Shown here one piece after another: positions 1 to 64,000 of a DNA stretch of 64,000 bases (position 1 is the first letter of the stretch; each line of letters opens with the position of its first letter). The notes under the pieces were generated by a model, which was not told the DNA's origin, ran no database searches, and was given only the letters and a program-made list of their open reading frames with translations. Origin of the DNA: Pseudosulfitobacter sp. DSM 107133. GTDB taxonomy: Bacteria > Pseudomonadota > Alphaproteobacteria > Rhodobacterales > Rhodobacteraceae. Made by a program: the position numbers and the translations under genes. The stretch spans positions 1 through 64,000 of the forward strand of contig NZ_CP085155.1 of assembly GCF_022788695.1 (NCBI RefSeq), in the 5' to 3' direction.

Positions 1-1191
1 ATGAGCAGCGCGGAGCCACGCATTGACTTTTTGGTGGGCGAACATGCCCGCATGCTGTCCGAAAGGTTGCAGGCGCATCGTGCGCAACTGTTTCCGCCGG
101 ATGCCAAACGGGTCTTGCGCAAGTTCACCTCGGGCGAGGCTGCGGACCTCTTGGGCGTCAAGGACGCCTATCTGCGCAAATTGCATCTGGACGGACGCGG
201 CCCCTCGCCCGAAGTGCGGGCCGGCGGGCGGCGGTATTATTCGCCTTCCGATCTGCAAGACCTGCGCGAAATGCTTGAGTTAGGGACGAAAACGCCCGGC
301 ACCTATCTGCCCGGACGGCGTGAGGGCGATCATCTTCAGGTGATTACCGTCATCAATTTCAAGGGCGGGTCGGGCAAGACCACAACTGCCGCGCATCTGG
401 CGCAAAAGATGGCGCTGGACGGCTACCGCGTGCTGGCCATCGACCTTGACCCGCAGGCCAGCCTGTCGGCGCTGCACGGATTCCAGCCCGAGTTCGACCT
501 GCTGGACGGCGGCACGCTATATGATGCCATCCGCTATGACGATCCGCTTCCCTTGGGCGACGTGATCCAGAAAACCTATTTCACCAATCTCAACATCGTT
601 CCGGGCAATCTGGACCTGATGGAGTTTGAACACGACACCCCGCGTGCGCTGATGCAACGCGATAGCAATCTTTTCTTTACCAGAGTCGGCGACGCGCTTG
701 CCACTGTAGAGGAGGATTACGACGTGGTTGTGATAGATTGCCCGCCCACCCTTGGATACCTGACAATGTCGGCCCTGTCGGCCGCCACAGCTGTGCTGGT
801 TACGGCCCATCCGCAAATGCTGGACATCATGTCGATGTGCCAGTTCCTGCTGATGGTATCGAACCTGCTGGGCGTGGTCGCCGATGCGGGGGGCGACATG
901 AACTATGACTGGCTGCGCTATGTGGTCACCCGCTACGAGCCGGGCGACGGGCCGCAGAACCAGATGGTCGGGTTCATGCGCAACATGTTCGGCGATCATG
1001 TGCTGAACCATACGGTTCTGAAATCCACTGCGATTTCGGACGCAGGCATTACCAAACAAACCCTGTACGAGGTGGAAAAGGGCCAGTTCACCCGCGCAAC
1101 CTATGAACGCGCGATGGAAAGCCTGAACGCGGTCAACAGCGAAATCGAAGCACTGGTGCAAGCAGCATGGGGGCGGACAAATGGCGCGTAA
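1..1191 (+). CDS. repA: RepA (ParA-type partition ATPase) of repABC
   Basis: This is the ATPase of the plasmid partition system; in repABC operons it also represses its own operon together with RepB. The 396-residue length matches the family. Residues 40-95 form a winged-helix-like DNA-binding region (KFTSGEAADLLGV then GGRRYYSPSDL). The Walker A motif KGGSGKTT lies at residues 121-128, and a VVIDCPPTLG motif follows near residue 245. The gene starts at base 1 with ATG and overlaps repB by 11 bp, so the two are probably translationally coupled. The promoter would lie before the window. The family assignment is secure; autorepression is inferred from relatives. Confidence 0.95.
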   Translation: MSSAEPRIDFLVGEHARMLSERLQAHRAQLFPPDAKRVLRKFTSGEAADLLGVKDAYLRKLHLDGRGPSPEVRAGGRRYYSPSDLQDLREMLELGTKTPGTYLPGRREGDHLQVITVINFKGGSGKTTTAAHLAQKMALDGYRVLAIDLDPQASLSALHGFQPEFDLLDGGTLYDAIRYDDPLPLGDVIQKTYFTNLNIVPGNLDLMEFEHDTPRALMQRDSNLFFTRVGDALATVEEDYDVVVIDCPPTLGYLTMSALSAATAVLVTAHPQMLDIMSMCQFLLMVSNLLGVVADAGGDMNYDWLRYVVTRYEPGDGPQNQMVGFMRNMFGDHVLNHTVLKSTAISDAGITKQTLYEVEKGQFTRATYERAMESLNAVNSEIEALVQAAWGRTNGA

Positions 1192-2110
1192 AGATCTGAT
1201 GAACGGGTTGATGAACAGCCCCGAGGTTTCCAGTGACAGTGATGCGCGCGTCGATGCATCCAAGCCGCGGTATTCGACCGGGGCCATCGGTGCGGTCAGC
1301 CGCTCGATCGAGGATCTGAAACGCCGCGCGATTGTCGATGTTGATCCGCGCATGGTGGACGATGCCGGCCTGCGTGACAGGCTGGACCGTGACGATGCCG
1401 AACTGGCCGGCCTGATCCAGTCGATCCGCGACCATGGCCAGCAGGTGCCGGTGCTGTTGCGGTTCAATCCCAATTACGAGGGCCGCTATCAGGTGGTCTA
1501 TGGCCGTCGCCGCGTGGCCGCGCTGAAGGCGCTTGGCCAGCCAGTCAAGGCGCTGATCCGCAATCTGGACGACAAGGCGCTGGTTCTGGCGCAGGGCCAG
1601 GAAAACACCGCGCGCAAGGAGTTGTCGTTTATCGAAAAGGCGAACTTTGCGCGGCAGATGGAAGAGGCCCGCTATGACCGCAAGGCGATGTGCGATGCGC
1701 TGTCTTTGGACAAGACGGTGATTTCACGCATGCTTGAGGTGGCCAAATCGGTGCCGCTGCCGCTGATCGAGGCGATTGGCGCCGCCCCCCGTGCGGGCCG
1801 TGGCCGCTGGATGGAGCTGGCCAAGGGGCTGGAGGGGCGCGATCTGGTCAAGGCCGCCGTCGGAGACACCTCTGACGCGCGGTTTGAGGCGGTGATGGCC
1901 GCCCTGACCCCGCCCAAGCGTCCGGCCCGCCCTGCGCCCGTGATCGACAAGGTGGCCGCCACCGACGGCACGCCGCTGGCCGAAGTGACCCGGCGCGGCA
2001 ATGCCACGACGGTCAAGCTGCCGACAAAGACATCCAGGGGGTTCGATCAATGGCTGATCGACCACTTGCCCGAGATTCACCGCAACTGGAAAAACCAGAC
2101 CGGCGAATGA
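1181..2110 (+). CDS. repB: RepB (ParB-type centromere-binding protein) of repABC
   Basis: This 309-residue protein should bind the plasmid centromere and work with RepA in segregation. The ParB/Sulfiredoxin-like region has GQQVPVLLR followed by YQVVYGRRRVAALKALG (the ParB GRRR box). A helix-turn-helix follows near residues 165-190 (YDRKAMCDALSLDKTVISRM). The ATG lies inside the end of repA. Its likely binding site is GTTGACAGCTGTCAAC, found just downstream at 2230 and again at 3485 and 3851; this pairing is inferred from proximity and from the known repABC parS pattern. Confidence 0.95.
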   Translation: MARKDLMNGLMNSPEVSSDSDARVDASKPRYSTGAIGAVSRSIEDLKRRAIVDVDPRMVDDAGLRDRLDRDDAELAGLIQSIRDHGQQVPVLLRFNPNYEGRYQVVYGRRRVAALKALGQPVKALIRNLDDKALVLAQGQENTARKELSFIEKANFARQMEEARYDRKAMCDALSLDKTVISRMLEVAKSVPLPLIEAIGAAPRAGRGRWMELAKGLEGRDLVKAAVGDTSDARFEAVMAALTPPKRPARPAPVIDKVAATDGTPLAEVTRRGNATTVKLPTKTSRGFDQWLIDHLPEIHRNWKNQTGE

Positions 2111-2151
2111 CCAGAGGAAGAGCAATCAAAAGGAGGCACGAACAGACGAGA

Positions 2152-2209
2152 GTATAAAAAAACCCCCCGGAAAAAGTTCCCGAGAGGCCTTTTGGTTCGT
2201 GTTTTGCAC
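2152..2209 (-). ncRNA. Counter-transcribed RNA of the repB-repC gap
   Basis: repABC plasmids encode a small antisense RNA of about 55 nt between repB and repC that limits repC expression. On the minus strand there is a strong promoter: TTGACA (plus 2239-2244), a 17-nt spacer and TTAGAT (plus 2216-2221). This places the RNA start near 2209. The RNA would end at a stem (CCTCTCGG with CCGGGGGG, two G-U pairs) followed by seven U, at plus 2187-2156. Position, size and terminator all fit the family. The exact 5' end is estimated. Confidence 0.82.
2156..2187 (-). terminator. Rho-independent terminator of the antisense RNA
   Basis: Read on the minus strand, CCTCTCGG (plus 2187-2180) pairs with CCGGGGGG (plus 2170-2163), leaving a short A/U-rich loop and followed by a run of seven T (plus 2162-2156). 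In the sense direction the same bases form part of the repC leader, where antisense pairing could alter folding. Confidence 0.8.
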
Positions 2210-2215
2210 CTCTGA

Positions 2216-2244
2216 ATCTAAGGCTTGTTGTTGACAGCTGTCAA
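2216..2244 (-). promoter_or_regulatory. Antisense RNA promoter overlapping parS
   Basis: The -35 box TTGACA (plus 2239-2244) and -10 box TTAGAT (plus 2216-2221) are separated by exactly 17 nt. The -35 hexamer is one arm of the GTTGACAGCTGTCAAC palindrome, so RepB bound at this parS would be expected to compete with RNA polymerase. Confidence 0.7.
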
Positions 2245-2245
2245 C
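2230..2245. promoter_or_regulatory. parS site, first type (copy 1)
   Basis: A perfect 16-bp palindrome, GTTGACAGCTGTCAAC, extending to 18 bp with flanking T/A. It fits the repABC centromere pattern GTTNNNNGCNNNNAAC and lies between repB and repC. It is probably bound by the first RepB. Confidence 0.85.
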
Positions 2246-2291
2246 AGGCGCCGACTCCGGCGGACAAAAAACTTTTGTCTCGTGATATAAA

Positions 2292-3482
2292 ATGGACGTA
2301 TTTACAACGACGCCCTTCGGGCAGCGGCCGCTGACGGCTGCCCTGGTGAAACGGGCCACCGAGGCGCAACAGCCACCCAGCGTGGCGCATATCGACAAAT
2401 GGGCGCTGTTTCGCGATCTGTGCGCGGCGCGTCAGGCCTTTGATGTGACAGACCGCGATCTGACCGTGCTGAACGCGCTGTTGTCCTTTCACAAGGCCAA
2501 ATCGCTGTCGGATAACGACAACCTGGTGGTCTATCCGTCGAATCGGGCATTGGGCGAGCGGGCGCACGGCATGGCCGAAAGCACCCTGCGCCGCCATCTG
2601 AGCGCGCTGAGCGCCGCCGGCCTGATCCAGCGCCACGACAGCCCGAATGGCAAGCGTTACGCAGCACGGGACCGCTCTGGCGATGTGGTGCGTGCGTTCG
2701 GCTTTGATCTGCGCCCCTTGCTGGTGCGCGCGCGCCAGATCACCCATGCTGCCGCCGAAGCCCATGCCGCTGCCGAACGGATGCGCCGGTTGCGTGAGGA
2801 AGTCAGTCTGACCAAGCGCGACGCGCTGAAACTGTGTCTCTATGCACAGGAAAACGGGCTGTCAGGGGATTGGAGCGAGGTCGAGGCACGGCTGTTGGTG
2901 TTGCACAAGGCGATGCGCCGCAAGCTGTCTGCGCAGGATTTGTTCGAGCTTCTGGAGATGGCAAAAGAGGTTCTACGTCACGTCCATTCGATGCTGGAAA
3001 CAGATAATTTGAGCGGCAATGACCGTCAAAATGAGCGGCACTATCAGAATTCAAACCCAGACTCTTCTGATTTTGAACCCCGCTTTGAAAAGGCAAGGGG
3101 CGAACGGGTGGCCAGACCGGAACCGGACAGCGAAAAGCCGGCGGTGCAATCGTGCCCCCCTGCCCTGCCCCTTGGGTTGGTGTTGAAAGCCTGTCCCGAT
3201 ATCCTGCCCTATGCGGGCGACAAGATCACCCATTGGCACCAGCTGGTTGCGGTTGCGGGACATGTTCGGGGCATGATGGGGATTACCCTGGATGCCTGGC
3301 AACATGCGCAACGTGACATGGGCCCGGAAGTGGCGGCGATTACGGTTGCGGCGATTCTGCAGCGTGTCAGCGACATTTCAGCGCCCGGCGGCTATCTGCG
3401 TGCACTGTCGCGCAAGGCAGCCGAGGGCACATTCTCGCCCGGGCCGATGGTGATGGCGCTGCTGAACAGGCGTGCAGCGTGA
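2292..3482 (+). CDS. repC: RepC replication initiator
   Basis: This 396-residue protein initiates replication; in this family the origin usually lies inside the repC gene itself. The N-terminal winged-helix region is typical (VAHIDKWALFRDLCAARQAF, then VYPSNRALGERAHGMAESTLRRHLSALSAAGL near residues 80-115). A second conserved block, around residues 290-390, contains DILPYAGDKITHWHQLV. No clear ribosome binding site precedes the ATG, consistent with tight control by the antisense RNA and leader. It is the only repC in the window and probably drives replication of the whole replicon. Confidence 0.93.
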   Translation: MDVFTTTPFGQRPLTAALVKRATEAQQPPSVAHIDKWALFRDLCAARQAFDVTDRDLTVLNALLSFHKAKSLSDNDNLVVYPSNRALGERAHGMAESTLRRHLSALSAAGLIQRHDSPNGKRYAARDRSGDVVRAFGFDLRPLLVRARQITHAAAEAHAAAERMRRLREEVSLTKRDALKLCLYAQENGLSGDWSEVEARLLVLHKAMRRKLSAQDLFELLEMAKEVLRHVHSMLETDNLSGNDRQNERHYQNSNPDSSDFEPRFEKARGERVARPEPDSEKPAVQSCPPALPLGLVLKACPDILPYAGDKITHWHQLVAVAGHVRGMMGITLDAWQHAQRDMGPEVAAITVAAILQRVSDISAPGGYLRALSRKAAEGTFSPGPMVMALLNRRAA

Positions 3483-3484
3483 CA

Positions 3485-3500
3485 GTTGACAGCTGTCAAC
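3485..3500. promoter_or_regulatory. parS site, first type (copy 2)
   Basis: The palindrome GTTGACAGCTGTCAAC sits 3 bp after the repC stop codon. Flanking bases extend the symmetry to 20 bp (3483-3502). It is identical in its 16-bp core to the site at 2230. Confidence 0.85.
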
Positions 3501-3850
3501 TGCGCGACCGGAGAGCCATGCGCAGCTATCGGATGTCTTGGGCGCGCGTGGTTGCGTGGCCGTTTGTTGATCCCCGGATTGCGCGTAACGGCCCCCTGAC
3601 TCGTGCATTTCCCATGGTTGGTGCGCGCGGTCTCTTGGCGGACCAGCCGGGCACTGGTTGCGCGTTTGCAGATGTGATGTTTCGCGGCTTCCGCAGATAC
3701 GACAGTCACCCAAGGCGACGGGTAACAACGACCACGTTCGGAAAAGAGCACCCGTGGCAGCCATGGACATGGGAAAAGATCGTCAGACCGGAGTTCAGGC
3801 TTTGCTGTAGACCACGATTGTTACCGAAACAGATAGCGAAACTGGGGAAA

Positions 3851-3866
3851 GTTGACAGCTGTCAAC
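3851..3866. promoter_or_regulatory. parS site, first type (copy 3)
   Basis: GTTGACAGCTGTCAAC again, with symmetry extended to 22 bp (3848-3869) by flanking AAA/TTT. It lies 84 bp before a site of the second type. Confidence 0.85.
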
Positions 3867-3934
3867 TTTTGGGTCCAAGCAATCCGCTTTCACGGGTGCG
3901 CCGGATAGGCCCCTACCCTTCGCTGCCCCTTACA

Positions 3935-3950
3935 GTTTACAGCTGTAAAT
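3935..3950. promoter_or_regulatory. parS site, second type (copy 1, one base off)
   Basis: GTTTACAGCTGTAAAT: a perfect 14-bp palindrome core (3936-3949) with the last base T instead of C. It lies upstream of the second repA and differs from the first-type sites by a symmetric G-to-T/C-to-A change. Confidence 0.7.
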
Positions 3951-4098
3951 CCATCCGGTGCACACAGGGTGATTTTCAGTCTCTAACAGGCTTTTTAGGC
4001 TCTGAAACGGCAAAAAATCTTGACTTGAACAGGCAAATACCTGCTGGTGGTCTCAAGTGGCGTGAGAATTGCCACATTTCTGAAAATGAGGCAACCAG

Positions 4099-5283
4099 AT
4101 GATTTCCGTGACACCTTTTGAAGCAGATCGCCCCTCGGCGCTGGCAACCGATATTTCCGAACGGCTGAACGCTGCCATCCGCGAACATCTGCTGTCGGCT
4201 TTTGCGCCGGACAACACCAAATCTCTGCGCCGGTTTTCTGCGCCCGAGGCCGCTGAAATGCTGGGCGTTTCGGGGCAGTTCATGCGCAAGGGCCATGCAG
4301 ACGGATCCATCCCCGAGCCTTCTGAAATACGCGGCGGGCGCCGGTATTACACGGCACAGGAAATTTGGGAGGCGCGTCAGATCCTTGAGCAATCCTCGCG
4401 CAAAAAGGGGCGTTATGTGCCCCGCCGCACGGGCGATGAAAAGCTTCAGGTCTGGCAGTTGATGAACTTCAAGGGCGGATCAAGCAAAAGCACGACCAGC
4501 ATCCACCTGGCGCATTATCTGGCCTTGCGGGGCTATCGTGTGCTGGTGGTCGACCTTGATCCGCAAGGGTCGCTGACATCCATGTGCGGCATCAGCCCCG
4601 AGATCGAGTTCGACGGGCTGACGGTCTATGATGCGATCCGCTATGACGATCCGGTGCCGATGGCGGATGTGGTAGTGCCGACCTATTTTCCGGGGCTGTC
4701 GCTGGCCCCTGCCCGCTTGATGTTGTCCGAGTTCGAGACGGAATCGGCCATTCATTCCAGCCCCGACCAGGCGTTTTTCACGCGCATCCGCAACGCAATT
4801 GCGCAGGTCGAGGCCGACTTTGATATTGTGTTGATGGACAGTCCGCCACAGCTGGGGTTTCTGACAATTGCGGGTATGGCTGCGGCCAGTTCGTTGATTG
4901 TGCCGCTGACACCGTCCATGCTGGACGTGTCGTCGACGGCGCAGTTTCTTGAGCTGGCCGGTGCCTATATGGGCGTGATCGAGGATGCCGGTGCGACGCT
5001 GCAATATGACAACTTCAAATTTCTGATCACGCGCGACGAGCCGACAGATGTGCCGTCGCAACAGCTGACCTCGTTCATGCGGGCGCTGTTTCAGGATCGT
5101 GTGATGTCGGCCACTGCATTGAAAAGCACAGCAATCAGCGACGCAACGATGCTTAAGCAATCCATCTATGAGGTGGTGCGATCCGAGATGACACGCGCCA
5201 CCTATGATCGTGCAAAAGGGTCAATGGACGCTGTCGGACAGGAGATTGAAACCATGATTCATCAAGCATGGGGGCGCTCATAA
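4099..5283 (+). CDS. Second RepA (ParA-type partition ATPase)
   Basis: A second partition ATPase of 394 residues, of the same overall plan as the repABC RepA but clearly divergent. An N-terminal DNA-binding region (RRFSAPEAAEMLGVSGQFM, GGRRYYTAQEIW) precedes the Walker A motif KGGSSKSTT at residues 125-133, and VLMDSPPQLG follows near residue 245. Its stop overlaps the next gene's start (TAATG). It is followed by its own repB but no repC, so it is probably a partition cassette from a second replicon or a duplicated and diverged module. Confidence 0.92.
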   Translation: MISVTPFEADRPSALATDISERLNAAIREHLLSAFAPDNTKSLRRFSAPEAAEMLGVSGQFMRKGHADGSIPEPSEIRGGRRYYTAQEIWEARQILEQSSRKKGRYVPRRTGDEKLQVWQLMNFKGGSSKSTTSIHLAHYLALRGYRVLVVDLDPQGSLTSMCGISPEIEFDGLTVYDAIRYDDPVPMADVVVPTYFPGLSLAPARLMLSEFETESAIHSSPDQAFFTRIRNAIAQVEADFDIVLMDSPPQLGFLTIAGMAAASSLIVPLTPSMLDVSSTAQFLELAGAYMGVIEDAGATLQYDNFKFLITRDEPTDVPSQQLTSFMRALFQDRVMSATALKSTAISDATMLKQSIYEVVRSEMTRATYDRAKGSMDAVGQEIETMIHQAWGRS

Positions 5284-6245
5284 TGGCACGCAAATCGCTG
5301 AAAGACATGTCAGGCATTGCCAGCACGATTGCGCGTTCGGGTGCGCCTGCCACTGACAAACCGGCACGTACCGGCGCGCCTGCCCTTGGGGCCTTGCAGG
5401 GCGCGCTGGGGGCCATCCGCGAGATTGATCCGGCCATGATTGACGATTGGGGCCCGGTGGATCGGATGGACGAGTTTACAACTGTAAACCCGGAAGACGA
5501 TGACGACAGCTTTGAGGCGCTGAAAGAAAGCATTCAACAGGGTGGCCAGCAGGTGCCGATCCTGTTGCGGCGCGCGGGGAACGAGGGCCGGTTTCAGGCG
5601 ATTTACGGCAGGCGGCGGCTGAAAGCCTGTCGCGAACTTGGGATCAAGGTGCGGGCTAACGTTCAGGATATTGACGACGCCACGGCGCTGTTGGCCAAAG
5701 GATTGGAAAACGCGGCGCGGCGCAATCTGTCGTTTTATGAAAAGGCGCGGTTTGCAGAGGCGATCCAGGCCGCGGGCCACGACGGTCTGACGGCGCGCAG
5801 GGTTCTGAACCTGTCGGCGTCCGGTCTGTCGCATCTGACAAAAGTCACGCAGAACGTGCCCGCCGCAGTTGGCAACGCGCTGGGGGCGGCGCCCAAATCC
5901 GGGCGGCCGAAGTGGACCGCTCTGGCCGAGCTTTTTGCAGCGCACAAGCTGAGTGAAGACGCCGCGTTGGAGATACTGGCAGAGGCCAGGCCGACGCTGG
6001 CGTCAGATGAACGTCTGGACAGGCTGCTGAAAGTGGTTGCTGGCCGGTCTGCCGCGAAAGGCGCAGCGGCTGAGGAGAACGTGATTTTGACGGGCGTTGC
6101 GGTTAAGTCCGGTCCGGCAGCCCTGGTGGTAACTGTGAAAAAGTCGGGCGAAAGTGCCGGTTTTGCCGCCTGGCTTGAGGATCATCTGGGCGATATTCTC
6201 CAGTCGGCCCATGCCGAGTTTACAGCTGTAAACAGTGCGGATTAA
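5283..6245 (+). CDS. Second RepB (ParB-type partition protein)
   Basis: This 320-residue ParB-like protein has GGQQVPILLRR and FQAIYGRRRLKACRELG (GRRR box), then helix-turn-helix segments around residues 160-185. I chose the ATG at 5283 (MARKSLKDM) because it overlaps the preceding stop and aligns with the MARKDLMNG start of the first RepB; an ATG 15 bp upstream is also possible. Two parS-like sites of the second type lie inside its own coding sequence, one near the middle and one at its last codons. The stop codon overlaps that of the convergent recombinase. Confidence 0.9.
   Translation: MARKSLKDMSGIASTIARSGAPATDKPARTGAPALGALQGALGAIREIDPAMIDDWGPVDRMDEFTTVNPEDDDDSFEALKESIQQGGQQVPILLRRAGNEGRFQAIYGRRRLKACRELGIKVRANVQDIDDATALLAKGLENAARRNLSFYEKARFAEAIQAAGHDGLTARRVLNLSASGLSHLTKVTQNVPAAVGNALGAAPKSGRPKWTALAELFAAHKLSEDAALEILAEARPTLASDERLDRLLKVVAGRSAAKGAAAEENVILTGVAVKSGPAALVVTVKKSGESAGFAAWLEDHLGDILQSAHAEFTAVNSAD
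5474..5489. promoter_or_regulatory. parS site, second type (copy 2, one base off)
   Basis: GTTTACAACTGTAAAC inside the second repB. One central base differs from the perfect GTTTACAGCTGTAAAC. Confidence 0.65.
6218..6233. promoter_or_regulatory. parS site, second type (copy 3, perfect)
   Basis: The perfect palindrome GTTTACAGCTGTAAAC overlaps the last codons of the second repB. It fits GTTNNNNGCNNNNAAC and is the cleanest example of the second type. Confidence 0.8.
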
Positions 6246-7330
6246 AGCCCCGCGGCTTTGGTCAGGTTCACGCGGAAACGATCGCGTCGGCGCTGATAGC
6301 GGCGGGTCATTTCCGCCGAGGTGTGGCCAAGCTGGTGTTGCACATGGCGTTCGTCGGCTTCGGCTGACGACGCCAGACCGGCGCGCAGGGAGTGGCCCGA
6401 GTAGAGGGCAAGGCGTTCTTTTTCGGGCAGGTCACTGCGAATGCCTGCGTCCAGCACCGTCTGTTTGATCAGGCGGGCGACATGTTTGTCAGACAACCGT
6501 GCGTCCAGGGCCCGATTGCCATCACGCGATATGCGCACGAACAGGGGGCCGAAATCGCGTTTGGAATAGTGCCGCCATTGTTCCAGCGCATGAACCGGGC
6601 AGGTCTGTTCAGACGATCCGCGCGCCACTTCAACCTCGCGCCAGCCGGTTTTGGTGTTCAGGGTCAGCACGACGCCCTGATCCAAAATCTCGACCCAGCC
6701 GCCGTTGTCCGGTGTGTCGTCCCTGGCAAAATCCAGCGCGACGATTTCAGAGCGTCGCAGGCCACCGGCATAGCCCAAAAGCAGAATGGCACGGTCACGC
6801 AGGCCGCGCAGGTCATAGGGCAGGGTGGCGATCATGGCGCGGATGTCTTGCGCAAGGATGGCTTCTTTTTGCACGGGGGGGCGGGCATGTTTGCGTTTGA
6901 TGCCGGCCAGAACGCTGACGATATGCCAGTCCTTGCGGTCCAGAGTGTCGCCGCGTTGCGCATAGTTCCAGCCCAGACCGGACAGCCGTCGTTCGATGGT
7001 GGAAACCGAACGGGCAGGGCTGTTGTCCGTGGGCGTGGCCAGATCGGTCAGATAAAGGGCAATCATCGCAGGTGCGGCGGGCAGGGGGGAGATGCCCTTC
7101 ATCCGGCACCAACGGGTGAAATGGGCCCAGTCCCGTGCATAGGCCTTTCGGGTGTTGTCCGAGGCGGCAGCCTGCGCGTAGGTTCGTGCCGTGTCTACAA
7201 GCCGTTCAAGATTGCCCGAGCCTGCCACATCTGTCGGCAGCGCAAGTGCCGTGTCTGCAGCATGGGCAGCGGTACGGGTGTCTTGCTTGGGCGGTTTGGC
7301 GGGTTTGACCATTTGCGGGCCTTGTTCCAT
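6242..7330 (-). CDS. Tyrosine recombinase (XerC/XerD-like integrase)
   Basis: A 362-residue site-specific recombinase. An N-terminal SAM-like core-binding domain (residues about 45-145) precedes the catalytic domain. The catalytic residues are visible: Arg192 in YAGGLRRSEIVAL, His313 and Arg316 in GHSLRAG, His336 in LGHTSAEM and nucleophile Tyr345 in RRYQ. Next to partition genes it most likely resolves plasmid multimers or cassette cointegrates, though integration of a mobile element cannot be excluded. The start could also be a few codons further in, at residue 7. The 275 bp upstream are non-coding. Confidence 0.9.
   Translation of the reverse strand: MEQGPQMVKPAKPPKQDTRTAAHAADTALALPTDVAGSGNLERLVDTARTYAQAAASDNTRKAYARDWAHFTRWCRMKGISPLPAAPAMIALYLTDLATPTDNSPARSVSTIERRLSGLGWNYAQRGDTLDRKDWHIVSVLAGIKRKHARPPVQKEAILAQDIRAMIATLPYDLRGLRDRAILLLGYAGGLRRSEIVALDFARDDTPDNGGWVEILDQGVVLTLNTKTGWREVEVARGSSEQTCPVHALEQWRHYSKRDFGPLFVRISRDGNRALDARLSDKHVARLIKQTVLDAGIRSDLPEKERLALYSGHSLRAGLASSAEADERHVQHQLGHTSAEMTRRYQRRRDRFRVNLTKAAGL
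6244..6259. terminator. Small stem-loop between convergent repB and recombinase genes
   Basis: AAAGCC (6244-6249) pairs with GGCTTT (6254-6259) around a 4-nt loop, right at the overlapping stop codons of the two convergent genes. A role as bidirectional terminator is plausible, but there is no clear U-tract. Confidence 0.4.
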
Positions 7331-7605
7331 GTCCGGGTGCGCGTCGTATTATTGGACATAAAACAGTGTTTGGCGGGTTTTGGCCACTGCGGATTGGTGG
7401 ATCCTGTTTCTGCTCGAGTACAGCACAGATTATCGGACATATCCGAAACGTGCAGATTGGGGCGCTTTGTGGTCGGAATTCGGATAAGAAGCGCCGCGCG
7501 TCCCCGGCCTTATGGCTCTGTTGCGCAATGCCGGGTTGTACGCGGTCGATCAAGGTCTGCGCCCATGAACCTGTGACACTTCCCCCTTGGGGGCATTCAA
7601 ACGCG

Positions 7606-7989
7606 TCAGTGGGGTGTCATGGCCAGGGCTTCGACTTCGACCAGAAATTCGGGGCGGGTAAATCCTGTGACGATCAGCAGGGTCGAGGCGGGTTTGACTG
7701 CGAGGTCACGCACCAATGCGTCGCGCACTGCCATATAGGCGGTAAAGTCTGCGCGGCGGGTGACGTAGCCGGTAAAGCGAATGACATGCGAAAAATCGGC
7801 GCCCGCGGCGGCCAGAATGGCACGGATGTTTTCGAAACACAGTTCTGTCTGCGCGGTGACACTGGCGGGAATGTTGCCGTCAGCCGCCAGCGCCAGTTGG
7901 CCAGAGGTGGCGATCAGACGTCCCGCCTGCACGCCATGTGCGTATGCGCCAAAAGGGGCGGGCAGTGTATCAGGTGTCAGGGCTTTCAT
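7606..7989 (-). CDS. RidA/YjgF-family enamine/imine hydrolase
   Basis: A 127-residue RidA-family protein; such proteins hydrolyse reactive enamine or imine intermediates. The typical segments are FGAYAHGVQAGRLIATSGQL near the N-terminus, TELCFENIRAIL in the middle, and TGYVTRRADFTAY. The normal RidA arginine position, in a C-terminal R-x-x-V-E-V pattern, is seen only loosely as FLVEVEALAM, so the exact chemistry is uncertain. Its ATG overlaps the TGA of the upstream TetR gene. It is the last gene of the nitrogen-compound operon and may deal with imines made by the FAD oxidase. Confidence 0.9.
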   Translation of the reverse strand: MKALTPDTLPAPFGAYAHGVQAGRLIATSGQLALAADGNIPASVTAQTELCFENIRAILAAAGADFSHVIRFTGYVTRRADFTAYMAVRDALVRDLAVKPASTLLIVTGFTRPEFLVEVEALAMTPH

Positions 7990-8615
7990 ATGCGTGCCCC
8001 GTTTTCATCCAGACCGCAGCGGCGCAGGAACAATGCGCTGGCCTCGGCGATGATCCGTTCGGCGTCCATCGGCTGACCTTCGGCGGCGCCCATCAGCGCG
8101 CGCGCCTGTGCTTCATACTCGGCATAGTGCTGCGTGACCGCCCACATGTTGATCTGGAACAACAGCGGATCGACGGGTGCGATGTTTCCGGCGTCGATCC
8201 AGCCCTGAATGGTATCATTTGCCTCTTGAACCGAGGTGCGCAGCGGGCCCCAGTGGTCGCCCATTTCCGGCCCTCCGCGGGCCATTTCATTGGCAAAAAA
8301 GCGCGAGACTTCGGGATGTTCCAGCGCGTGTTCGATCTTGCGGCGGATGTAATTGGTGATCGCCTCGGCGGGGTTTTCCAGCGATGAGGAGAGCGAAAAA
8401 AGTTCGCGCCAGTGCGACACGATATAGCCCAGAACGTCTTGGTACAGGTCCTCTTTGGAGGTGATGTAATAGTGCAGCTGGGCCTTTGATATCCCCGCTG
8501 ATCTGGCAATGGCCTGTGTCGAAGTTCCTGCCAGCCCGTTGCGTGCAAATTCGCGGATGGCCGCATCACGGATTGCTTCGTTGATGGCGCTGCGCCGGAT
8601 CTTTGCGGTGGTCAT
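7986..8615 (-). CDS. TetR regulator of the RutR type
   Basis: A 209-residue TetR-family repressor. The N-terminal helix-turn-helix reads AIREFARNGLAGTSTQAIARSAGISKAQLHYYITSKE (split here only for description), and the C-terminal domain has the RutR-like NMWAVTQHYAEYEAQ segment. RutR of E. coli controls pyrimidine breakdown and responds to uracil. I chose the ATG at 8615 because the HTH follows normally; the frame extends 31 codons further upstream without family resemblance. The gene lies in the operon after the binding-protein gene, so the regulator is likely autoregulatory through the site near 14829. Confidence 0.9.
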   Translation of the reverse strand: MTTAKIRRSAINEAIRDAAIREFARNGLAGTSTQAIARSAGISKAQLHYYITSKEDLYQDVLGYIVSHWRELFSLSSSLENPAEAITNYIRRKIEHALEHPEVSRFFANEMARGGPEMGDHWGPLRTSVQEANDTIQGWIDAGNIAPVDPLLFQINMWAVTQHYAEYEAQARALMGAAEGQPMDAERIIAEASALFLRRCGLDENGARI

Positions 8616-8731
8616 GGGCGGTCCTCTGGTGGTCACGGTGGTAGGGCGGGGCGACATGGCAAGGGTAACAGACCTGTCGCCCCGCGCCAGCAGGGAAGGG
8701 GGCGACACGTTCTGACTGCCGCCCTGGCTGT

Positions 8732-9742
8732 TTACTGACCTGTCAACCTGGCCTTGAGGTCCAGCCCGTGTCCGTGGTTGACGAACCGGCTGGTTGCCAC
8801 CTTGGCCAGATCAACTGTGTCGGCGTCGATGATGCCGCTGGATACAGCCAGATCGTGAAAGGCTTCGATCCGTTCCTGGGACATTGCGCCAATTCCCTGT
8901 TCCAGAGCGGCGCCGCTGTCGATGATCTTAAGCGTCTTGAGCTGGGCCACTTCCTTGTCCAGCTTTTCGACCGTCATCTCGGGGTTGGCCGCCATGATCG
9001 CGTCGTATGCGGGCGTGTGGTCGCCATACAGGAAATTCACCCAGCCCTCGATGGTCGCATCAACGAACCGCTGCACCAGTTCGGGGTTTTCGTCGATCAA
9101 CTCCTGGCGGGTTTCCAGCGTGGCGGCATAGGTGTTCCAGCCGTTGTCGGCCAACAGAAACACGTCAACATCGGCCCCTTGCTCGCGGGCATAGATCGGC
9201 TCGGCGGTGCCATAGGCCTGCTGAACCATTTTGTCGTCGGCCAGAAACTGAGCGAGGTTGTAACCGTAGGGGCGCAGTTGTTCGTTCTTGAACCCTTGCG
9301 CCTGCACCATCCATTCCCAAAAGCTGAATTGCCCATCCTTGGACACCAGCACCGTGGGCGCGTCGGACAGCGCGGCAAAGTCGGCGTATTGCCCCTTGTG
9401 GGTCATCAAGGCCTGCGGGTCTTTTTGGTAGAAGGCGGCGACGACGGTGGTGGGGATGCCGTTGCGCACGTTGTCAAAGGATAGCAACAGGTTGCCCGCC
9501 ATCAAAAAGTCCAGCCGCCCCGCCGACAGCATCGGGCGGTTGTTGACCTGCGGGCCGCCGGGGCTGATTTCAACGTCCAGCCCGTATTTTTCATAGGTGC
9601 CATCGGCCAGCGCCTGATAAAATCCGCCGTGCCCGCCCTGGGCCAGCCAGTTGGTGCCCATGACGACCTTGTCGTTGGCCCAGGCGGCGGTGGCGGACAG
9701 CAGGGCGATCGCGGTGCCGAATGCTGTGAGTGTTCTGTTCAT
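8732..9742 (-). CDS. NMT1/THI5-type ABC substrate-binding protein
   Basis: A 336-residue periplasmic binding protein with a signal peptide (MNRTLTAFGTAIALLSATAAWA). The mature part begins KVVMGTNWLAQGGHGGFYQAL, the usual opening of the NMT1/THI5-like family, which binds pyrimidine-like, thiamine-precursor, nitrate/sulfonate and related ligands. The ATG overlaps the TGA of the FAD oxidase gene (ATGA). With the ATPase and permease of the same operon it would form a complete importer. The ligand is not known; the amidohydrolase and RutR-like neighbours point to a nitrogen heterocycle. Confidence 0.9.
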   Translation of the reverse strand: MNRTLTAFGTAIALLSATAAWANDKVVMGTNWLAQGGHGGFYQALADGTYEKYGLDVEISPGGPQVNNRPMLSAGRLDFLMAGNLLLSFDNVRNGIPTTVVAAFYQKDPQALMTHKGQYADFAALSDAPTVLVSKDGQFSFWEWMVQAQGFKNEQLRPYGYNLAQFLADDKMVQQAYGTAEPIYAREQGADVDVFLLADNGWNTYAATLETRQELIDENPELVQRFVDATIEGWVNFLYGDHTPAYDAIMAANPEMTVEKLDKEVAQLKTLKIIDSGAALEQGIGAMSQERIEAFHDLAVSSGIIDADTVDLAKVATSRFVNHGHGLDLKARLTGQ

Positions 9743-11133
9743 GCTGTTTCTCCGTGTTGGTGTTGGTCGTCGCGGCGGGCCATATCCTTGGTCCATCCGC
9801 GTGTTTTTCCGGGGTTCATCAGTCCGTAAGGGTCTGCCCGTTTCTTGAAATCAATCTGCAAGGTGTCGATTTCCTTCATGCCGCCGTCCTCGATGGTGAC
9901 GACATGGGGGTCAAAGATCGTGCAGCCGTCTGTTTCTTCCAGCTCGGCAATCAGGCGGTACATTTCGTCCTTGCCGCGATAGCGCACCAGCGGCAGGGCA
10001 AAGATCTGGATGTCGCCGTCCTGACGCGCCATTTCGTGGTGCCAGAACATATCGTCGCCGTGGCGCGCCATCTGGCGCATCACCAGATCAACATCGAACG
10101 GGCGCGGATAGGCGACTTGCAGGTACGTCCAGCCCGGATCGACCTTGAGCGCCTGCAAGGTGGTGTGGTTCCAGCCGCATTCGTAAGCCGGTTGCAGACC
10201 TTCCGCGCGGACCTGTTCCTTGGTCATGGCAAAGGACACGCGCCCGCCCTGCGCTTCGGCCTGCGCGGTGAAACGGTCCATTTCGTCGGGTGCAACCATC
10301 GCAAAGATCGCATCCCGGTCGGCGGGGAACAGGTCACCGAACTTGGTGTAATAGGGGGCAAAGCGCCGCTCGACCGCGGTCAGCAGGTAACAGTCCATCC
10401 CGTCCTTTTGCGCCTGGGTGGCAAAGTTCAGGGCATGGTCATAGCCGTCGAACAGCGCGGCGGTGTGAATCCAGTCGGTCCTGGGCGTCAGGGCCAGACC
10501 CAGTTCCACCATGATCCCGTTGGTGCCAAAGGCGTGCTGCACCTTCTGGATCTCGTCGCCGTGCAGTTCGATCACCTGCGGCTCCTCCTCGACGGTGACC
10601 ACCTTGACGTAGCTGACGTTGCCGGGATCGCGCAGCATCCCGTGACGCAGCGACCCGATGCCGCCCGAGCCACCGGCCAGAAACCCGCCAATCGTCGCCA
10701 TCTGACGGGTCGACGGGTACATCAACAGCTCTTGCCCCGTTTCATGCGCCGCATCGTCCAGCCGCGAAATCCGCGCACCGGCCTGCACGCGCACGTGGCC
10801 CGGCGTGATCTCCAGAACCTTGTCCAGACGGGTCAGATCCATGATCACCCCGCCTTCCATCGGCACGCACTGGCCATAGTTGCCCGTGCCGCCGCCGCGC
10901 AGGGTCAGGGGCAGTTTGTGCTTCGCGATGAGCGATGCCACCTGCATCACCTCGTCGACCGATTGCGGGATCACCAGCACATCGCCGATCTTGTGCTTGA
11001 GCTGATCGTTCAGGATCGGGCTGTACCAGAAATAGTCGTGCGAGCGCGCTTTCAGATGTTTTTGGCTGTCGTGAAAGCGAATGCCGTCCAGTGCGGCCTT
11101 GAATGCGGTCAGATCGGAAGTTCGGGACATCAT
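9739..11133 (-). CDS. FAD-linked oxidase (FAD_binding_4 / PCMH fold)
   Basis: A 464-residue oxidoreductase with an N-terminal PCMH-type FAD-binding domain: VLVIPQSVDEVMQVASLIAK, LTLRGGGTGNYGQCVPMEGG and IGGFLAGGSGGIGS. Relatives oxidise amino, hydroxy or cyclic amine substrates. The C-terminus ends DPYGLMNPGKTRGW, the family's conserved DP-x-x-x-x-NPGK tail. Both ends overlap neighbours by 4 bp (ATGA). It probably acts on the imported compound before or after amide hydrolysis; no substrate can be read from sequence. A second ATG is the next codon but one. Confidence 0.9.
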   Translation of the reverse strand: MMSRTSDLTAFKAALDGIRFHDSQKHLKARSHDYFWYSPILNDQLKHKIGDVLVIPQSVDEVMQVASLIAKHKLPLTLRGGGTGNYGQCVPMEGGVIMDLTRLDKVLEITPGHVRVQAGARISRLDDAAHETGQELLMYPSTRQMATIGGFLAGGSGGIGSLRHGMLRDPGNVSYVKVVTVEEEPQVIELHGDEIQKVQHAFGTNGIMVELGLALTPRTDWIHTAALFDGYDHALNFATQAQKDGMDCYLLTAVERRFAPYYTKFGDLFPADRDAIFAMVAPDEMDRFTAQAEAQGGRVSFAMTKEQVRAEGLQPAYECGWNHTTLQALKVDPGWTYLQVAYPRPFDVDLVMRQMARHGDDMFWHHEMARQDGDIQIFALPLVRYRGKDEMYRLIAELEETDGCTIFDPHVVTIEDGGMKEIDTLQIDFKKRADPYGLMNPGKTRGWTKDMARRDDQHQHGETA

Positions 11134-12305
11134 TTGTCTCCTTGAAAGGGGGGCAGAACCGCGCCGTCACGCCAGACACGCCGCACCACGGCGGGGCGGC
11201 TGATCACGTCGTTCAGGTCGGTCGCGTCAAAGTGGATAAAGTCGGCAGGGCCACCGGTGCGCAGGGTCAGGTCATGGCCCATCCATGCGGCGGGCCGTGC
11301 GCTGATGGCATCCAGCCAGTCCTCGGGCGGCAAATGGCCCATCAGCACGCCCATGCGCAGAACCTCGATCAGGTCATAGTCGCCATAGGGAAAGAACCCG
11401 TCGCGCACATTGTCCGACCCCAGCATGACCGGAACGCCGGCGGTGTCGGCCTCTTGTAGGGGGGCAATGCCGCGCAGGCGGGGGGTGCGGCCGGGGCCTG
11501 CATCCTGAAGATAGCTGTTGGCACCGGGCAGCACGGTCAGACCGACCCCGGCCTCGGCGGCGCGGGCAAGAAGGGCTTTGACCTCGGACACGTCGCGCAC
11601 CGACAGCGCGCAGCCATGGCCGCACAGCACACGGCCCGCCATGCCGCGTTTGGCCGTTTCGTCAATGATCGCGTCGATGCCGCGGGCTTCAACGTCCAGT
11701 CCTTCGTCGACGTGGAAATCAAGGTGCAGGTCGTGCGCTTCGGCCAGATCGAACAGGGAGGCGATGTGCGCGGCAAGGTTTTCGTTGCGATAGACGAACG
11801 CGCCCAGAATACCACCCTCACGGCGCAGCACCGGCGCGATGGCAGGGCCGATCTCGGCCAGTTCATCCAGACGGGTCAGCGACGACAGTTGCAGTTCAAC
11901 CCGCCCGCGCCAGTCCTGTGCCAGCTCGCTTAACACATGCCAACCGCGCGGCGCGTCGGCATAGGACCAGTCCACATGGCTGCGCATCAGGGCGGTGCCG
12001 TGGTGATAGGCCTTGGCCAGACCCAGCGACGCGCGGCGGCGCAGGTCGTCATCGGTCCAGCGCGCGGCGTCCTGTCCCATCATCTCGATCGCATCGAACA
12101 GCGACTGCGCGCGATGCGGCATACGCGGCGCGGTCATCGTCTTGTCCAGATGGGTGTGAATGTCGGCCAGCAACGGCGTCACGAGACCGCCGCCGCCCGT
12201 CGTCGCGGGGCGCAGCGCGGTAATGCGCCCCGCGTCCTGTTCCAGATCCCAAAAGCCGCTGTGTCCGGCCAAAGTGATCCCTTTTAGGTGCATACTGTCC
12301 GTCAT
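11130..12305 (-). CDS. Cytosine-deaminase-like amidohydrolase
   Basis: A 391-residue metal-dependent amidohydrolase. The metal-binding and active-site motifs resemble CodA: ADIHTHLDKTM, HVDWSY, DFHVDEGLD, GHGCALS and LGSDNVRDGFFPYGDYD. These enzymes hydrolyse exocyclic amines or ring amides of N-heterocycles (cytosine, creatinine, isocytosine-like compounds). The start at 12305 (MTDSMHLKG) lies 5 bp after the permease stop; ATG 12293 is also possible. The reading frame continues upstream but that part overlaps the permease gene and is not coding for this protein. Confidence 0.88.
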   Translation of the reverse strand: MTDSMHLKGITLAGHSGFWDLEQDAGRITALRPATTGGGGLVTPLLADIHTHLDKTMTAPRMPHRAQSLFDAIEMMGQDAARWTDDDLRRRASLGLAKAYHHGTALMRSHVDWSYADAPRGWHVLSELAQDWRGRVELQLSSLTRLDELAEIGPAIAPVLRREGGILGAFVYRNENLAAHIASLFDLAEAHDLHLDFHVDEGLDVEARGIDAIIDETAKRGMAGRVLCGHGCALSVRDVSEVKALLARAAEAGVGLTVLPGANSYLQDAGPGRTPRLRGIAPLQEADTAGVPVMLGSDNVRDGFFPYGDYDLIEVLRMGVLMGHLPPEDWLDAISARPAAWMGHDLTLRTGGPADFIHFDATDLNDVISRPAVVRRVWRDGAVLPPFQGDK

Positions 12306-12310
12306 CTGCC

Positions 12311-13159
12311 CTATCTCTCGCGCTTGATTTCGCTTTCGTGCCAGTGGCCCAGAACGGCCCGCGACAACCATGCGGTGATCAGGAAAATGCCGACGCCCAG
12401 CACCGACACCAGAAACAACGCTGCAAACATGCGCGGGATTTCGTTGCGAAAGCTGGACTCGAGGATACGCGAGGCAAGACCAGTGTTCTGTCCTGCAGTG
12501 CCTGCCACAAACTCGGCCACCACCGCGCCAATCAGCGCCAGCCCGCCCGCGATTTTCAGCGCCGCCATGAAATAGGGCAGGGCAGAGGGGATGAGCAGAT
12601 AGCGCAGACGCTGCCACGGGGTCGCCTGATACAGGCGGAACAGATCACGCAGGTTATGGTCGGCGCTGCGCAACCCGATGGCCGTGTTCGACAGGATCGG
12701 GAAAAACGCCACGATCCAAGCACAGATCAGCAGCGCGGCAAAGGTGTTGCTGACATAGATCAGGATCAGCGGCGCGATGGCGACCACCGGCGTGACCTGT
12801 AGGATCACGGCAAAGGGAAACAGGCTCATCTCGATGGGACGCGACAGGGCAAACAACATGCCCAGAGCGACGCCGCCGACAATCGCCAGTGCCAGTGCCA
12901 TCAGGGTCAGCTTGACGGTGAACATCGCGCTTTGCATCAGGCTGGACCAATCGGTGACCAGCGTCTTGGCGATCAGGCTGGGCGCGGGGATCAGGTAGTG
13001 TGGCACCTCGTTGTACCAGACCAGAAATTCCCACATCCCGAGGGCAATGGAGATGGCGGCAAGCGGCAGTATATACTGCAACCGGCGCTCGCGCCGTTCG
13101 CGGATGATGCGCGGGTCCAGCCGTGCGGCGGCGGGGGTCTCAGTGGTTAAGGTCGACAT
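12311..13159 (-). CDS. ABC transporter permease (SsuC/TauC/ThiX-like)
   Basis: A 282-residue inner-membrane permease of the nitrate/sulfonate/thiamine-precursor class. About six hydrophobic segments are visible, and the cytoplasmic EAA-like loop reads LRDLFRLYQATPWQRLRYLLIPSALPYFMAALKIAGG (quoted in parts: RLYQATPWQRLRYLLIP). The start at 13159 (MSTLTTETP) overlaps the ATPase stop by 20 bp. It is the only permease of the operon, so it probably acts as a homodimer. Confidence 0.9.
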   Translation of the reverse strand: MSTLTTETPAAARLDPRIIRERRERRLQYILPLAAISIALGMWEFLVWYNEVPHYLIPAPSLIAKTLVTDWSSLMQSAMFTVKLTLMALALAIVGGVALGMLFALSRPIEMSLFPFAVILQVTPVVAIAPLILIYVSNTFAALLICAWIVAFFPILSNTAIGLRSADHNLRDLFRLYQATPWQRLRYLLIPSALPYFMAALKIAGGLALIGAVVAEFVAGTAGQNTGLASRILESSFRNEIPRMFAALFLVSVLGVGIFLITAWLSRAVLGHWHESEIKRER

Positions 13160-13946
13160 GATCCATGGTCCCTTCCAAAGCTTTGCTGACCGTGCGGCAG
13201 CTTTCGGCGTAGTCCGGTGACATCCGGTAGGCGGCGTTGCGGGGATAGCCACCCGTCAGCGCGATGTCGTGCACCACGCGCCCCGGGCGGGCGGCCATGA
13301 CCACGACGCGGCTGGACAGGTAGACGGATTCAAACACCGAATGGGTGACAAAAATCACTGTCAGCCCCAGCGATTTCCACAGCGACAGAACCTCGTCGTT
13401 CAGCTTGGTGCGCGACATTTCGTCCAATGCGGCAAAGGGTTCGTCCATCAGCAACAGCTTGGGCTTGGTCACCATCGCGCGGGCAATGGACACCCGCATT
13501 TTCATACCGCCCGACAGCTCGCGCGGATAGGATTTGGCAAAATGCGCCAGCCCCACCATCGACAGCGCCTCTTCGACGCGGGCGCGGCCTTCGACCTTGC
13601 CGACGCCTTGCAGTTTCAGCGGCAGATAGACGTTTTCATAAACCGTGGTCCACGGCATCAGCGTCGCTTCTTGAAAGACATAGCCGATGTCGCTGCCTGT
13701 GCTGCTCTCGCCCGGACGATGTCCGTTCACGGTGATCGTCCCCGCCGAAACCGACAACAACCCCGAGATCATTTTTAACGCGGTGCTCTTGCCGCAGCCC
13801 GAGGGGCCAAGGAAGCTGACAAATTCGCCTTGCTGGATCGTCAGCGACATATCCCGCACGGCGACGGTGCCATTGCCGAACTGTTTGTCGACGCCGCGCA
13901 TGTCGATCAGCGGCGTGCCGGTTTCGGGGGGTGGGGTAACTGTCAT
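13140..13946 (-). CDS. ABC transporter ATP-binding protein (SsuB/TauB-like)
   Basis: A 268-residue ATPase. Walker A is GPSGCGKSTALK near residue 45, the signature is LSGGMKMRVSIARAM, Walker B is LLLMDEPFAALD, and the switch histidine is in VIFVTHSVFESVYL. The Q-loop reads VFQEATLMPWTTV. This pattern is typical of the nitrate/sulfonate/taurine/thiamine-precursor import class. It starts 3 bp after the stop of the creatininase-like gene. Confidence 0.92.
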   Translation of the reverse strand: MTVTPPPETGTPLIDMRGVDKQFGNGTVAVRDMSLTIQQGEFVSFLGPSGCGKSTALKMISGLLSVSAGTITVNGHRPGESSTGSDIGYVFQEATLMPWTTVYENVYLPLKLQGVGKVEGRARVEEALSMVGLAHFAKSYPRELSGGMKMRVSIARAMVTKPKLLLMDEPFAALDEMSRTKLNDEVLSLWKSLGLTVIFVTHSVFESVYLSSRVVVMAARPGRVVHDIALTGGYPRNAAYRMSPDYAESCRTVSKALEGTMDHVDLNH

Positions 13947-13949
13947 CGT

Positions 13950-14750
13950 TCAAACCTCCGGTTTGCTGTGCAGCCAGTCGGCGGGGATGGCCTCAATCTC
14001 GGCCATCGCCTCGACCAGTCGCGCAACCGCATGATCCAGTGTTGCCGCGCCCTTGGCCGCAGTGGCCAGATGCGCCTCGCCGCAGGCACCTGAGGGGCTC
14101 AGGTCCTGGGTTTTCCACGCGGGTTTGCCCGCCCGGCCAAGGCCCAGATGCTTGGTCCCCTCGAACAGGTCCTGCCCGCGCGAGCGGAAGTCGCGGGCGT
14201 GGCGCATGTCCACGTTGTCGGGGTCCAGCGCCAGCATAACCGATGTTTCCATATCGCCCGCGTGAATGCCGTGGCTGCGTTCGGTTTCGGAATACACGCC
14301 TTCGGGCATGCCGAACCCGAACCAGTTGACCGAGAACGCCAGCATGTCGTGCGAGATGCGCAATTGCCGCGCGACGATGTCCATCACCGGTATGTTGCCG
14401 CCGTGCCCGTTCAGCAGCACCAGCTTGCGCACCCCGGCCCGCGCCACGCTGGCACCGATCTCGGTCAGCACGCGGATCAGGGTTTCTGCCGACAGGGTCA
14501 GGGTGCCGGGAAAGTCGATGTGTTCATCGCTTTTGCAGACCGACTGTGTGGGCAGGAAGATGACCGGACTGCTCTCGGGCAGGGCATCGGCCAGACGGCG
14601 TGCGACACCGGTAACGGTGCAACTGTCGACCGACATGGGCAGATGCGGTCCATGTTGTTCAATTGCCCCGATTGGCAGAACCGCAATCAGGCGGTCGTGA
14701 TCCAGTGCGGCGAATTCGCGCTGGCTGTGATCGGCCCAGTACCGCTTCAT
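13950..14750 (-). CDS. Creatininase-family amidohydrolase
   Basis: A 266-residue protein and the first gene of the operon. The metal-binding motifs of the creatininase family are present: LPIGAIEQHGPHLPMSVD near residue 25, LLNGHGGN near 110 and GIHAGDMETSVMLAL near 165. Family members open cyclic amides (creatinine to creatine, or related ring amides); others act in cofactor maturation. Linkage to a cytosine-deaminase-like enzyme and an importer favours ring opening of an imported N-heterocycle. The substrate is inferred only in class. Confidence 0.9.
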   Translation of the reverse strand: MKRYWADHSQREFAALDHDRLIAVLPIGAIEQHGPHLPMSVDSCTVTGVARRLADALPESSPVIFLPTQSVCKSDEHIDFPGTLTLSAETLIRVLTEIGASVARAGVRKLVLLNGHGGNIPVMDIVARQLRISHDMLAFSVNWFGFGMPEGVYSETERSHGIHAGDMETSVMLALDPDNVDMRHARDFRSRGQDLFEGTKHLGLGRAGKPAWKTQDLSPSGACGEAHLATAAKGAATLDHAVARLVEAMAEIEAIPADWLHSKPEV

Positions 14751-14828
14751 GACTGCACCGGGCGGAACATCGTTTTCCTGTTGATATATGTCATAGGTCC
14801 CCCTGTTTTATGGGAGCTTAGGTAACTT

Positions 14829-14844
14829 CATACCAATCGGTCAA
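14829..14844 (-). promoter_or_regulatory. Candidate RutR-like operator
   Basis: On the minus strand this reads TTGACCGATTGGTATG. E. coli RutR binds TTGACCANNTGGTCAA, and 10 of the 14 defined positions match. It lies 79 bp upstream of the first gene of the operon that encodes the RutR-like regulator. Confidence 0.45.
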
Positions 14845-15081
14845 ACTATTTGTTCAGTTTTTTGCAGGCGCGTGAGCCAATCCGCCAGACAATGCCTTGA
14901 AAAGTGGCAGACAGGTCTGGTGGTCCGGCGAAAGCGTGTGGCGAGCTGACCAGGAAGATCCGGCCGGAAAGTTTGCAGCGCTCAAACGATCCGCAAAGCC
15001 GTCCCCGTCTGTCGACGCCTGCCCTGTTTGGCTGGTAGGCTCGCACCAGACTCGTTATACGTCTCAGCGCCAGCGCAATTT

Positions 15082-15099
15082 TATGCGCTGTGGCGTATA
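15082..15099. promoter_or_regulatory. HipB-type operator 1
   Basis: TATGCGC-TGTG-GCGTATA, an 18-bp inverted repeat with one mismatch between the arms. First of three sites at 27-bp spacing. Confidence 0.7.
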
Positions 15100-15108
15100 G
15101 GTAGTGTA

Positions 15109-15126
15109 TATACGCTATGGCGCATA
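15109..15126. promoter_or_regulatory. HipB-type operator 2
   Basis: TATACGC-TATG-GCGCATA, same 18-bp pattern (TATRCGCN4GCGYATA), starting exactly 27 bp after operator 1. Confidence 0.7.
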
Positions 15127-15155
15127 TTGACAATTTATACGCCTTGACGTATATC
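15127..15155 (+). promoter_or_regulatory. hipBA promoter
   Basis: A consensus -35 box TTGACA (15127-15132), a 17-nt spacer and TATATC (15150-15155) as -10. The expected RNA start, about 7 nt further on, coincides with the hipB ATG at 15162, so the message may be leaderless. Operator 3 covers the spacer and -10 box. Confidence 0.65.
15136..15153. promoter_or_regulatory. HipB-type operator 3
   Basis: TATACGC-CTTG-ACGTATA, starting exactly 27 bp after operator 2 and lying over the promoter spacer and -10 box. Binding here should block transcription directly. Confidence 0.65.
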
Positions 15156-15161
15156 GGTCAA

Positions 15162-15413
15162 ATGAGTGATTTGGCACGCACACCAAGACAGATTGGCGCG
15201 ATCATCCACCGGGCCCGCAAAAAGCGGGACTGGACGCAGATGAAGCTTGCCGAGCGGGCAGGTCTGCGCCAGGCAACGATTTCGATGATAGAGAGCGGAG
15301 AAAAGCCCGCAAAGCTCGAATCCATCCTCGCTGTCCTTGCTGCTCTCGACCTGGAATTCAGGATCGGCGCGCGCTCCAAAGGTCATGGCAGCGATATTGA
15401 AGAGTTGTTCTGA
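15162..15413 (+). CDS. hipB: HipB-like antitoxin (XRE-type HTH)
   Basis: An 83-residue DNA-binding protein with an XRE helix-turn-helix: IGAIIHRARKKRDWTQMKLA then ERAGLRQATISMIESGEK. As in HipB, it should repress its own operon and neutralise the HipA kinase. I chose the ATG at 15162 because it lies directly downstream of the promoter; an upstream in-frame ATG at 15117 sits inside the operators. The stop overlaps the hipA start by one base (TGATG), which gives tight coupling. Confidence 0.9.
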   Translation: MSDLARTPRQIGAIIHRARKKRDWTQMKLAERAGLRQATISMIESGEKPAKLESILAVLAALDLEFRIGARSKGHGSDIEELF

Positions 15414-16732
15414 TGGGGCGGCGTCCAGCCTATGCGCCCTTGCGGGTCTATCTGAACAACCGCCGCGTCGGCACGCTGAGCCGCGAGGCAAGCGGTGCCG
15501 TCGGGTTTTCCTACGAAGCGGACTGGCTCGACTGGGAACATGCCCTGCCGGTCTCCTTGTCACTGCCGCTTCGCGAGACGCCCTATCGCGGCGAACCTGT
15601 TTCTGCCGTCTTTGAGAACCTGTTGCCTGACTCGGACAAGCTGCGCCGCCTCGTTGCTGAAAAGGTCGGCGCGCGCGGGACGGACGCCTACAGTATGCTG
15701 ACCAAGATCGGCCACGACTGCGTGGGGGCGCTCCAGTTCATCGCAGGAGAGGATGACGCCCCCGATGCCACCGGCAAGATCGAAGGTGAAGCTGTCGATG
15801 CGGCGACCATCGAAAAAATCCTGAACGGGTTGAGCCAGGCACCGCTTGGCCTCGCCAGCGACGACGGCTTCAGGATTTCCGTTGCCGGGGCGCAGGAAAA
15901 GACCGCTTTGCTTTGGCACGACGGTCAGTGGATCAAACCCCACGGCACGACGCCGACATCCCACCTGATCAAGACGCAGATCGGAAAACTGCCGGATGGC
16001 ATTGATCTCTCGGACAGCGTCGAGAACGAATACTATTGCCTGAAGCTCACCGCAGCGTTTGGCCTGCCTGTGAACACCGCCACCATCGAAACCTTCGGCG
16101 AGACCAAGGCGCTGGTAATCGAGCGCTTTGATCGCCGCTGGACGAAAGACGGGCGATTGCTGCGCCTGCCTCAGGAAGATTGCTGCCAGGCACTTTCTGT
16201 ACCACCGACACTCAAATACCAGAACGAGGGTGGCCCCGGCATGATTGATGTCCTGGGCTTGCTCAACGGCAGCGATACACCGATTGAGGATCAGGACATT
16301 TTCCTCAAAGCGCAGATCATATTCTGGCTGATGGGCGCGACGGACGCCCATGCCAAGAACTTCAGTGTGTTTCTAAGCCCTGGCGGCAGCTATCGCATGA
16401 CCCCGCTCTATGACATCGTGACAGCGCAAGGTGCACTGGAAGCCCGCCAAATCGAACGCAAGCAAATGAAGATGGCGATGTCGGTCGGAAACAGCCGACA
16501 CTATCGCTTTGATCAGGTTCACGGGCGGCATTTTGTGCAGACGGCCATGCGCGCCGGTTTCTCAAAAAAGCGAACCATCGGCCTCATCGAGGAGATCGCG
16601 GCAAGAACGCCCGAAGCGCTTGATACTGTCGCCAGCGTCCTGCCCAAAGCCTTCCCTCAAGCCATTGTCGATACCGTTGGCAAAGCGATCATGGGGCGGC
16701 TTGATGGCCTCAAGCTGCATGACATCGCGTAG
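15413..16732 (+). CDS. hipA: HipA-like Ser/Thr kinase toxin
   Basis: A 439-residue HipA-type toxin. In E. coli, HipA phosphorylates glutamyl-tRNA synthetase and causes persistence. The N-subdomain is recognisable (RVGTLSREASGAVGFSYEADW and FENLLPDSD), then the P-loop segment SVAGAQEK at residues 156-163 and the catalytic segment TDAHAKNFS with Asp311, His313 and Asn316. All expected kinase residues are present, so the toxin looks functional. The target could differ from that of E. coli. A MITE-like element begins 22 bp after the stop. Confidence 0.93.
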   Translation: MGRRPAYAPLRVYLNNRRVGTLSREASGAVGFSYEADWLDWEHALPVSLSLPLRETPYRGEPVSAVFENLLPDSDKLRRLVAEKVGARGTDAYSMLTKIGHDCVGALQFIAGEDDAPDATGKIEGEAVDAATIEKILNGLSQAPLGLASDDGFRISVAGAQEKTALLWHDGQWIKPHGTTPTSHLIKTQIGKLPDGIDLSDSVENEYYCLKLTAAFGLPVNTATIETFGETKALVIERFDRRWTKDGRLLRLPQEDCCQALSVPPTLKYQNEGGPGMIDVLGLLNGSDTPIEDQDIFLKAQIIFWLMGATDAHAKNFSVFLSPGGSYRMTPLYDIVTAQGALEARQIERKQMKMAMSVGNSRHYRFDQVHGRHFVQTAMRAGFSKKRTIGLIEEIAARTPEALDTVASVLPKAFPQAIVDTVGKAIMGRLDGLKLHDIA

Positions 16733-16753
16733 GGTGCAAAACTCTGAAACGAT

Positions 16754-17105
16754 TAGGGTCAGGACCCATTAATCCTGCGCCGTCAGCGGCAATTTCACGA
16801 AATTTCAGTGGTTTGGGTCGTGCAGCCGATAGTGGTTCTATTTGCAAGCGGCCCAAGACACTGAAATGAAGTGAAATTGCCGCCCGTCGCTCCGAAGGAG
16901 CGCCGTGTTATGCTGGCACGCCTTCGGCGTGACGGGTTCGACGGATTTTCCCGCAGCCCATTGCCCGGCAGGGCATTGCGCAGCAATGTCCCGAGAGGAG
17001 GCGGCGCATCTGTTTGAAATAGAACCACTATTCCTGCACAGATGCTGCTTGTCAGCGGAAAAATCTGTCGAACTGACGGTGCAGGATTAATGGGTCCTGA
17101 CCCTA
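16754..17105. mobile_element. MITE-like element with 33-bp inverted ends
   Basis: A 352-bp non-coding element bounded by 33-bp terminal inverted repeats that match at 32 of 33 positions (16754-16786 and 17073-17105; outermost bases TAGGGTCAGGACCC). Both ends carry TA at the outside, which could be the TA target duplication of a Tc1/mariner-like element. Inside are further inverted repeats: AAATAGAACCACTA at 17017-17030 opposes TAGTGGTTCTATTT at 16830-16843, and a 24-bp imperfect hairpin spans about 16788-16882. There is no transposase, so it would have to move in trans. Confidence 0.75.
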
Positions 17106-17109
17106 GCCT

Positions 17110-17128
17110 GGGGTCCAGACCCTAGCGA
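17110..17128. repeat. Solo end related to the MITE
   Basis: GGGGTCCAGACCCTAGCG just outside the element resembles its terminal sequence (CCTGACCCTA) on the minus strand. It may mark an older or neighbouring insertion. Confidence 0.4.
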
Positions 17129-17208
17129 GCGTTTGGCGCCTTCCGCGTCTTTCGGTTCGCCCGCGAGGACCGTTGCCGCGCGGAGCAGATGACGGCTTTG
17201 GGGCCGCC

Positions 17209-17289
17209 TTACCGGTCGACGCGCTCAAGCACGGCGCGGGCGACGTAGAGATCCTGCACGGATAGTCCTGAACTGTCGAAAACGGTCGT
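17209..17289 (-). pseudogene. 3' end of a split ornithine-cyclodeaminase-family gene
   Basis: The last 26 codons before a TAA read TVFDSSGLSVQDLYVARAVL then ERVDR, which is the C-terminal signature of the ornithine cyclodeaminase/mu-crystallin family. The matching upstream part, ending GDITVF, lies 2.6 kb away at 19848. The reading frame continues upstream for some 70 codons but enters an unrelated insertion, where the opposite strand carries an SMI1-like fragment. Confidence 0.75.
17279..17286. repeat. AAAACGGT at the left border of the 2.6-kb insertion
   Basis: The eight bases AAAACGGT occur at this junction and again at 19852-19859, exactly where the split cyclodeaminase gene resumes. They can be read as an 8-bp target duplication. 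Confidence 0.55.
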
Positions 17290-17304
17290 TTTCGCCGGTG
17301 ACAT

Positions 17305-17499
17305 ATCCCATTCGCTTTGTATGGCGAGGCCGGTTGGTTGTGCTTGAACTATGAAAATCGTCCTGATCCTGAAATCTGGGTGTGCGACCCAAACGGCGTC
17401 ACTTTTCAGGACAGCTTCTATAAGGTCGCGGACAATTTCGATCATCTCGTCGAGATGCTGGTTTCCGAAGATGATCTGGTGCGATTGGGCTTTGGCTGA
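17305..17499 (+). pseudogene. 3' remnant of an SMI1/KNR4-like immunity-type gene
   Basis: About 60 codons ending in TGA have the look of the C-terminus of an SMI1/KNR4-family protein: WLCLNYENRPDPEIWVCDP, then FQDSFYKVADNFDHLVEML and VSEDDLVRLGFG. Such proteins often serve as immunity proteins in polymorphic toxin systems. The 5' two-thirds are missing. A second copy of the last 18 codons at 19761 differs mostly at third codon positions, supporting this as the coding strand. Confidence 0.55.
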
Positions 17500-17541
17500 G
17501 GTCAAAAACCCCCTGACAATACCTATGCGTCAAAAAACGGT
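17443..17541. repeat. 99-bp direct repeat, copy 1
   Basis: This stretch covers the end of the SMI1-like fragment and runs through CCTGACAATACCTATGCGTC to AAAACGGT. It recurs at 19761-19859 with about 7 differences, including one shifted A/C within a run. Confidence 0.8.
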
Positions 17542-17564
17542 GGTTTTTGGGAGGCTGAAAACCC

Positions 17565-17652
17565 TAAAGCGGACGCTCGCTGCGGGGCGCATGGATGACC
17601 GCTATGCGGGACTTTGCAGACAGTCAGTCCTAATCCTGCAACGTCCGCTTTA
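17565..17652. repeat. Short element bounded by 11-bp inverted repeats
   Basis: TAAAGCGGACG (17565-17575) is mirrored by CGTCCGCTTTA (17642-17652) around 66 bp of non-coding DNA. A related AAAGCGGACTTTC sequence lies near 19140. It looks like a small dispersed repeat; function unknown. Confidence 0.5.
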
Positions 17653-17734
17653 AGAGCGATTTCTTTTTGGTGGAGCAACAGAAGATGCTGGTGAAACACA
17701 AATGGAAGGAAAAAGGATCGCCTCGTATAAATAA

Positions 17735-19114
17735 ATGATACCCTTTGAAATTATCCATAGATGTCGGCGCACTTCGAGTTTGGCTACAATCCAATTCACC
17801 GGCTTACATTTCGAAATGGGATTTTTGATGGGCGATCCAACAGCTTCAGCCGGTACAGGCCTGACAATCTCTGCGAAACGCTTGTTCAACCTCTATGCAC
17901 TTGGTCGGTCGCACGATCTGCCCGTACCGCAACGCGACGCTGCATTATTATGGGCAGCAATTTTGCCACTCGCCTGCGCGACGATCTTGGGCTGGGCGGT
18001 GTTCTATCTAGCCTATGACGCGGCCTCTTTGTGGCCAGCGGCGGCATTTTGTGCAAGTTTTCAGATCACACTTATTATCCCTTGGATCGCGCGGCGCAGC
18101 CAACTTGTGGCGGAGGTGTTTGCAAGCGTGATGATCGTTGCCTTGTTCACACTGTTGATGTGGATGTTTGGCGCAACGTCTGATCTGAACTACGCGATCC
18201 TGTCCTTTGTGCTTATCTTGATAATGGAAATCGGCACACGGCGTCCTGCCGCGATGCTTGTCTTTATCCCGCCACTGATAGCATTGTTCTGGGCGCTTCC
18301 GTTTTGGTTTCCAGACCCACAACCCTTCACCAATGCAACGCCTTGGTTGTTGGAAACAATCCAGTTTGCCAATTTAAGCAGCTTGATCTTAGTAACCCTG
18401 ATGATGATCGTCGTTATCCTGCGTCGCGCTGAGAACGCAGAGATCGCCCTCGCATCGGAATATGACCGCTCGGAAACGCTGCTTGCCAATCTGGTGCCAG
18501 GCCAGATCGCGGAGCGCCTAAAAGAAAATCCCGGCGAAGTCATCGCCGATGAGAATGCTGAGGTCACGATCCTCTTTGCCGACATTGTTGATTTTACTCC
18601 AAAGGCAGCGCGCATGGCACCGGAGGAGCTGGTAAACTACCTGAACCGTATCTTTTCAGCCTTCGATGCCCTTACTGCCCGTCATGGTCTGGAAAAGATC
18701 AAAACTATCGGAGATGCCTATATGGTTGCGGCAGGTATGCCGACGGCCCGCGCTGACCATGCGCAAGCAGCAGCAGAGATGGCGTTGGATATGCTCGACA
18801 TCACCCGTAGGCTAAGCGCTGATATGGGTGAGACCGTTGAAGTGCGGATTGGCCTCCATACTGGCTCTGCAGTCGGGGGCGTCATCGGCACGACCAAAGT
18901 GTTTTACGACGTCTGGGGTGACACAGTGAACACCGCTGCGCGTATGGAAAGTCATGGCGAGGCAGGTCATATTCAATTGACCACCGAAGCGCGCACTGCA
19001 TTGGGTAGCAGCTATACTTTTGCCCCGCGCGGGAGTGTTGAGATCAAAGGTAAAGGTACAGTTGAAACGTTCTGGCTGACGGGACGGGACATTAAATCTC
19101 AAGATTTACTTTGA
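17735..19114 (+). CDS. Membrane-anchored class III adenylate/guanylate cyclase
   Basis: A protein of up to 459 residues with about six hydrophobic segments (residues 65-230) followed by a class III cyclase domain (about 270-450). Catalytic landmarks are present: the metal-binding aspartates in ILFADIVDFT and IKTIGDAYM, base-recognition lysine in EKIKTIGD, and the transition-state Asn/Arg in VWGDTVNTAARME. It should make cAMP (or cGMP) in response to a membrane signal. The start is uncertain: ATG 17735, 17816 and 17828 are all possible and none has a strong ribosome binding site. It is the intact cargo of the DNA that splits the cyclodeaminase gene, and its base composition is lower in GC than that of its neighbours. 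Confidence 0.88.
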   Translation: MIPFEIIHRCRRTSSLATIQFTGLHFEMGFLMGDPTASAGTGLTISAKRLFNLYALGRSHDLPVPQRDAALLWAAILPLACATILGWAVFYLAYDAASLWPAAAFCASFQITLIIPWIARRSQLVAEVFASVMIVALFTLLMWMFGATSDLNYAILSFVLILIMEIGTRRPAAMLVFIPPLIALFWALPFWFPDPQPFTNATPWLLETIQFANLSSLILVTLMMIVVILRRAENAEIALASEYDRSETLLANLVPGQIAERLKENPGEVIADENAEVTILFADIVDFTPKAARMAPEELVNYLNRIFSAFDALTARHGLEKIKTIGDAYMVAAGMPTARADHAQAAAEMALDMLDITRRLSADMGETVEVRIGLHTGSAVGGVIGTTKVFYDVWGDTVNTAARMESHGEAGHIQLTTEARTALGSSYTFAPRGSVEIKGKGTVETFWLTGRDIKSQDLL

Positions 19115-19314
19115 GATGAAATCTGAGCTTTGGTGCAGCAAAGCGGACTTTCATCCCAATTGCAGCATCAATTCGTTTGGGCTCGTTCCTGCCGTTAGCT
19201 GCGCAGCGCACCAACGACCGCTTTCGGGAAAACCGCCCTCGCCCGTTGCCTTCCAAAAACCCTCGTTATCACCGGTGACAGAAACGTATGAGTTTTGACC
19301 ACTGGGCGTAGGCG

Positions 19315-19644
19315 TCAAGGCTGCTCAGCCCATACCTTGTCGTCAAACAGTGCCCCGTCTTCTTTGGCATATTGAACCTGCTCACGGACATAGACCGCCG
19401 AGCGAACGGGATCGAAATGATGCATCCAGTGCTCATCATCACCGCGAAATGGCTGTGGGGTCACACCGTAACCGTGGTTGGGCGGTACTGTCCCACCCTC
19501 GGCTCGCGCAACTTCCATTCTGGAAACGCCGAAACCACGCATGGCAAGATACTCGTTGAATTCTAGAAGCTCGGCTTCTGAAATCCACTCAGTGCCACCA
19601 CCAGTTTGTGCTTGTGCTATGAGGTCTTCAAATCGCGCGTTCAT
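19315..19644 (-). CDS. Hypothetical small acidic protein
   Basis: A protein of about 109 residues without a family I recognise. It opens MNARFEDLIAQAQTGGGTEW, is rich in Glu, Asp and Trp, and has no signal peptide or membrane segment. A GTG at 19650 that overlaps the preceding stop is an alternative start. Just upstream on the same strand is a C-terminal fragment (19647-19763), so the two may be remains of a toxin-immunity type pair. That is only a guess from the nearby SMI1-like remnant. Confidence 0.5.
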   Translation of the reverse strand: MNARFEDLIAQAQTGGGTEWISEAELLEFNEYLAMRGFGVSRMEVARAEGGTVPPNHGYGVTPQPFRGDDEHWMHHFDPVRSAVYVREQVQYAKEDGALFDDKVWAEQP

Positions 19645-19646
19645 GC

Positions 19647-19763
19647 TCACTCCAGGGGCCGGATGATCTCACCGGGATAGGTTTCAAGCCATTGCTCGAT
19701 CCGTTCCGGTGTAAAGCCGGGTAGTTCGCCCAAACGGCGCTCATCCTCTGTCAGTTCCGGCAT
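19647..19763 (-). pseudogene. C-terminal gene fragment upstream of the hypothetical protein
   Basis: Thirty-eight codons ending in TGA read MPELTEDERRLGELPGFTPE, then RIEQWLETYPGEIIRPLE. The composition is protein-like, and the stop overlaps the next gene's possible GTG start. Its upstream part runs into the 99-bp direct repeat, which is better explained as SMI1-like sequence on the other strand. It therefore appears to be the tail of a gene whose front was replaced. Family unknown. Confidence 0.4.
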
Positions 19764-19859
19764 CTCATCGAAATGTTGGTGCCCGAAGATGATCCGGTGC
19801 GATTGGGCTTTGGCTGAGGTCAAAAAACCCCTGACAATACCTATGCGTCAAAAAACGGT
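19761..19859. repeat. 99-bp direct repeat, copy 2
   Basis: About 93 percent identical to 17443-17541 and ending at the same AAAACGGT, where the cyclodeaminase gene resumes. It carries the last 18 codons of an SMI1-like frame (EMLVPEDDPVRLGFG) followed by the same 3' flank. Confidence 0.8.
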
Positions 19860-20116
19860 GATATCGCCGGGGGTCTGTCGCCCCTTGGCCCGCCCGTCCA
19901 GAACCTCGCCAATCGCAACCAGCCGCGCATTTGGATCGGCATGTTGAAACTCGCCGATCACCCGCGATTGCGCAGGCAGGTCGCAGAACAGCCGCGCATG
20001 CTCGAACAGCGCTGGCGGCAACTCCTGCTTGCCGGTGCTGTCCGACCCCATCGAAGCGACATGGGTGCCGGGCTGCACCCAAAGCCGGCGGAAATCTCTT
20101 CGGGAATGTATTTCAT
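19848..20116 (-). pseudogene. 5' and middle part of a broken ornithine-cyclodeaminase-family gene
   Basis: The gene begins at ATG 20116, 10 nt after the DSD1-type gene and with a GGAG ribosome site, reading MKYIPEEISAG. It then jumps, out of frame, to a segment typical of the family's C-terminal half: VQPGTHVASMGSDSTGKQEL, IGEFQHADPNARLVAIGEVL and GRQTPGDITVF. About 200 residues are missing between the two. The last codons stop where a 2.6-kb segment interrupts the gene; the tail is at 17209-17289. The intact protein would have been an NAD(P)-dependent imine reductase or amino-acid cyclodeaminase working beside the PLP enzyme. Confidence 0.75.
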
Positions 20117-20125
20117 GGGAGTCTC

Positions 20126-21253
20126 CTACCAGCCGCCGAACCGGGGCCAGATCCTGAGTGGCGCACCGGGGGTGGACGGGATGACGTTGTAGGCGCTGTA
20201 TTGCGCGGCCGTGGCGCAGGCGTGGTTGGGCAGGATGCGCAGAGGCGTGCCCACCGGCAGATCCGGCAGTCGCCCGGCGGCACCCGGGCGCAGCGAGAGG
20301 ATCCCGTGTTCCTGATTGGCGCTGCTGACAATCAAATCGGGCACCACCCGCCCCTGTGCATCGCAGACCAGGCCGTAGCCCTGATCAACATCCTGCGCCG
20401 CCGTGCCCCGGTCACGCGACAGTGCCATCCAGCCGGCGTCTACCATCACCCAGCCTTTGGCGCTCTGATGCCCTATGACTGTCGTCAGAACACTGAGCGC
20501 GATGTCGTCCAGGGTGCAAACGCCGATCCCCGCCATCACCAGGTCAAAGAACATATAGACCCCGGCGCGCAGTTCGGTCACGCCGGTCAGATCGCGCGCG
20601 GCATGGGCGGTTGGCGTCGATCCGACGCTGACCACCGGACAGGGCAGCCCCGCCGCCCGCAGGGCCTCTGCCGCCGTGACCGCCGCGCCGCGTTCACGAT
20701 CAGCGAAGTCGGCATGGGCAGCGGTGCCGCGCACGGTATAGCTTTCGCCGGCATGGGTCATCACCCCGCGCAGGCAGCCGCCCGCGTGCAGGATGCGCCC
20801 GATCCCGACCAGCGCCGGATCCCCCGGCACAAGCCCGCCGCGATGGCCGTCGCTGTCGATCTCGATCAAGGCCGGCACGCCTGCCGCGACCACCGCCCGC
20901 GCCTGCACGGCACTGTCGAGGATCACCACCAGATCGCAGCGGCGTTCGCGCAGCGCCTTCACGCGCGCCAGCTTCTGCGGGGCGATCCCCACGGCATAGA
21001 GAATGTCGGCGTGACCTGCGGCATGGAACACCTCGACCTCGGCCAGGGTCGAGACGGTGATCGGGCCGGGAACCGCGCCGGTCACCCTTCGTGCGATCTC
21101 GGTGGATTTCGCCGTTTTCATGTGCGGGCGAAGCGAAACGCCCAGATCTTCGGCGCGCTTCGCCAGCCGCGTGATGTTGCGCATCATCCTTGCTTCGTCA
21201 AGCAGCAAGGCGGGCGTCGTCAGCGCGTTAGAACCGGTCTGGTCGGGTAACAT
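20126..21253 (-). CDS. DSD1-type PLP enzyme (D-amino acid lyase/dehydratase family)
   Basis: A 375-residue fold-type III PLP enzyme of the alanine racemase-like DSD1 family, which includes D-serine/D-threo-3-hydroxyaspartate dehydratases and D-threonine aldolases. The PLP lysine is in SLRPHMKTAKS near residue 47, and the metal-binding His/Cys pair is in LRILPNHACATAAQY near residue 345. The broken cyclodeaminase-family gene follows after 10 nt, and a LysR regulator is divergent with a 93-bp gap. Together they suggest D-amino acid or 3-hydroxyaspartate use, now impaired by loss of the second enzyme. Confidence 0.88.
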   Translation of the reverse strand: MLPDQTGSNALTTPALLLDEARMMRNITRLAKRAEDLGVSLRPHMKTAKSTEIARRVTGAVPGPITVSTLAEVEVFHAAGHADILYAVGIAPQKLARVKALRERRCDLVVILDSAVQARAVVAAGVPALIEIDSDGHRGGLVPGDPALVGIGRILHAGGCLRGVMTHAGESYTVRGTAAHADFADRERGAAVTAAEALRAAGLPCPVVSVGSTPTAHAARDLTGVTELRAGVYMFFDLVMAGIGVCTLDDIALSVLTTVIGHQSAKGWVMVDAGWMALSRDRGTAAQDVDQGYGLVCDAQGRVVPDLIVSSANQEHGILSLRPGAAGRLPDLPVGTPLRILPNHACATAAQYSAYNVIPSTPGAPLRIWPRFGGW

Positions 21254-21304
21254 TGGGGGGCCTCCTTATTGGATGTCCCGCGCATAACAGCGAAATCGTT
21301 CAGC

Positions 21305-21320
21305 GCATATTCACATATGC
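21305..21320. promoter_or_regulatory. Candidate LysR operator in the divergent gap
   Basis: GCATAT-TCAC-ATATGC is a perfect inverted repeat in the AT-rich gap between the DSD1-type gene and the LysR gene. It contains the T-N11-A pattern expected of LysR-type regulators. Confidence 0.5.
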
Positions 21321-21346
21321 TCAATCCAATATTAAGCTGATACTTA

Positions 21347-22249
21347 ATGCTGCATATCGCCGACCTTCGCTTCCTGACCGCGCTCTCCAGCGCGCCAAGC
21401 CTCGCCGCAGCGGCGCGCAGCCTGAACGTGACCCCACCGGCGGTCTCGCAGCGACTGGCCCAGATCGAGGCCCGGTTGCATTTGCGGCTGGTCGAACGCG
21501 GCCACGGCCCGTTGCGCCTGACGGCGGAGGGGGCATTCCTGATCGAGCGGTCCGGCACAATTCTCGGCGAGATCGAGACACTGACGGAAGAGATGACCAC
21601 CCGCGCGGGTCGCATCGAAGGGCCGTTGCATGTCATCGCCCCCTTCGGCTTCGGGCGGCTGCGCCTGGCCCCGATCCTTTCGCGCTTTGCCGGTGACAAC
21701 CCCGAGCTTCGCCCGACACTCAGCCTCAGCGAAGATCCCCTGGGGGCCATGCGTGCCGGCCCCTGGGATGTGCTGATCCATGTCGGGCGGCTTCCTGACC
21801 TGCGCATCGTGCAGCGCAAGCTGGCGGCGAACCGCCGGTTTCTGGTGGCGGCGCCGGCCTATGCCGCGCGTTCCGGTCTGCCGCAAAGCCCTGTGGATAT
21901 CGCGGCGCATCGCGTGGCCGTGGTGCGCGAGGACCGGGCCGACACCACGCTTTGGCCCCTGACCGGCCCGGATGGAACCGAGACGAGCCTGCGCGTCCAT
22001 CCCGTCTATGCCTGCAACGACGGCGAGGTGATCCGGGGATGGGCGCTCGATGGCAATGGCATCGTCGAACGGTCCGAATGGAGCGTCTCTGAGGATCTGC
22101 GGGCCGGTCGGCTGATCCATGTCCTGCCCGACTGGTCCCTGCCCGATGCCGATATCGTCGCGCTGCTGAATCCCCGCGCCGTCCGCGCCGTTCGGGTGGA
22201 TGCTTTTGTGGACGGCCTTGCCGCCGAAATTTCGCGAAATTGCCGCTGA
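21347..22249 (+). CDS. LysR-type transcriptional regulator
   Basis: A 300-residue LysR-family regulator. The N-terminal HTH is clear: LRFLTALSSAPSLAAAARSL then VTPPAVSQRLAQIEARLHLR. A periplasmic-binding-like effector domain follows from about residue 90. It is divergent from the DSD1-type gene and probably activates it. The last codons (AAEISRNCR) fall in DNA that resembles the inverted end of the MITE at 16754, so the natural C-terminus may have been altered by an insertion and later loss. Confidence 0.9.
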   Translation: MLHIADLRFLTALSSAPSLAAAARSLNVTPPAVSQRLAQIEARLHLRLVERGHGPLRLTAEGAFLIERSGTILGEIETLTEEMTTRAGRIEGPLHVIAPFGFGRLRLAPILSRFAGDNPELRPTLSLSEDPLGAMRAGPWDVLIHVGRLPDLRIVQRKLAANRRFLVAAPAYAARSGLPQSPVDIAAHRVAVVREDRADTTLWPLTGPDGTETSLRVHPVYACNDGEVIRGWALDGNGIVERSEWSVSEDLRAGRLIHVLPDWSLPDADIVALLNPRAVRAVRVDAFVDGLAAEISRNCR

Positions 22250-22270
22250 CGACGTAGAGCCAGGACCCTA
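22228..22270. repeat. Element end related to the MITE, fused to the lysR 3' end
   Basis: The stretch GCGAAATTGCCGCTGACG and, a few bases on, CCAGGACCCTAAC parallels the inner-to-outer order of the MITE's left end on the minus strand (GTGAAATTGCCGCTGACGG and GGTCCTGACCCTA). It looks like a diverged single end. Confidence 0.5.
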
Positions 22271-23154
22271 ACGTATCAAGATATCTGCCGCGCGCTCCCC
22301 AATGATGACGGTCGGTGCCATCGTGTTTCCGGTGGTCACGCGTGGCATCACCGAAGCATCGGCGATCATCAGCCCCTCGATACCGTGGACAGCCAGCGAC
22401 CCGTCCACAACCGACATATCGTCTGTGCCCATCTTGCAGGTACAGCTTTCGTGAAAATAGGAGATGGCGCCATCGCGTGCAAAGTTCGCGATGTCTTTTC
22501 CCGTCATTGGTCCGGGCATCACTTCGCGCTTTACGAATTCAGCCATCGCATCCGAATTTCCGATCTCGCGACACAATTCCACACAACGGCTAAGTGCATC
22601 TATGTCGGCCTGTTCCTTCAGGAAACCGCTGTCGATCAGGGCCGTGTCCGCCGGCGAGGCACCCGTCCGTCGCACCTGTCCGGTCGAGACCGGCCGGACC
22701 AGACCTGGCGCAATGGTCCATGCTCCGGGTGGGACGTCAAATTTCTTGCCGGTGACTTCGGTGGTATAGGGCACTTCGATCTGGAAAGGTTGCAGGTCGG
22801 GCGTGTCCAGGCTGGAATCCGATTTCCAGAAGAACGTGGCCTCGGCGCCGGAGTTTTGCGGGGGCTGAGGTGTTTTGTATTCCCAGATACATCCGGCCAC
22901 CATGACATGATCCTGAAAGTTTTTCCGACGCCGGGCAAATCCTGCATGAAATCAATGTCGAATTCACGCAGGTGCGCCTCTGGTCCGATGCCCGATTGCA
23001 TCAGGATCTTGGGCGAATTGATCGCGCCGGCCGACAGCACGACCTTTTGGGCCGCGCCGACGGTGTGCATTTCCTTGTTGATAAACGCGCCGTAAGTCTT
23101 GTTCAGACTTGCCTTTGCGGCATTCACGGTGTCATTCGCAGGTACGCCGTCCAT
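22268..23154 (-). pseudogene. GMC-family oxidoreductase, truncated and frameshifted
   Basis: The 5' part (23154 to about 22925) has QKVVLSAGAINSPKILMQSG and the 3' part (22903-22268) has HESCTCKMGTDDMSVVDGSL and GLMIADASVMPRVTTGNTMA, both typical of the C-terminal half of choline-dehydrogenase-like GMC enzymes. The two are in different frames: at 22920-22924 a run of five T (A on the coding strand) is one base short of the LPGVGKNFQDHVMV reading expected. The N-terminal FAD-binding half is also missing, so the gene is dead even without the frameshift. Confidence 0.85.
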
Positions 23155-23324
23155 TGGAAACTCCCTATTTTTTATGGCTTGCGAACTCGACGGCAGCCTT
23201 GTCAGACATGGCGCGAGTCCGGTTTTACCGTGGCGTGCACGGGTTCCGTGAGTAGGGAACAGGGAAAGGTTGCGCGCTTGGGGCGCTGCTTATCTATCCG
23301 CTTCTTGCAGGAAGAGACGTCAGA

Positions 23325-23738
23325 CTAGCCGTTTCTTGCGGCAATGCAGGTTTGGCTGGGAAGTTCGCCAAACCGCTGTTTGTAATAGGTCGCAAACCTG
23401 CCGAGATGGAAAAATCCGAATTGCATTGCAAGCGCGGAAAGATTTTGCGGTGGGGCGTTCAGGATCGTCTCTCGTATGGCGTCCAGTCGCAAGCCGCGCA
23501 GCCATTGCATCGGCGACTGGTCAAACGCCTCATGACACAGAACATTCAGTTGCCGCTCGGACAAGGCTGCCGCGCGGGCCATGTCGGACAGCGTGATCGG
23601 TTCCTTGAGGTTGTCCCTGACATAGCCAACCAACCTGTCCAGTCGCTGTGAAACAGGCCGCTCTTCACCCGTGGCCGTTGCGCCGCGCTCCTGTCTCTCT
23701 CCGAACTGCATCAGGAGGAACAATGCGAAGCAGGCCAC
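23325..23738 (-). pseudogene. AraC-type regulator, C-terminal domain only
   Basis: A 137-residue frame contains the complete AraC double helix-turn-helix: ITLSDMARAAALSERQLNVL and LSALAMQFGFFHLGRFATYY, then KQRFGELPSQ. The usual N-terminal sensing domain of about 150 residues is absent, and the frame upstream soon hits a stop. It lies in the same direction as the broken GMC gene, suggesting a decayed regulator-enzyme pair. It could still bind DNA. Confidence 0.7.
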
Positions 23739-23795
23739 GCGCCAAAGTTGGCGGTCTCGCCTCTTGCGGTGGGCCTATACTTTCTCTAGAAATTC

Positions 23796-23807
23796 AAACA
23801 TGAGTTT
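23796..23807. promoter_or_regulatory. Candidate TetR operator at its own start codon
   Basis: AAAC-ATGA-GTTT is an inverted repeat that overlaps the TetR ATG. It resembles the two AAACACTTGTT sites at 24808 and 30509, which flank the genes probably controlled by this regulator. Confidence 0.4.
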
Positions 23808-24501
23808 AAATCGCAAAATAGACATGGATAAGTCCGTCATATCCCACATCATAGCGACGGCCGAACGGCTGTTCGCCCGTCAGGGTTATGACCAGACCTC
23901 CCTGCGCCAGATCACACGCGAGGCAGATGTAAACGTTGCCTCTGTGAATTACTATTTCGGATCAAAAGACGCGCTTGCCGAGGCGGTGTTCGAGGGCGTC
24001 ATCGCGCGGGTCACGAAAGCGCGTCTTGCCTTGCTTGACCGAATATCGGCAGAGGCTGGTGAAAACGCGCCCGATCTTGAGCGTGTTGTCTCCAGTTTTA
24101 TCGAGCCCTATCTGGCCCCCGGGAACGAGGATCAGGGCGCGTTGATGGCGCGGTTTATTCTGAAACATCGCCTGTCGCCAAATGACGCGACGCGGCGCAT
24201 CGTGTCGACCTATCTGAACCCGCTGGCGGGCCGCTATGTCGAAATGTTCGGGCGCGCAACGACTGGAATTGCAGGCGACGATCTTGTGTGGCGCTATCTG
24301 ATGATGGTCAGCACCATCGTCTTGACGGCGACCGAGGATTGGGAGGCGGACCGATTGGCCACATTGACCGAAGGCCGCGCCAGCCTGAAGGACCGTCAAA
24401 AGCTTTTGGACCAGACTGTCGGCTTTCTGGTTGCTGGCATCCAAAGCGATGTTGCCGGGACCTTTCACGCGACCGCGCCGGTTCCAGACGACGATTCTTA
24501 G
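23800..24501 (+). CDS. TetR-family regulator (CecR/YbiH-like)
   Basis: A 233-residue TetR-family repressor with an N-terminal HTH: AERLFARQGYDQTSLRQITR then EADVNVASVNYYFGSKDAL. The C-terminal part resembles the CecR/YbiH group, with LMARFILKHRLSP. ATG 23800 and ATG 23824 are both possible starts. It stands directly before the TRAP-GST-FAH genes, and similar palindromes occur at its own start and before both flanking transcription units, so it is the likely regulator of that cluster. Confidence 0.88.
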   Translation: MSLNRKIDMDKSVISHIIATAERLFARQGYDQTSLRQITREADVNVASVNYYFGSKDALAEAVFEGVIARVTKARLALLDRISAEAGENAPDLERVVSSFIEPYLAPGNEDQGALMARFILKHRLSPNDATRRIVSTYLNPLAGRYVEMFGRATTGIAGDDLVWRYLMMVSTIVLTATEDWEADRLATLTEGRASLKDRQKLLDQTVGFLVAGIQSDVAGTFHATAPVPDDDS

Positions 24502-24515
24502 GGTCAGGAGCCTAA
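24499..24515. repeat. Solo end related to the MITE
   Basis: TTAGGGTCAGGAGCCTAA directly after the TetR stop matches the outer end of the 16754 element (TTAGGGTCAGGACCC) at all but one of the first 14 bases. Confidence 0.5.
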
Positions 24516-24872
24516 TCGAAACGGCGCGATTCTTGTGCCGGCCTTGTGCGGGCCGCTGCATTTGACGGGTGCCAGATAGGGCTGCGTGGCAAGGCACATG
24601 CGTCTGCATGGTCGTTGTGAATGCCCGCCCCGCATCTTCCCCGGCGACGCACGACAGCGCTTCCAGACCCTGGGAGTGCGCGAGGCCGATTTCAGCAACG
24701 ATCACCAGTGTCCTTGCGCATAGGCGGGAACGCCCGTCCGGCGGCTTGCGGTTAACCGGGATACGTTAAAGCGTCGCTGCCAGTTCCGGCAGACTTACAC
24801 CAATTTAAAACACTTGTTTTATACCCGTGTTTTTAGTAGCTCTGGTGCATCTGTTCGATCTGGGAGGAAAGA
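24502..24872. other. Intergenic region before the TRAP operon
   Basis: About 370 bp with no gene that I can support. It contains the MITE-like solo end at its left edge and the AAAACA-CT-TGTTTT operator candidate near its right edge. The ribosome binding site GGGAGGAAAGA precedes the dctP start. Confidence 0.6.
24807..24820. promoter_or_regulatory. Candidate TetR operator of the TRAP operon
   Basis: AAAACA-CT-TGTTTT is a perfect inverted repeat 53 bp before the dctP ATG. Its 11-bp core AAACACTTGTT is repeated at 30509-30519 before the metallo-beta-lactamase-fold gene. Confidence 0.55.
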
Positions 24873-25940
24873 ATGCAGAAAACAACGCGTACCCGCTCGC
24901 TCATTTGCGGCCTAGCTCTGGGGGTGTCCCCGGCCACGCTGGTGCATGCCGACAGCTTTAACTGGACCATTGCATCCGGCCACCCGCCGGTCACCAAAGG
25001 CGTCGCATTGCTCAGCAGCTATTTCATTCCCGAGGTCACGACGCGGCTGGAAGCGATGGGCCACACCGTAGCCTGGACCGAAGCCTATGGCGGCTCGCTG
25101 GCTGGTGTCACCGAGGTTCTGGAGGCGGTCGAGGTCGGGATCACTGACTTTGGATACGTTCCAACCATTTTCGAAGCGGATCGTCTGCCTTTGGAACAGG
25201 TCACCTATGTGACGCCGTTTTCAAGCAGCAACGTCAGCACGATGGTCAGTATCATCAACGACTTGCACGACCGCGTGCCCGCGATGGAGGCCGCCTGGAC
25301 CGACGCCAACCAAAAGCGTCTGGCCGCTTCTGTTGTGGATTCCTATCAGATCATCACCGATTTTGAATGGACCGATTTGTCCGATCTGCAAGGGCGCAAG
25401 ATTGTGTCAGGGGGGCTGTCGACGAACTGGTTGCGCGGCACCGGGGCTACAGCGCTGGCGGGATCGCTTCCTGAATATTACAACGCGGTCAGGACAGGGC
25501 TGGCCGATGGAATTATCGTCTTTGAAAGCGCCATCGCACCCTATAAATTCTACGAGGTCGCACCCTATATTTCGAGCATCAACTTCGGCCCGCAGTCTGC
25601 CTCTGCGCTGAGCGTGAATCTGGACAGCTGGGGGCAAATCCCGCCCGACGTTCAGGCGGTGATCGAAGAGGTGGCTTCGGAATACGAGGCCAAGGTCGCC
25701 GTCGGGTATGAAGAGATCGCGGCGAAAAGCGTGGCAACGGCGCAGGAAAACGGGGCGATTGTGGTGTCTTTGGCGGACGAAGCGCGCGTGGCCTATGCTA
25801 TGGCGATGCCCAATATTGCCCGCGAATGGGCCGCAGGCGTAGATGCCCAGGGCAAGGCAGGCACCGAGACGCTGGAAGCCTATCTGGCTGCATTGGCGGA
25901 TGCAGGGGCGCATTTTGTCCGCGACTGGGCGGCTGACTGA
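24873..25940 (+). CDS. TRAP transporter substrate-binding protein (DctP type)
   Basis: A 355-residue periplasmic binding protein with a signal peptide (MQKTTRTRSLICGLALGVSP then ATLVHA). The DctP-family pattern includes LEAVEVGITDFGYVPTIFEA, KIVSGGLSTNWLRGTGATAL and YYNAVRTGLADGIIVFESAI. It delivers an organic acid to the DctQM membrane proteins encoded next. The ligand is not evident; the GST, FAH and metallo-hydrolase genes that follow suggest an organic acid that needs glutathione-linked processing. Confidence 0.9.
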   Translation: MQKTTRTRSLICGLALGVSPATLVHADSFNWTIASGHPPVTKGVALLSSYFIPEVTTRLEAMGHTVAWTEAYGGSLAGVTEVLEAVEVGITDFGYVPTIFEADRLPLEQVTYVTPFSSSNVSTMVSIINDLHDRVPAMEAAWTDANQKRLAASVVDSYQIITDFEWTDLSDLQGRKIVSGGLSTNWLRGTGATALAGSLPEYYNAVRTGLADGIIVFESAIAPYKFYEVAPYISSINFGPQSASALSVNLDSWGQIPPDVQAVIEEVASEYEAKVAVGYEEIAAKSVATAQENGAIVVSLADEARVAYAMAMPNIAREWAAGVDAQGKAGTETLEAYLAALADAGAHFVRDWAAD

Positions 25941-25943
25941 CCC

Positions 25944-26498
25944 ATGAAAATCGAACAGGACAGGCCGGATGGCCCGAGGCGGCGAAGTGCCGCCTCGAAA
26001 TTCATGGACGGCATAACACGCGCTGTTTCGGCCATTGGCAGTCTGATGATTGTCGGGCTTATGGTCGGGATAAATCTGGACGTGAGCGGGCGGTATTTCT
26101 TTAACAGCCCCTTGCCGGGCACGGCCGAAATAATTTCGGCATCAATCGTGTCTATCATCTTTTTGCAGCTGGCAGACTGTATCCGCACCGACAGGATGAT
26201 CCGTTCGGACATTTTGCTGGCCCGGCTTGTCGTTTCGCGTCCGCGTCTGGCTGACGGGTTCTATGCGGTCTTTGCGCTGGTAGGGTTCGGGATGCTGGCG
26301 GTTCTGGTCTGGTTTCTGATCCCGTCCGTCAGCAAGGCTTTTTATCACAGTCACACCGTCGGCGTGCCTGGCATGTTCGTGATGCCGGTCTGGCCGTTCT
26401 ATGCGCTGGTGCTTGTCGGGGCGGTGCTGGCCACTTTGGAATATCTGCGCGCGGCATGCGCGCATTTCTCTGCCGCAATAAGGGGTCAACGCACATGA
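25944..26498 (+). CDS. TRAP transporter small permease (DctQ type)
   Basis: A 184-residue protein with four hydrophobic segments, as in DctQ. The typical first segment reads LMIVGLMVGINLDVSGRYFF, and the motif ISASIVSIIFLQLADCIRTD follows. It starts 3 bp after dctP stops, and its TGA overlaps the dctM ATG (ATGA). Confidence 0.88.
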   Translation: MKIEQDRPDGPRRRSAASKFMDGITRAVSAIGSLMIVGLMVGINLDVSGRYFFNSPLPGTAEIISASIVSIIFLQLADCIRTDRMIRSDILLARLVVSRPRLADGFYAVFALVGFGMLAVLVWFLIPSVSKAFYHSHTVGVPGMFVMPVWPFYALVLVGAVLATLEYLRAACAHFSAAIRGQRT

Positions 26499-27815
26499 GC
26501 AACCTTGAAATCGGCATCTGGTCGCTGGTTGCCATTCTGGTGCTGATCCAGCTTGGGTTGCATGTGTCCATCTCGTTGATGCTGGTGTCGTTCCTTGGGG
26601 TGATTGCGGTGCGGGGCAGCGTCGATGTGGCCGGGTTCTTCCTGTCTCTGGCGGCGCTGGATTCGGTGGCAAAATATTCGTTTGGCGTGATCCCGCTGTT
26701 TATCCTGATGGGCATGCTGATTGATGTGTCGGGGCTGGGCCGCGATGTGTTTCAGGTGGCGCGGCAGCTGTTTCGCCGCATGACCAGTGGTCTGGGCATT
26801 GCCACGGTCTTTGCCAATGCGATCTTTGCGGCGGTCAATGGCACGTCGATCGCTTCGGCATCGGTCTTTACCCGGCTTGCGGTGCCCGAGCTTTTGGCAG
26901 CAGGCTATACGCGGTCGTTTTCTGTGGGGGTTGTCGCGGGATCGTCCGTGCTGGGCATGTTGATCCCGCCGTCGCTGCTGTTGATCCTGTACGGGATCAT
27001 CGCCGAGCAATCCATTGGCGCACTGTTCACGGCCGGCATTGTGCCCGGTCTGATCCTTGCGGTCCTGTTTGTGGCCACGATCCTGCTGCTGTCGCGGTTC
27101 TTTCCTCGGTTTGTCACCGCAGACGGCACAGGCGACATGCAGATGGCCGTGGCCGATCTGCTGGGGCGGCGCGATCTGGTGGTCAAATCGCTTCCGGTTG
27201 TGCTGCTGATCCTGATCGTTCTGGGGGGGGATCTATACCGGCGTGTTCACCCCCACCGAAGCAGGCGGCGTCGGTGCCTTGGCCGCACTTCTATTTGCGC
27301 TTTTCCGGCGCAAGCTGACCTTGGGATCGTTCTGGACGATCCTGATGGAAACCGGACGGGTGACGGCGGCCATCACCTTTTTGATCATTGCGGCCCACAT
27401 GTACGCCCGCCTGCTGGCGCTGACCGGATTGCCCGGTCAGATTGGCGGCGTAATGGCGATGTTCGATCTGGGGCTGGTGGGCATTCTGGTGGCCTATATC
27501 GTCGTGGTGATCCTGCTGGGCGCCATTCTGGACAGCACGTCGATCATGCTGATCCTGCTGCCGCTGTTCCTGCCGATCATGCATGCGCATGAGGTCGATC
27601 TTATCTGGTTCGGAATCCTGACCATTGTCACCGTCGAGGTTGGCCTGCTGACGCCGCCCCTTGGCATCGCGTGTTTTGTGGTCAAGGCGAACCTGCGGGA
27701 TGTGGACATCTCGCTGAGCGAAATCTTTGCGGGGGCGTTTCCCTTTGTGCTGGCGATGGTGGTTCTTGTTGTGCTGCTGCTTCTGGCTCCCGGCATCGCC
27801 ACCGTCCTGATCTAA
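26495..27815 (+). pseudogene. TRAP transporter large permease (DctM type), frameshifted at a G8 run
   Basis: The sequence encodes a normal DctM membrane protein of about 440 residues in two frames. The first half (from ATG 26495) runs to LPVVLLILIVLGG. At 27233-27240 there is a run of eight G; seven would continue as IYTGVFTPTEAGGVGALAAL and on to the normal end (GIATVLI, stop 27815). As given, the first frame ends at 27592 with a false tail. Causes could be a real mutation, a sequencing error in the homopolymer, phase variation or slippage during expression. Every other TRAP part is intact. Confidence 0.85.
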
Positions 27816-27827
27816 AGGAAGTCCTCC

Positions 27828-28580
27828 ATGAACCTTGAACTGTACAATGCGGCCTATTCGACGTGCAGCCAGAAGGTGCGGCTGTGCCTGCATGAAAAGG
27901 GACTTTCGTTTACCGACAGGATTTTGGATTTTCGCACCCAAGAGCATTTGAGCGACATCTATCTCAGGATCAATCCCAATGGCGTGGTGCCAACCCTGAT
28001 CGCAGACGGTCGGGCCGTTATCGACAGCTCGGTCATTATCGAGTTTCTCGACGAGGTTTTTCCCGAAACCGCGCTGACGCCCAAAGACCCCTTTGCCCGC
28101 GCCGATATGCGGGCGTGGCTGCGCTATATCGAAGAGGTGCCGACCAAGGCGATCCGCTTTCCATCGTTTCAAAAGGTGTTTTTGCGCCATTTCAGCGACA
28201 TGGACGCCGACCAGTTCGACGCGGCGGCGCAGTCGCGTCCGCTGCGCACCGCGTTTTATCGCAAGATGGGGCGCGATGGCTTTGACGATGCGGAAATGGA
28301 CGCCTCTTATGCGGAATTGCGCCAGACGGTCATGCGGATGGCAACACGGCTGAGACAGGGCCCATGGCTGTGCGGCGCCGCACTGACGCTGGCCGACTAT
28401 TGCGTCACGCCCACAATTGATCGCATGGCCGATCTGGGCATGGCGTCGCTGTGGGATGATTTGCCAGAGGTTGCGGATTGGTATGCCCGCATTCAGGCAC
28501 GTCCTGCCTTTGTTGCCACTTTCTATGCGGGCAGCCGCGTGTCCGACCGTTATGACGATCTGCAAAAGGAAAAACCGTGA
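27828..28580 (+). CDS. Glutathione S-transferase
   Basis: A 250-residue GST. The N-terminal thioredoxin-like domain starts LELYNAAYSTCSQKVRLCLH (Ser/Cys at the active-site region) and includes NPNGVVPTLIADG and SSVIIEFLDEVFP. The helical domain has WLCGAALTLADYCVTPTIDR. The length suits a zeta- or beta-etherase-like subclass. It lies 12 bp after dctM, and its TGA overlaps the next gene's GTG. It probably conjugates or isomerises the imported compound or its product. Confidence 0.9.
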   Translation: MNLELYNAAYSTCSQKVRLCLHEKGLSFTDRILDFRTQEHLSDIYLRINPNGVVPTLIADGRAVIDSSVIIEFLDEVFPETALTPKDPFARADMRAWLRYIEEVPTKAIRFPSFQKVFLRHFSDMDADQFDAAAQSRPLRTAFYRKMGRDGFDDAEMDASYAELRQTVMRMATRLRQGPWLCGAALTLADYCVTPTIDRMADLGMASLWDDLPEVADWYARIQARPAFVATFYAGSRVSDRYDDLQKEKP

Positions 28581-29482
28581 AGCTGGTAACTTACGAGACA
28601 AACGGGACGGCGCATGTCGGCGCGCTTGATGAAAACGGCGCGGTCGTGGCCTTGTCCGAATTTGCCACAATGCAGGATCTGATCGAAGGCGGGCCTGCGG
28701 CGCTTGAGCGTGCCGGGCGCGCACTGGCACAGCGTGCGCAGGTTATTGAAGCACCCGGATTGTTGGCGCCATTGCGTCCGATCCAGATGCGCGACGCATT
28801 GACGTTCGAGACACATCTGCGACAGGCCCGCGCCAACCGGCATCTGTTCGGACTGGCCAGCGAACGGGTGGATCCGGCAACTGTTTTCATTCCCGATGTC
28901 TGGTATGAGCAGCCGGTCTATTACAAACAAAACCGGTTCTCGGTGGCGGGCACCGGCACCGACGTAGCGATCCCGAAGGGCGAGACGCGGTTTGATTTCG
29001 AACTGGAACTGGGAATGGTTCTGGGGCGTGGCGGGCGTGATATTTCCCGCGCCGACGCCTTTGACCATGTCTTTGGCTATTGCATCTTCAACGACTTTTC
29101 CGCGCGCGATCTGCAAATGCGCGAGGTGGCCGTGGGGCTTGGTCCGGCCAAGGGCAAGGATTTTGACGGGGGCAACGTGCTGGGGCCATGGCTGGTGACG
29201 GCAGACGAGGTTGACGTGGGCAACCTGACGATGATTGCCCGTATCAACGGCGAAGAATGGGCGCGCGGCAATTCGGGCCAGATGCACCACGGATTTGATG
29301 CGATCATCGAACACATCAGCCGCGACGAAACGCTATACGCGGGCGAATTTTTCGGGTCGGGCACCGTGGGTGGCGGCTGCGGGCTGGAGCTGGGGCGGTT
29401 CCTGTCGGCGGGCGACACGGTCGAGCTGGAAATCAGCGGTCTTGGCATATTGCGCAATCGCGTCGCCGCGTCACGTCAGTGA
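28577..29482 (+). CDS. Fumarylacetoacetate hydrolase-family enzyme
   Basis: A 301-residue FAH-family protein. The metal-binding residues are in FDFELELGMVLGRGGRDISR, and the family motif YCIFNDFSARDLQ follows; GSGTVGGGCGLELGRFL lies near the end. Family members hydrolyse or decarboxylate 1,3-dicarbonyl acids and acylpyruvates. The GTG start overlaps the GST stop. Its 3' end overlaps that of the convergent metallo-hydrolase gene by 7 bp. Together with GST it resembles the maleylacetoacetate-type pair of aromatic ring cleavage, though the substrate may differ. Confidence 0.9.
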   Translation: MKLVTYETNGTAHVGALDENGAVVALSEFATMQDLIEGGPAALERAGRALAQRAQVIEAPGLLAPLRPIQMRDALTFETHLRQARANRHLFGLASERVDPATVFIPDVWYEQPVYYKQNRFSVAGTGTDVAIPKGETRFDFELELGMVLGRGGRDISRADAFDHVFGYCIFNDFSARDLQMREVAVGLGPAKGKDFDGGNVLGPWLVTADEVDVGNLTMIARINGEEWARGNSGQMHHGFDAIIEHISRDETLYAGEFFGSGTVGGGCGLELGRFLSAGDTVELEISGLGILRNRVAASRQ

Positions 29483-30456
29483 GCCCCGCCACAGGCGGGG
29501 CAGGCCATATCGGGGCTGGGCATACGGCCCCGATACCGGCACATCATCGTCAGTATCTCGGGGCGGGTGGGGGCAACAGCGCCCTTGGACAGGGTGGTAT
29601 AGACATTGGCCACGTTGGCGACCACCCGCTCGCGGTCCAGCCAGCTGTCATAGGCTTCCATGCCGATGTCCCAGGCGGCTTCGGCCCAGCCAAGTCCGGC
29701 CTCGTAGCGCTGTGTCGCCGCGTCCTGAACATAGGCCAGATAATCGCGCAACTGGTGCACGGCGGCCTTGTCGCCCACAGGGCCGTGGCCGGGCACAACC
29801 ACATCGACATCCCACCCCAGGATGGCGTCGCAAGCTTTCAGCCAGTTGTCCAGCGGACCCGCCCACAGGATCGGGTGGCCGCCCGAGAACAGGATATCGC
29901 CGGTAAAGACCGTCTTGAGTTCGGGCACGAACACCACCGCATCGCCCATGGTGTGCGCTGGCCCCATTTCGTGCAGCTCCACCCGCAAGCCGCCCACATC
30001 CAGCGCATGAAATCCGTCGAACAGCACATCGGGTGTCACGTGGCCCACATCCGAGAAATCGAACCGCGACCCCATGACTTCGTGCAAAAAAGCACCGGCT
30101 TCGCCCGCATCGCGCCAGTTGTCCATCATCGTGGCGAATGCGGGGGCAGGGCGTTCGTTCATCTCGTCCCGACAGGCTGTCGTGCCGATGATACGCGCGC
30201 CTTTGATGACGTGGTTGCCAAAGGTGTGGTCCCCGTTCGCGTGGGTGTTGACCAATGTGGCGATGTGCGCGGCGTCCGGTGTGGCCCTGCGATAGGCGGC
30301 AAGCATGTCACGGGTCAACGGGCCGTTGAACAGCGTATCCACCAACAGGCTTTCACCATTCGAGGTGATGAGCCCCGAGTTGCTCCACCCCCATGATCCA
30401 TCTTCCTGAATATAAGCAAACAGCCCGTTTCCCAGATCGTGAACATTCCGGCCCAT
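29476..30456 (-). CDS. Metallo-beta-lactamase-fold hydrolase
   Basis: A 326-residue MBL-fold enzyme. The metal motif reads TLVNTHANGDHTFGNHV, that is H-x-N-x-D-H with Asn in place of the usual second His. The remaining metal ligands are in MGPAHTMGDAVVFVPE, VFTGDILFSG and VVVPGHGPVGD. It ends MACPACGGAH, a possible Cys-rich tail. I chose ATG 30456 (MGRNVHDLG); the longer frame upstream has no family match. It is convergent with the FAH gene and shares an operator-like sequence with the TRAP operon, so it probably belongs to the same pathway, for example as a thioester or lactone hydrolase. Confidence 0.88.
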   Translation of the reverse strand: MGRNVHDLGNGLFAYIQEDGSWGWSNSGLITSNGESLLVDTLFNGPLTRDMLAAYRRATPDAAHIATLVNTHANGDHTFGNHVIKGARIIGTTACRDEMNERPAPAFATMMDNWRDAGEAGAFLHEVMGSRFDFSDVGHVTPDVLFDGFHALDVGGLRVELHEMGPAHTMGDAVVFVPELKTVFTGDILFSGGHPILWAGPLDNWLKACDAILGWDVDVVVPGHGPVGDKAAVHQLRDYLAYVQDAATQRYEAGLGWAEAAWDIGMEAYDSWLDRERVVANVANVYTTLSKGAVAPTRPEILTMMCRYRGRMPSPDMACPACGGAH

Positions 30457-30508
30457 TTTCAGTCTCCGCCTGCTGCCGGCCAGTTGATACCGTCGTTCGC
30501 TCAAAGTC

Positions 30509-30519
30509 AAACACTTGTT
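30509..30519. promoter_or_regulatory. Candidate TetR operator of the metallo-hydrolase gene
   Basis: AAACACTTGTT, 53 bp upstream of the chosen start, is identical to the core of the site at 24808 before dctP. Confidence 0.5.
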
Positions 30520-30719
30520 CAAATCATAGGATTTAACTGTGTGGTTGAATGGGTCCAAACCCGAGGCGATGGAAAAACCGCGACTCTTTTGTCAGGGTCG
30601 GGGGTTCAGTCGGACACAATTATCCCATGAGCTCGGAAAACCGCTCGACGCCGGGGTTTTCTGGCCGGTCGCATTGTCCTTTGCGGATCATAGGAGCAAC
30701 GTCGATGCCCGCCAGAGCG

Positions 30720-31928
30720 TCAGAGCGCGGACAGGCCTGCGTTGGCGTTCAGCAGGAATTGCGAGAAAATCGGACTGCTTGCCGCGCCGATTTCACGGGC
30801 ATTGCGGCCGATGCTGCCCGCTTCGATCTGGGGCGCAATCAATCCTCTTGTGTCCTGATTTGCGATGTATCTGCGCACACGCTCGACAAGTTCCTCTCGG
30901 ATTTCAGCGGGAAAGGCACCGTCGATCAATATGGCCTCGAAATCGACAACCGAACATACAGACAGCGATGCCTTGGCCAGTTCCTGCGCTGTTTGACCAA
31001 TCCACGCGTCGACATAGCGGGCAAAACCGCTCCAATCCTGCGGCTCCCGCCACAGCGCTTGCGGGTTCAGGCCCACCTCGACCAGCCGTGCTTCGAGCAG
31101 GTGAATCGAGGCAACGTCGATGAGTTGGCGGCTTTCCCCCAGCGGACCGGCGACGCGCATGGACCCAAGCGCCCCTGCATTGCCCTGGTTGCCTTCGAAA
31201 ACCGTGTTGTTCATCACGATCCCGCCGCCGATAAAGGACCCAATGAAGAAATAGGCGTAGTCCCTGAATTCTTTTCCCCGCCCATAATGATGTTCGGCAC
31301 GGCACGCGGCGGTGGCATCGTTCACCACAAAAACAGGCAGGTCGCTGAATTTGGCGATCTCATCCGCAAAGACGATGTCCTTCCATGACCTGAACTTGTC
31401 TGCCGGCGCGCCGATCAGATCGTTCCATTTCCACAGCTCGAACGGGGTGGCGATACCGATGCCGCACAGGCGTGACTGCGCCGCCGCATCCAGATTGCCG
31501 CGAAAATCGGCGATCCCTTCCGCCAGAAAACGGAACAGGTTTTCGGGCAGGGGATAGTCGTATTGCAGGTGTTTTTTGGCGCGCACCTCGCCTGACAGAT
31601 CAAGCAACAGAGCGTCGGCGCTGCGGCGTCCGACCTTGAGCCCGACAGACAGCACGCCGTCTGGATTCAACTCCATCGGGATGGATGGCTTGCCGACTTT
31701 TCCTCTGACGGGTTCGCCGCGCCGCAACACGCCCTCTTGTTCAAGATTGCGCAGGATCGTTGAAATCGCAGGCGGCGACAGGCCCATCCGGCGCGCCAGA
31801 TCAATGCCCGAAAGGCCGCCGTGTCGCTGCACAATTGACAGAAGAAGCCGTTCGTTATGGTTGCGAACGCCGCTTTGGTTCACGCCGCCACTTAACGCTC
31901 TGATCTTTGTTCCATCCATGGACGCCAT
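30720..31928 (-). CDS. ROK-family transcriptional repressor
   Basis: A 402-residue ROK regulator. The N-terminal winged helix reads IVQRHGGLSGIDLARRMGLS then PPAISTILRNLEQEGVL. The ROK sugar-kinase-like domain follows, with the binding segment FFIGSFIGGGIVMNNTVFEG and GNAGALGSM. The CxCGxxGC zinc cluster of typical ROK kinases is not seen. It is divergent from the sugar importer operon with a 186-bp gap and is probably its sugar-responsive repressor. Confidence 0.9.
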   Translation of the reverse strand: MASMDGTKIRALSGGVNQSGVRNHNERLLLSIVQRHGGLSGIDLARRMGLSPPAISTILRNLEQEGVLRRGEPVRGKVGKPSIPMELNPDGVLSVGLKVGRRSADALLLDLSGEVRAKKHLQYDYPLPENLFRFLAEGIADFRGNLDAAAQSRLCGIGIATPFELWKWNDLIGAPADKFRSWKDIVFADEIAKFSDLPVFVVNDATAACRAEHHYGRGKEFRDYAYFFIGSFIGGGIVMNNTVFEGNQGNAGALGSMRVAGPLGESRQLIDVASIHLLEARLVEVGLNPQALWREPQDWSGFARYVDAWIGQTAQELAKASLSVCSVVDFEAILIDGAFPAEIREELVERVRRYIANQDTRGLIAPQIEAGSIGRNAREIGAASSPIFSQFLLNANAGLSAL

Positions 31929-31969
31929 CCTAAACGCCTTGTTTTGCTTGGGGAAGATAGCGCAGACCT

Positions 31970-31982
31970 TTTATTTAATAAA
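31970..31982. promoter_or_regulatory. Candidate ROK operator
   Basis: TTTATT-T-AATAAA is a perfect inverted repeat in an AT-rich stretch (about 31969-31997) between the ROK gene and the sugar-binding protein gene. ROK regulators such as NagC bind AT-rich palindromes of this kind. Confidence 0.5.
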
Positions 31983-32114
31983 GTTAATTTATTTATTGAC
32001 GCGTGCCGTGGAATCAGGCTTCTTAAGGGGAACCTGCCGCCAGATGCGATGCGCAGGCACGGATCAGGGAGGAGCCCGGTCTGAAAATCGGAGCGATCTA
32101 TCTGGGAGGATAGT

Positions 32115-33128
32115 ATGAAAAACCTACTCGCAACTTCGGCCCTTGCACTGGCCACAATGACGGGTTCCGCATTCGCAGATGACATCAGCGCATGTTTGAT
32201 CACCAAGACCGACACCAATCCGTTCTTTGTCAAAATGCGCGAAGGGGCGGCGGCCAAGGCGGCTGAACTGGGCGTCACCCTGAACAGCTATGCCGGCAAG
32301 GTGGACGGCGATCACGAAACACAGGTTGCCGCCATCGAAACCTGCATTGCCAACGGTGCAAAAGGCATTCTTCTGACAGCATCGGACCCCAGCTCGATCG
32401 TGCCTGCGGTCCAGCAGGCGCGCGATGCGGGCATCGTTGTGATCGCGCTGGATACGCCACTTGATCCCATCGACGCGGCGGACATGACCTTTGCAACGGA
32501 CAACTTCCTGGCCGGTGAGCTGATCGGCCAATGGGCCGCTGCCGCGCTGGGAGACGAGGCCGCGAATGCAAAGATCGGGATGCTTGATCTGGCGGTCAGC
32601 CAGCCGACCGTTGGCGTTCTGCGCGATCAGGGTTTCCTGCAAGGCTTTGGCATTGATCTGGGTGACCCCAACAAATGGGGTGACGAGGACGACCCCCGTG
32701 TTGTTGGCAACGATGTGACCGCCGGCAACGAAGAGGGCGGCCGCAAGGCGATGGAAAACCTTCTGGCCAAAGATCCGATGATCAACGTTGTGTACACGAT
32801 CAACGAACCCGCAGCCGCAGGCGCTTACGAGGCACTTAAATCTATTGGTCGTGAAAACGACGTGCTGATCGTGTCTGTTGACGGTGGCTGCCCCGGCGTT
32901 GCCAATGTCAAAGACGGTATTATCGGCGCAACATCGCAGCAGTATCCGATGTTGATGGCCTCGAAAGGCATCGAAGCGATTGTCGAATGGGCAAACAATG
33001 GCACCAAGCCTGCGGCGACCGATGGCAAGGATTTCTTTGACACTGGCGTCGCGCTGGTCACCGACCGTCCTGTTGATGGCGTCACAAGCATCGACTCTGA
33101 CGCGGGCACCGCACTTTGCTGGGGCTGA
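32115..33128 (+). CDS. frcB: Sugar ABC transporter binding protein (FrcB-like)
   Basis: A 337-residue periplasmic binding protein with a signal peptide ending SAFA. The ribose/fructose-binding fold is clear: [51 protein letters not shown] and [16 protein letters not shown]. It resembles FrcB of the Sinorhizobium fructose importer. A GGGAGGATAGT ribosome site precedes the ATG. The substrate could be fructose, mannose, lyxose or ribose-like; the isomerase at the operon end makes a ketose/aldose pair likely. Confidence 0.88.
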
Positions 33129-33148
33129 TATTATCGTAGACTACTCTC

Positions 33149-33176
33149 GGAAAGGCGGGCTTTTGTCCGCTTTTCC
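33149..33176 (+). promoter_or_regulatory. Stem-loop between binding-protein and permease genes
   Basis: GGAAAGGCGG pairs with CCGCTTTTCC (one G-U) around an 8-nt loop. A stem-loop here is common in binding-protein operons, where it stabilises the upstream message and lowers expression of the membrane genes. Confidence 0.55.
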
Positions 33177-33212
33177 TGCCAGCAACAGCGACACGACCCA
33201 GGGACAAAACAC

Positions 33213-34274
33213 ATGACCCAATCTGACAATTACGAAGCGGCGTCGACCCAGGCGTCTTCCGAGGTGGCCTCTTTTGCCGAACACAAAAAGGGGCTGATAG
33301 GCCGCTTTCACCACGCATTGCACACAACACCGGCGCTGGTGCCGCTTATTGTGCTTGTCGCGGCGATCCTGATTTTCGGGCTGGCGCTTGGGTCAAAGTT
33401 CTTTTCGCCCTTTGCACTGACGCTTATCTTGCAGCAGGTTCAGATCGTGGGCATCGTCGCTGCGGCCCAGTCGCTGGTGATCCTGACAGCCGGCATCGAC
33501 CTGAGTGTCGGCGCGATTGCGGTGATTTCGTCGGTTGTCATGGGGCAGTTTACCTTTCGATATGGCCTGCCGCCGACCGTCGCCGTTGCCAGCGGTCTGG
33601 CCTGCGGCACTGCGATTGGTGCTTTGAATGGCTGGCTGATCGCACGAATGAAATTGCCCCCCTTCATTGTCACCCTGGGCATGTGGCAGATTATTCTGGC
33701 CGCCAACTTCCTTTACTCGGCCAATGAAACCATCCGCTCGCAGGATATTGCCGAAGCGGCGCCGCTGCTTCAACTGCTTGGGGCCAAGTTCAAGATCGGC
33801 GGCGCGGTCTTTACCCTGGGCGTCGTGTTCCTGATCCTGCTTGTGATCTTTCTGGCCTATGTTCTGAAACACACGGCCTGGGGCAGACATGTCTATGCTG
33901 TCGGAGACGACCCCGAAGCGGCAGAGCTGTCGGGCGTCAATGTGCAGCGCGTCCTGATTTCGGTCTATGCCATTGCGGGGTTGATCTGCGCCTTTGCCGG
34001 ATGGGCGCTGATTGGCCGGATCGGATCGGTGTCCCCGACATCGGGGCAGCTTTTGAATATCGAAAGCATCACTGCGGTGGTGATCGGGGGCATCTCGCTG
34101 TTTGGCGGGCGTGGTTCGATCCTCGGCACCTTTTTCGGGGCACTTATCGTTGGTGTTTTCACGCTTGGGCTGCGTCTGGCCGGCGCAGACGCACAATGGA
34201 CATTCCTGCTGATCGGCGCGCTTATCATCGCGGCTGTTGCAGTAGACCAGTGGATCAGAAAGGTAGCAGCATAA
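33213..34274 (+). CDS. frcC: Sugar ABC transporter permease (FrcC-like)
   Basis: A 353-residue inner-membrane permease of the ribose/fructose class with about 8-10 hydrophobic segments after a 45-residue hydrophilic N-terminus. Family motifs are ILTAGIDLSVGAIAVISSVV, RMKLPPFIVTLGM and ESITAVVIGGISLFGGRGSI. The stop overlaps the ATPase start (TAATG). Confidence 0.9.
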   Translation: MTQSDNYEAASTQASSEVASFAEHKKGLIGRFHHALHTTPALVPLIVLVAAILIFGLALGSKFFSPFALTLILQQVQIVGIVAAAQSLVILTAGIDLSVGAIAVISSVVMGQFTFRYGLPPTVAVASGLACGTAIGALNGWLIARMKLPPFIVTLGMWQIILAANFLYSANETIRSQDIAEAAPLLQLLGAKFKIGGAVFTLGVVFLILLVIFLAYVLKHTAWGRHVYAVGDDPEAAELSGVNVQRVLISVYAIAGLICAFAGWALIGRIGSVSPTSGQLLNIESITAVVIGGISLFGGRGSILGTFFGALIVGVFTLGLRLAGADAQWTFLLIGALIIAAVAVDQWIRKVAA

Positions 34275-35044
34275 TGGAACCGATTTTGAAAGGCCGCGGA
34301 CTGGTCAAGCGTTATGGCAAGGTTACGGCGCTGGATCACTGTGATTTCGATCTGATGCCGGGCGAAATTCTGGCCGTTATCGGCGACAACGGCGCGGGCA
34401 AAAGTTCACTGATCAAAGCGGTTTCCGGTGCGGTTGTGCCCGACGGGGGCGTTGTGACGCTTGAGGGGCGCGAGGTGCGTTTTGCCAGCCCGATTGAAGC
34501 GCGCGAGGCGGGCATTGAAACCGTCTATCAAACTCTGGCCATGTCGCCGGCGCTGTCGATTGCCGACAACATGTTCATGGGGCGCGAACTGCGCAAACCG
34601 GGGTTTCGCGGCAAATGGCTGCGTCAGCTGGACCGTCCGAGTATGGAGAAATTCGCGCGTGACAAGCTGAGCGAACTTGGCCTGATGACAATTCAGAACA
34701 TCAATCAGGCGGTGGAAACGCTGTCGGGCGGCCAACGACAAGGGGTCGCCGTTGCGCGTGCCGCCGCATTTGGGTCCAAGGTGATTATCCTTGACGAGCC
34801 AACCGCGGCTTTGGGGGTCAAGGAAAGCCGCAAGGTGCTTGAGCTTATTCAGGACGTGAAATCGCGCGGCATTCCGATCATTCTGATCAGCCACAACATG
34901 CCGCATGTGTTCGAGGTTGCAGACCGCATTCACGTTCACCGTCTGGGCAAGCGGCTGTGTGTCATCGACCCCAAAGACTATACAATGTCGGATGCCGTCG
35001 CCTTTATGACAGGCGCCAAGGACGCGCCGGCGGAAGCTGCATGA
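34274..35044 (+). CDS. frcA: Sugar ABC transporter ATPase (FrcA-like)
   Basis: A 256-residue ATPase with a single nucleotide-binding domain, as in FrcA; RbsA-type proteins have two. Walker A is VIGDNGAGKSSLIKAVSGA, signature LSGGQRQGVAVARAA, Walker B VIILDEPTAALG, and switch His in ILISHNMPHVFEV. It overlaps both neighbours. Confidence 0.92.
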   Translation: MEPILKGRGLVKRYGKVTALDHCDFDLMPGEILAVIGDNGAGKSSLIKAVSGAVVPDGGVVTLEGREVRFASPIEAREAGIETVYQTLAMSPALSIADNMFMGRELRKPGFRGKWLRQLDRPSMEKFARDKLSELGLMTIQNINQAVETLSGGQRQGVAVARAAAFGSKVIILDEPTAALGVKESRKVLELIQDVKSRGIPIILISHNMPHVFEVADRIHVHRLGKRLCVIDPKDYTMSDAVAFMTGAKDAPAEAA

Positions 35045-35733
35045 AGCGGTCGCGCATCAACGAGATTATTGGCGCGGCAGACGAGATGATCCGGCGCCAC
35101 GGGTTTTCGCTGCCGCCATTCGCCTATTGGGCACCTGATGAATTTGAAACGCGCGCCGACGCGGCGCGCCACATTGTCGAAACCCGCTGCGGTTGGGACA
35201 TCACAGATTACGGGTTGGGGCGTTTTGACGAGGTCGGGCTGTTCCTGTTCACGCTGCGCAACGGATTGCTGTCCGATCTGCACCGTGGCGGCGGCATGTG
35301 CTATGCGGAAAAGCTGTTGATTTCCAAACAGGATCAGCTCAGCCCGATGCATACCCATGTTCTCAAGGTTGAGGATATCATCAACCGGGGTGGCGCGACA
35401 CTGGTGGTCGAGCTGTATGGTTCGGACGACGCGGGAGGTTTCGCGCAGGATCAGGGCGGAACGGTTTGGTGCGACGGCATCCGGCGCGCTTATGCGGCGG
35501 GCGAGAAACTGACGCTGTCACCGGGCGAAAGCGTCACGCTGCGCCCCGGCGACTGGCACGCCTTTTGGGCCGAAGGCGGTGACGTTCTGATTGGCGAGGT
35601 GTCAACGGTGAACGACGACGCGCGCGACAATATCTTTCGTGATCCGGTCGGGCGCTTTGCGTCCATCCAGGAGGATATTGCCCCGCTTCACCTTTTGGTC
35701 AGCGACTATCCAGATATGGCCCTGTCGGCGTAA
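35041..35733 (+). CDS. D-lyxose ketol-isomerase-family protein
   Basis: A 230-residue cupin enzyme of the D-lyxose isomerase family, which interconverts D-lyxose and D-xylulose and often D-mannose and D-fructose. The metal ligands are visible as His and Glu in KQDQLSPMHTHVLKVEDIIN and a later His in LRPGDWHAFWAE. Its ATG overlaps the ATPase stop (ATGA). It gives the importer an enzymatic outlet; no sugar kinase is encoded nearby, so one must come from elsewhere. Confidence 0.88.
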   Translation: MKRSRINEIIGAADEMIRRHGFSLPPFAYWAPDEFETRADAARHIVETRCGWDITDYGLGRFDEVGLFLFTLRNGLLSDLHRGGGMCYAEKLLISKQDQLSPMHTHVLKVEDIINRGGATLVVELYGSDDAGGFAQDQGGTVWCDGIRRAYAAGEKLTLSPGESVTLRPGDWHAFWAEGGDVLIGEVSTVNDDARDNIFRDPVGRFASIQEDIAPLHLLVSDYPDMALSA

Positions 35734-35806
35734 CAAATTAATGCCGGACCCTGCCGCGCAGGGGCCATGTCGATGGCACCAAGCCGGGCTGTACACTTTC
35801 ACGGCG

Positions 35807-35824
35807 AAACCCTGTTCAGGGTTT
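35807..35824. terminator. Stem-loop between convergent operons
   Basis: AAACCCTG-TT-CAGGGTTT, a perfect 8-bp stem, includes the stop codon of the minus-strand response regulator and lies 74 bp after the isomerase stop. It may terminate both transcripts. Confidence 0.45.
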
Positions 35825-37111
35825 AATTCCCTGACGGTTCATTTTTGCGTTCAGGGTCCGGCGCGGGATGCCCAGCTGTGCCGCCGCGCGGGCGGTGTTT
35901 CCGCGGCATTGGTCGAGCACACGCATGATTTCCAACGCTTCGAAACGCGCCACCCGATCTTTCAACGTGCCGGTCACAGCCAGATCGCGCGTGTCCGCGA
36001 CCCCGTCCAGCCCCAATATCCGCCGGTGCGCTGCCTGTCGCAACTGGTGGGCGTTGCCGGGCCAGTCATGGCTTTGCAGTGCCTTGCGTTCCGCAAAGGC
36101 GATCTGGGGGACCGGCACGCCGTGGCGTGCGGCGGCCTGCGTAAGGAAATGGACAAACAACACCGGGATATCCGGCGCAATCTGGCGCAAGGGGGGCAGC
36201 TGAATTTCGACTCCGGCCAACCGGTAATACAGGTCCTGGCGAAAGGCCCCCCGGGCAATCAGTTCCTTCAGGTCTTCGCTGGCCGATGCAACCACCCTCA
36301 GGTCAACCTCGATGGGCTCTCTCCCGCCGACAGGCTCGATCTGGCGTGATTGCAGCAGGCGCAACAACAGCGGCTGCAATTCCAGCGGCATCACATCAAT
36401 CTGGTCCAGAAACAGCGTGCCCCCCTCTGCCAGGCCCACGCGCCCCGGTTGCAAGGTGCCCGTGGCATCCATGCGTCCGAACAAATCCACGTCGAATCCA
36501 CTGTTTGGCAAGGCCGCACAATTGATCGTGACGAACGGTCCGCTGAGGCCCGACTGGGTGTGAAGACTGCGCGCGGCCAGTTCCTTGCCGGTTCCGGTTT
36601 CCCCCTGAAGGATGACGTCGACAGGCAGGGCTGCAATTTCTGTCAGCCGCTGGCGCACGGCGTTGATGGCGGTTGTCTCTCCGATCAGATGCGCCTCTTC
36701 AACTTTCAGACGTTCGCGCAACATCTTGTTCTCGGCGTGCAGACGACCAGCAACAAGGCTGCGCGCGACCACTGTCAGAAGATGATCCGCGTCATAGGGC
36801 TTTTCCAGGAAGTCCTGCGCGCCAAGCTGCATCGCGCGCACGGCCTGCGTGACATCGCCGTGTCCGGTCAAAAGAACGATCGGCAGATCGGCGGCCACAG
36901 CACGAACCGCCTCCAGCAATCCAATACCGTCAAGACCGGGCATCCGCAGGTCCGACAGGATCAGATCCGGCAACGGGCCGCCAAGCGCGTCGCGCGCGGC
37001 AATGCCGCCTGACAGTTCGACCGGATTATGGCCCGCCGCCGCAATCAGGTCACACAGGCTTTCGCGGTGATCGTCGTCGTCATCGACCACCCAGATATTG
37101 GCATGGCTCAT
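35816..37111 (-). CDS. DctD-like response regulator with degenerate sigma-54 contact motif
   Basis: A 431-residue NtrC/DctD-type regulator. The receiver domain has the phosphorylated Asp54 (LILSDLRMPGLDG) and Lys in FLEKP. The AAA+ domain has Walker A GETGTGK (170-176). The GAFTGA loop that contacts sigma-54 is missing: after DLFG the chain reads RMDATGTLQPGRVGLAEGG. Walker B is TLFLDQID, with Gln237 where the catalytic Glu is expected. Arginine-finger region FRQDLYYRL and a Fis-type HTH (GNTARAAAQLGIPRRTLNAK) remain. It overlaps the kinase gene by 4 bp. Like HupR-type proteins it may work with the housekeeping polymerase. Confidence 0.88.
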   Translation of the reverse strand: MSHANIWVVDDDDDHRESLCDLIAAAGHNPVELSGGIAARDALGGPLPDLILSDLRMPGLDGIGLLEAVRAVAADLPIVLLTGHGDVTQAVRAMQLGAQDFLEKPYDADHLLTVVARSLVAGRLHAENKMLRERLKVEEAHLIGETTAINAVRQRLTEIAALPVDVILQGETGTGKELAARSLHTQSGLSGPFVTINCAALPNSGFDVDLFGRMDATGTLQPGRVGLAEGGTLFLDQIDVMPLELQPLLLRLLQSRQIEPVGGREPIEVDLRVVASASEDLKELIARGAFRQDLYYRLAGVEIQLPPLRQIAPDIPVLFVHFLTQAAARHGVPVPQIAFAERKALQSHDWPGNAHQLRQAAHRRILGLDGVADTRDLAVTGTLKDRVARFEALEIMRVLDQCRGNTARAAAQLGIPRRTLNAKMNRQGIKP

Positions 37112-38901
37112 GCTGCGGTCTTTCGGTTGCGGGCGTCGGTGCGGGGCAGGGTGACAATCGCAAGAGTGCCTTCGGCCGGACGCGATTCATAGGTCAGCGT
37201 GCCGTGAAAATCCGCGACAATGGACTGGCTGATAGCGACACCCAACCCCAAACCTTCACCATCCTGTTTGCGACTGAAAAACGGCTCTCCGATCTTGGCA
37301 ACGGCTTCTGAATCAAGTCCCACGCCATTGTCCTGAACGGTCACGATCACTGAATCGGGGGTGACGGTGCGTGTGACCACAATATGCCCGGCGTCGCCGG
37401 ATATCACGGCGTCCAGCGCATTCAGCAGCAGGTTCACCAAGACCTGTTCCAAACGCACCATCCCGCCCATCACCGGCGGGGCCTCGCCAGAATACGCGCA
37501 GGTCAGCTTTGCCCCGATGTCATCGGCGCGGTGGCGGACCAGGTCGATGGCGTTGTCGATCACGCGATCCATGTTGACAGGTGTCAACATGCCGGTGTCC
37601 TTGCGGCTGAAGCTCTTGAGGTGTTTGATCGTGCGCAACATCCGCCGGATATGGCCGCGTGTGGTTTCGATCCGTTTTGCCGTGCTGCGCTGATCGCCCG
37701 TGCCGCCAAGCGCCGCCGCAGCCAAAGTTGCTTCCATCGCGGCAAGAGGCTGGCTGATTTCGTGGACGATTGCCGCGGACATCCGGCCAAGCGCGGCCAT
37801 CTTCTCGGAATGGACCAGCGCATCCTGGGCGCGGTTCAGCTCGGATTCTGCGGCGATGCGGGTCTCGATCTCGGCGGCCAGTTCGCGGGTGCGCCGTTCC
37901 ACCTGTTGTTCCAGCAGCCGGCTTTGCTGCAACCGCATACCGATCATCCGGCGGCGTTGCAAAAGCGTCTGGATCAGCAATGCCGCCGCAAGCGTTGTCA
38001 GGCCGAGGATTGCCGCCATCGCCAGTGCGGTCAGCCGTGCAGCCGCAACGGGACTGGCCTGAATCACCTGCCAGTCTTCCTGTGGCATGATCAGGTGACG
38101 CACCAGCAGGGCCCGTCCAGACATGTCCACGGGCTGTTCCTTGCTGAGCGACGAACGGTGTTCAGCCAGGAGCGCGTCGGCGGCGTCGAAATCGACACCC
38201 TCGTAGCGTCGTGTGACCGCAACGCGCGTGCGTGCCTGCGCCCCGAGCGCAAACAGGGGCCGGTAAAGCCAGTCGGGCTGTCCCGACAGGAAAATGATGC
38301 CGTCTGCATCTGCGATGGCCGTATCAACGGCGGCCTGCCGCCATGCCGTCTGTAGCGGCCTGAGGTCGATTTTCACAACCAGAACAGCCGTTTGTCCGCT
38401 GTCCAGATCCAGACGCGACGACAGAAAATAACCGGGTCGCCGTGTCGTGACGCCGATGCCATAGAAACGACCGGTGCCCGCGTCCATGGCATCCCGGAAA
38501 TAGGGCCGGAAACTGTAATCGATTCCAACGAAGCTGTCCGGTGTGTTCCAGTTGCTTGCCGCGATGGCGATGCCCGATTGGTCCAACAGATAAAGCTGGT
38601 CGGCCCCCGATACAGCGGCAATCGTTTCGAGATACCTGTTAGCGACCTCTATGTTTGCAACGCTTTTTGGTGTCGTGACCGCCCGGCTGATGCGAATGTC
38701 CTGCTCTGCAACTTCGGGAAGATAGCGGAACCGGTCGATCTCGGTCTCGATCGACCGCCGCGTCAGCGTCAGCGACTGGTCCAGCGTGTCGGCAAGCCGT
38801 GAAAGTTCAACACGATAGGCCACCACACCGCCCAGACCCGCAACCAGCAGTGCAAGGCAAAGCATGAACGAAAAACTGCGGATATGGCGGGTGCGGATCA
38901 T
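37108..38901 (-). CDS. DctB-like sensor histidine kinase
   Basis: A 597-residue membrane kinase. A first membrane helix near residues 10-30 is followed by a periplasmic double-Cache/PAS-like sensor (LETIAAVSGADQLYLLDQSG, FVGIDYSFRPYFRDAMDAGT), a second helix near 290, a coiled linker (QQVERRTRELAAEIETRIAA) and the kinase core. The phosphorylated His is in SAAIVHEISQPLAAMEATL; the ATP-binding boxes are LVNLLLNALDAV, VQDNGVGLD and GEGLGLGVA. The start at 38901 (MIRTRH) lies 5 bp after the DUF1850 gene. It should sense the TAXI-TRAP ligand. Confidence 0.9.
   Translation of the reverse strand: MIRTRHIRSFSFMLCLALLVAGLGGVVAYRVELSRLADTLDQSLTLTRRSIETEIDRFRYLPEVAEQDIRISRAVTTPKSVANIEVANRYLETIAAVSGADQLYLLDQSGIAIAASNWNTPDSFVGIDYSFRPYFRDAMDAGTGRFYGIGVTTRRPGYFLSSRLDLDSGQTAVLVVKIDLRPLQTAWRQAAVDTAIADADGIIFLSGQPDWLYRPLFALGAQARTRVAVTRRYEGVDFDAADALLAEHRSSLSKEQPVDMSGRALLVRHLIMPQEDWQVIQASPVAAARLTALAMAAILGLTTLAAALLIQTLLQRRRMIGMRLQQSRLLEQQVERRTRELAAEIETRIAAESELNRAQDALVHSEKMAALGRMSAAIVHEISQPLAAMEATLAAAALGGTGDQRSTAKRIETTRGHIRRMLRTIKHLKSFSRKDTGMLTPVNMDRVIDNAIDLVRHRADDIGAKLTCAYSGEAPPVMGGMVRLEQVLVNLLLNALDAVISGDAGHIVVTRTVTPDSVIVTVQDNGVGLDSEAVAKIGEPFFSRKQDGEGLGLGVAISQSIVADFHGTLTYESRPAEGTLAIVTLPRTDARNRKTAA
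37573..37588. repeat. parS-like sequence inside the kinase gene
   Basis: GTTGACAGGTGTCAAC differs from the first-type parS by one central base (GC to GG). It encodes an ordinary stretch of the kinase (MLTPVNMD), so it may be chance or a secondary ParB site. Confidence 0.3.
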
Positions 38902-38906
38902 GGCCG

Positions 38907-39299
38907 TCAGTCTTGCACGGGATCGCTGTGTTTTACAGTCTGCGTTTTGCAAGGGGCGACTGTGATCGGCTGTGCCGAAACAGCGCCGATAACGCGACAG
39001 ATTCCGTCAGCGCACAGCGTCCAGCCTGCCCCCGTCGCACCTGAGGCCGCCAGCACCAGTTCCGGAACCTGAAGATGGCCGGCGGACACCCACCAGCCAT
39101 CTTGCAGAAACGCATCCGGTCCCGGCTCCATGCCCGCGCCCGAGCCCTTGAGGCGGGATCTTTCCAGCGTCAGCACATCCCCGTCGACGCGCCAGTCTTC
39201 CTGCCATGTGACGTGTTCAACCGAATGCGTCCATTGCAGCGTAAAGGACCCCAGCGCCAGATGCAGCGCCACGGCCCCCACACCCAGACAACCCGTCAC
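38907..39299 (-). CDS. DUF1850 protein (TAXI-TRAP accessory)
   Basis: A 130-residue protein of the DUF1850 group, which is regularly encoded next to fused TRAP permeases of the TAXI type. The typical opening is FTLQWTHSVEHVTWQEDWRV, and later GMEPGPDAFLQDGWWV. A hydrophobic N-terminus suggests export or anchoring. I chose the GTG at 39299, which overlaps the TRAP permease stop (GTGA). Its function is not known. Confidence 0.8.
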   Translation of the reverse strand: MTGCLGVGAVALHLALGSFTLQWTHSVEHVTWQEDWRVDGDVLTLERSRLKGSGAGMEPGPDAFLQDGWWVSAGHLQVPELVLAASGATGAGWTLCADGICRVIGAVSAQPITVAPCKTQTVKHSDPVQD

Positions 39300-41368
39300 G
39301 CCGGAGCCTTGCGGCGCGAGACGAGGATCACACCGACAAACACCGCCGCAAGGGCAAAGCCGATCTCGTCCGTCACCGGCACCGCAGCGATCAGCGTTGC
39401 CGCCGCGACGACCCCCAGAATGCGCAGGGGCCAACCCAGGGGACGACCCAGCCATCCGATGACCGCTGCCCCCCACATCCCGATGCACACAACCGTCTTG
39501 AACACGATATAGGCAACCGCAGGCCAGTATCCGATCGTTTCGGCCAGCGGCCCGCCCGCCTGCAACATCAGCGCAGGCGTATAGACCGCCATAAAGGGAA
39601 TAACGAACCCTGCGGCGGCAACCTTGATTGCCTCCATGCTGATTTTCAGCCCGCTTTCCTTGGCAATAGGCGCGGCCGCAAAACAGGCAAGGGCCACGGG
39701 GGGTGTCAGGTCTGCAAGGATGCCGAAGTAGAAGACGAACATGTGGCTGACAATCAGGGGCACGCCCAGCTCAAGCAGGGCAGGGCCGGCGATTGACGAG
39801 GTGATGATGTAGTTGGGGATCGTCGGAATACCCATGCCCAGCAGGATGCAGGTGAACATCGTCAAAATCAGGCTCAGCAACAGGCTGCTTTGTCCGACTG
39901 CCACGATAAACTGACCAAATGTATTTGCCGCCCCTGTCAGCGTCATCGTTCCGATGATGATCCCGACCAATGCGCAGGCAACGCCAACCGGCAGCGCCGT
40001 TTTGGCGCCTTCGGCCAGCGAATCCCGACACAGGATCAACGTATCCCGCCCGCCGCGTGACAGCGCGCACCAGAGTATGAGCGCCGCAAGTGCCGCGATC
40101 AGCACGTTGATGCCAAATTGCAGGAATCCAGCGGCAACCAGCCCCAGACACATCCAGAACACCGTGCGCATGGCCCCCGCAGGCAGGTTCAGCACGGCAG
40201 AGCCGCCAAGGATCAGCAGCACGGTCAGCCCCAGACCGATCGTACCGGCGAACAGCGGTGTATAGCCCCCGAACAACAGGTAGACCAACACGCCCAAGGG
40301 CACGAGCAGCATCCAGTTTTCCCGGATCGCCTTGCGGGCGGACGGCAGTTCGTCCTTGCCCAGACCGCGCAGACCGTGACGGCCGGCCTCAAGGTGCACC
40401 ATCCAGAAGGCCGAGGCGAAATACAGCATTGCCGGGATCAGCGCGGCTTTCACCACTTCGACATAGGCCACGTCCAGGGTTTCGGCCATGATAAAGGCTA
40501 CCGCCCCCATCACCGGCGGCATGATCTGCCCGCCCATTGACGCGGTCGCCTCGACGCCGCCGGCAAAGGCAGGCCGGTAGCCGAATTTCTTCATCAGCGG
40601 GATGGTGAACTGGCCGGTCGTCACCACGTTTGCAACGCCCGATCCCGAAATCGTGCCCATCAGCCCCGATGACACCACGGCAACCTTGGCCGCACCGCCC
40701 TGCCGCTGGCCGAACAGACCCAGCGCAACATCGGTAAACAGGCGGATCATCCCTGCGCGTTCAAGAAACGAGCCGAACAGGATGAACAGGAAGATGTAGG
40801 TCGAGGACACATAGGTTGGAATCCCGTAAATGCCTTCGGTCCCATAGGCCATGTGGTCGATGACCTGCGAGAAGTCATAGCCGCGATGGTTCAGCGGCGC
40901 CGGAAGATATTCACCGAACAGACAATAGGCCAGGAACAGGCCGGCAATCAGCGGCAGGGCAAAACCCATCATGGTCCAGGCCGCGGCAAAGACGACGACC
41001 AGGGCCACCACGCCAACGACGATATCCTGCGTCAGCGGTCGACCGGCGCGCAGGATCAGCGGCTGGTATTCCCACCACTGGTACAGCGCCACCGCGACAC
41101 CTGCCAGGGCGAATGCCCATGCCAGTGTGCGCAACGGTGCCGACACGCGGCGGCCATAGGCGATCAACGGAAACGCCAGCAATGTGAGAAAGCCGACGTG
41201 AAAGGCACGGGTGATCTGGCTGGACAAATCGACAATATGAGCAGCAGTGACAATCTGGAAGATTGCGAACACAACGGCGATCCAGAACAGCAGGCGGCCT
41301 GTGGGACCAGCGCCAAATGACACCTCGTGTCCCTCGTGAGGTTCGGGGGGCGAAACGGGATTGGGCAT
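39296..41368 (-). CDS. TRAP transporter fused permease (DctQM type, TAXI-TRAP)
   Basis: A 690-residue membrane protein that fuses the small and large TRAP permeases. Many hydrophobic segments are present; the DctM-like family motifs include IFLFILFGSFLERAGMIRLF, GVANVVTTGQFTIPLMKKFG and MGGQIMPPVMGAVAFIMAET. The last part has GIPTIPNYIITSSIAGPALL. It takes its ligand from the TAXI binding protein encoded upstream (84-bp gap). Confidence 0.92.
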   Translation of the reverse strand: MPNPVSPPEPHEGHEVSFGAGPTGRLLFWIAVVFAIFQIVTAAHIVDLSSQITRAFHVGFLTLLAFPLIAYGRRVSAPLRTLAWAFALAGVAVALYQWWEYQPLILRAGRPLTQDIVVGVVALVVVFAAAWTMMGFALPLIAGLFLAYCLFGEYLPAPLNHRGYDFSQVIDHMAYGTEGIYGIPTYVSSTYIFLFILFGSFLERAGMIRLFTDVALGLFGQRQGGAAKVAVVSSGLMGTISGSGVANVVTTGQFTIPLMKKFGYRPAFAGGVEATASMGGQIMPPVMGAVAFIMAETLDVAYVEVVKAALIPAMLYFASAFWMVHLEAGRHGLRGLGKDELPSARKAIRENWMLLVPLGVLVYLLFGGYTPLFAGTIGLGLTVLLILGGSAVLNLPAGAMRTVFWMCLGLVAAGFLQFGINVLIAALAALILWCALSRGGRDTLILCRDSLAEGAKTALPVGVACALVGIIIGTMTLTGAANTFGQFIVAVGQSSLLLSLILTMFTCILLGMGIPTIPNYIITSSIAGPALLELGVPLIVSHMFVFYFGILADLTPPVALACFAAAPIAKESGLKISMEAIKVAAAGFVIPFMAVYTPALMLQAGGPLAETIGYWPAVAYIVFKTVVCIGMWGAAVIGWLGRPLGWPLRILGVVAAATLIAAVPVTDEIGFALAAVFVGVILVSRRKAPA

Positions 41369-41452
41369 ATGATTACCTTGGAAAGCGTTTGGATATCGGA
41401 TGGGGCGCGCCGGTGCGACGCCCCCCTTCCATGTGACGAGATACCGGCGTGG

Positions 41453-42409
41453 TTACTTGAGAATGCCCATCTCGCGGTAATACCGCTCTGCACCGGGGTG
41501 CAGCGGGATCGGCATACCCTCCAGCGCTTTTGACATGTCAATCTGCGCCGCAGCCTTGTGCGCTGCCACCAGCGTATCAAGGTTTTCGTACAACTGCTTG
41601 GTCATCTGATAGGCCAGCTCGTCGCTGACACCTTCGTGGGTGACAAGAAAGTTCGAAACCGCAACGGTGGGCACGTCTGCCGTCTGGCCGTCATAGGTGC
41701 CTGCGGGAATGGTGGCCGCGACATAGGGCGCGCCCAGCTTCTCGGCCACTTCGGCAGGGATCGCCACGACATTGATCGGCAGCGAAGACGCCAGATCGCG
41801 GATCGACGCCACCCCAAGGCCGGCCGATTGCAGGGTTCCGTCCAGTTGACGGTTCTTGATCAGCTCGACAGATTCAGCAAACGGCAGGTATTCCACCTTG
41901 CCAAGATCATCATAGGACATGCCCATGGCCCCGAAAATCGCCCGCGCGTTCAGTTCAGTGCCCGATGCCGGCGCGCCCACAGACAGGCTTTTGCCCGCCA
42001 GACCGCTGAATTCGGTGATGCCGCTGTCGGTGCTGGCCACAATCTGAATGTAGTTGGGATAGATCGCGGCAATGCCCCGCAGCTTGTCCAGTTTCTGGGG
42101 AAAGCCCGCATCGGCGTTGCCTTCCCAGGCCATTGCGACACTGTCGCCAAGCGCAAAGCCCAGTTCGCCGCGTCCGTCCTGCAACAGGTTCAGGTTTTCG
42201 ACGCTGGCCTTGGTTGATTGCACCTGTGTGCGCACGCCGTCGATCTTTTCGCCATAGATATTGGCCAGACTCGCGCCCAGCGGATAGTAAACGCCCGAGG
42301 TGCCGCCGGTCAGCACGTTGATAAAGTCCTGGGCCTGTGCAGCAAAAGGCGCGGCGGCCAATGTCGATACCAGAACACAACCGCGCAGCGCGGATTTCAA
42401 ATTGATCAT
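41453..42409 (-). CDS. TAXI-family TRAP solute-binding protein
   Basis: A 318-residue periplasmic protein with a signal peptide (MINLKSALRGCVLVSTLAAA then PFAAQA). The TAXI (TRAP-associated extracytoplasmic immunogenic) signature is clear: INVLTGGTSGVYYPLGASLA near residue 30, RTQVQSTKASVENLNLL and LGFALGDSVAMAW. Members bind glutamate, 2-oxoglutarate or other organic acids. It is the first gene of a five-gene minus-strand operon ending in a two-component system. Confidence 0.92.
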   Translation of the reverse strand: MINLKSALRGCVLVSTLAAAPFAAQAQDFINVLTGGTSGVYYPLGASLANIYGEKIDGVRTQVQSTKASVENLNLLQDGRGELGFALGDSVAMAWEGNADAGFPQKLDKLRGIAAIYPNYIQIVASTDSGITEFSGLAGKSLSVGAPASGTELNARAIFGAMGMSYDDLGKVEYLPFAESVELIKNRQLDGTLQSAGLGVASIRDLASSLPINVVAIPAEVAEKLGAPYVAATIPAGTYDGQTADVPTVAVSNFLVTHEGVSDELAYQMTKQLYENLDTLVAAHKAAAQIDMSKALEGMPIPLHPGAERYYREMGILK

Positions 42410-42516
42410 GATTTTTCCTCCCAGAAAAGGTCAGCGGCCCATCGGACCGACGTGGGCCACAGTGGGTTATGCAGCTCTTGACTGACAAGAAATTGCCCGC
42501 AGACACCCCAATAATA

Positions 42517-42556
42517 GCTGGCAGGAAATGGCCAGGCTGCTGGCCGGAAATGGCCA
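42517..42556. promoter_or_regulatory. Two 18-bp direct repeats upstream of the TAXI operon
   Basis: GCTGGCAGGAAATGGCCA (42517-42534) and GCTGGCCGGAAATGGCCA (42539-42556) start 22 bp apart, two helical turns. Each contains a TGGCN-N6-GGCCA inverted repeat. They lie about 108 bp upstream of the binding-protein ATG, the right place for a response-regulator site. Confidence 0.6.
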
Positions 42557-42676
42557 AAGCGCCGGCCCGCTTTTGTCTTTGCATCAAAATGGGACGACAG
42601 CGCGGTTGGATTCACGTCCGCCACCCCGTCCGTCACGGCCGGTGCTCCTGAAACAGAGTCGCGCGATGCCCTGTTG

Positions 42677-43516
42677 TCAGTTGTTCGTGCTGAAATATAG
42701 CGTGCAGCGCAGCCCTGCTGGCAGAACCAGATCGGGGTTTGGCAACGCCATCCGAATGCCAACGGTCGCCGTCGCGGCATCAAAAACCTGATCTATGACC
42801 GTGATTGTCGCGGGGTGCAGTTGGTCAAGGGGCGCTTCGGGTCGGATCTGGACCGGCTGACCGATCTGGATCTGGCCGAAATAGGAAATCGGAACAAATG
42901 CTTCGACAACAAGACTGTCCATTTCGGCAATTGTGGCAATATGGGCTTCGCCTTCGCGGTATTCACCGGGGCTAAGCAATCTTTGGGTAACAACTCCATC
43001 CACGGGGCTTGTCACGATCTTTTGCTGCAACTCGGCCTCGGCACGGCGCACGTCGAGAACGGCAAGTTGCTGGTTCATCAGGGCGCGGCTCAGTTCCGAG
43101 CGCGCGAGCGCGAGGTCAAGTTTGGCTTCATCGGCGGCGGTGGATGACACTGCATTTCGCTTTGCCAGTTGTGCGGTGCGATCGGCCTGTTGTGTCAAGA
43201 AGGTGATGCGGGTTTCCAGCGCTTCGATTTCCGCCCGGTCTTTGGCGCGCAAACGTGCGCGCGTCAGGGCGACCTCTTCCAGGGCGGTATCGAGACGGGC
43301 AATTTCGTCGCCTTTTTTAACGCGGCTGCCACGGTCTACTGCGACAGAGGCGACAACACCCGACACCGGCGTCGAAAGTTTCACGATGTCACGGGGTTCG
43401 ATCAGACAAGAGACCGGCGCAAGGTCCGCGCACAGCGCCAAAGCAGGGAAAAAGCCGACGCATCCACCTGCAACCCAGGATAGAATCTTGCGGTGTCTTC
43501 GTAGCAAGGATGTCAT
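42677..43516 (-). CDS. HlyD/AcrA-type periplasmic adaptor protein
   Basis: A 279-residue membrane-fusion-type adaptor. The N-terminus has a membrane segment or signal (ILSWVAGGCVGFFPALALCA). The biotinyl-lipoyl halves are VSGVVASVAVDRGSRVKKGD and VTSPVDGVVTQRLLSPGEYR, split by a coiled-coil hairpin (about residues 85-160). A beta-barrel domain follows (FVPISYFGQIQIGQPVQIR). No ABC, RND or outer-membrane partner is adjacent. It is divergent from the giant exoprotein, with a 115-bp gap. ATG 43516 has GGAAG 4 nt upstream. Confidence 0.85.
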   Translation of the reverse strand: MTSLLRRHRKILSWVAGGCVGFFPALALCADLAPVSCLIEPRDIVKLSTPVSGVVASVAVDRGSRVKKGDEIARLDTALEEVALTRARLRAKDRAEIEALETRITFLTQQADRTAQLAKRNAVSSTAADEAKLDLALARSELSRALMNQQLAVLDVRRAEAELQQKIVTSPVDGVVTQRLLSPGEYREGEAHIATIAEMDSLVVEAFVPISYFGQIQIGQPVQIRPEAPLDQLHPATITVIDQVFDAATATVGIRMALPNPDLVLPAGLRCTLYFSTNN

Positions 43517-43631
43517 TTTTCTTCCCAAAACGCTTGGACTCGCACTAACATCAACTCAGTATCAGTACAATTTTTTCACGACCGACTTTGAATTACATTG
43601 AATATCAAGCTGCTTGTACAATGGAGTAATT
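43517..43631. promoter_or_regulatory. Divergent gap before the giant gene
   Basis: 115 bp, AT-rich. On the plus strand TACAAT (43617-43622) could be a -10 box with TTACAT 18 nt upstream as a weak -35. GGAG at 43623-43626 lies 5 nt before the TTG chosen as start of the giant gene. The promoter and the ribosome site cannot both be right. Confidence 0.4.
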
Positions 43632-46600
43632 TTGACGCATTGGGGGCCTAATAACGGCGTAAACCGTTTGACCGATATTGATGGTCGGTCCGGTGGGCAG
43701 GCGCTCGCGACGGGCAGGCGCGCCTCTTCGTTGAAGAACCAGACGACTCTTTCAAGGGGGCTTCACCTTGAAACATTCGAGCCGCGCGTGCTGTTGTCTG
43801 CCGACCTTATTCCCGTGGCCGGCAGCATTGAAGTCCCCGGAGAAACAGACCTTTACACCTTTGAGCTTGCCGAAGAGCGGTCTTTGATCTTTGACACGCT
43901 GACCAACAATTCACAGTTTCGCTGGTCGCTTGAAGGTGTCGGCGGGCAATTGGTGGCACCCACCCGTTTCACGCAGGCTGATGCGGCGGACGGGGGCGAT
44001 ATCCTGTCGCTGGATGCCGGCACCTATACGCTTTCTGTTGATGGTGAAGGCGATGCCACAGGGGCCTATCAGTTCCGGCTGTTGAACGCGGCAAATGCCG
44101 AATCAATAGCGCCTGGCACACGAATCAACGGCACCCTGGGCGAGTCGGGTCGCGAGACGGATTTATTCCAATTCGAGGCGACCGAGGGCACCGAGCTGTT
44201 TTTTGACGCCCAACAAGACGACGGCGGCGGCAACGCGTACTGGACTTTGATCGACCCCGACGGCACCCGGATTTTCGGACCGACGTTGTTTCGCACCGCG
44301 CAGGATGTGACACGCTTTGTGGTGCCCAAATCGGGCGTTTACAAGCTTTTGCTTGAAGGCAGCGTGACCAACGGGGCGGACAAGGATTATGCCTTTACCA
44401 TCGTGCCTGTTGTCGATGAAACCCGGGCGATTGCTTTGGACGCGATCATCAATGACACGCTGGACCAGCCCGGGCAACGACACACCCTGACCTTTTCGGT
44501 GGCACAAGACACCCAGGTATATTTCGACATGCTGCTTGGCTCGGCCCATGTGGTGTCGTTGCGCGGCCCGTTGGGTGAGGTTTTTGGCCCGCGCGAGATG
44601 CAGTATTCCGACTGGGCTTATGCCAATCCGGTATTTGATCTGGTGGCAGGCGACTATGAGCTGACCATTGGCGACGGGTCTGACACCACGGGTCGCTATG
44701 CCTTCCAGTTGCTGACTGCGGCCTCGGCGACGCCGATTGCATTGGGTGAAAAGGTCGAGGATGTTCTGAGCGATCGCGGCGTTCACACATCGCTGTATCG
44801 CGGGCCATCGGGGGCGGGGCTGTCCGATCCCGGCGGCGCGCAGCGGTTCGGCACCAGCGGGCCTGTTGTCACCGTGCCCGATACACCAGGGCTGAACGGG
44901 CAAACCCTGACCGTCGAAGGCTGGTTTCGCCCGGACCGCAACAACAGCTTTGATGCGCTGGCGATCAAGACATCGAGCACGTCGTGGAACGATGGCTATG
45001 GGCTTTATCTTGACGGGTCGGGCAATGTTGTCTTTTTCCTGAACCAGTATTCCGCAAGCGCCAGCACGGTTCTGGCCGCGGTTGAAACCGGAGTCTGGCA
45101 GCATGTTGCGGCCACTTACGACGGCAGTGCGATCCGTCTTTATGTCGATGGCACCCTGCAGGACGAACAGGCCTTTTCCACGCCTGTCGTTCACAGCGCC
45201 AATGATCTGGCCCTGGGGTCGATGGCGGATGGCAACTATCGCTATGCCGGGCAGATGGACGAGCTTCGCGTCTGGTCCACCGCGCGCAGTGCGGCCCAGA
45301 TCGCTGCGGGGGCCGCGCAAAAGATACAGACCGGCACCGGCCTGACGCTGTCCTTTGGTTTTGATGAAGATGATGCGGGGGCAATTGCCGACCGCACAGG
45401 ACAGGGCAATGACGGGGTATTTGCCCTTGGTCCCGCGACGGAAACCAAACTGTACCAATTTGATGGTGTCGCGGGTGACCGGCTGATCGGCAACGGGCTG
45501 GGCGGCGGCAACGCCTATATGCGGCTGATCGGGCCGTCGGGGCGGGTTGTTGCAGGGCCCGGCAACTTTGGCGCAACGCTGAACACGGTGTTGCCTGAGG
45601 ATGGCACCTATACCGTGCTGGTCGAAGGCTATTCCTTTGCGTCGGCGCCCGCGGCGTTCGAATTTACGCTGGCACCGGAAACGACCGAGACGCTGAGCCT
45701 GAGCGTGGGTGCCGTGACCAGTGGCGAAATCACCGAGGTGGGTCAGAACCTTGCCTATGACTTCACTCTCGCGGCGGGTGCATCGCTGATCTTTGACAGC
45801 CTGACCAACAGGTCTGATCTGGTGTGGTCCCTGATCGGCCCGCACGGCAGCGAAATCGTCGCGCGCCGCTTTGATCGGTCTGACAGCAACGCGATTGGCA
45901 ATCTGTCCCTGATAGATCTGGCAGCGGGTGCCTATACCCTGATGGTGTCGGGGGTGGCCGGGGCAACCGGGGCGTTCGGGTTCCGCCTGTTCGATGTGGA
46001 GTCGGGCGACAGCATCGCCTTTGACGAGACCGTCACCGACCTGCTTGATCCGGCAGATGAAACCAATGCCTACCGGTTTACGGCGAACGCGGGGGATACA
46101 ATCTCGTTGCTGCCGACATCGGGCAATCCCTATGGCCGTCTTTATGATCCGTTCGGGCGTCTGGTCTTTGAAAACAACTACTTCGCGAACCAGACCGACC
46201 TGCAATTGATAGCGACCGGCACCTATACCCTGCTGTCGGAAGGGTTTCGCGGTGCAACCGGGACGGCGCAAAGCGTGTTTTCCGTTGTGCGCACCGGCAC
46301 CACACCATTGCCAACGCCGCAAGGCACGACGCTTGCGATCGGCACGACGATCACCTCCAACATTGCGCAGGCGAACGAACGGGATTCGTATAAGTTTACT
46401 CTGGCTCAGGCCAAGACTCTGTATTTCGATGCGCTGAGCTATGACAACTCAGGGACAGTCTACTGGACCTTGACCGGCCCGCGCGGCACCGAGGTGACGC
46501 AGCGCAATTTCCTGCAAAGTGACGGGGTTGATCGGGCGGGTTCGCCATTGATGGATCTTGTTGCCGGCACCTATCAGCTGGATGTCTACCGTGAAGGGAC

Positions 46601-49600
46601 GCAGACAGGCGACTATGCGTTTCGCGTGCTGGATGCGGGCACGCGCACTGCGGTGACGCTGGATACCGCTGTTACGGCAACGCTTGACCCGAACCGGCGC
46701 ACCGATCTTTACAGTTTTGATGTCTCCGGCCCGTCCCGTCTGGTGTTCGACGACGTGACGCGCAGCGGGCTTTTTTATGGTCTGGGCTACCGGATTTTCG
46801 ACGCACGCGGTGTTCAGGTGGCCGGCGGCAGCGATATTGCGACAGCCGGGCCGGTCGATCTGTTCGCGGCGGGCACGTATACGTTGATGATCGAGGGCCG
46901 CATTTACGAAACCGGCGCGGCATCCGAATACGGTTTCACCCTGCGCCCGATCGAGGAAACCAGCGCTGCGCTGACCTTTGGCACGCCGGTGAGCGGCACG
47001 CTGGGAACCGTACACGCGCAGCATCGGTTCGATTTCGAGCTGGACAGCGACAAGACGGTTTTCTTTGACTCGCTGCTGGCCGAAAGCAACGCCGTTGTCA
47101 CCATCAGTGGTTCAGACGGATATGTGCGCAGTTTCAACCTGCGCAGTGCGGATTCTGCGGACACCAGCGTGTCGCCTTTGATGCGTCTCAAGGCGGGTAG
47201 CTACACGGCAACAGTGACCGGACGCAACAACACCGCGCCGGATTACGGCTTTCGCCTGGTCGACGCGCGTACGGCCACGGCGATCACCCCTGATGTTCCG
47301 GTCTCGGGCGTGCTGGACGGCGGGCGTGAAAGCGACATCTATGCCATCACGGTTTCGGTCGGCCAGATCCTGACGCTGGCCGATTTCAGCGTGACCGGCA
47401 ACACGCAGCAGATTTATTACCGGCTGTTTGACCCCGCAGGGCGTCAGGTTGCAGGGCCAAGCAACGTCAACACGGTCGCCCCTTATACGTTCGATCTGCC
47501 CGGCACCTATTATCTGAGCATCGAGGGGCGGGTTTTCGAGACAGGCACGCCTGCCTATGGCTTTACCCTGATTGATCCACAAAGCCCCGACCCCGAAGCC
47601 ATGGAACTGGACGCGGTGGTGGCAACCGAAATCGCGCGGCCCGGCCAGCAGCAGGTGTTCACATTTACCCTGACCGAGGCCAGGCGGCTGTATCTGGATT
47701 CCCTGACCAACGATACAGCGACCTTTGTGCGTATCGAGGGGCCAAAGGGCATCAGCCGCACATACCGGATGTCAGCGGCGGACAGTTTTGATTTCGGCAC
47801 GGGCAATCCGGTGTTTGATGCTGCCGCGGGCGATTACACGGTTACAGTCTATTCGGAAGGAACCCGCACAGGCGCGGCCAGCTTTGTGCTGCGGGATCTG
47901 TCGATCGGCACCGCCGTTGACTTGGGGGCCGAGGTGGCCGGCACCCTGAACCCCAAGGTCGAAACGGATATCTATCATTTTGATGGCACCGTTGGCGACC
48001 AGTTGCTGATGGACGTGCTGCGCGAAGATGGCGACCAATACGGGGTTTACTGGCGGCTGATCGACCCGGACGGACGTCAGGAAATCGGGCGCTCGCGCTT
48101 GTCGGACAGCGAGCTGTTCACGCTGAAGCGGTCCGGGCGCTATACGGTTCTGATCGAAGGACGTATCCACGAGGGCGGCGGCGCCATCGACTATGGATTT
48201 ATCCTGCAGCCGGCTGTGGTCGAGACCCGGTCGATTGACGCGACGGCCACGGGAGCTCAGGCGGGTCTGTTGGCCGCCGCAGGACCGGACGGGCGTGTCG
48301 CACAGGGGTTCACCGGATACGAGCGAGTTGAGATTGACGATGCGGCGGTGAACCGCACGGGGTCTGTCAGTTTCGAGCTGTGGTTCAAGGGCGATCCGCC
48401 ACCCGAAACATGGCAGTCGCTGGTGTACAACGGCACGGGCGCAGGCACGAACGGACGGCAATATTCGCTGTGGCTGAATGCCTCGGGCTATCTGCATCTG
48501 ACCTCGGCGGATGCCAGTGGCCAGATCGCGGTCAACACAAGCGGCGGATCGGTTGCATTCGGGGCGTGGAACCACGCGGTTGGTGTGGTCGATCGTGATG
48601 CCGACGTCTTGCAAATCTATCTGAACGGTGTGCTGGCAGGTGAAACAGCGCTGCGCGACCAGGACAGTGTGGCGGTCAGCGAACCGTTGCTGCTGGGCGG
48701 AAACCGCGAAGGACCCAACGGGTTCGAAGGCGCGATGGCGGGCTTTCGGCTGTTTGGCACGGCGCTGTCTGAGGAAGACGCGGGCCGACTTTTCAACGGA
48801 CAGTCGGTAACCGCTACAGCGCTTGTCGACCTGCCCATGACCGAAGCGCCGAAAGCCACGACGCTGGCCGATGTCAGCGGCGCAGGCCGTGCGGGGGTGG
48901 TAAAGGATTTTACCGCCGGATTGCAGGGTGTGTTCAAGGGGCGCATCGAACGGGCGGGTGAGGTTGACGTTTATACCTTCACGCTCGGCAGCGAAAAGCT
49001 GCTGTATTGGGACACCTTGGGCAATACCAACCGCGTTACGGCAACTTTGACCGGACCGGGTGGCGTGCGGATCATCCGCGAACTGGACGACACCGGCGAC
49101 ACGAACAACACCGGAAATTATGCGTTCAGGGCACCGGCGGGCGACTATCAGCTCAGCTTTGATGCGGATCAGGCGGACAAGCGGGCCTATGCGCTGCGTC
49201 TGATGGATCTGGGCGCTGCGCAGGCGGTGGATGTCGATGGCGCGGCGATCACGGGCGAGATTGGCGCGCGCCGGGCGGCCACGGCCTTTGCCTTTGAGGG
49301 CGCGCAGGATGACCGGATTTTCCTGGATGTTCTGTCGCTGGGCCTGAGTGCGGGCGAAGCGGCATGGCGGATACTGGACCCCTTTGGCCAACAGTTTCTG
49401 GGGCCTGTCACGGCGGGGGATATCGACACTTTCACCCTGCCTTTTGACGGCACCTATACCCTGATCCTTGAGACCGACAGGTATTTGCAGCCACAAGGCA
49501 CGGTGCCGTTTTCCTTTGCGCTGGTGCCGGTCAGCACCAGCCCGGTTGAAATCACCATTGGCGGCGACAATCCGGGTGCCGTGCCAGAGGTTGTTACCGG

Positions 49601-52600
49601 CCAGATCGGCAGCGCGCTGGAGCTAAGCGGAACGCAGCACATCCGTGTTGACGACACAGCCGAGATTGACCTGACCGGCAGTGTCACGCTTGAGGCATGG
49701 ATCAAGCTCGACCGTTTCACCAACACCTGGACCCCGATTTTGTCAAAATCGGATCTGGGTGACGGGCGCGGTTTTGACATGTGGGTGCACTCCAACGGCA
49801 GCCTTTTTGCCTCATCCGACGATGTGACGGGGCGCAATTCGGCGCAGACTGCCGGCGGGTTGGTTCAGGCGGGCACATGGGTGCATGTGGCTGCTGTGTT
49901 CGACCGTGCACTGGGGCAACAGCGGCTTTATGTGAACGGGGAACTGGCGCGCTCCCAAGGGATGCGCACCACGCCGGCCGTGTCCAACGACGCGCCGCTT
50001 CTGGTCGGCTGGACGCGTGGAACGGCATCGACATACGGTGCGGTCGAGGGGATGGTTGACGACGTGCGTGTCTGGTCGGATGCGCGCAGCACGGACGAGA
50101 TTGTCGATAATTTCAACGCGGCGTTGACCGGCAGCGAAAGCAACCTTGCCCTGTATTTGCCGCTGGAGACAGTTGCGGCGGGTGCCACGCCGGATGCGGG
50201 CCCCGCATCGCTGGCGGCGCAGGTTGTCAGTTTGATCCCCAAGGGGGTGACGGGCCGGATTGGCAACGTCGGGCAGGAACGGGTTTACAGCTTTACCCTG
50301 AATGCCGATACGCGGCTCTACTTTGACAGCCTGACCGACCGTTCGGACCTGCGCTATCGGATCGACGGGCCGAACGGCGTGGTTGTGGACAGGCATTTCC
50401 GTCAGTCAGATGCGGACGGGGCCATCGGCAATAATCCGGTGATGGACCTGAAAGCGGGTGATTACACGGTGCGCGTCAGCGGGACGGGCGACAGCACGGG
50501 CCTGTTCAATTTCGTGCTGTCAGACATCGACACCGCGGCAACGCCGATCACCAAGGGCACCCCCTTTGATGGCGCGCTGGAACCTGCGAACCGCACAAGG
50601 ATGTTCCGGTTCGACGGTGCTGCGGGCGAACATGTGTTCATCGACAACCTGATCGAAGACGGCGAGATGGAATGGCGTCTGATCGACCGTTTCGGCAATG
50701 TCACGCTGGGTTATGTCAATCCTGCCGACGTCTATGATCTGCTCTTGCCAACAGACGGGCCCCATATCCTGCTGGTCGAAGGCGATGTAGACCCGCAAGG
50801 GCGATCTGCGTTCCGCATTGCGATCCATTCAAAAACAGAGCCTGTGCCGCAGGTTCTGGTGCCGAACGTCCTTCAAACGGCTGTGCTGACCAATCCGGGC
50901 GATCTGGCCCGTTATACCTTTGATCTGGCTGCCCCGGCGTTGATGGTCATGGATACACTTGCAAACCGCAGCGACATCCTGTGGACATTGCGCGGACCGG
51001 ACGGGGCCGTCATCACGGACCGGCGTTTCGACCAGACCGATGGCACACGGTTCACGGGCAATCCGGCGCTGGACCTTGGCGCAGGCAGCTATACGCTGGA
51101 TATCCGCGCCAATACAGACGCTGTTGGTGATTTCGAGTTTCGCCTGATTGATCTGGCAACCGCCGCCACGCCGCTGTTCTTCAATGACCAGACCGACGGC
51201 ACGCTGCCGTCGCGCGGATTGGGGACCAAGGTGTTCCGGCTGAGCGCGGACGCATTCCAGCGTTTCGACTTTGATCTGATCGACCGCCCGGCATCCAATA
51301 CCAGCTGGCGGGTTCTGACCGAAGCCGGGCAACAGGTGGTGTCGGCGCGCCGCATGAACGACGAAACCGGCGTGGTTCTGGAACAGGGGGGCGACTATTT
51401 CCTGTTGATCGAAGGGACAGTGACGGACGGCGAGACCACCAACGGCTATCGCTTCGAGTTGCTGAGCCCCGATTTCCCTGATGGATCGGGCAATTCGCTG
51501 GAAGAATTCGGCGCGGGGTCGTCGATCGGGCATGTGCTGATCAATCATGCCGGAACCGCCGCCACCGAAATCCCGTTCGGGACCGGCACAGCTCTTAAGC
51601 TGCTGGACCAGCTTTCTGCGAATGCCGCCAACACCATTGCCTTTTCGCAAACTGCGGACGGGCGCTATGAAACGCTGGATGTGTCGTTTGACATGACCCT
51701 GACCGGCCCTGCCGTCGGTGAGCCGGGCCATGCGCTCAGCGTTCTGGTCCTGCCTGCGCGCGACTTTGGCAAAGGTGGCGCGGTGCCGTTGCTGGGGGCC
51801 GAACCGAACAGCCCCAACGTGCTGGCGGCGACGCTTGATCTGGTGCAATCCGGCGGCGACGGTACCACGCCGCATATTTCGCTGCACTACGGCACCGAGG
51901 TGATCGAAGTGCCGCTTGATGGGCTCGGGCTGAGCGTTGCGGATCTGACGGGCGGGCCTGTCACGATGGATCTGTCCCTGAAGCGGGTGAAGGGCGGCAC
52001 CGAAGTGGGTGTTGCGCTGACCGCTGACGGCACCACGACGCAGGTGATCGACGGGCAGTTTCTGGGCAATTTTGTTCTGGCAGATTCGCGGGTTGCCTTG
52101 CAGGCCGTCAATCTGGGCACGCAGACGATGGATGTGGTCGTTGACAATGTCTCGATCCTTGCCACGCCCGAGACCTCCGGGCTGACGCTGGTTCCGGGTG
52201 CGGTTGTGAATGGCGCGCTTGATGTTGCGGGTGCGGTTGATCGCTACGAGATGGTGATTGCGGAAGAAACCACTGTCCTGATGGACGTGATGACCAACAA
52301 CTCCGCAATCCAATGGAGCCTGAGCGGCCCTGTCGCTGCGGGGCAGCGTGCCTTTACGGCTTCGGATTCCTATCACCGCACGGGCAACACGTTAATCACC
52401 TTGACGCCCGGCACCTATGCGCTGAACATTCTGGCGCCCTCGGGTGCCGTGGGCAGCTACAGTTTTGCACTGCGTGATCTGGCCGATGCGGTGCCCCTGA
52501 CGCCGGGGGAAACGGTGACCGCAACGCTTGATCCGGGAAATGCCACAGCGCTTTACAGCCTGGACTGGCCCGGCGGCGATCAACGCCTGTATCTGCAATC

Positions 52601-55600
52601 CGACCAGAGCGGCGGGGCCACCGGATATTACAAGCTGATCGGGCCCGACGGGGCTGTGATCAGGGAACGCAGCCGTTTTATTGATGATTTCGAAACCACC
52701 GGACTGACCCAGCCGGGCACCTATTTCCTTCTGTATGAAGGGGTCTACAACGCAACGACCCCGGTGCCCTACAGCCTGACTGCCTTTACACCGGGGCAAG
52801 ACACGCAGGCCATGACACTTGGCACGACCGTGTCAGGGGGCATCGCAGCAATCGGAGACCGCGCGACCTATACCTTTACCCTGAACGAGCGCACGCAGGC
52901 GGTTCTGGATTCACTGACCAACCGCGATGATCTGGTCCTGACGGTAAACGGACCCGGCGGACAGATGTATTCGAACACGTTGCTGCGTCTGGATTCAGAA
53001 TACCGCAACGACGCCGCCGTTCTGGATCTGGTCGCGGGGGACTATACGGTCACGCTGGACGGGGCGGGCGCGGCCATTGGTGATTTCGCCTTTGTTCTGC
53101 ACGATCTTGGCACTGCGACGGCGCTGACGTTGTCGGAGCGTACCGAGGCAACCTATACACCGGGCAACAGCACCCAAGTGTTCGCCTTTGACGGGGCGCG
53201 CGGCGATCAGTTCTATCTGGATTATCTCGACGGCAGCCTGAACGGGCGCTGGAAGATCGTGAACGGGTTCGGCACGTTGGTGAACAGCTCGGCCAACCTG
53301 CGCAGTGACCAGCCGTTGATCACGCTTACATCGGATGGCCCGCAATACCTGATTGTCGAGGGTCGCATTCTGGACACGGGCGCGCAGACCCATGCGTTCC
53401 GGCTGGTGCCGCTTAGCGCGAGCGCGCTGGATATTGCGCTGGACGAAACCATTGACGGGCAGATCCTGTTGCCGGGTCAGACGGCCGAGCACAGCTTTAC
53501 CCTTGATGCGGGCAAGCGGGTGTACATCGATGTGCAGGCCCCCAACGCAAACAACTGGACATGGCAGCTGACCGGCCCGCGCGGTCAGGTCGACAGCCGC
53601 AATTTCCGCAGCTCGGATGCGGAGGGGGTAGCGACGGCGCCGATCTATGACCTGCCGCCCGGTGATTATACCTTGCGGGTGGTGCCCTCGGCCGGGGTGA
53701 CAGGTGATTTCAGTTTCAAGGTGATCGACGTGGACGCCGCCGATGCGGTCACTTTGGGCACCGCGCTGTCGGGACAACTGGCCCCCGGATCGGAAACCAA
53801 GGTATACCGTCTGGAGGGGACCGCCGGACAGCGGCTGTTTTTCAACTATCCGTCGCTTGATTATGGCGTCGTCTGGCGGCTGGTCGATCCGTTCGGGCGC
53901 GAGGTTTTTGACCAATATGCCAGCGATGTCGACACCATCACGCTGGAAGAAACCGGCACCTATGCGTTGCTGGTCGAGGGCAACATTAACAGCCCTGACC
54001 GTGCGTTCAGCTTTAACGTCTTTTCCAATGCGCTCAGCGCGCCGGTGCGTCTTGCCGCGCTTGAGGTCGTGCCTTCGCCCGATTTGACCGTGTCCCGTTT
54101 CGCACTGGACGGTGCGGATACGCTGGAGTCCGGTGGCGTGGTGCCACTGGTTTTTGACATTACCAACGCGGGCGATCTGGCGACTGCGGGTGATTTCAGC
54201 AGCCGCATCACCCTGCGGCGGGTGGATACAAACGCCATCGTTGCGGATCTGGTGGTGCCCTATGATGCATCGGTCAGGGGCAACATTGCAGCAGGGGCAA
54301 GCGCGACGCAAACCGCGACCTTGCAATTGCCGCCCGGCACCGCCGCCGTGGGCGATATCGTGGCCACGTTGCGGCTGGATGTGAACAACGATCAGGACGA
54401 ACAGAACGCGGTGGGTGATGCCGAGGCGAACAATGCCGCCACCCTGCCGCTTGAGGTCGCTCTGGCCTCGTCTGCCGATCTGGTGGTGCAGGATCTGACC
54501 GTGACACCGGGGCAGGGCTGGACGCCGGGGCAAAGCGTGACGGTGGATTACGCGCTGGCAAACGTCGGTGGGAAGGCAGCGCAGGCGCCCTGGACAGAAC
54601 GGCTGGTGGTGACGGACACGATCACGCGGCGCGTCGTCTACAGCCAGTCGCTGCGCTCGGTCGGTGAGGCGGCGCTGGAAGGTGACACCACGCGGGCGCG
54701 CAGCATTGCGTTCGGCTGGCCCAGCGGTGCGGATGCCACGGGGCTGTATGATTTCACGGTGGTTGTTGATGCGCTGGCCGAAGTCGACGAGGCCAATGAC
54801 GCAGGCGACGCTGAAACCAACAACACCGCATCGCTGCTGATCGCTTCGGCGCCCGATCTGGTGGTGGCCGCGATTGAGGTGCCCCAGTCGGAAATTCAGT
54901 CGGGCGGCGCGCTGACGATCAACTGGACGGTTGAGAATCTGGGCGCAGCGGCGACGCCGGCGGATTGGAACGACCGGATCATTCTGCGCAATCTGACCAC
55001 GGGTCAGATCCTGGAGGATGTGGCCGTGGCCTCGGCCGGATTGCGCATTGCCGCAGGCGCAAGCGCACAGCGCACGGTGACGCTGGATATTCCGCACGGG
55101 GCCGCCGGCACGGGACCGCTGCGCATCGAGATCACAACCGACCGAGACACCGACGGGCGCGACCAGCTTAAGGAAGCGCGCACCGGGTTGTCCAGTTTTC
55201 AGGCCGAACAGAACAACAGGACCGACCTGACGATCACCTCCGAAGCGCGGGTCTATGCTGATCTGGTGACCACGATCACCGGCTTGCCGACGTCGCCGCG
55301 CGGCGGTGAAACCGCGACGATCCGCTGGCGTGTGACCAATACCGGCACGGTGCCGACCGATGCATCTGCGTGGACAGATCGCGTGTATCTGTCCAGCGAC
55401 GGCATTCTTGATGCGGATGATATTGTGCTGGCCAGCCTGCCGCGCGATGCGCTGCTTGCTGCAAATGGCAGTTATGACGCGCAGGCGGATGTGATCCTGC
55501 CTGCGGGCATCGAGGGCACGGTATATCTGTTTGTCGAGGCGGACGCAGAGCGCGACGTGACCGAACCGGATACACGCGGCGACAACGTGGCAAGCGATAC

Positions 55601-58600
55601 GATTGCGCTGTCGTCGCCCTATTCGGATCTGGTTGTGCAAACGGTGATCGGCCCCGCCGGATCTTTCGTTTCGGGTGAAGCTGTCGACGTGCGGTGGCGC
55701 GTCGCAAACGCAGGGCCTGATGCAACCCCCGCTGCGCCGTGGGAAGACCGGGTCTATTTGTCGACAGACACCACGCTGGATGCCAGTGATGTGCTGGTCG
55801 CGAGTGTGGGGCACAGCGGCGCACTGGCCGCCGGAGCAAGCTACAGCCGCGCCGAAGCGATCACCCTGCCGCCGGGCTTTGTCGGTGATTTCTTTGTGAT
55901 CGTGCAGACCAATGCCGATGACGCCGTTTACGAGCGCGCTGAGACCGCGAACAACCAGCGGGCCTCGACGGACACCTTGGCGCTGGCGGCGGCTCCTTCG
56001 GCGGATCTGGTGGTGGTGTCGGTCAGTGGCCCTGACGCCTTGCTGCCGGGCACCGAGGCCGAGATCAGCTATACCATACGCAACGACGGAGAAGCGGCCG
56101 CCCGCGCGCCGTGGCGGGATGGCATCTATCTTGTTGGCCCCGGCCTGGGCAGCGGCTTGTTCCTGGGCGATGTGGACCGTCCCTTTGATCTGGCCGCCGG
56201 TGAAAGCTATGATGCGACGGCCAGTGTCACCATCCCGCAGGTCGGGCAGGGCGCCTATCGGATCGAGCTGCGCGCCGACCGTGCCGCGCAGGTGTTCGAG
56301 GGCGGGCGCGAAAGCAACAACAGCGGGGCCACCGGTGATCTGGGGCTGTTGCATCCGAACCTTGTGATTGCCGAAGTCACCGCAGATGACACAAGCCCGC
56401 AATCAGGCGATACGATCCGCGTCACCTGGACGACTGAAAACATCGGCACTGGCGCGGCGACAGGCGATTGGACCGACCGGCTGTACCTGAGCCGTGATAC
56501 CACGCTGGATGCGCAAGACATTGCGCTGGCCGCCCGTACCAATGACAAAGCCTTGGCCGCAGGGGCCGACAGCGTGGCCTTTGCCGACGTGCAACTGCCG
56601 ATTTCGGTGTCGGGCACATGGTTTGTTCTGGTCGGCACCGATGCCGACAAGGACGTGGCCGAGCCTGCCCACGAAGACGACAATTTCGGCTCTGTTGCGG
56701 TGGAAATTGAACTGGCACCCTTTGCCGATCTCGAAGTCGGCGACGTTGTGGCACCGGCGTTGACCATTCAGGATCCGGCCTTTGTCGAGGTGTCGTGGTC
56801 GGTGACAAACACCGGCACGGGGCGTGGCATCACCGATGCATGGACCGACCGCATCATGCTGTCGCGCAATGACATCATCGGGGACGCGGATGATTTCGAA
56901 GTTGCCCGTTTCGACCATCAGGACGGATTGGACAAGGATGCCGCGTATACCCGAGCCGAATCCTTCTTCCTGCCCGCCGCGCTGACGGGGCGGTTCAAAC
57001 TGTATGTGACCACGGATGCCGGCGGCGTGGTGTTTGAAAACGGTCAGGAGGCCGACAACACCGCCGTGCTGAGCGGATATTTCGACGTTGCCCCCATTCC
57101 CTATGCCGACATGGTCGTGGACAGCGTTACCGCGCCAGCCACGGCGCAATCGGGCACCGATGTCACGATCAGCTGGCAGATTTCCAACAAGGGGCTGGGG
57201 CTGACCAACGTGTCGCGCTGGACCGATACGGTTTACATTGCCAACAACCCAGAGGGCACGGGACGGCAACTGCTGGATCGTTTTGACCATCTGGGCTTCT
57301 TGGCGGCGGGCGGCAATTATCAGCGGGATGCGGTGGTTTCCTTGCCCGATGGCTGGGAAGGTCCGGCCTATTTCATTGTCGAAACCCCCGGCAGCGCCAG
57401 TGCAACCAGCAGCACACCCTTCGAGCTGGTGTTTACCGACGCGGGCAATACGGGCATGTCGGCGGCCACGGATGTCGTGCTTTCGCCGCCGCCAAACCTT
57501 GTTGTCACCAATGTAACCGTGCCTGAAACGGCGCTGGAAGGCGCGCCGGTTGATGTGATCTGGACCGTGCGCAACACCGGGATCGGTCCAGCGACAGGCA
57601 CATGGACCGACAAGCTTTTCCTGCGCAAATCGGACGGATCGCAGAACGACATTGCGCTTGGCACTTATACCTACACAGGTCCATTGCAGGCCAACACGTC
57701 GTATACCCGCCGCGAACAGATCATCCTGCCCGAGCAGACCAACGACCGCTATGATCTGATCGTGGTCACCGACTTTGGCGACACGGTGTACGAACATACC
57801 GCCGAGGACGACAACGAAAGCACGACCGTCGCGCAGGTGCTGGTGGCGCGTTTGCCGCGCCCCGATTTGCAGGTTTCCAGCTTTGAAACCGGCGACAGCT
57901 ATACCGCCGGTGCCACCGGATCGTTGCGCTGGACGGTGATCAACCAGGGGCCGGTTGCGACGGATGTGCCGAACTGGAGCGATGCGGTTTACCTGTCGCT
58001 TGACGAAAAGATCACATCCGACGACATCCGGCTGGGCAGTTATTCGAACGAGGCGGCACTGGCACCGGGCGAGCAATACTTGAGCCGCGAAGTGTTTTTC
58101 CAAATTCCGCAGCGTTTCCGCGGCACGGTCTATCTGCTGGTCGAAACCGACAGCGGCAATGCAGTTGGCGAATGGCCGAACGAGCGGAACAATCTGGGCG
58201 TTCAGGAAATCTATGTCGATCCGATCCCCTTTGCCGACATTGTCGTCGACAACGTGCGCACGCCCACCCAATCGTTCGAGGGCAACACGGTTACGGTCAA
58301 CTATACGGTGACCAACCGCGGGGCCGGGGCCACAAACCTTGGCAACTGGGCCGAGCAAATCTGGCTGACCCGCGACAAGAACCGCCCGCACCCCGGACAG
58401 GGTGATATTCTGCTGCGCACGCTTCAGTATTCCGACGGGGTTCTGGATGTGGGCGACGGTTATGACCGCACCGTCGAGGTGCAACTGCCCGGATCGGTGC
58501 CGTCGGGTAACTATTACCTGACCCCGTGGATCGACCCCTATGCGACCCTGCTGGAAGACACGCTTGCCACGAACGTAAATGAGGACGACCCGACCGAGAT

Positions 58601-61600
58601 CAATTCGAACAACTACAAGGCAGGTGGCGGCGATATCATCGGCGCTCCGCCCGTCTTGCAGATCATCGGCCTGCCGCCTGATCTGACCCGGCCCGATCTG
58701 TCGGTTGAAATCGACACGGTTACACCTGTGGCCGTTTCCGGTGTCAGTGGCCAGAACCGGTTTGAAATCACCTATACGCTGACCAACCACGGCGACAAGG
58801 TTGCGACCGGCTGGGAGGTGATCACCAACCTTGCCGACACGCCGGACCTGAACGCGGGCAATCAGGACAGGTGGCAGTTGACGCGCGCAGGCGGGGCCGA
58901 GATCGGGATTGGCGAAAGCCTGAGCGTGACTCAGGTGGTTGACCTGTCTCCGGGTGTCGAGGGAAATTATGTTTTCGCGACGGTTTCGGTGCCCGGGGAC
59001 AGTGACGCCAGCAACAACCGCGACGTGGCGACCACCTCTGTCAGCGCGCCCGAACCTGATCTGGTCGTGGTTGATGTGACCGCGCCGACCGTTTCGTTCT
59101 CGGGCGAAGAGATCGAGATCAGCTATACCGTGCGCAATGACGGCGAAGCCGACATCTGGGACCAGACGAAATACTGGCGCGACGAGGTCTGGATTTCGCG
59201 CGATCCCACCTTTATCCAAAACCGCGCCGTGCAATTGGGCAGCGTGTCTGTCGCCAACAACGATCCGTTGAAGGTGGGTCAAAGCTATACCCGCACCGTC
59301 ACCGGCATGCTGCCGCAAGGGGCCGAAGGCGATTGGTACGCCTATGTGTTTACCAACGTCAATCGCAGGCTCGAAGGGGAGGACCGTCCGTGGCCCGTGA
59401 CCTCTGGCAGCAACGAAGCAACCGGTCAGGCGTTTGCGCGCACCGCGTTCGAGGATCCCAACGGGTCGATGGGGCAGGCAATGATGCCTGTCACCTATGC
59501 CGAACCTGATCTTCAGGTGACCAACCTTTCGGTGCCAACGGATGTCAGCGCGGGCGAGACGGTCGACATAACGTTCGAGATCACCAATGTCGGCAACCGG
59601 GCGACGCGCCAGACTGTATGGACCGACCGTGTGTACCTGTCTGTGGATTCGTCGCTGGATACATCCGACTTCCTGCTGCGCCGCGAGGAAGGCGGGCGTG
59701 AAATTCGCGCCGAATTCCTGCGCAATGGCATACTTGAGGCCGGCGAAAGCTATACCGCCACGGTTCGTGTCACGATGCCTTTCGAGATCGAGGGCGATTA
59801 TCATGTTCTGGCGGTGGCCGATTCACAGTTTGCCGACTCGGGCAGCCGGAAGTCGTCGATTTCGGACCGGTTGCCGGGGCTGGCGGGTGCTGCGGATGGC
59901 AAGGTGCGCGAGTTCCAGGGCGAGGGCAACAACACCACCGCTCAGGCTGTCACCGTTGGCCCCTATGTTGCCCCCAATCTGACGGTCACCAATCTGGAAA
60001 CCGATCTGCGCGCAGTGCGCGGGCAGCAGTTCAACCTGTCGTATACGGTGACGAACAGCGGCGGCCCGATCCCGTTCCAGCAACAGGACTGGGACGATCT
60101 GATCTATTTCAGCCGTGACCCGTTCCTGGACCTGAAAGCCGACCGGTTCATCGGGTCGGTGCGCAACCGGATGCCGCTTGAGGCGGGCGAAAGCTATACT
60201 GTTGACCGGCAGATCACCGTGCCAACCGATATGCCGACCGAGGCCTATTATGTCTTTGTCGTCACCGATCCGCAGCGCTATGGCGGGCGCGGTGACGTGT
60301 TCGAGACGGATGACACCGACAACATCCGCGCATCTGACGTGCCGATGATTCTTGAACTGCCGCCGCCCACCGATCTTGAGGTGACGGGCATTACCATCCC
60401 GTCTTCGGCACGGGCGGGCGAACCGATCACGATCAGCTGGACGGTGACCAACCAGTCCGACACCGTGACAGCCGAAGGGCAATGGTCGGATTCGGTGTTC
60501 CTGTCGGCTGATGGCACATGGGATTTGCGCGACAAACCCATCGGACGGGTGCAAAGCAGCGGGACGCTTGCGCCGGGGGAGAGCCGCACACTGACGCTTG
60601 AAACCGTGATGCCTGCGGCGACGCCTGCGGGATACCGCGTGATCGTGCGGACGGATATCTTCAACCAGATCCACGAAGGCGTAAACGAGGCCAACAACAC
60701 CACTGCATCCCCCGACACGATCGAAACCACGGTTGATGAATTGCTGCTGAGCACGCCGAAAACCGTGTCGCTGGCGCAGGGGGCCGAGCGGCTATACCGC
60801 ATCACCGTGCCGCCGCAGGAAACGCTGCGGGTGACGGTGCTGTCGTCGGACCCCGCGGCGCTGAACGAGATTTTCATCCGCCACGACGCCTTGCCTTCGG
60901 CCAATGCATTCGATGCCACCTATGAAGGGCCGCTGTCGTCGAACCTGCTGGCGCTGGTGCCTTCGACCGAGCCGGGGACCTACTATATTTCGGTGCGCAA
61001 TTTCTCGGGCCCGGAAGAGGGGACAGACATCACCCTGCTGGCCGAGTTGCTGCCGCTGGTCATCACCGATGTGGACACCGACCGGGGCGGCGACAGCGCC
61101 TTTGTCACCACGCGGATCAGCGGCGCGCAGTTTGCTGATGGTGCCACAGTCAAACTGGTGCGTCCGAACATAGCCGAATTTTCGCCAGTGGACTGGCGTG
61201 TGGTCAATTCATCGGAAATCATCGCAACCTTTGATCTGACCGACGCGCCGCACGGGCTGTATGATGTGGTTGTGACCAACCCGTCGGGGGCGCAGGCAAT
61301 TGCGCCCTACCGCTTCCTTGTCGAGCGCGGGATCGAGGGCGACGTGACCATCGGGATCGGGGGCAGCCGGGTGGTGCTGCCGGGCGAGACCGAGACATAT
61401 TCGGTGGCATTCCAGAACATGGGCAACCTGGATGCGCCCTATACGTTCTTTGAGGTCGGCGTGCCCGAATTGCACACCAACCCCTATGTTTATGGCCTGC
61501 CCTTCCTTGAGTTTTTCACCAATGTGCGGGGCACGCCCGACGGGGCGGCGGGCACGCCGAACGAAGACGTGTTCTGGGCCGGTCTGGAAAGCATCGTCAA

Positions 61601-64000
61601 CACCAACGGGCAATTGACGACCTCGGGCTATGTCTATGACCTGCCTGCCGACGGGTTTGCGGGCTTTACCTTTAACGTGTCGTCCTATCCGGGGCTGGGC
61701 GAGTTGCACGCCGAGGCCTTTGATGCCTTCCGCGCGCGCATGTCCAACGTCTTGCCCGAGCTTGACGGGATTCTGGAGGAAGGCGGCGAGGGGGCGATAG
61801 GCGACTGGTACGATGCGGTTGTCGAGAAATCGGCCGAGGTCAATCCGGCCTTGGGTGCGGCGATGGCGGCCTTCCCGTTCGAGGATCTGTACAACAGCAA
61901 TGTCGCGCGTCCGGGCGATTGCGAGATTCCGTTTATCCCGTTCCGGTTCCACATCTTTGCTGCCTCGACGTCGATGACTCGCGACGAATTTGTCGCCCAC
62001 CAGACCCAGATCGCGCTGGATCTGCGCGACCGCATTCTGGCGTCGGATGATGCACCCGGAGCGCTTGTGGCCATCGTGGCCGATCCGAACCTGTGGGTTG
62101 ATTTCTCGCTTGCGGGGCTGGAACAGGCGGGCATCTTGCGCGCCGAAGGCGACATTCCCCCGATCCGCGAGCGGCAGGAAATCCTGTCACTGATGGCGAC
62201 ACTGGCCTCGGGGGTTCTGTTTGGTCCGGCGGGTCAGGATATTCGTTCGGACGGTGACATTCTGGGCTTCTTCGAACAGTTGCGCACGCTGTACGGCCAC
62301 GACGAAACTCTGATGGCCGATATCGAATTCATGGATCCGCGCGAAAGCGATTGCTACACGGGCGAAATTCCGGTGCCTGCCCTGCCCGAATTTGATGACT
62401 ATAATATGGGCCTGAGCAACGAGACCCATTTCGAAGCGGTGCGTATCTATTCGCCGTGGGTGCCATTCGAGGATCGCGGCGCGGCCCTGCCCGAAGATTT
62501 CCTGATCAACGGTCCGGCGCCGGTGGATGGCTCGGGCTTTGAAGCGCTGAATTTTTCCGGCTACTTTGCCGATCCAGGGAATTCGGGGCGGCTTGCCTCG
62601 ATGAACGGGCCGCAAACCTTCGAGACAGAGGGCTGGCTGCCCAGCACCGAAGCGCTGCCCTATACCATCAAGTTTGAAAACGACGGTGAATCCAGCGCAT
62701 GGGCAAACCAGATCGAGATTGTCACCCAGCTTGACGACGATCTGGACCCGCGCAGCTTCCGGCTGGGTGACATTCGTATTGGCGATATTACCATCGACGT
62801 GCCGGACGGGCGCTGGTTCTATACTGACGAGATTGATTTTACCGATACGCTGGGCTTTGTGGTGCGGGTCAGCGCCGGGGTTGACCTGTTTCAGGACCCC
62901 GCATCGGCGCGTTGGGTGTTGCAGGCGATCGATCCGTTGACCGGTGAAAAGATTCAAAGCACCACTGCCGGGCTGTTGCCGCCCAACACCGATCTGGGCA
63001 AGGGCGCTGGCTTTGTCAGCTATACGGTGAAACCCGCCGAAGATGTCGAGACCGGCACCCGCATTTCGTCCTCTGCGCGGGTCGTGTTTGACACCGCCGC
63101 CCCCGAAGACACGCAAGAGCTTATTCAGGTGGTCGATGGTGCGGCCCCCACAACCCGCATGACGGCCGATCAGATCGAAGGCACTGACAGCTATGACGTA
63201 GTCTGGACCGCACAGGACGATGCGGGCGGGTCGGGGGTGAAACACGTCACGATCTATGTTGCGACCGACGGCGGCGACTTCAAGATCTGGCAGCGCAGGC
63301 TTGAGCAGGCCACGGGCCAGCTGGTCTTTGAAGGCGAGGCCGGCAAGACCTATGAATTCCTTGCGCTGGCCACCGATATCGCGGGCAACCGCGAACAGCC
63401 ACAGGACGGGTCGGCGGTTACGTCGGATGGCCAGCCGGTCAATCTGGGTGCCACGGCTGCGGTCGAGGGCACCACCGCGCCGAATTTCGGCATAGCGCCC
63501 GAACCGGTGATCCAGCCTGTCACCAATGATCTGTTCCGCATGGCGCTGGACAATGTCCCCTCGGCGGCCCCGCTCAGCAACCTGCCCGAGTTCTCTCAAG
63601 TGCTGAGCCCCTTCATCGGCACGTCGTTTGCGACAGGGTTCCAGACCTCGCAGGCCGGTATCGGCCCGATGGCCATTCTGGAACGTTCGAACGGCGATAT
63701 TCTGGTGTCGGGTGGGGTCAATCGCGGCTCGATCTTTGTGTTTGGGGCCGAGGGCGGCACCGCGAACACCGAAACGCTGCTGGTGACGCTGGACGAGCCG
63801 GTGTTCAATCTGGCCGAAGACGCGGCTGGCAATATCTGGGCCACCACGGGTGGCGGGGCGCTGTTGCAGATCGACGGCAGCAGCGGTGCGGTTCTGGGGC
63901 GTTACGGCGACGGTCTGACATTGGGGCTGGCGATCGAAGAGGCGACCGGGCTGATCTATGTCGGTACAAATTCCGGCATCGTGACCTTTGATGCCGTCGC
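43632..64000 (+). CDS. Giant LEPR-XLL exoprotein (incomplete at window end)
   Basis: One open frame of at least 6,789 codons with no stop. The TTG start has GGAG 5 nt upstream; no in-frame ATG or GTG precedes the LEPR-XLL motif LETFEPRVLLSAD at residues 46-58, a mark of giant surface or secreted proteins. Residues about 60-3480 are PPC-like beta-sandwich repeats with AGTYTLSVDG and TGAYQFRLL themes. Three LamG/concanavalin-like domains interrupt them (about 410-575, 1553-1733, 1990-2177), and a lectin-like block lies near 2620-2860. About 17 CARDB-like repeats follow (3483-5700), then IPT/TIG-like, an unrecognised globular region (5900-6310), a DUF11-like, an Ig-like and a propeller-like segment. 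Probably exported and adhesive or enzyme-bearing; substrate unknown. Confidence 0.92.
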   Translation, partial: MTHWGPNNGVNRLTDIDGRSGGQALATGRRASSLKNQTTLSRGLHLETFEPRVLLSADLIPVAGSIEVPGETDLYTFELAEERSLIFDTLTNNSQFRWSLEGVGGQLVAPTRFTQADAADGGDILSLDAGTYTLSVDGEGDATGAYQFRLLNAANAESIAPGTRINGTLGESGRETDLFQFEATEGTELFFDAQQDDGGGNAYWTLIDPDGTRIFGPTLFRTAQDVTRFVVPKSGVYKLLLEGSVTNGADKDYAFTIVPVVDETRAIALDAIINDTLDQPGQRHTLTFSVAQDTQVYFDMLLGSAHVVSLRGPLGEVFGPREMQYSDWAYANPVFDLVAGDYELTIGDGSDTTGRYAFQLLTAASATPIALGEKVEDVLSDRGVHTSLYRGPSGAGLSDPGGAQRFGTSGPVVTVPDTPGLNGQTLTVEGWFRPDRNNSFDALAIKTSSTSWNDGYGLYLDGSGNVVFFLNQYSASASTVLAAVETGVWQHVAATYDGSAIRLYVDGTLQDEQAFSTPVVHSANDLALGSMADGNYRYAGQMDELRVWSTARSAAQIAAGAAQKIQTGTGLTLSFGFDEDDAGAIADRTGQGNDGVFALGPATETKLYQFDGVAGDRLIGNGLGGGNAYMRLIGPSGRVVAGPGNFGATLNTVLPEDGTYTVLVEGYSFASAPAAFEFTLAPETTETLSLSVGAVTSGEITEVGQNLAYDFTLAAGASLIFDSLTNRSDLVWSLIGPHGSEIVARRFDRSDSNAIGNLSLIDLAAGAYTLMVSGVAGATGAFGFRLFDVESGDSIAFDETVTDLLDPADETNAYRFTANAGDTISLLPTSGNPYGRLYDPFGRLVFENNYFANQTDLQLIATGTYTLLSEGFRGATGTAQSVFSVVRTGTTPLPTPQGTTLAIGTTITSNIAQANERDSYKFTLAQAKTLYFDALSYDNSGTVYWTLTGPRGTEVTQRNFLQSDGVDRAGSPLMDLVAGTYQLDVYREGTQTGDYAFRVLDAGTRTAVTLDTAVTATLDPNRRTDLYSFDVSGPSRLVFDDVTRSGLFYGLGYRIFDARGVQVAGGSDIATAGPVDLFAAGTYTLMIEGRIYETGAASEYGFTLRPIEETSAALTFGTPVSGTLGTVHAQHRFDFELDSDKTVFFDSLLAESNAVVTISGSDGYVRSFNLRSADSADTSVSPLMRLKAGSYTATVTGRNNTAPDYGFRLVDARTATAITPDVPVSGVLDGGRESDIYAITVSVGQILTLADFSVTGNTQQIYYRLFDPAGRQVAGPSNVNTVAPYTFDLPGTYYLSIEGRVFETGTPAYGFTLIDPQSPDPEAMELDAVVATEIARPGQQQVFTFTLTEARRLYLDSLTNDTATFVRIEGPKGISRTYRMSAADSFDFGTGNPVFDAAAGDYTVTVYSEGTRTGAASFVLRDLSIGTAVDLGAEVAGTLNPKVETDIYHFDGTVGDQLLMDVLREDGDQYGVYWRLIDPDGRQEIGRSRLSDSELFTLKRSGRYTVLIEGRIHEGGGAIDYGFILQPAVVETRSIDATATGAQAGLLAAAGPDGRVAQGFTGYERVEIDDAAVNRTGSVSFELWFKGDPPPETWQSLVYNGTGAGTNGRQYSLWLNASGYLHLTSADASGQIAVNTSGGSVAFGAWNHAVGVVDRDADVLQIYLNGVLAGETALRDQDSVAVSEPLLLGGNREGPNGFEGAMAGFRLFGTALSEEDAGRLFNGQSVTATALVDLPMTEAPKATTLADVSGAGRAGVVKDFTAGLQGVFKGRIERAGEVDVYTFTLGSEKLLYWDTLGNTNRVTATLTGPGGVRIIRELDDTGDTNNTGNYAFRAPAGDYQLSFDADQADKRAYALRLMDLGAAQAVDVDGAAITGEIGARRAATAFAFEGAQDDRIFLDVLSLGLSAGEAAWRILDPFGQQFLGPVTAGDIDTFTLPFDGTYTLILETDRYLQPQGTVPFSFALVPVSTSPVEITIGGDNPGAVPEVVTGQIGSALELSGTQHIRVDDTAEIDLTGSVTLEAWIKLDRFTNTWTPILSKSDLGDGRGFDMWVHSNGSLFASSDDVTGRNSAQTAGGLVQAGTWVHVAAVFDRALGQQRLYVNGELARSQGMRTTPAVSNDAPLLVGWTRGTASTYGAVEGMVDDVRVWSDARSTDEIVDNFNAALTGSESNLALYLPLETVAAGATPDAGPASLAAQVVSLIPKGVTGRIGNVGQERVYSFTLNADTRLYFDSLTDRSDLRYRIDGPNGVVVDRHFRQSDADGAIGNNPVMDLKAGDYTVRVSGTGDSTGLFNFVLSDIDTAATPITKGTPFDGALEPANRTRMFRFDGAAGEHVFIDNLIEDGEMEWRLIDRFGNVTLGYVNPADVYDLLLPTDGPHILLVEGDVDPQGRSAFRIAIHSKTEPVPQVLVPNVLQTAVLTNPGDLARYTFDLAAPALMVMDTLANRSDILWTLRGPDGAVITDRRFDQTDGTRFTGNPALDLGAGSYTLDIRANTDAVGDFEFRLIDLATAATPLFFNDQTDGTLPSRGLGTKVFRLSADAFQRFDFDLIDRPASNTSWRVLTEAGQQVVSARRMNDETGVVLEQGGDYFLLIEGTVTDGETTNGYRFELLSPDFPDGSGNSLEEFGAGSSIGHVLINHAGTAATEIPFGTGTALKLLDQLSANAANTIAFSQTADGRYETLDVSFDMTLTGPAVGEPGHALSVLVLPARDFGKGGAVPLLGAEPNSPNVLAATLDLVQSGGDGTTPHISLHYGTEVIEVPLDGLGLSVADLTGGPVTMDLSLKRVKGGTEVGVALTADGTTTQVIDGQFLGNFVLADSRVALQAVNLGTQTMDVVVDNVSILATPETSGLTLVPGAVVNGALDVAGAVDRYEMVIAEETTVLMDVMTNNSAIQWSLSGPVAAGQRAFTASDSYHRTGNTLITLTPGTYALNILAPSGAVGSYSFALRDLADAVPLTPGETVTATLDPGNATALYSLDWPGGDQRLYLQSDQSGGATGYYKLIGPDGAVIRERSRFIDDFETTGLTQPGTYFLLYEGVYNATTPVPYSLTAFTPGQDTQAMTLGTTVSGGIAAIGDRATYTFTLNERTQAVLDSLTNRDDLVLTVNGPGGQMYSNTLLRLDSEYRNDAAVLDLVAGDYTVTLDGAGAAIGDFAFVLHDLGTATALTLSERTEATYTPGNSTQVFAFDGARGDQFYLDYLDGSLNGRWKIVNGFGTLVNSSANLRSDQPLITLTSDGPQYLIVEGRILDTGAQTHAFRLVPLSASALDIALDETIDGQILLPGQTAEHSFTLDAGKRVYIDVQAPNANNWTWQLTGPRGQVDSRNFRSSDAEGVATAPIYDLPPGDYTLRVVPSAGVTGDFSFKVIDVDAADAVTLGTALSGQLAPGSETKVYRLEGTAGQRLFFNYPSLDYGVVWRLVDPFGREVFDQYASDVDTITLEETGTYALLVEGNINSPDRAFSFNVFSNALSAPVRLAALEVVPSPDLTVSRFALDGADTLESGGVVPLVFDITNAGDLATAGDFSSRITLRRVDTNAIVADLVVPYDASVRGNIAAGASATQTATLQLPPGTAAVGDIVATLRLDVNNDQDEQNAVGDAEANNAATLPLEVALASSADLVVQDLTVTPGQGWTPGQSVTVDYALANVGGKAAQAPWTERLVVTDTITRRVVYSQSLRSVGEAALEGDTTRARSIAFGWPSGADATGLYDFTVVVDALAEVDEANDAGDAETNNTASLLIASAPDLVVAAIEVPQSEIQSGGALTINWTVENLGAAATPADWNDRIILRNLTTGQILEDVAVASAGLRIAAGASAQRTVTLDIPHGAAGTGPLRIEITTDRDTDGRDQLKEARTGLSSFQAEQNNRTDLTITSEARVYADLVTTITGLPTSPRGGETATIRWRVTNTGTVPTDASAWTDRVYLSSDGILDADDIVLASLPRDALLAANGSYDAQADVILPAGIEGTVYLFVEADAERDVTEPDTRGDNVASDTIALSSPYSDLVVQTVIGPAGSFVSGEAVDVRWRVANAGPDATPAAPWEDRVYLSTDTTLDASDVLVASVGHSGALAAGASYSRAEAITLPPGFVGDFFVIVQTNADDAVYERAETANNQRASTDTLALAAAPSADLVVVSVSGPDALLPGTEAEISYTIRNDGEAAARAPWRDGIYLVGPGLGSGLFLGDVDRPFDLAAGESYDATASVTIPQVGQGAYRIELRADRAAQVFEGGRESNNSGATGDLGLLHPNLVIAEVTADDTSPQSGDTIRVTWTTENIGTGAATGDWTDRLYLSRDTTLDAQDIALAARTNDKALAAGADSVAFADVQLPISVSGTWFVLVGTDADKDVAEPAHEDDNFGSVAVEIELAPFADLEVGDVVAPALTIQDPAFVEVSWSVTNTGTGRGITDAWTDRIMLSRNDIIGDADDFEVARFDHQDGLDKDAAYTRAESFFLPAALTGRFKLYVTTDAGGVVFENGQEADNTAVLSGYFDVAPIPYADMVVDSVTAPATAQSGTDVTISWQISNKGLGLTNVSRWTDTVYIANNPEGTGRQLLDRFDHLGFLAAGGNYQRDAVVSLPDGWEGPAYFIVETPGSASATSSTPFELVFTDAGNTGMSAATDVVLSPPPNLVVTNVTVPETALEGAPVDVIWTVRNTGIGPATGTWTDKLFLRKSDGSQNDIALGTYTYTGPLQANTSYTRREQIILPEQTNDRYDLIVVTDFGDTVYEHTAEDDNESTTVAQVLVARLPRPDLQVSSFETGDSYTAGATGSLRWTVINQGPVATDVPNWSDAVYLSLDEKITSDDIRLGSYSNEAALAPGEQYLSREVFFQIPQRFRGTVYLLVETDSGNAVGEWPNERNNLGVQEIYVDPIPFADIVVDNVRTPTQSFEGNTVTVNYTVTNRGAGATNLGNWAEQIWLTRDKNRPHPGQGDILLRTLQYSDGVLDVGDGYDRTVEVQLPGSVPSGNYYLTPWIDPYATLLEDTLATNVNEDDPTEINSNNYKAGGGDIIGAPPVLQIIGLPPDLTRPDLSVEIDTVTPVAVSGVSGQNRFEITYTLTNHGDKVATGWEVITNLADTPDLNAGNQDRWQLTRAGGAEIGIGESLSVTQVVDLSPGVEGNYVFATVSVPGDSDASNNRDVATTSVSAPEPDLVVVDVTAPTVSFSGEEIEISYTVRNDGEADIWDQTKYWRDEVWISRDPTFIQNRAVQLGSVSVANNDPLKVGQSYTRTVTGMLPQGAEGDWYAYVFTNVNRRLEGEDRPWPVTSGSNEATGQAFARTAFEDPNGSMGQAMMPVTYAEPDLQVTNLSVPTDVSAGETVDITFEITNVGNRATRQTVWTDRVYLSVDSSLDTSDFLLRREEGGREIRAEFLRNGILEAGESYTATVRVTMPFEIEGDYHVLAVADSQFADSGSRKSSISDRLPGLAGAADGKVREFQGEGNNTTAQAVTVGPYVAPNLTVTNLETDLRAVRGQQFNLSYTVTNSGGPIPFQQQDWDDLIYFSRDPFLDLKADRFIGSVRNRMPLEAGESYTVDRQITVPTDMPTEAYYVFVVTDPQRYGGRGDVFETDDTDNIRASDVPMILELPPPTDLEVTGITIPSSARAGEPITISWTVTNQSDTVTAEGQWSDSVFLSADGTWDLRDKPIGRVQSSGTLAPGESRTLTLETVMPAATPAGYRVIVRTDIFNQIHEGVNEANNTTASPDTIETTVDELLLSTPKTVSLAQGAERLYRITVPPQETLRVTVLSSDPAALNEIFIRHDALPSANAFDATYEGPLSSNLLALVPSTEPGTYYISVRNFSGPEEGTDITLLAELLPLVITDVDTDRGGDSAFVTTRISGAQFADGATVKLVRPNIAEFSPVDWRVVNSSEIIATFDLTDAPHGLYDVVVTNPSGAQAIAPYRFLVERGIEGDVTIGIGGSRVVLPGETETYSVAFQNMGNLDAPYTFFEVGVPELHTNPYVYGLPFLEFFTNVRGTPDGAAGTPNEDVFWAGLESIVNTNGQLTTSGYVYDLPADGFAGFTFNVSSYPGLGELHAEAFDAFRARMSNVLPELDGILEEGGEGAIGDWYDAVVEKSAEVNPALGAAMAAFPFEDLYNSNVARPGDCEIPFIPFRFHIFAASTSMTRDEFVAHQTQIALDLRDRILASDDAPGALVAIVADPNLWVDFSLAGLEQAGILRAEGDIPPIRERQEILSLMATLASGVLFGPAGQDIRSDGDILGFFEQLRTLYGHDETLMADIEFMDPRESDCYTGEIPVPALPEFDDYNMGLSNETHFEAVRIYSPWVPFEDRGAALPEDFLINGPAPVDGSGFEALNFSGYFADPGNSGRLASMNGPQTFETEGWLPSTEALPYTIKFENDGESSAWANQIEIVTQLDDDLDPRSFRLGDIRIGDITIDVPDGRWFYTDEIDFTDTLGFVVRVSAGVDLFQDPASARWVLQAIDPLTGEKIQSTTAGLLPPNTDLGKGAGFVSYTVKPAEDVETGTRISSSARVVFDTAAPEDTQELIQVVDGAAPTTRMTADQIEGTDSYDVVWTAQDDAGGSGVKHVTIYVATDGGDFKIWQRRLEQATGQLVFEGEAGKTYEFLALATDIAGNREQPQDGSAVTSDGQPVNLGATAAVEGTTAPNFGIAPEPVIQPVTNDLFRMALDNVPSAAPLSNLPEFSQVLSPFIGTSFATGFQTSQAGIGPMAILERSNGDILVSGGVNRGSIFVFGAEGGTANTETLLVTLDEPVFNLAEDAAGNIWATTGGGALLQIDGSSGAVLGRYGDGLTLGLAIEEATGLIYVGTNSGIVTFDAV
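44860..45360 (+). other. LamG-like domain 1 of the giant protein
   Basis: Residues about 410-576. The concanavalin A/LamG pattern is clear: LTVEGWFRPDRNNSFDALAI, VWQHVAATYDGSAIRLYVDG, LALGSMADGNYRYAGQMDEL and RVWSTARSAAQI. Such domains bind sugars or proteins. Confidence 0.75.
48290..48840 (+). other. LamG-like domain 2 of the giant protein
   Basis: Residues about 1553-1736. Recognisable segments are VSFELWFKGDPPPETWQSLV, FGAWNHAVGVVDRDADVLQI and YLNGVLAGETALRD, with AGFRLFGTALSEEDAGRLF at the end. Confidence 0.75.
49600..50160 (+). other. LamG-like domain 3 of the giant protein
   Basis: Residues about 1990-2177: ALELSGTQHIRVDDTAEIDL, VTLEAWIKLDRFTNTWTPIL, WVHVAAVFDRALGQQRLYVN and VDDVRVWSDARSTDEI. 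Confidence 0.75.
54078..60730 (+). repeat. About 17 tandem CARDB-like repeats in the giant protein
   Basis: Units of roughly 118-156 residues begin at about 54078, 54477, 54855, 55255, 55623, 56001, 56355, 56724, 57105, 57495, 57864, 58233, 58695, 59055, 59508, 59976 and 60369. Each opens with a P/A-D-L-V-V type strand, has S-G-x-x-V-x-V-x-W-x-V-x-N-x-G and W-T-D-R-x-Y-L-S, and ends E-x-x-x-x-D-N. The units are diverged at DNA level, so recent tandem duplication is not evident. Confidence 0.8.

What the first reader, a model, noticed from the sequence alone, without database searches (positions are those of the whole stretch)
43632..64000. A single gene of more than 20 kb coding for a LEPR-XLL mosaic protein
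At least 6,789 codons are open without interruption, and the end is beyond the window. LEPR-XLL marks a little-studied class of giant exported proteins. The order PPC-like repeats with embedded LamG domains, then some 17 CARDB-like repeats, then a mosaic with an unrecognised globular part, is a fresh architecture to me. Such a protein would be among the largest in its host and might act in adhesion, aggregation or polymer degradation.
Basis: partly seen in the sequence, partly recalled or inferred. Interest (0 to 1): 0.85.

Follow-up and report, generated by a model that had tools for sequence, protein, structure and literature searches.

The report
Giant protein with its own exporter
A bacterium carries a 38-kilobase gene for a 1.35-megadalton protein, and the genes beside it look like a secretion machine, seen in many bacteria next to such giants, that I could not find described.

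Summary
The frame runs past the window to contig position 81944: 12,770 codons, 1.35 MDa. It has an N-terminal LEPR-XLL motif, 24 PPC-like, 3 LamG, 17 CARDB-like and 20 putative-Ig repeats, and no RTX nonapeptides.

The main result lies beyond the window. After the giant come DUF3467, a GAF-HlyD adaptor, a PqqD/M50-metalloprotease/HlyD fusion, and a SecA paralogue ending before the helical-wing and two-helix-finger domains; a third HlyD gene is divergent. The cassette recurs in several phyla. In 299 Pseudomonadota genomes, full-length M50 is in 26 of 33 LEPR-XLL genomes against 2 of 266 others. The other seven carry only xLLD-type motifs instead of xLLS; where read, these giants have a distant M50/HlyD cassette without the SecA-like gene. 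A second, diverged system serves another 12,957-residue frame in this genome.

Best reading: a dedicated trans-envelope exporter; LEPR-XLL is the leader, PqqD/M50 reads and probably cuts it, HlyD parts and TolC form the conduit, the truncated SecA aids very long cargo. Association is shown; secretion and cleavage are inferred. Ten literature searches found no description.

The parts
43632..64000 (+). Giant LEPR-XLL gene, part inside the window. It runs on to the TAA at C2:81944 (same numbering, beyond the window): 12,770 aa, about 1.35 MDa. Beyond the window it holds 20 putative-Ig repeats (C2:65118-67685 and 77724-80888), GHSRG at 73986 and HEMGNAMGL at 76950.
43761..43829 (+). LEPR-XLL motif (FEPRVLL-SAD), residues 44-66
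   Evidence: NF012209 29.9 bits, cut-off 17; 36.3 bits in the genome search
43812..54032 (+). 24 PPC-like repeats (residues 61-3467) with 3 LamG domains embedded
   Evidence: LamG over Pfam cut-off, PPC below it
54081..60659 (+). 17 CARDB-like repeats (residues 3484-5676)
42677..43528 (-). HlyD-type periplasmic adaptor, divergent from the giant; best hits in the third-HlyD family of the cassette in 50 of 80 related loci. The rest of the cassette lies beyond the window, same strand as the giant: DUF3467 C2:81969-82310, GAF-HlyD 82350-84215, PqqD-M50-HlyD 84217-86367, truncated SecA 86360-88342.

Best explanation
The giant LEPR-XLL protein is the cargo of a dedicated trans-envelope export system encoded beside it. 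SHOWN: a conserved cassette (DUF3467 in part of the loci, GAF-HlyD adaptor, PqqD-M50-HlyD fusion, truncated SecA paralogue, third HlyD adaptor, sometimes SapC or TolC) next to giant genes, co-occurring with LEPR-XLL across genomes, with the residue after LExRxLL tracking the M50 subtype. INFERRED mechanism: the basic N-terminus ending in LExRxLL-S-A-D is a leader. The PqqD domain (a leader-binding type in peptide maturation; recalled) of the inner-membrane M50 protein binds it and the M50 site cuts near xLL-SA, as related M50 enzymes of daptide and epipeptide pathways are thought to do (recalled). HlyD-like hairpins of the M50 fusion and the two other adaptors bridge to a TolC-type channel, without an ABC exporter. 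The truncated SecA spends ATP to feed the unfolded chain and was seen only with the xLLS type and its very long cargo. Outside, a chain of some 64 beta-sandwich modules (order of a quarter micrometre, my estimate) with glycan-binding LamG domains most likely acts as an adhesion or scaffold fibre.
For: Tight spacing next to the giant. In 80 loci anchored on M50: GAF-HlyD within 400 b upstream in 69 of 70 with room, SecA-like on the same strand within 1.3 kb downstream in 68 of 72, same-strand giant frame (1000 aa or more, protein-like composition) in 38 of 42 with both flanks. 299 Pseudomonadota genomes: M50 of 400 bits or more in 26 of 33 LEPR genomes, 2 of 266 others; truncated SecA in 23 of 33 against 1 of 266. 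Second draw, 199 genera of the same family: both 19, LEPR only 3, M50 only 2, neither 175; copy numbers equal in all 19. M50 begins within 3 kb after the giant, same strand, in 31 of 42 pairs on one contig. Motif type: 25 of 25 genomes with a non-D motif have this M50, 0 of 7 with only xLLD; D-type giants have a distant M50 nearby in 7 of 7 neighbourhoods read, with an OEP gene in the two tested for it there, plus one before the giant in G128. G150, one of the two 'M50 without LEPR' genomes, has LEPRLLFSAT on its giant. M50 matches the daptide metalloprotease model (E 1.5e-42, below cut-off) and PqqD, and its model matches MexA/MacA adaptors (Foldseek E down to 3.6e-10). ATPase motifs intact in the 24 aligned SecA-like proteins. 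One frame with Walker A and LSGG[QE] within 7 kb of M50 in 80 loci.
Against: No experiment: secretion, cleavage and ATP use are untested. The truncated SecA lacks the helical wing and two-helix finger, so it may not translocate in the known way, and no dedicated inner-membrane channel was identified. Cassettes without it exist: the xLLD type as read, G263 and G150, G010 and G069 by profile only; L057 has none, L060 and L068 only weak matches of 69-74 bits. So it is not a general motor of LEPR export. No TolC-type gene was seen beside the window giant. DUF3467 is in 26 of 80 loci. G206 has the cassette but an xLLDGT motif. G235, G061:C90, G306, G406, G452, G340, G129 and G206 do not show the usual tandem. 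G019 has a second xLLS giant with no cassette gene found after its end.
Confidence: 0.68

Rival explanations
1. The giant crosses the inner membrane by the general SecYEG route; the truncated SecA is a chaperone or SecA regulator, and the M50/HlyD parts process the N-terminus and carry out outer-membrane passage.
For: The truncated SecA lacks the parts that act on SecY; cassettes without it exist, among them the xLLD ones read.
Against: The 40 residues before the motif lack a hydrophobic core in most cases: best 12-residue mean below 1.0 in 28 of 30 valid N-termini. The SecA-like gene sits beside M50 in 68 of 72 of the loci with room.
Confidence: 0.18
2. The giant is a type I secretion substrate exported by an ordinary ABC exporter with HlyD and TolC; the cassette is a maturation or regulatory accessory.
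For: HlyD-type adaptors and in some loci TolC are present; giants in many sister loci carry 9-19 RTX nonapeptides in the part read.
Against: A frame with Walker A and LSGG[QE] lies within 7 kb of M50, same strand, in 1 of 80 loci; the window giant has no RTX nonapeptide. ABC exporters elsewhere in the genome were not searched for.
Confidence: 0.09
3. The cassette is a RiPP-like peptide maturation and export system linked to giant genes only by history.
For: PqqD and M50 domains match daptide and epipeptide maturation families.
Against: Adjacency to giants in 38 of 42 loci, equal copy numbers in 19 of 19 family genomes, co-variation of motif and M50 type. Precursor genes under 60 aa were not looked for.
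Confidence: 0.04

Closest known systems
LEPR-XLL domain proteins (NCBIfam NF012209, LEPR-8K)
   Same: N-terminal motif over the curated cut-off; giant repeat mosaic
   Different: No export system is attached to this family in what I could read; the family holds two motif types (xLLS-like and xLLD) with different M50 cassettes
Type I secretion / tripartite efflux (HlyB-HlyD-TolC, MacAB-TolC)
   Same: HlyD/MacA-type adaptors, TolC-type gene in some loci, very large repeat cargo
   Different: No ABC exporter in the cassette; an adaptor hairpin is fused to an M50 protease; a SecA paralogue is present
Accessory Sec (SecA2)
   Same: Second SecA with intact ATPase motifs, apparently for particular cargo
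   Different: Lacks helical wing and two-helix finger altogether; Gram-negative; one branch (SH-aLRT 100) separates it from the 10 housekeeping SecA rows (SecA2 rows were not in the tree)
Daptide / epipeptide (YydH-LiaK) maturation metalloproteases
   Same: PqqD-like plus M50 HExxH membrane protein
   Different: HlyD-like C-terminal fusion; partner is thousands of residues long; below the family cut-offs
LapA-type giant RTX adhesins
   Same: Giant repetitive surface protein idea
   Different: LapA-type export is ABC-dependent with a C-terminal signal (recalled); neither seen here

Membership tests
LEPR-XLL proteins | N-terminal NF012209 motif over cut-off | tested here: met
   29.9 bits against 17; 36.3 bits
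Type I secretion system | ABC exporter encoded with the adaptor | tested here: not met
   Frame with Walker A and LSGG[QE] within 7 kb of M50, same strand, in 1 of 80 loci; after the window's cassette come LacI and sugar genes. ABC genes elsewhere in the genome not searched
Type I secretion system | HlyD-type adaptor | tested here: met
Type I secretion system | TolC-type channel | tested here: inconclusive
   In 8 of 80 loci (one confirmed as OEP) and as OEP in G082, G064, G128 of the xLLD type; not seen beside the window giant
Type I secretion system | RTX nonapeptides in cargo | tested here: not met
   0 in the window giant; present in many sister giants
SecA / SecA2 translocase | Walker, DEAD-like and helicase motifs | tested here: met
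   Conserved in the 24 aligned; best PDB match B. subtilis SecA over profile 43-654
SecA / SecA2 translocase | Helical wing domain and two-helix finger | tested here: not met
   Proteins end in the scaffold helix; boundaries of C. difficile SecA2 from PMC7503281 passages
Daptide-type RiPP system | Small precursor peptide | tested here: inconclusive
   No candidate recognised among shared ORFs of 60 aa or more, but shorter ORFs were not examined
Daptide-type RiPP system | PqqD-M50 metalloprotease model over cut-off | tested here: not met
   146 and 161 bits, 140-166 bits for three xLLD-type M50s, cut-off 300: related, not a member
SecB-type chaperone (for DUF3467) | SecB-like fold | tested here: inconclusive

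The most novel reading that the evidence does not exclude
A previously undescribed secretion system for megadalton proteins (frames of up to 19,427 aa in this sample): RiPP-style leader recognition and intramembrane cleavage at LEPR-xLL|S-A-D, coupled to an ABC-free HlyD/TolC conduit and, in the xLLS type, to a minimal SecA motor without two-helix finger; a sister type uses xLLD leaders and its own M50 without the SecA.
Probability: 0.55. Interest if true: 0.95.

Novelty: categorically new. Interest (0 to 1): 0.86.

Why it matters
I found no export route described for LEPR-XLL proteins, some of which are among the largest predicted bacterial proteins. A compact conserved cassette makes that question testable by single-gene deletions. 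If right, it would add a secretion system with an unusual motor (a SecA stripped to its ATPase core), tie RiPP-type leader processing to protein secretion, and explain how bacteria put 1-2 MDa chains outside the cell.

Tried and rejected
DUF3467 as a SecB-like chaperone: the predicted fold and two fold comparisons showed no SecB row, only weak common folds; left open. An RTX/type I signal on the window giant: none. 'LEPR without cassette' as counter-examples: the 7 genomes of 33 carry only xLLD-type motifs. G088, G052 and the other G064 hit were not read; G128's contig ends inside its giant. This raises the leader-reader part and lowers the motor part, so the overall odds stay at 0.68; I moved the SecYEG rival from 0.15 to 0.18 and the ABC rival from 0.12 to 0.09.

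M50 without LEPR: G150 has LEPRLLFSAT; G002's giant runs off its contig. G222's SecA-like match holds one TAG in a 516-aa frame with 595 bits, within the housekeeping range; I counted it as present because the match reaches the profile's end. Other truncated SecA calls are 633 bits or more, the best housekeeping match 602; the list is capped and divergent copies (G002's, 145 bits by BLAST) escape it. One search scored 3 candidates per genome, five, so further copies may be missed. At E 1e-30 M50-like matches are in 67 of 299 genomes: all 33 LEPR genomes and 34 of 266 others.

First neighbour counts (70 of 70, 69 of 72, 40 of 42) asked only for presence in the locus and let in shadow frames; one search gives the stricter 69 of 70, 68 of 72, 38 of 42 (one of the 38, L053, is only 1,009 aa; 40 of 42 on either strand). 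The 80 loci are the best of 499 in a capped scan anchored on M50, not a random sample. L138 was a regex mis-hit, re-read. One search prints 26 of 26 for 'non-D' because it keeps G206 (xLLDGT); I report 25 of 25 plus one exception. Distances assume about 50 codons before the motif; the 42 pairs are those with a full-length M50 that I found on one contig. Copy numbers agree in 19 of 19 family genomes but not in G019 (2 LEPR, 1 M50). In one search rows L060, L068 and L156 are long branches of unsure place. The 14-genome control rang in 7 at E 1, one over the cut-off, and in none at 0.001 or 0.01.

Full report
OBSERVATION. The frame starting at TTG 43632 is open to the end of the window. The window is C2:1-64000 of a 5.21 Mb genome in 13 contigs. 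Reading on along the contig, the frame stops at TAA 81944: 12,770 aa, calculated 1.353 MDa, pI 4.3, two cysteines. A genome search gives a stop-to-stop frame of 12,780 aa with no stop inside. The N-terminal motif passes the NCBIfam LEPR-8K cut-off. Iterated profiles count 24 PPC-like, 3 LamG, 17 CARDB-like and 20 putative-Ig repeats. Pfam families over their cut-offs include Laminin_G_3, CARDB, He_PIG, Big_9, Cadherin_5 and Big_2; PPC is below its cut-off. Six relatives share 1,686-2,477 C-terminal codons at 41-51% identity with pN/pS 0.53-0.65, so the frame is under selection as protein.

WHAT LIES BESIDE IT. 24 bases after the stop begins DUF3467 (81969-82310), then a GAF-HlyD membrane-fusion protein (82350-84215), a PqqD/M50/HlyD-like protein (84217-86367), and a SecA paralogue (86360-88342) overlapping it by 8 bases. 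A LacI gene and sugar genes follow. A further HlyD adaptor is divergent from the giant at 42677-43528. HExxH and NP...FDG of M50 are invariant in 21 homologues. Its predicted structure (mean pLDDT 82.5) has strands and helices at the PqqD match, a helical bundle and an adaptor-like hairpin at the end; Foldseek matches to MexA, MacA and AcrA fit that end, where HlyD matches of the second own copy also lie. NCBIfam places it nearest the daptide intramembrane metalloprotease and YydH/LiaK models, below their cut-offs. The SecA-like protein keeps the ATPase motifs in the 24 aligned members. Its profile aligns to residues 15-608 of B. subtilis SecA and 10-616 of C. difficile SecA2. By the limits printed for C. 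difficile SecA2 (scaffold helix 578-625, wing 626-705, two-helix finger 706-781; passages of PMC7503281) it ends with the scaffold helix. Known SecA uses two-helix finger and clamp together (abstract and passages of PMC6599042).

IT IS A CONSERVED CASSETTE. GAF-HlyD lies within 400 b upstream in 69 of 70 loci with room, SecA-like on the same strand within 1.3 kb downstream in 68 of 72, and a same-strand giant frame in 38 of 42 with both flanks. Families shared by these loci: M50 80 (the anchor), GAF-HlyD 75, SecA-like 73, third HlyD 50, DUF3467 26, SapC 16, TolC/OEP 8. Record titles include Alpha-, Beta- and Gammaproteobacteria, Nitrospira, Myxococcota, Desulfobulbaceae and Methylomirabilota. 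Of 13 such M50-bearing genomes that I chose as lying outside Alpha-, Beta- and Gammaproteobacteria by their titles, 10 have LEPR-XLL over the cut-off.

CARGO AND CASSETTE GO TOGETHER. In 299 Pseudomonadota genomes (at least 95% complete), LEPR-XLL is in 33, M50 of 400 bits or more in 28, both in 26 (Fisher P 8e-29, relatedness not corrected); the truncated SecA is in 24, with LEPR in 23 of them. In 199 genera of the window's family: both in 19, LEPR only 3, M50 only 2, neither 175; the five discordant genomes are assemblies of about 130-480 contigs. LEPR and M50 copy numbers agree in all 19, though not in G019 of the first draw. The draws share G000 and at least G145, so they are nearly but not wholly independent. 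In 31 of 42 pairs on one contig, M50 begins within 3 kb after the giant, same strand; in 3 more the giant follows the cassette. The own genome has a second system: a LEPR frame of 12,957 aa at C2:363 kb followed by GAF-HlyD, M50, SapC, SecA-like and HlyD. The two SecA-like proteins of this genome lie in different, supported groups, so they are not a recent duplication; one branch with SH-aLRT 100 separates 77 SecA-like rows from 10 housekeeping SecA rows.

THE MOTIF TYPE TRACKS THE M50 TYPE. I read the N-termini of all 46 LEPR hits. The motif is followed by S-A/G-D/E (once NSD, once AAD) in 25 genomes, all of which have the full-length M50. Seven genomes carry only xLLD/FD-type motifs and none has that M50 (best 238 bits or less). 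G206 is an exception (xLLDGT with cassette). G006 and G235 carry a D-type gene besides an S-type one. Seven D-type neighbourhoods that I read all hold a distant M50 of 697-753 aa with HExxH (119-182 bits by BLAST to the cassette M50s), usually beside HlyD-type genes, and no SecA-like match; three of these M50s were scanned with NCBIfam and match the daptide model best; OEP genes are confirmed in G082 and G064, and before the giant in G128. So leader type and M50 type change together. This makes the xLL-SA site a candidate recognition and cleavage site (inference).

MECHANISM. Shown: composition, conservation, linkage to cargo, co-variation of motif and M50 type, catalytic residues, truncated SecA, adaptor fold. 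Inferred: leader role of LEPR-XLL, its reading by PqqD and cutting by M50, exit through HlyD adaptors and TolC, ATP-driven feeding by the truncated SecA. Unknown: the inner-membrane channel (SecYEG, or the M50 membrane bundle) and the roles of GAF, DUF3467 and SapC. In genomes where one search showed no truncated SecA, the largest LEPR frame is 4,504 aa (G037); in those with it frames reach 19,427 aa (G061); in the family draw, where SecA-like was not searched, 17,824 aa (G358). This suggests, from few genomes, that the SecA serves very long chains.

WHAT THE GIANT DOES. Inference from domains: a long extracellular chain with carbohydrate-binding LamG modules spaced by Ig-like folds. Near the C-terminus it keeps a metzincin-like HEMGN motif. 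An HExG...G motif occurs in 21 cassette-adjacent giants of the 80 loci (39 had a frame of 1000 aa or more ending before M50), with Asn in place of the second His in L009, L010, L012, L013, L015, L017 and here, so it is probably inactive in this subgroup.

LITERATURE. Ten searches of 5.39 million open papers. LEPR-XLL occurs in two. PMC10868602 (passage read) mentions an about 8,000-aa Vibrio protein with LEPR-XLL and RTX; PMC9611531 (passage read) names it in a transcript list. Neither passage describes export genes. DUF3467 occurs in one paper, on chlorhexidine (listing only). The review PMC8277102 on tripartite efflux and type I secretion has SecA twice, both about SecDF, and no M50, PqqD or LEPR in the 300,000 characters held (passages). 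Subscription papers and preprints were not searchable, so prior description cannot be excluded.

VERDICT. The giant gene is real and larger than reported. The novelty is the export-type cassette tied to LEPR-XLL. The cargo-cassette association I hold at above 0.9, the full mechanism at about 0.68, a new secretion system in the strict sense at 0.55.

Noticed in passing
G000:C2:305001-325000 (L151) and C2:363062: A second complete cassette in the same genome, with SapC between M50 and SecA-like, behind another LEPR-XLL frame of 12,957 aa; two transposase-like frames (IS30-like, named by eye) lie just beyond it.
   Followed up: yes
L216-L222, L154, L162 (G082, G154, G037, G235, G006, G064, G128): LEPR-XLL proteins with xLLD-type motifs form a second class with their own distant M50/HlyD cassettes, OEP where tested, and no SecA-like match; LEPR frames in genomes with only this class are at most 4,504 aa.
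   Followed up: partly
C2:76950-76976 (beyond window): Metzincin-like motif HExG[HN]xxG found in 21 cassette-adjacent giants of the 80 loci; the closest lineage has Asn for the second His, suggesting a retained but inactive protease domain.
   Followed up: partly
L153 (G263), L155 (G150): xLLS/xLFS-type cassettes with GAF-HlyD, M50 and HlyD (G263 also DUF3467 and TolC-like) but no SecA-like gene in the stretch read, next to shorter LEPR giants.
   Followed up: partly
L156 (G002), L157 (G034): Divergent SecA-like proteins in cassettes beside giants of another look; the N-termini of these giants lie outside the stretches held.
   Followed up: partly
L223 and G019:C1:2506229: G019 has a second xLLS giant (12,249 aa frame) without cassette genes in the stretch read after its end; it may use the other cassette in trans.
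   Followed up: partly
giant residues about 8216-11100: Rhs-like segment, a dockerin-like repeat (GDLNADG at 8587), a propeller-like stretch and GHSRG, named by eye; the best stretches listed by Pfam place only Big_2 there.
   Followed up: no
window 35816-42409 (-): TAXI/DctM TRAP transporter genes with a dCache histidine kinase and a sigma-54 response regulator, next to the divergent HlyD gene.
   Followed up: no
window 32115-35733 (+): Sugar ABC transporter genes with a D-lyxose isomerase.
   Followed up: no
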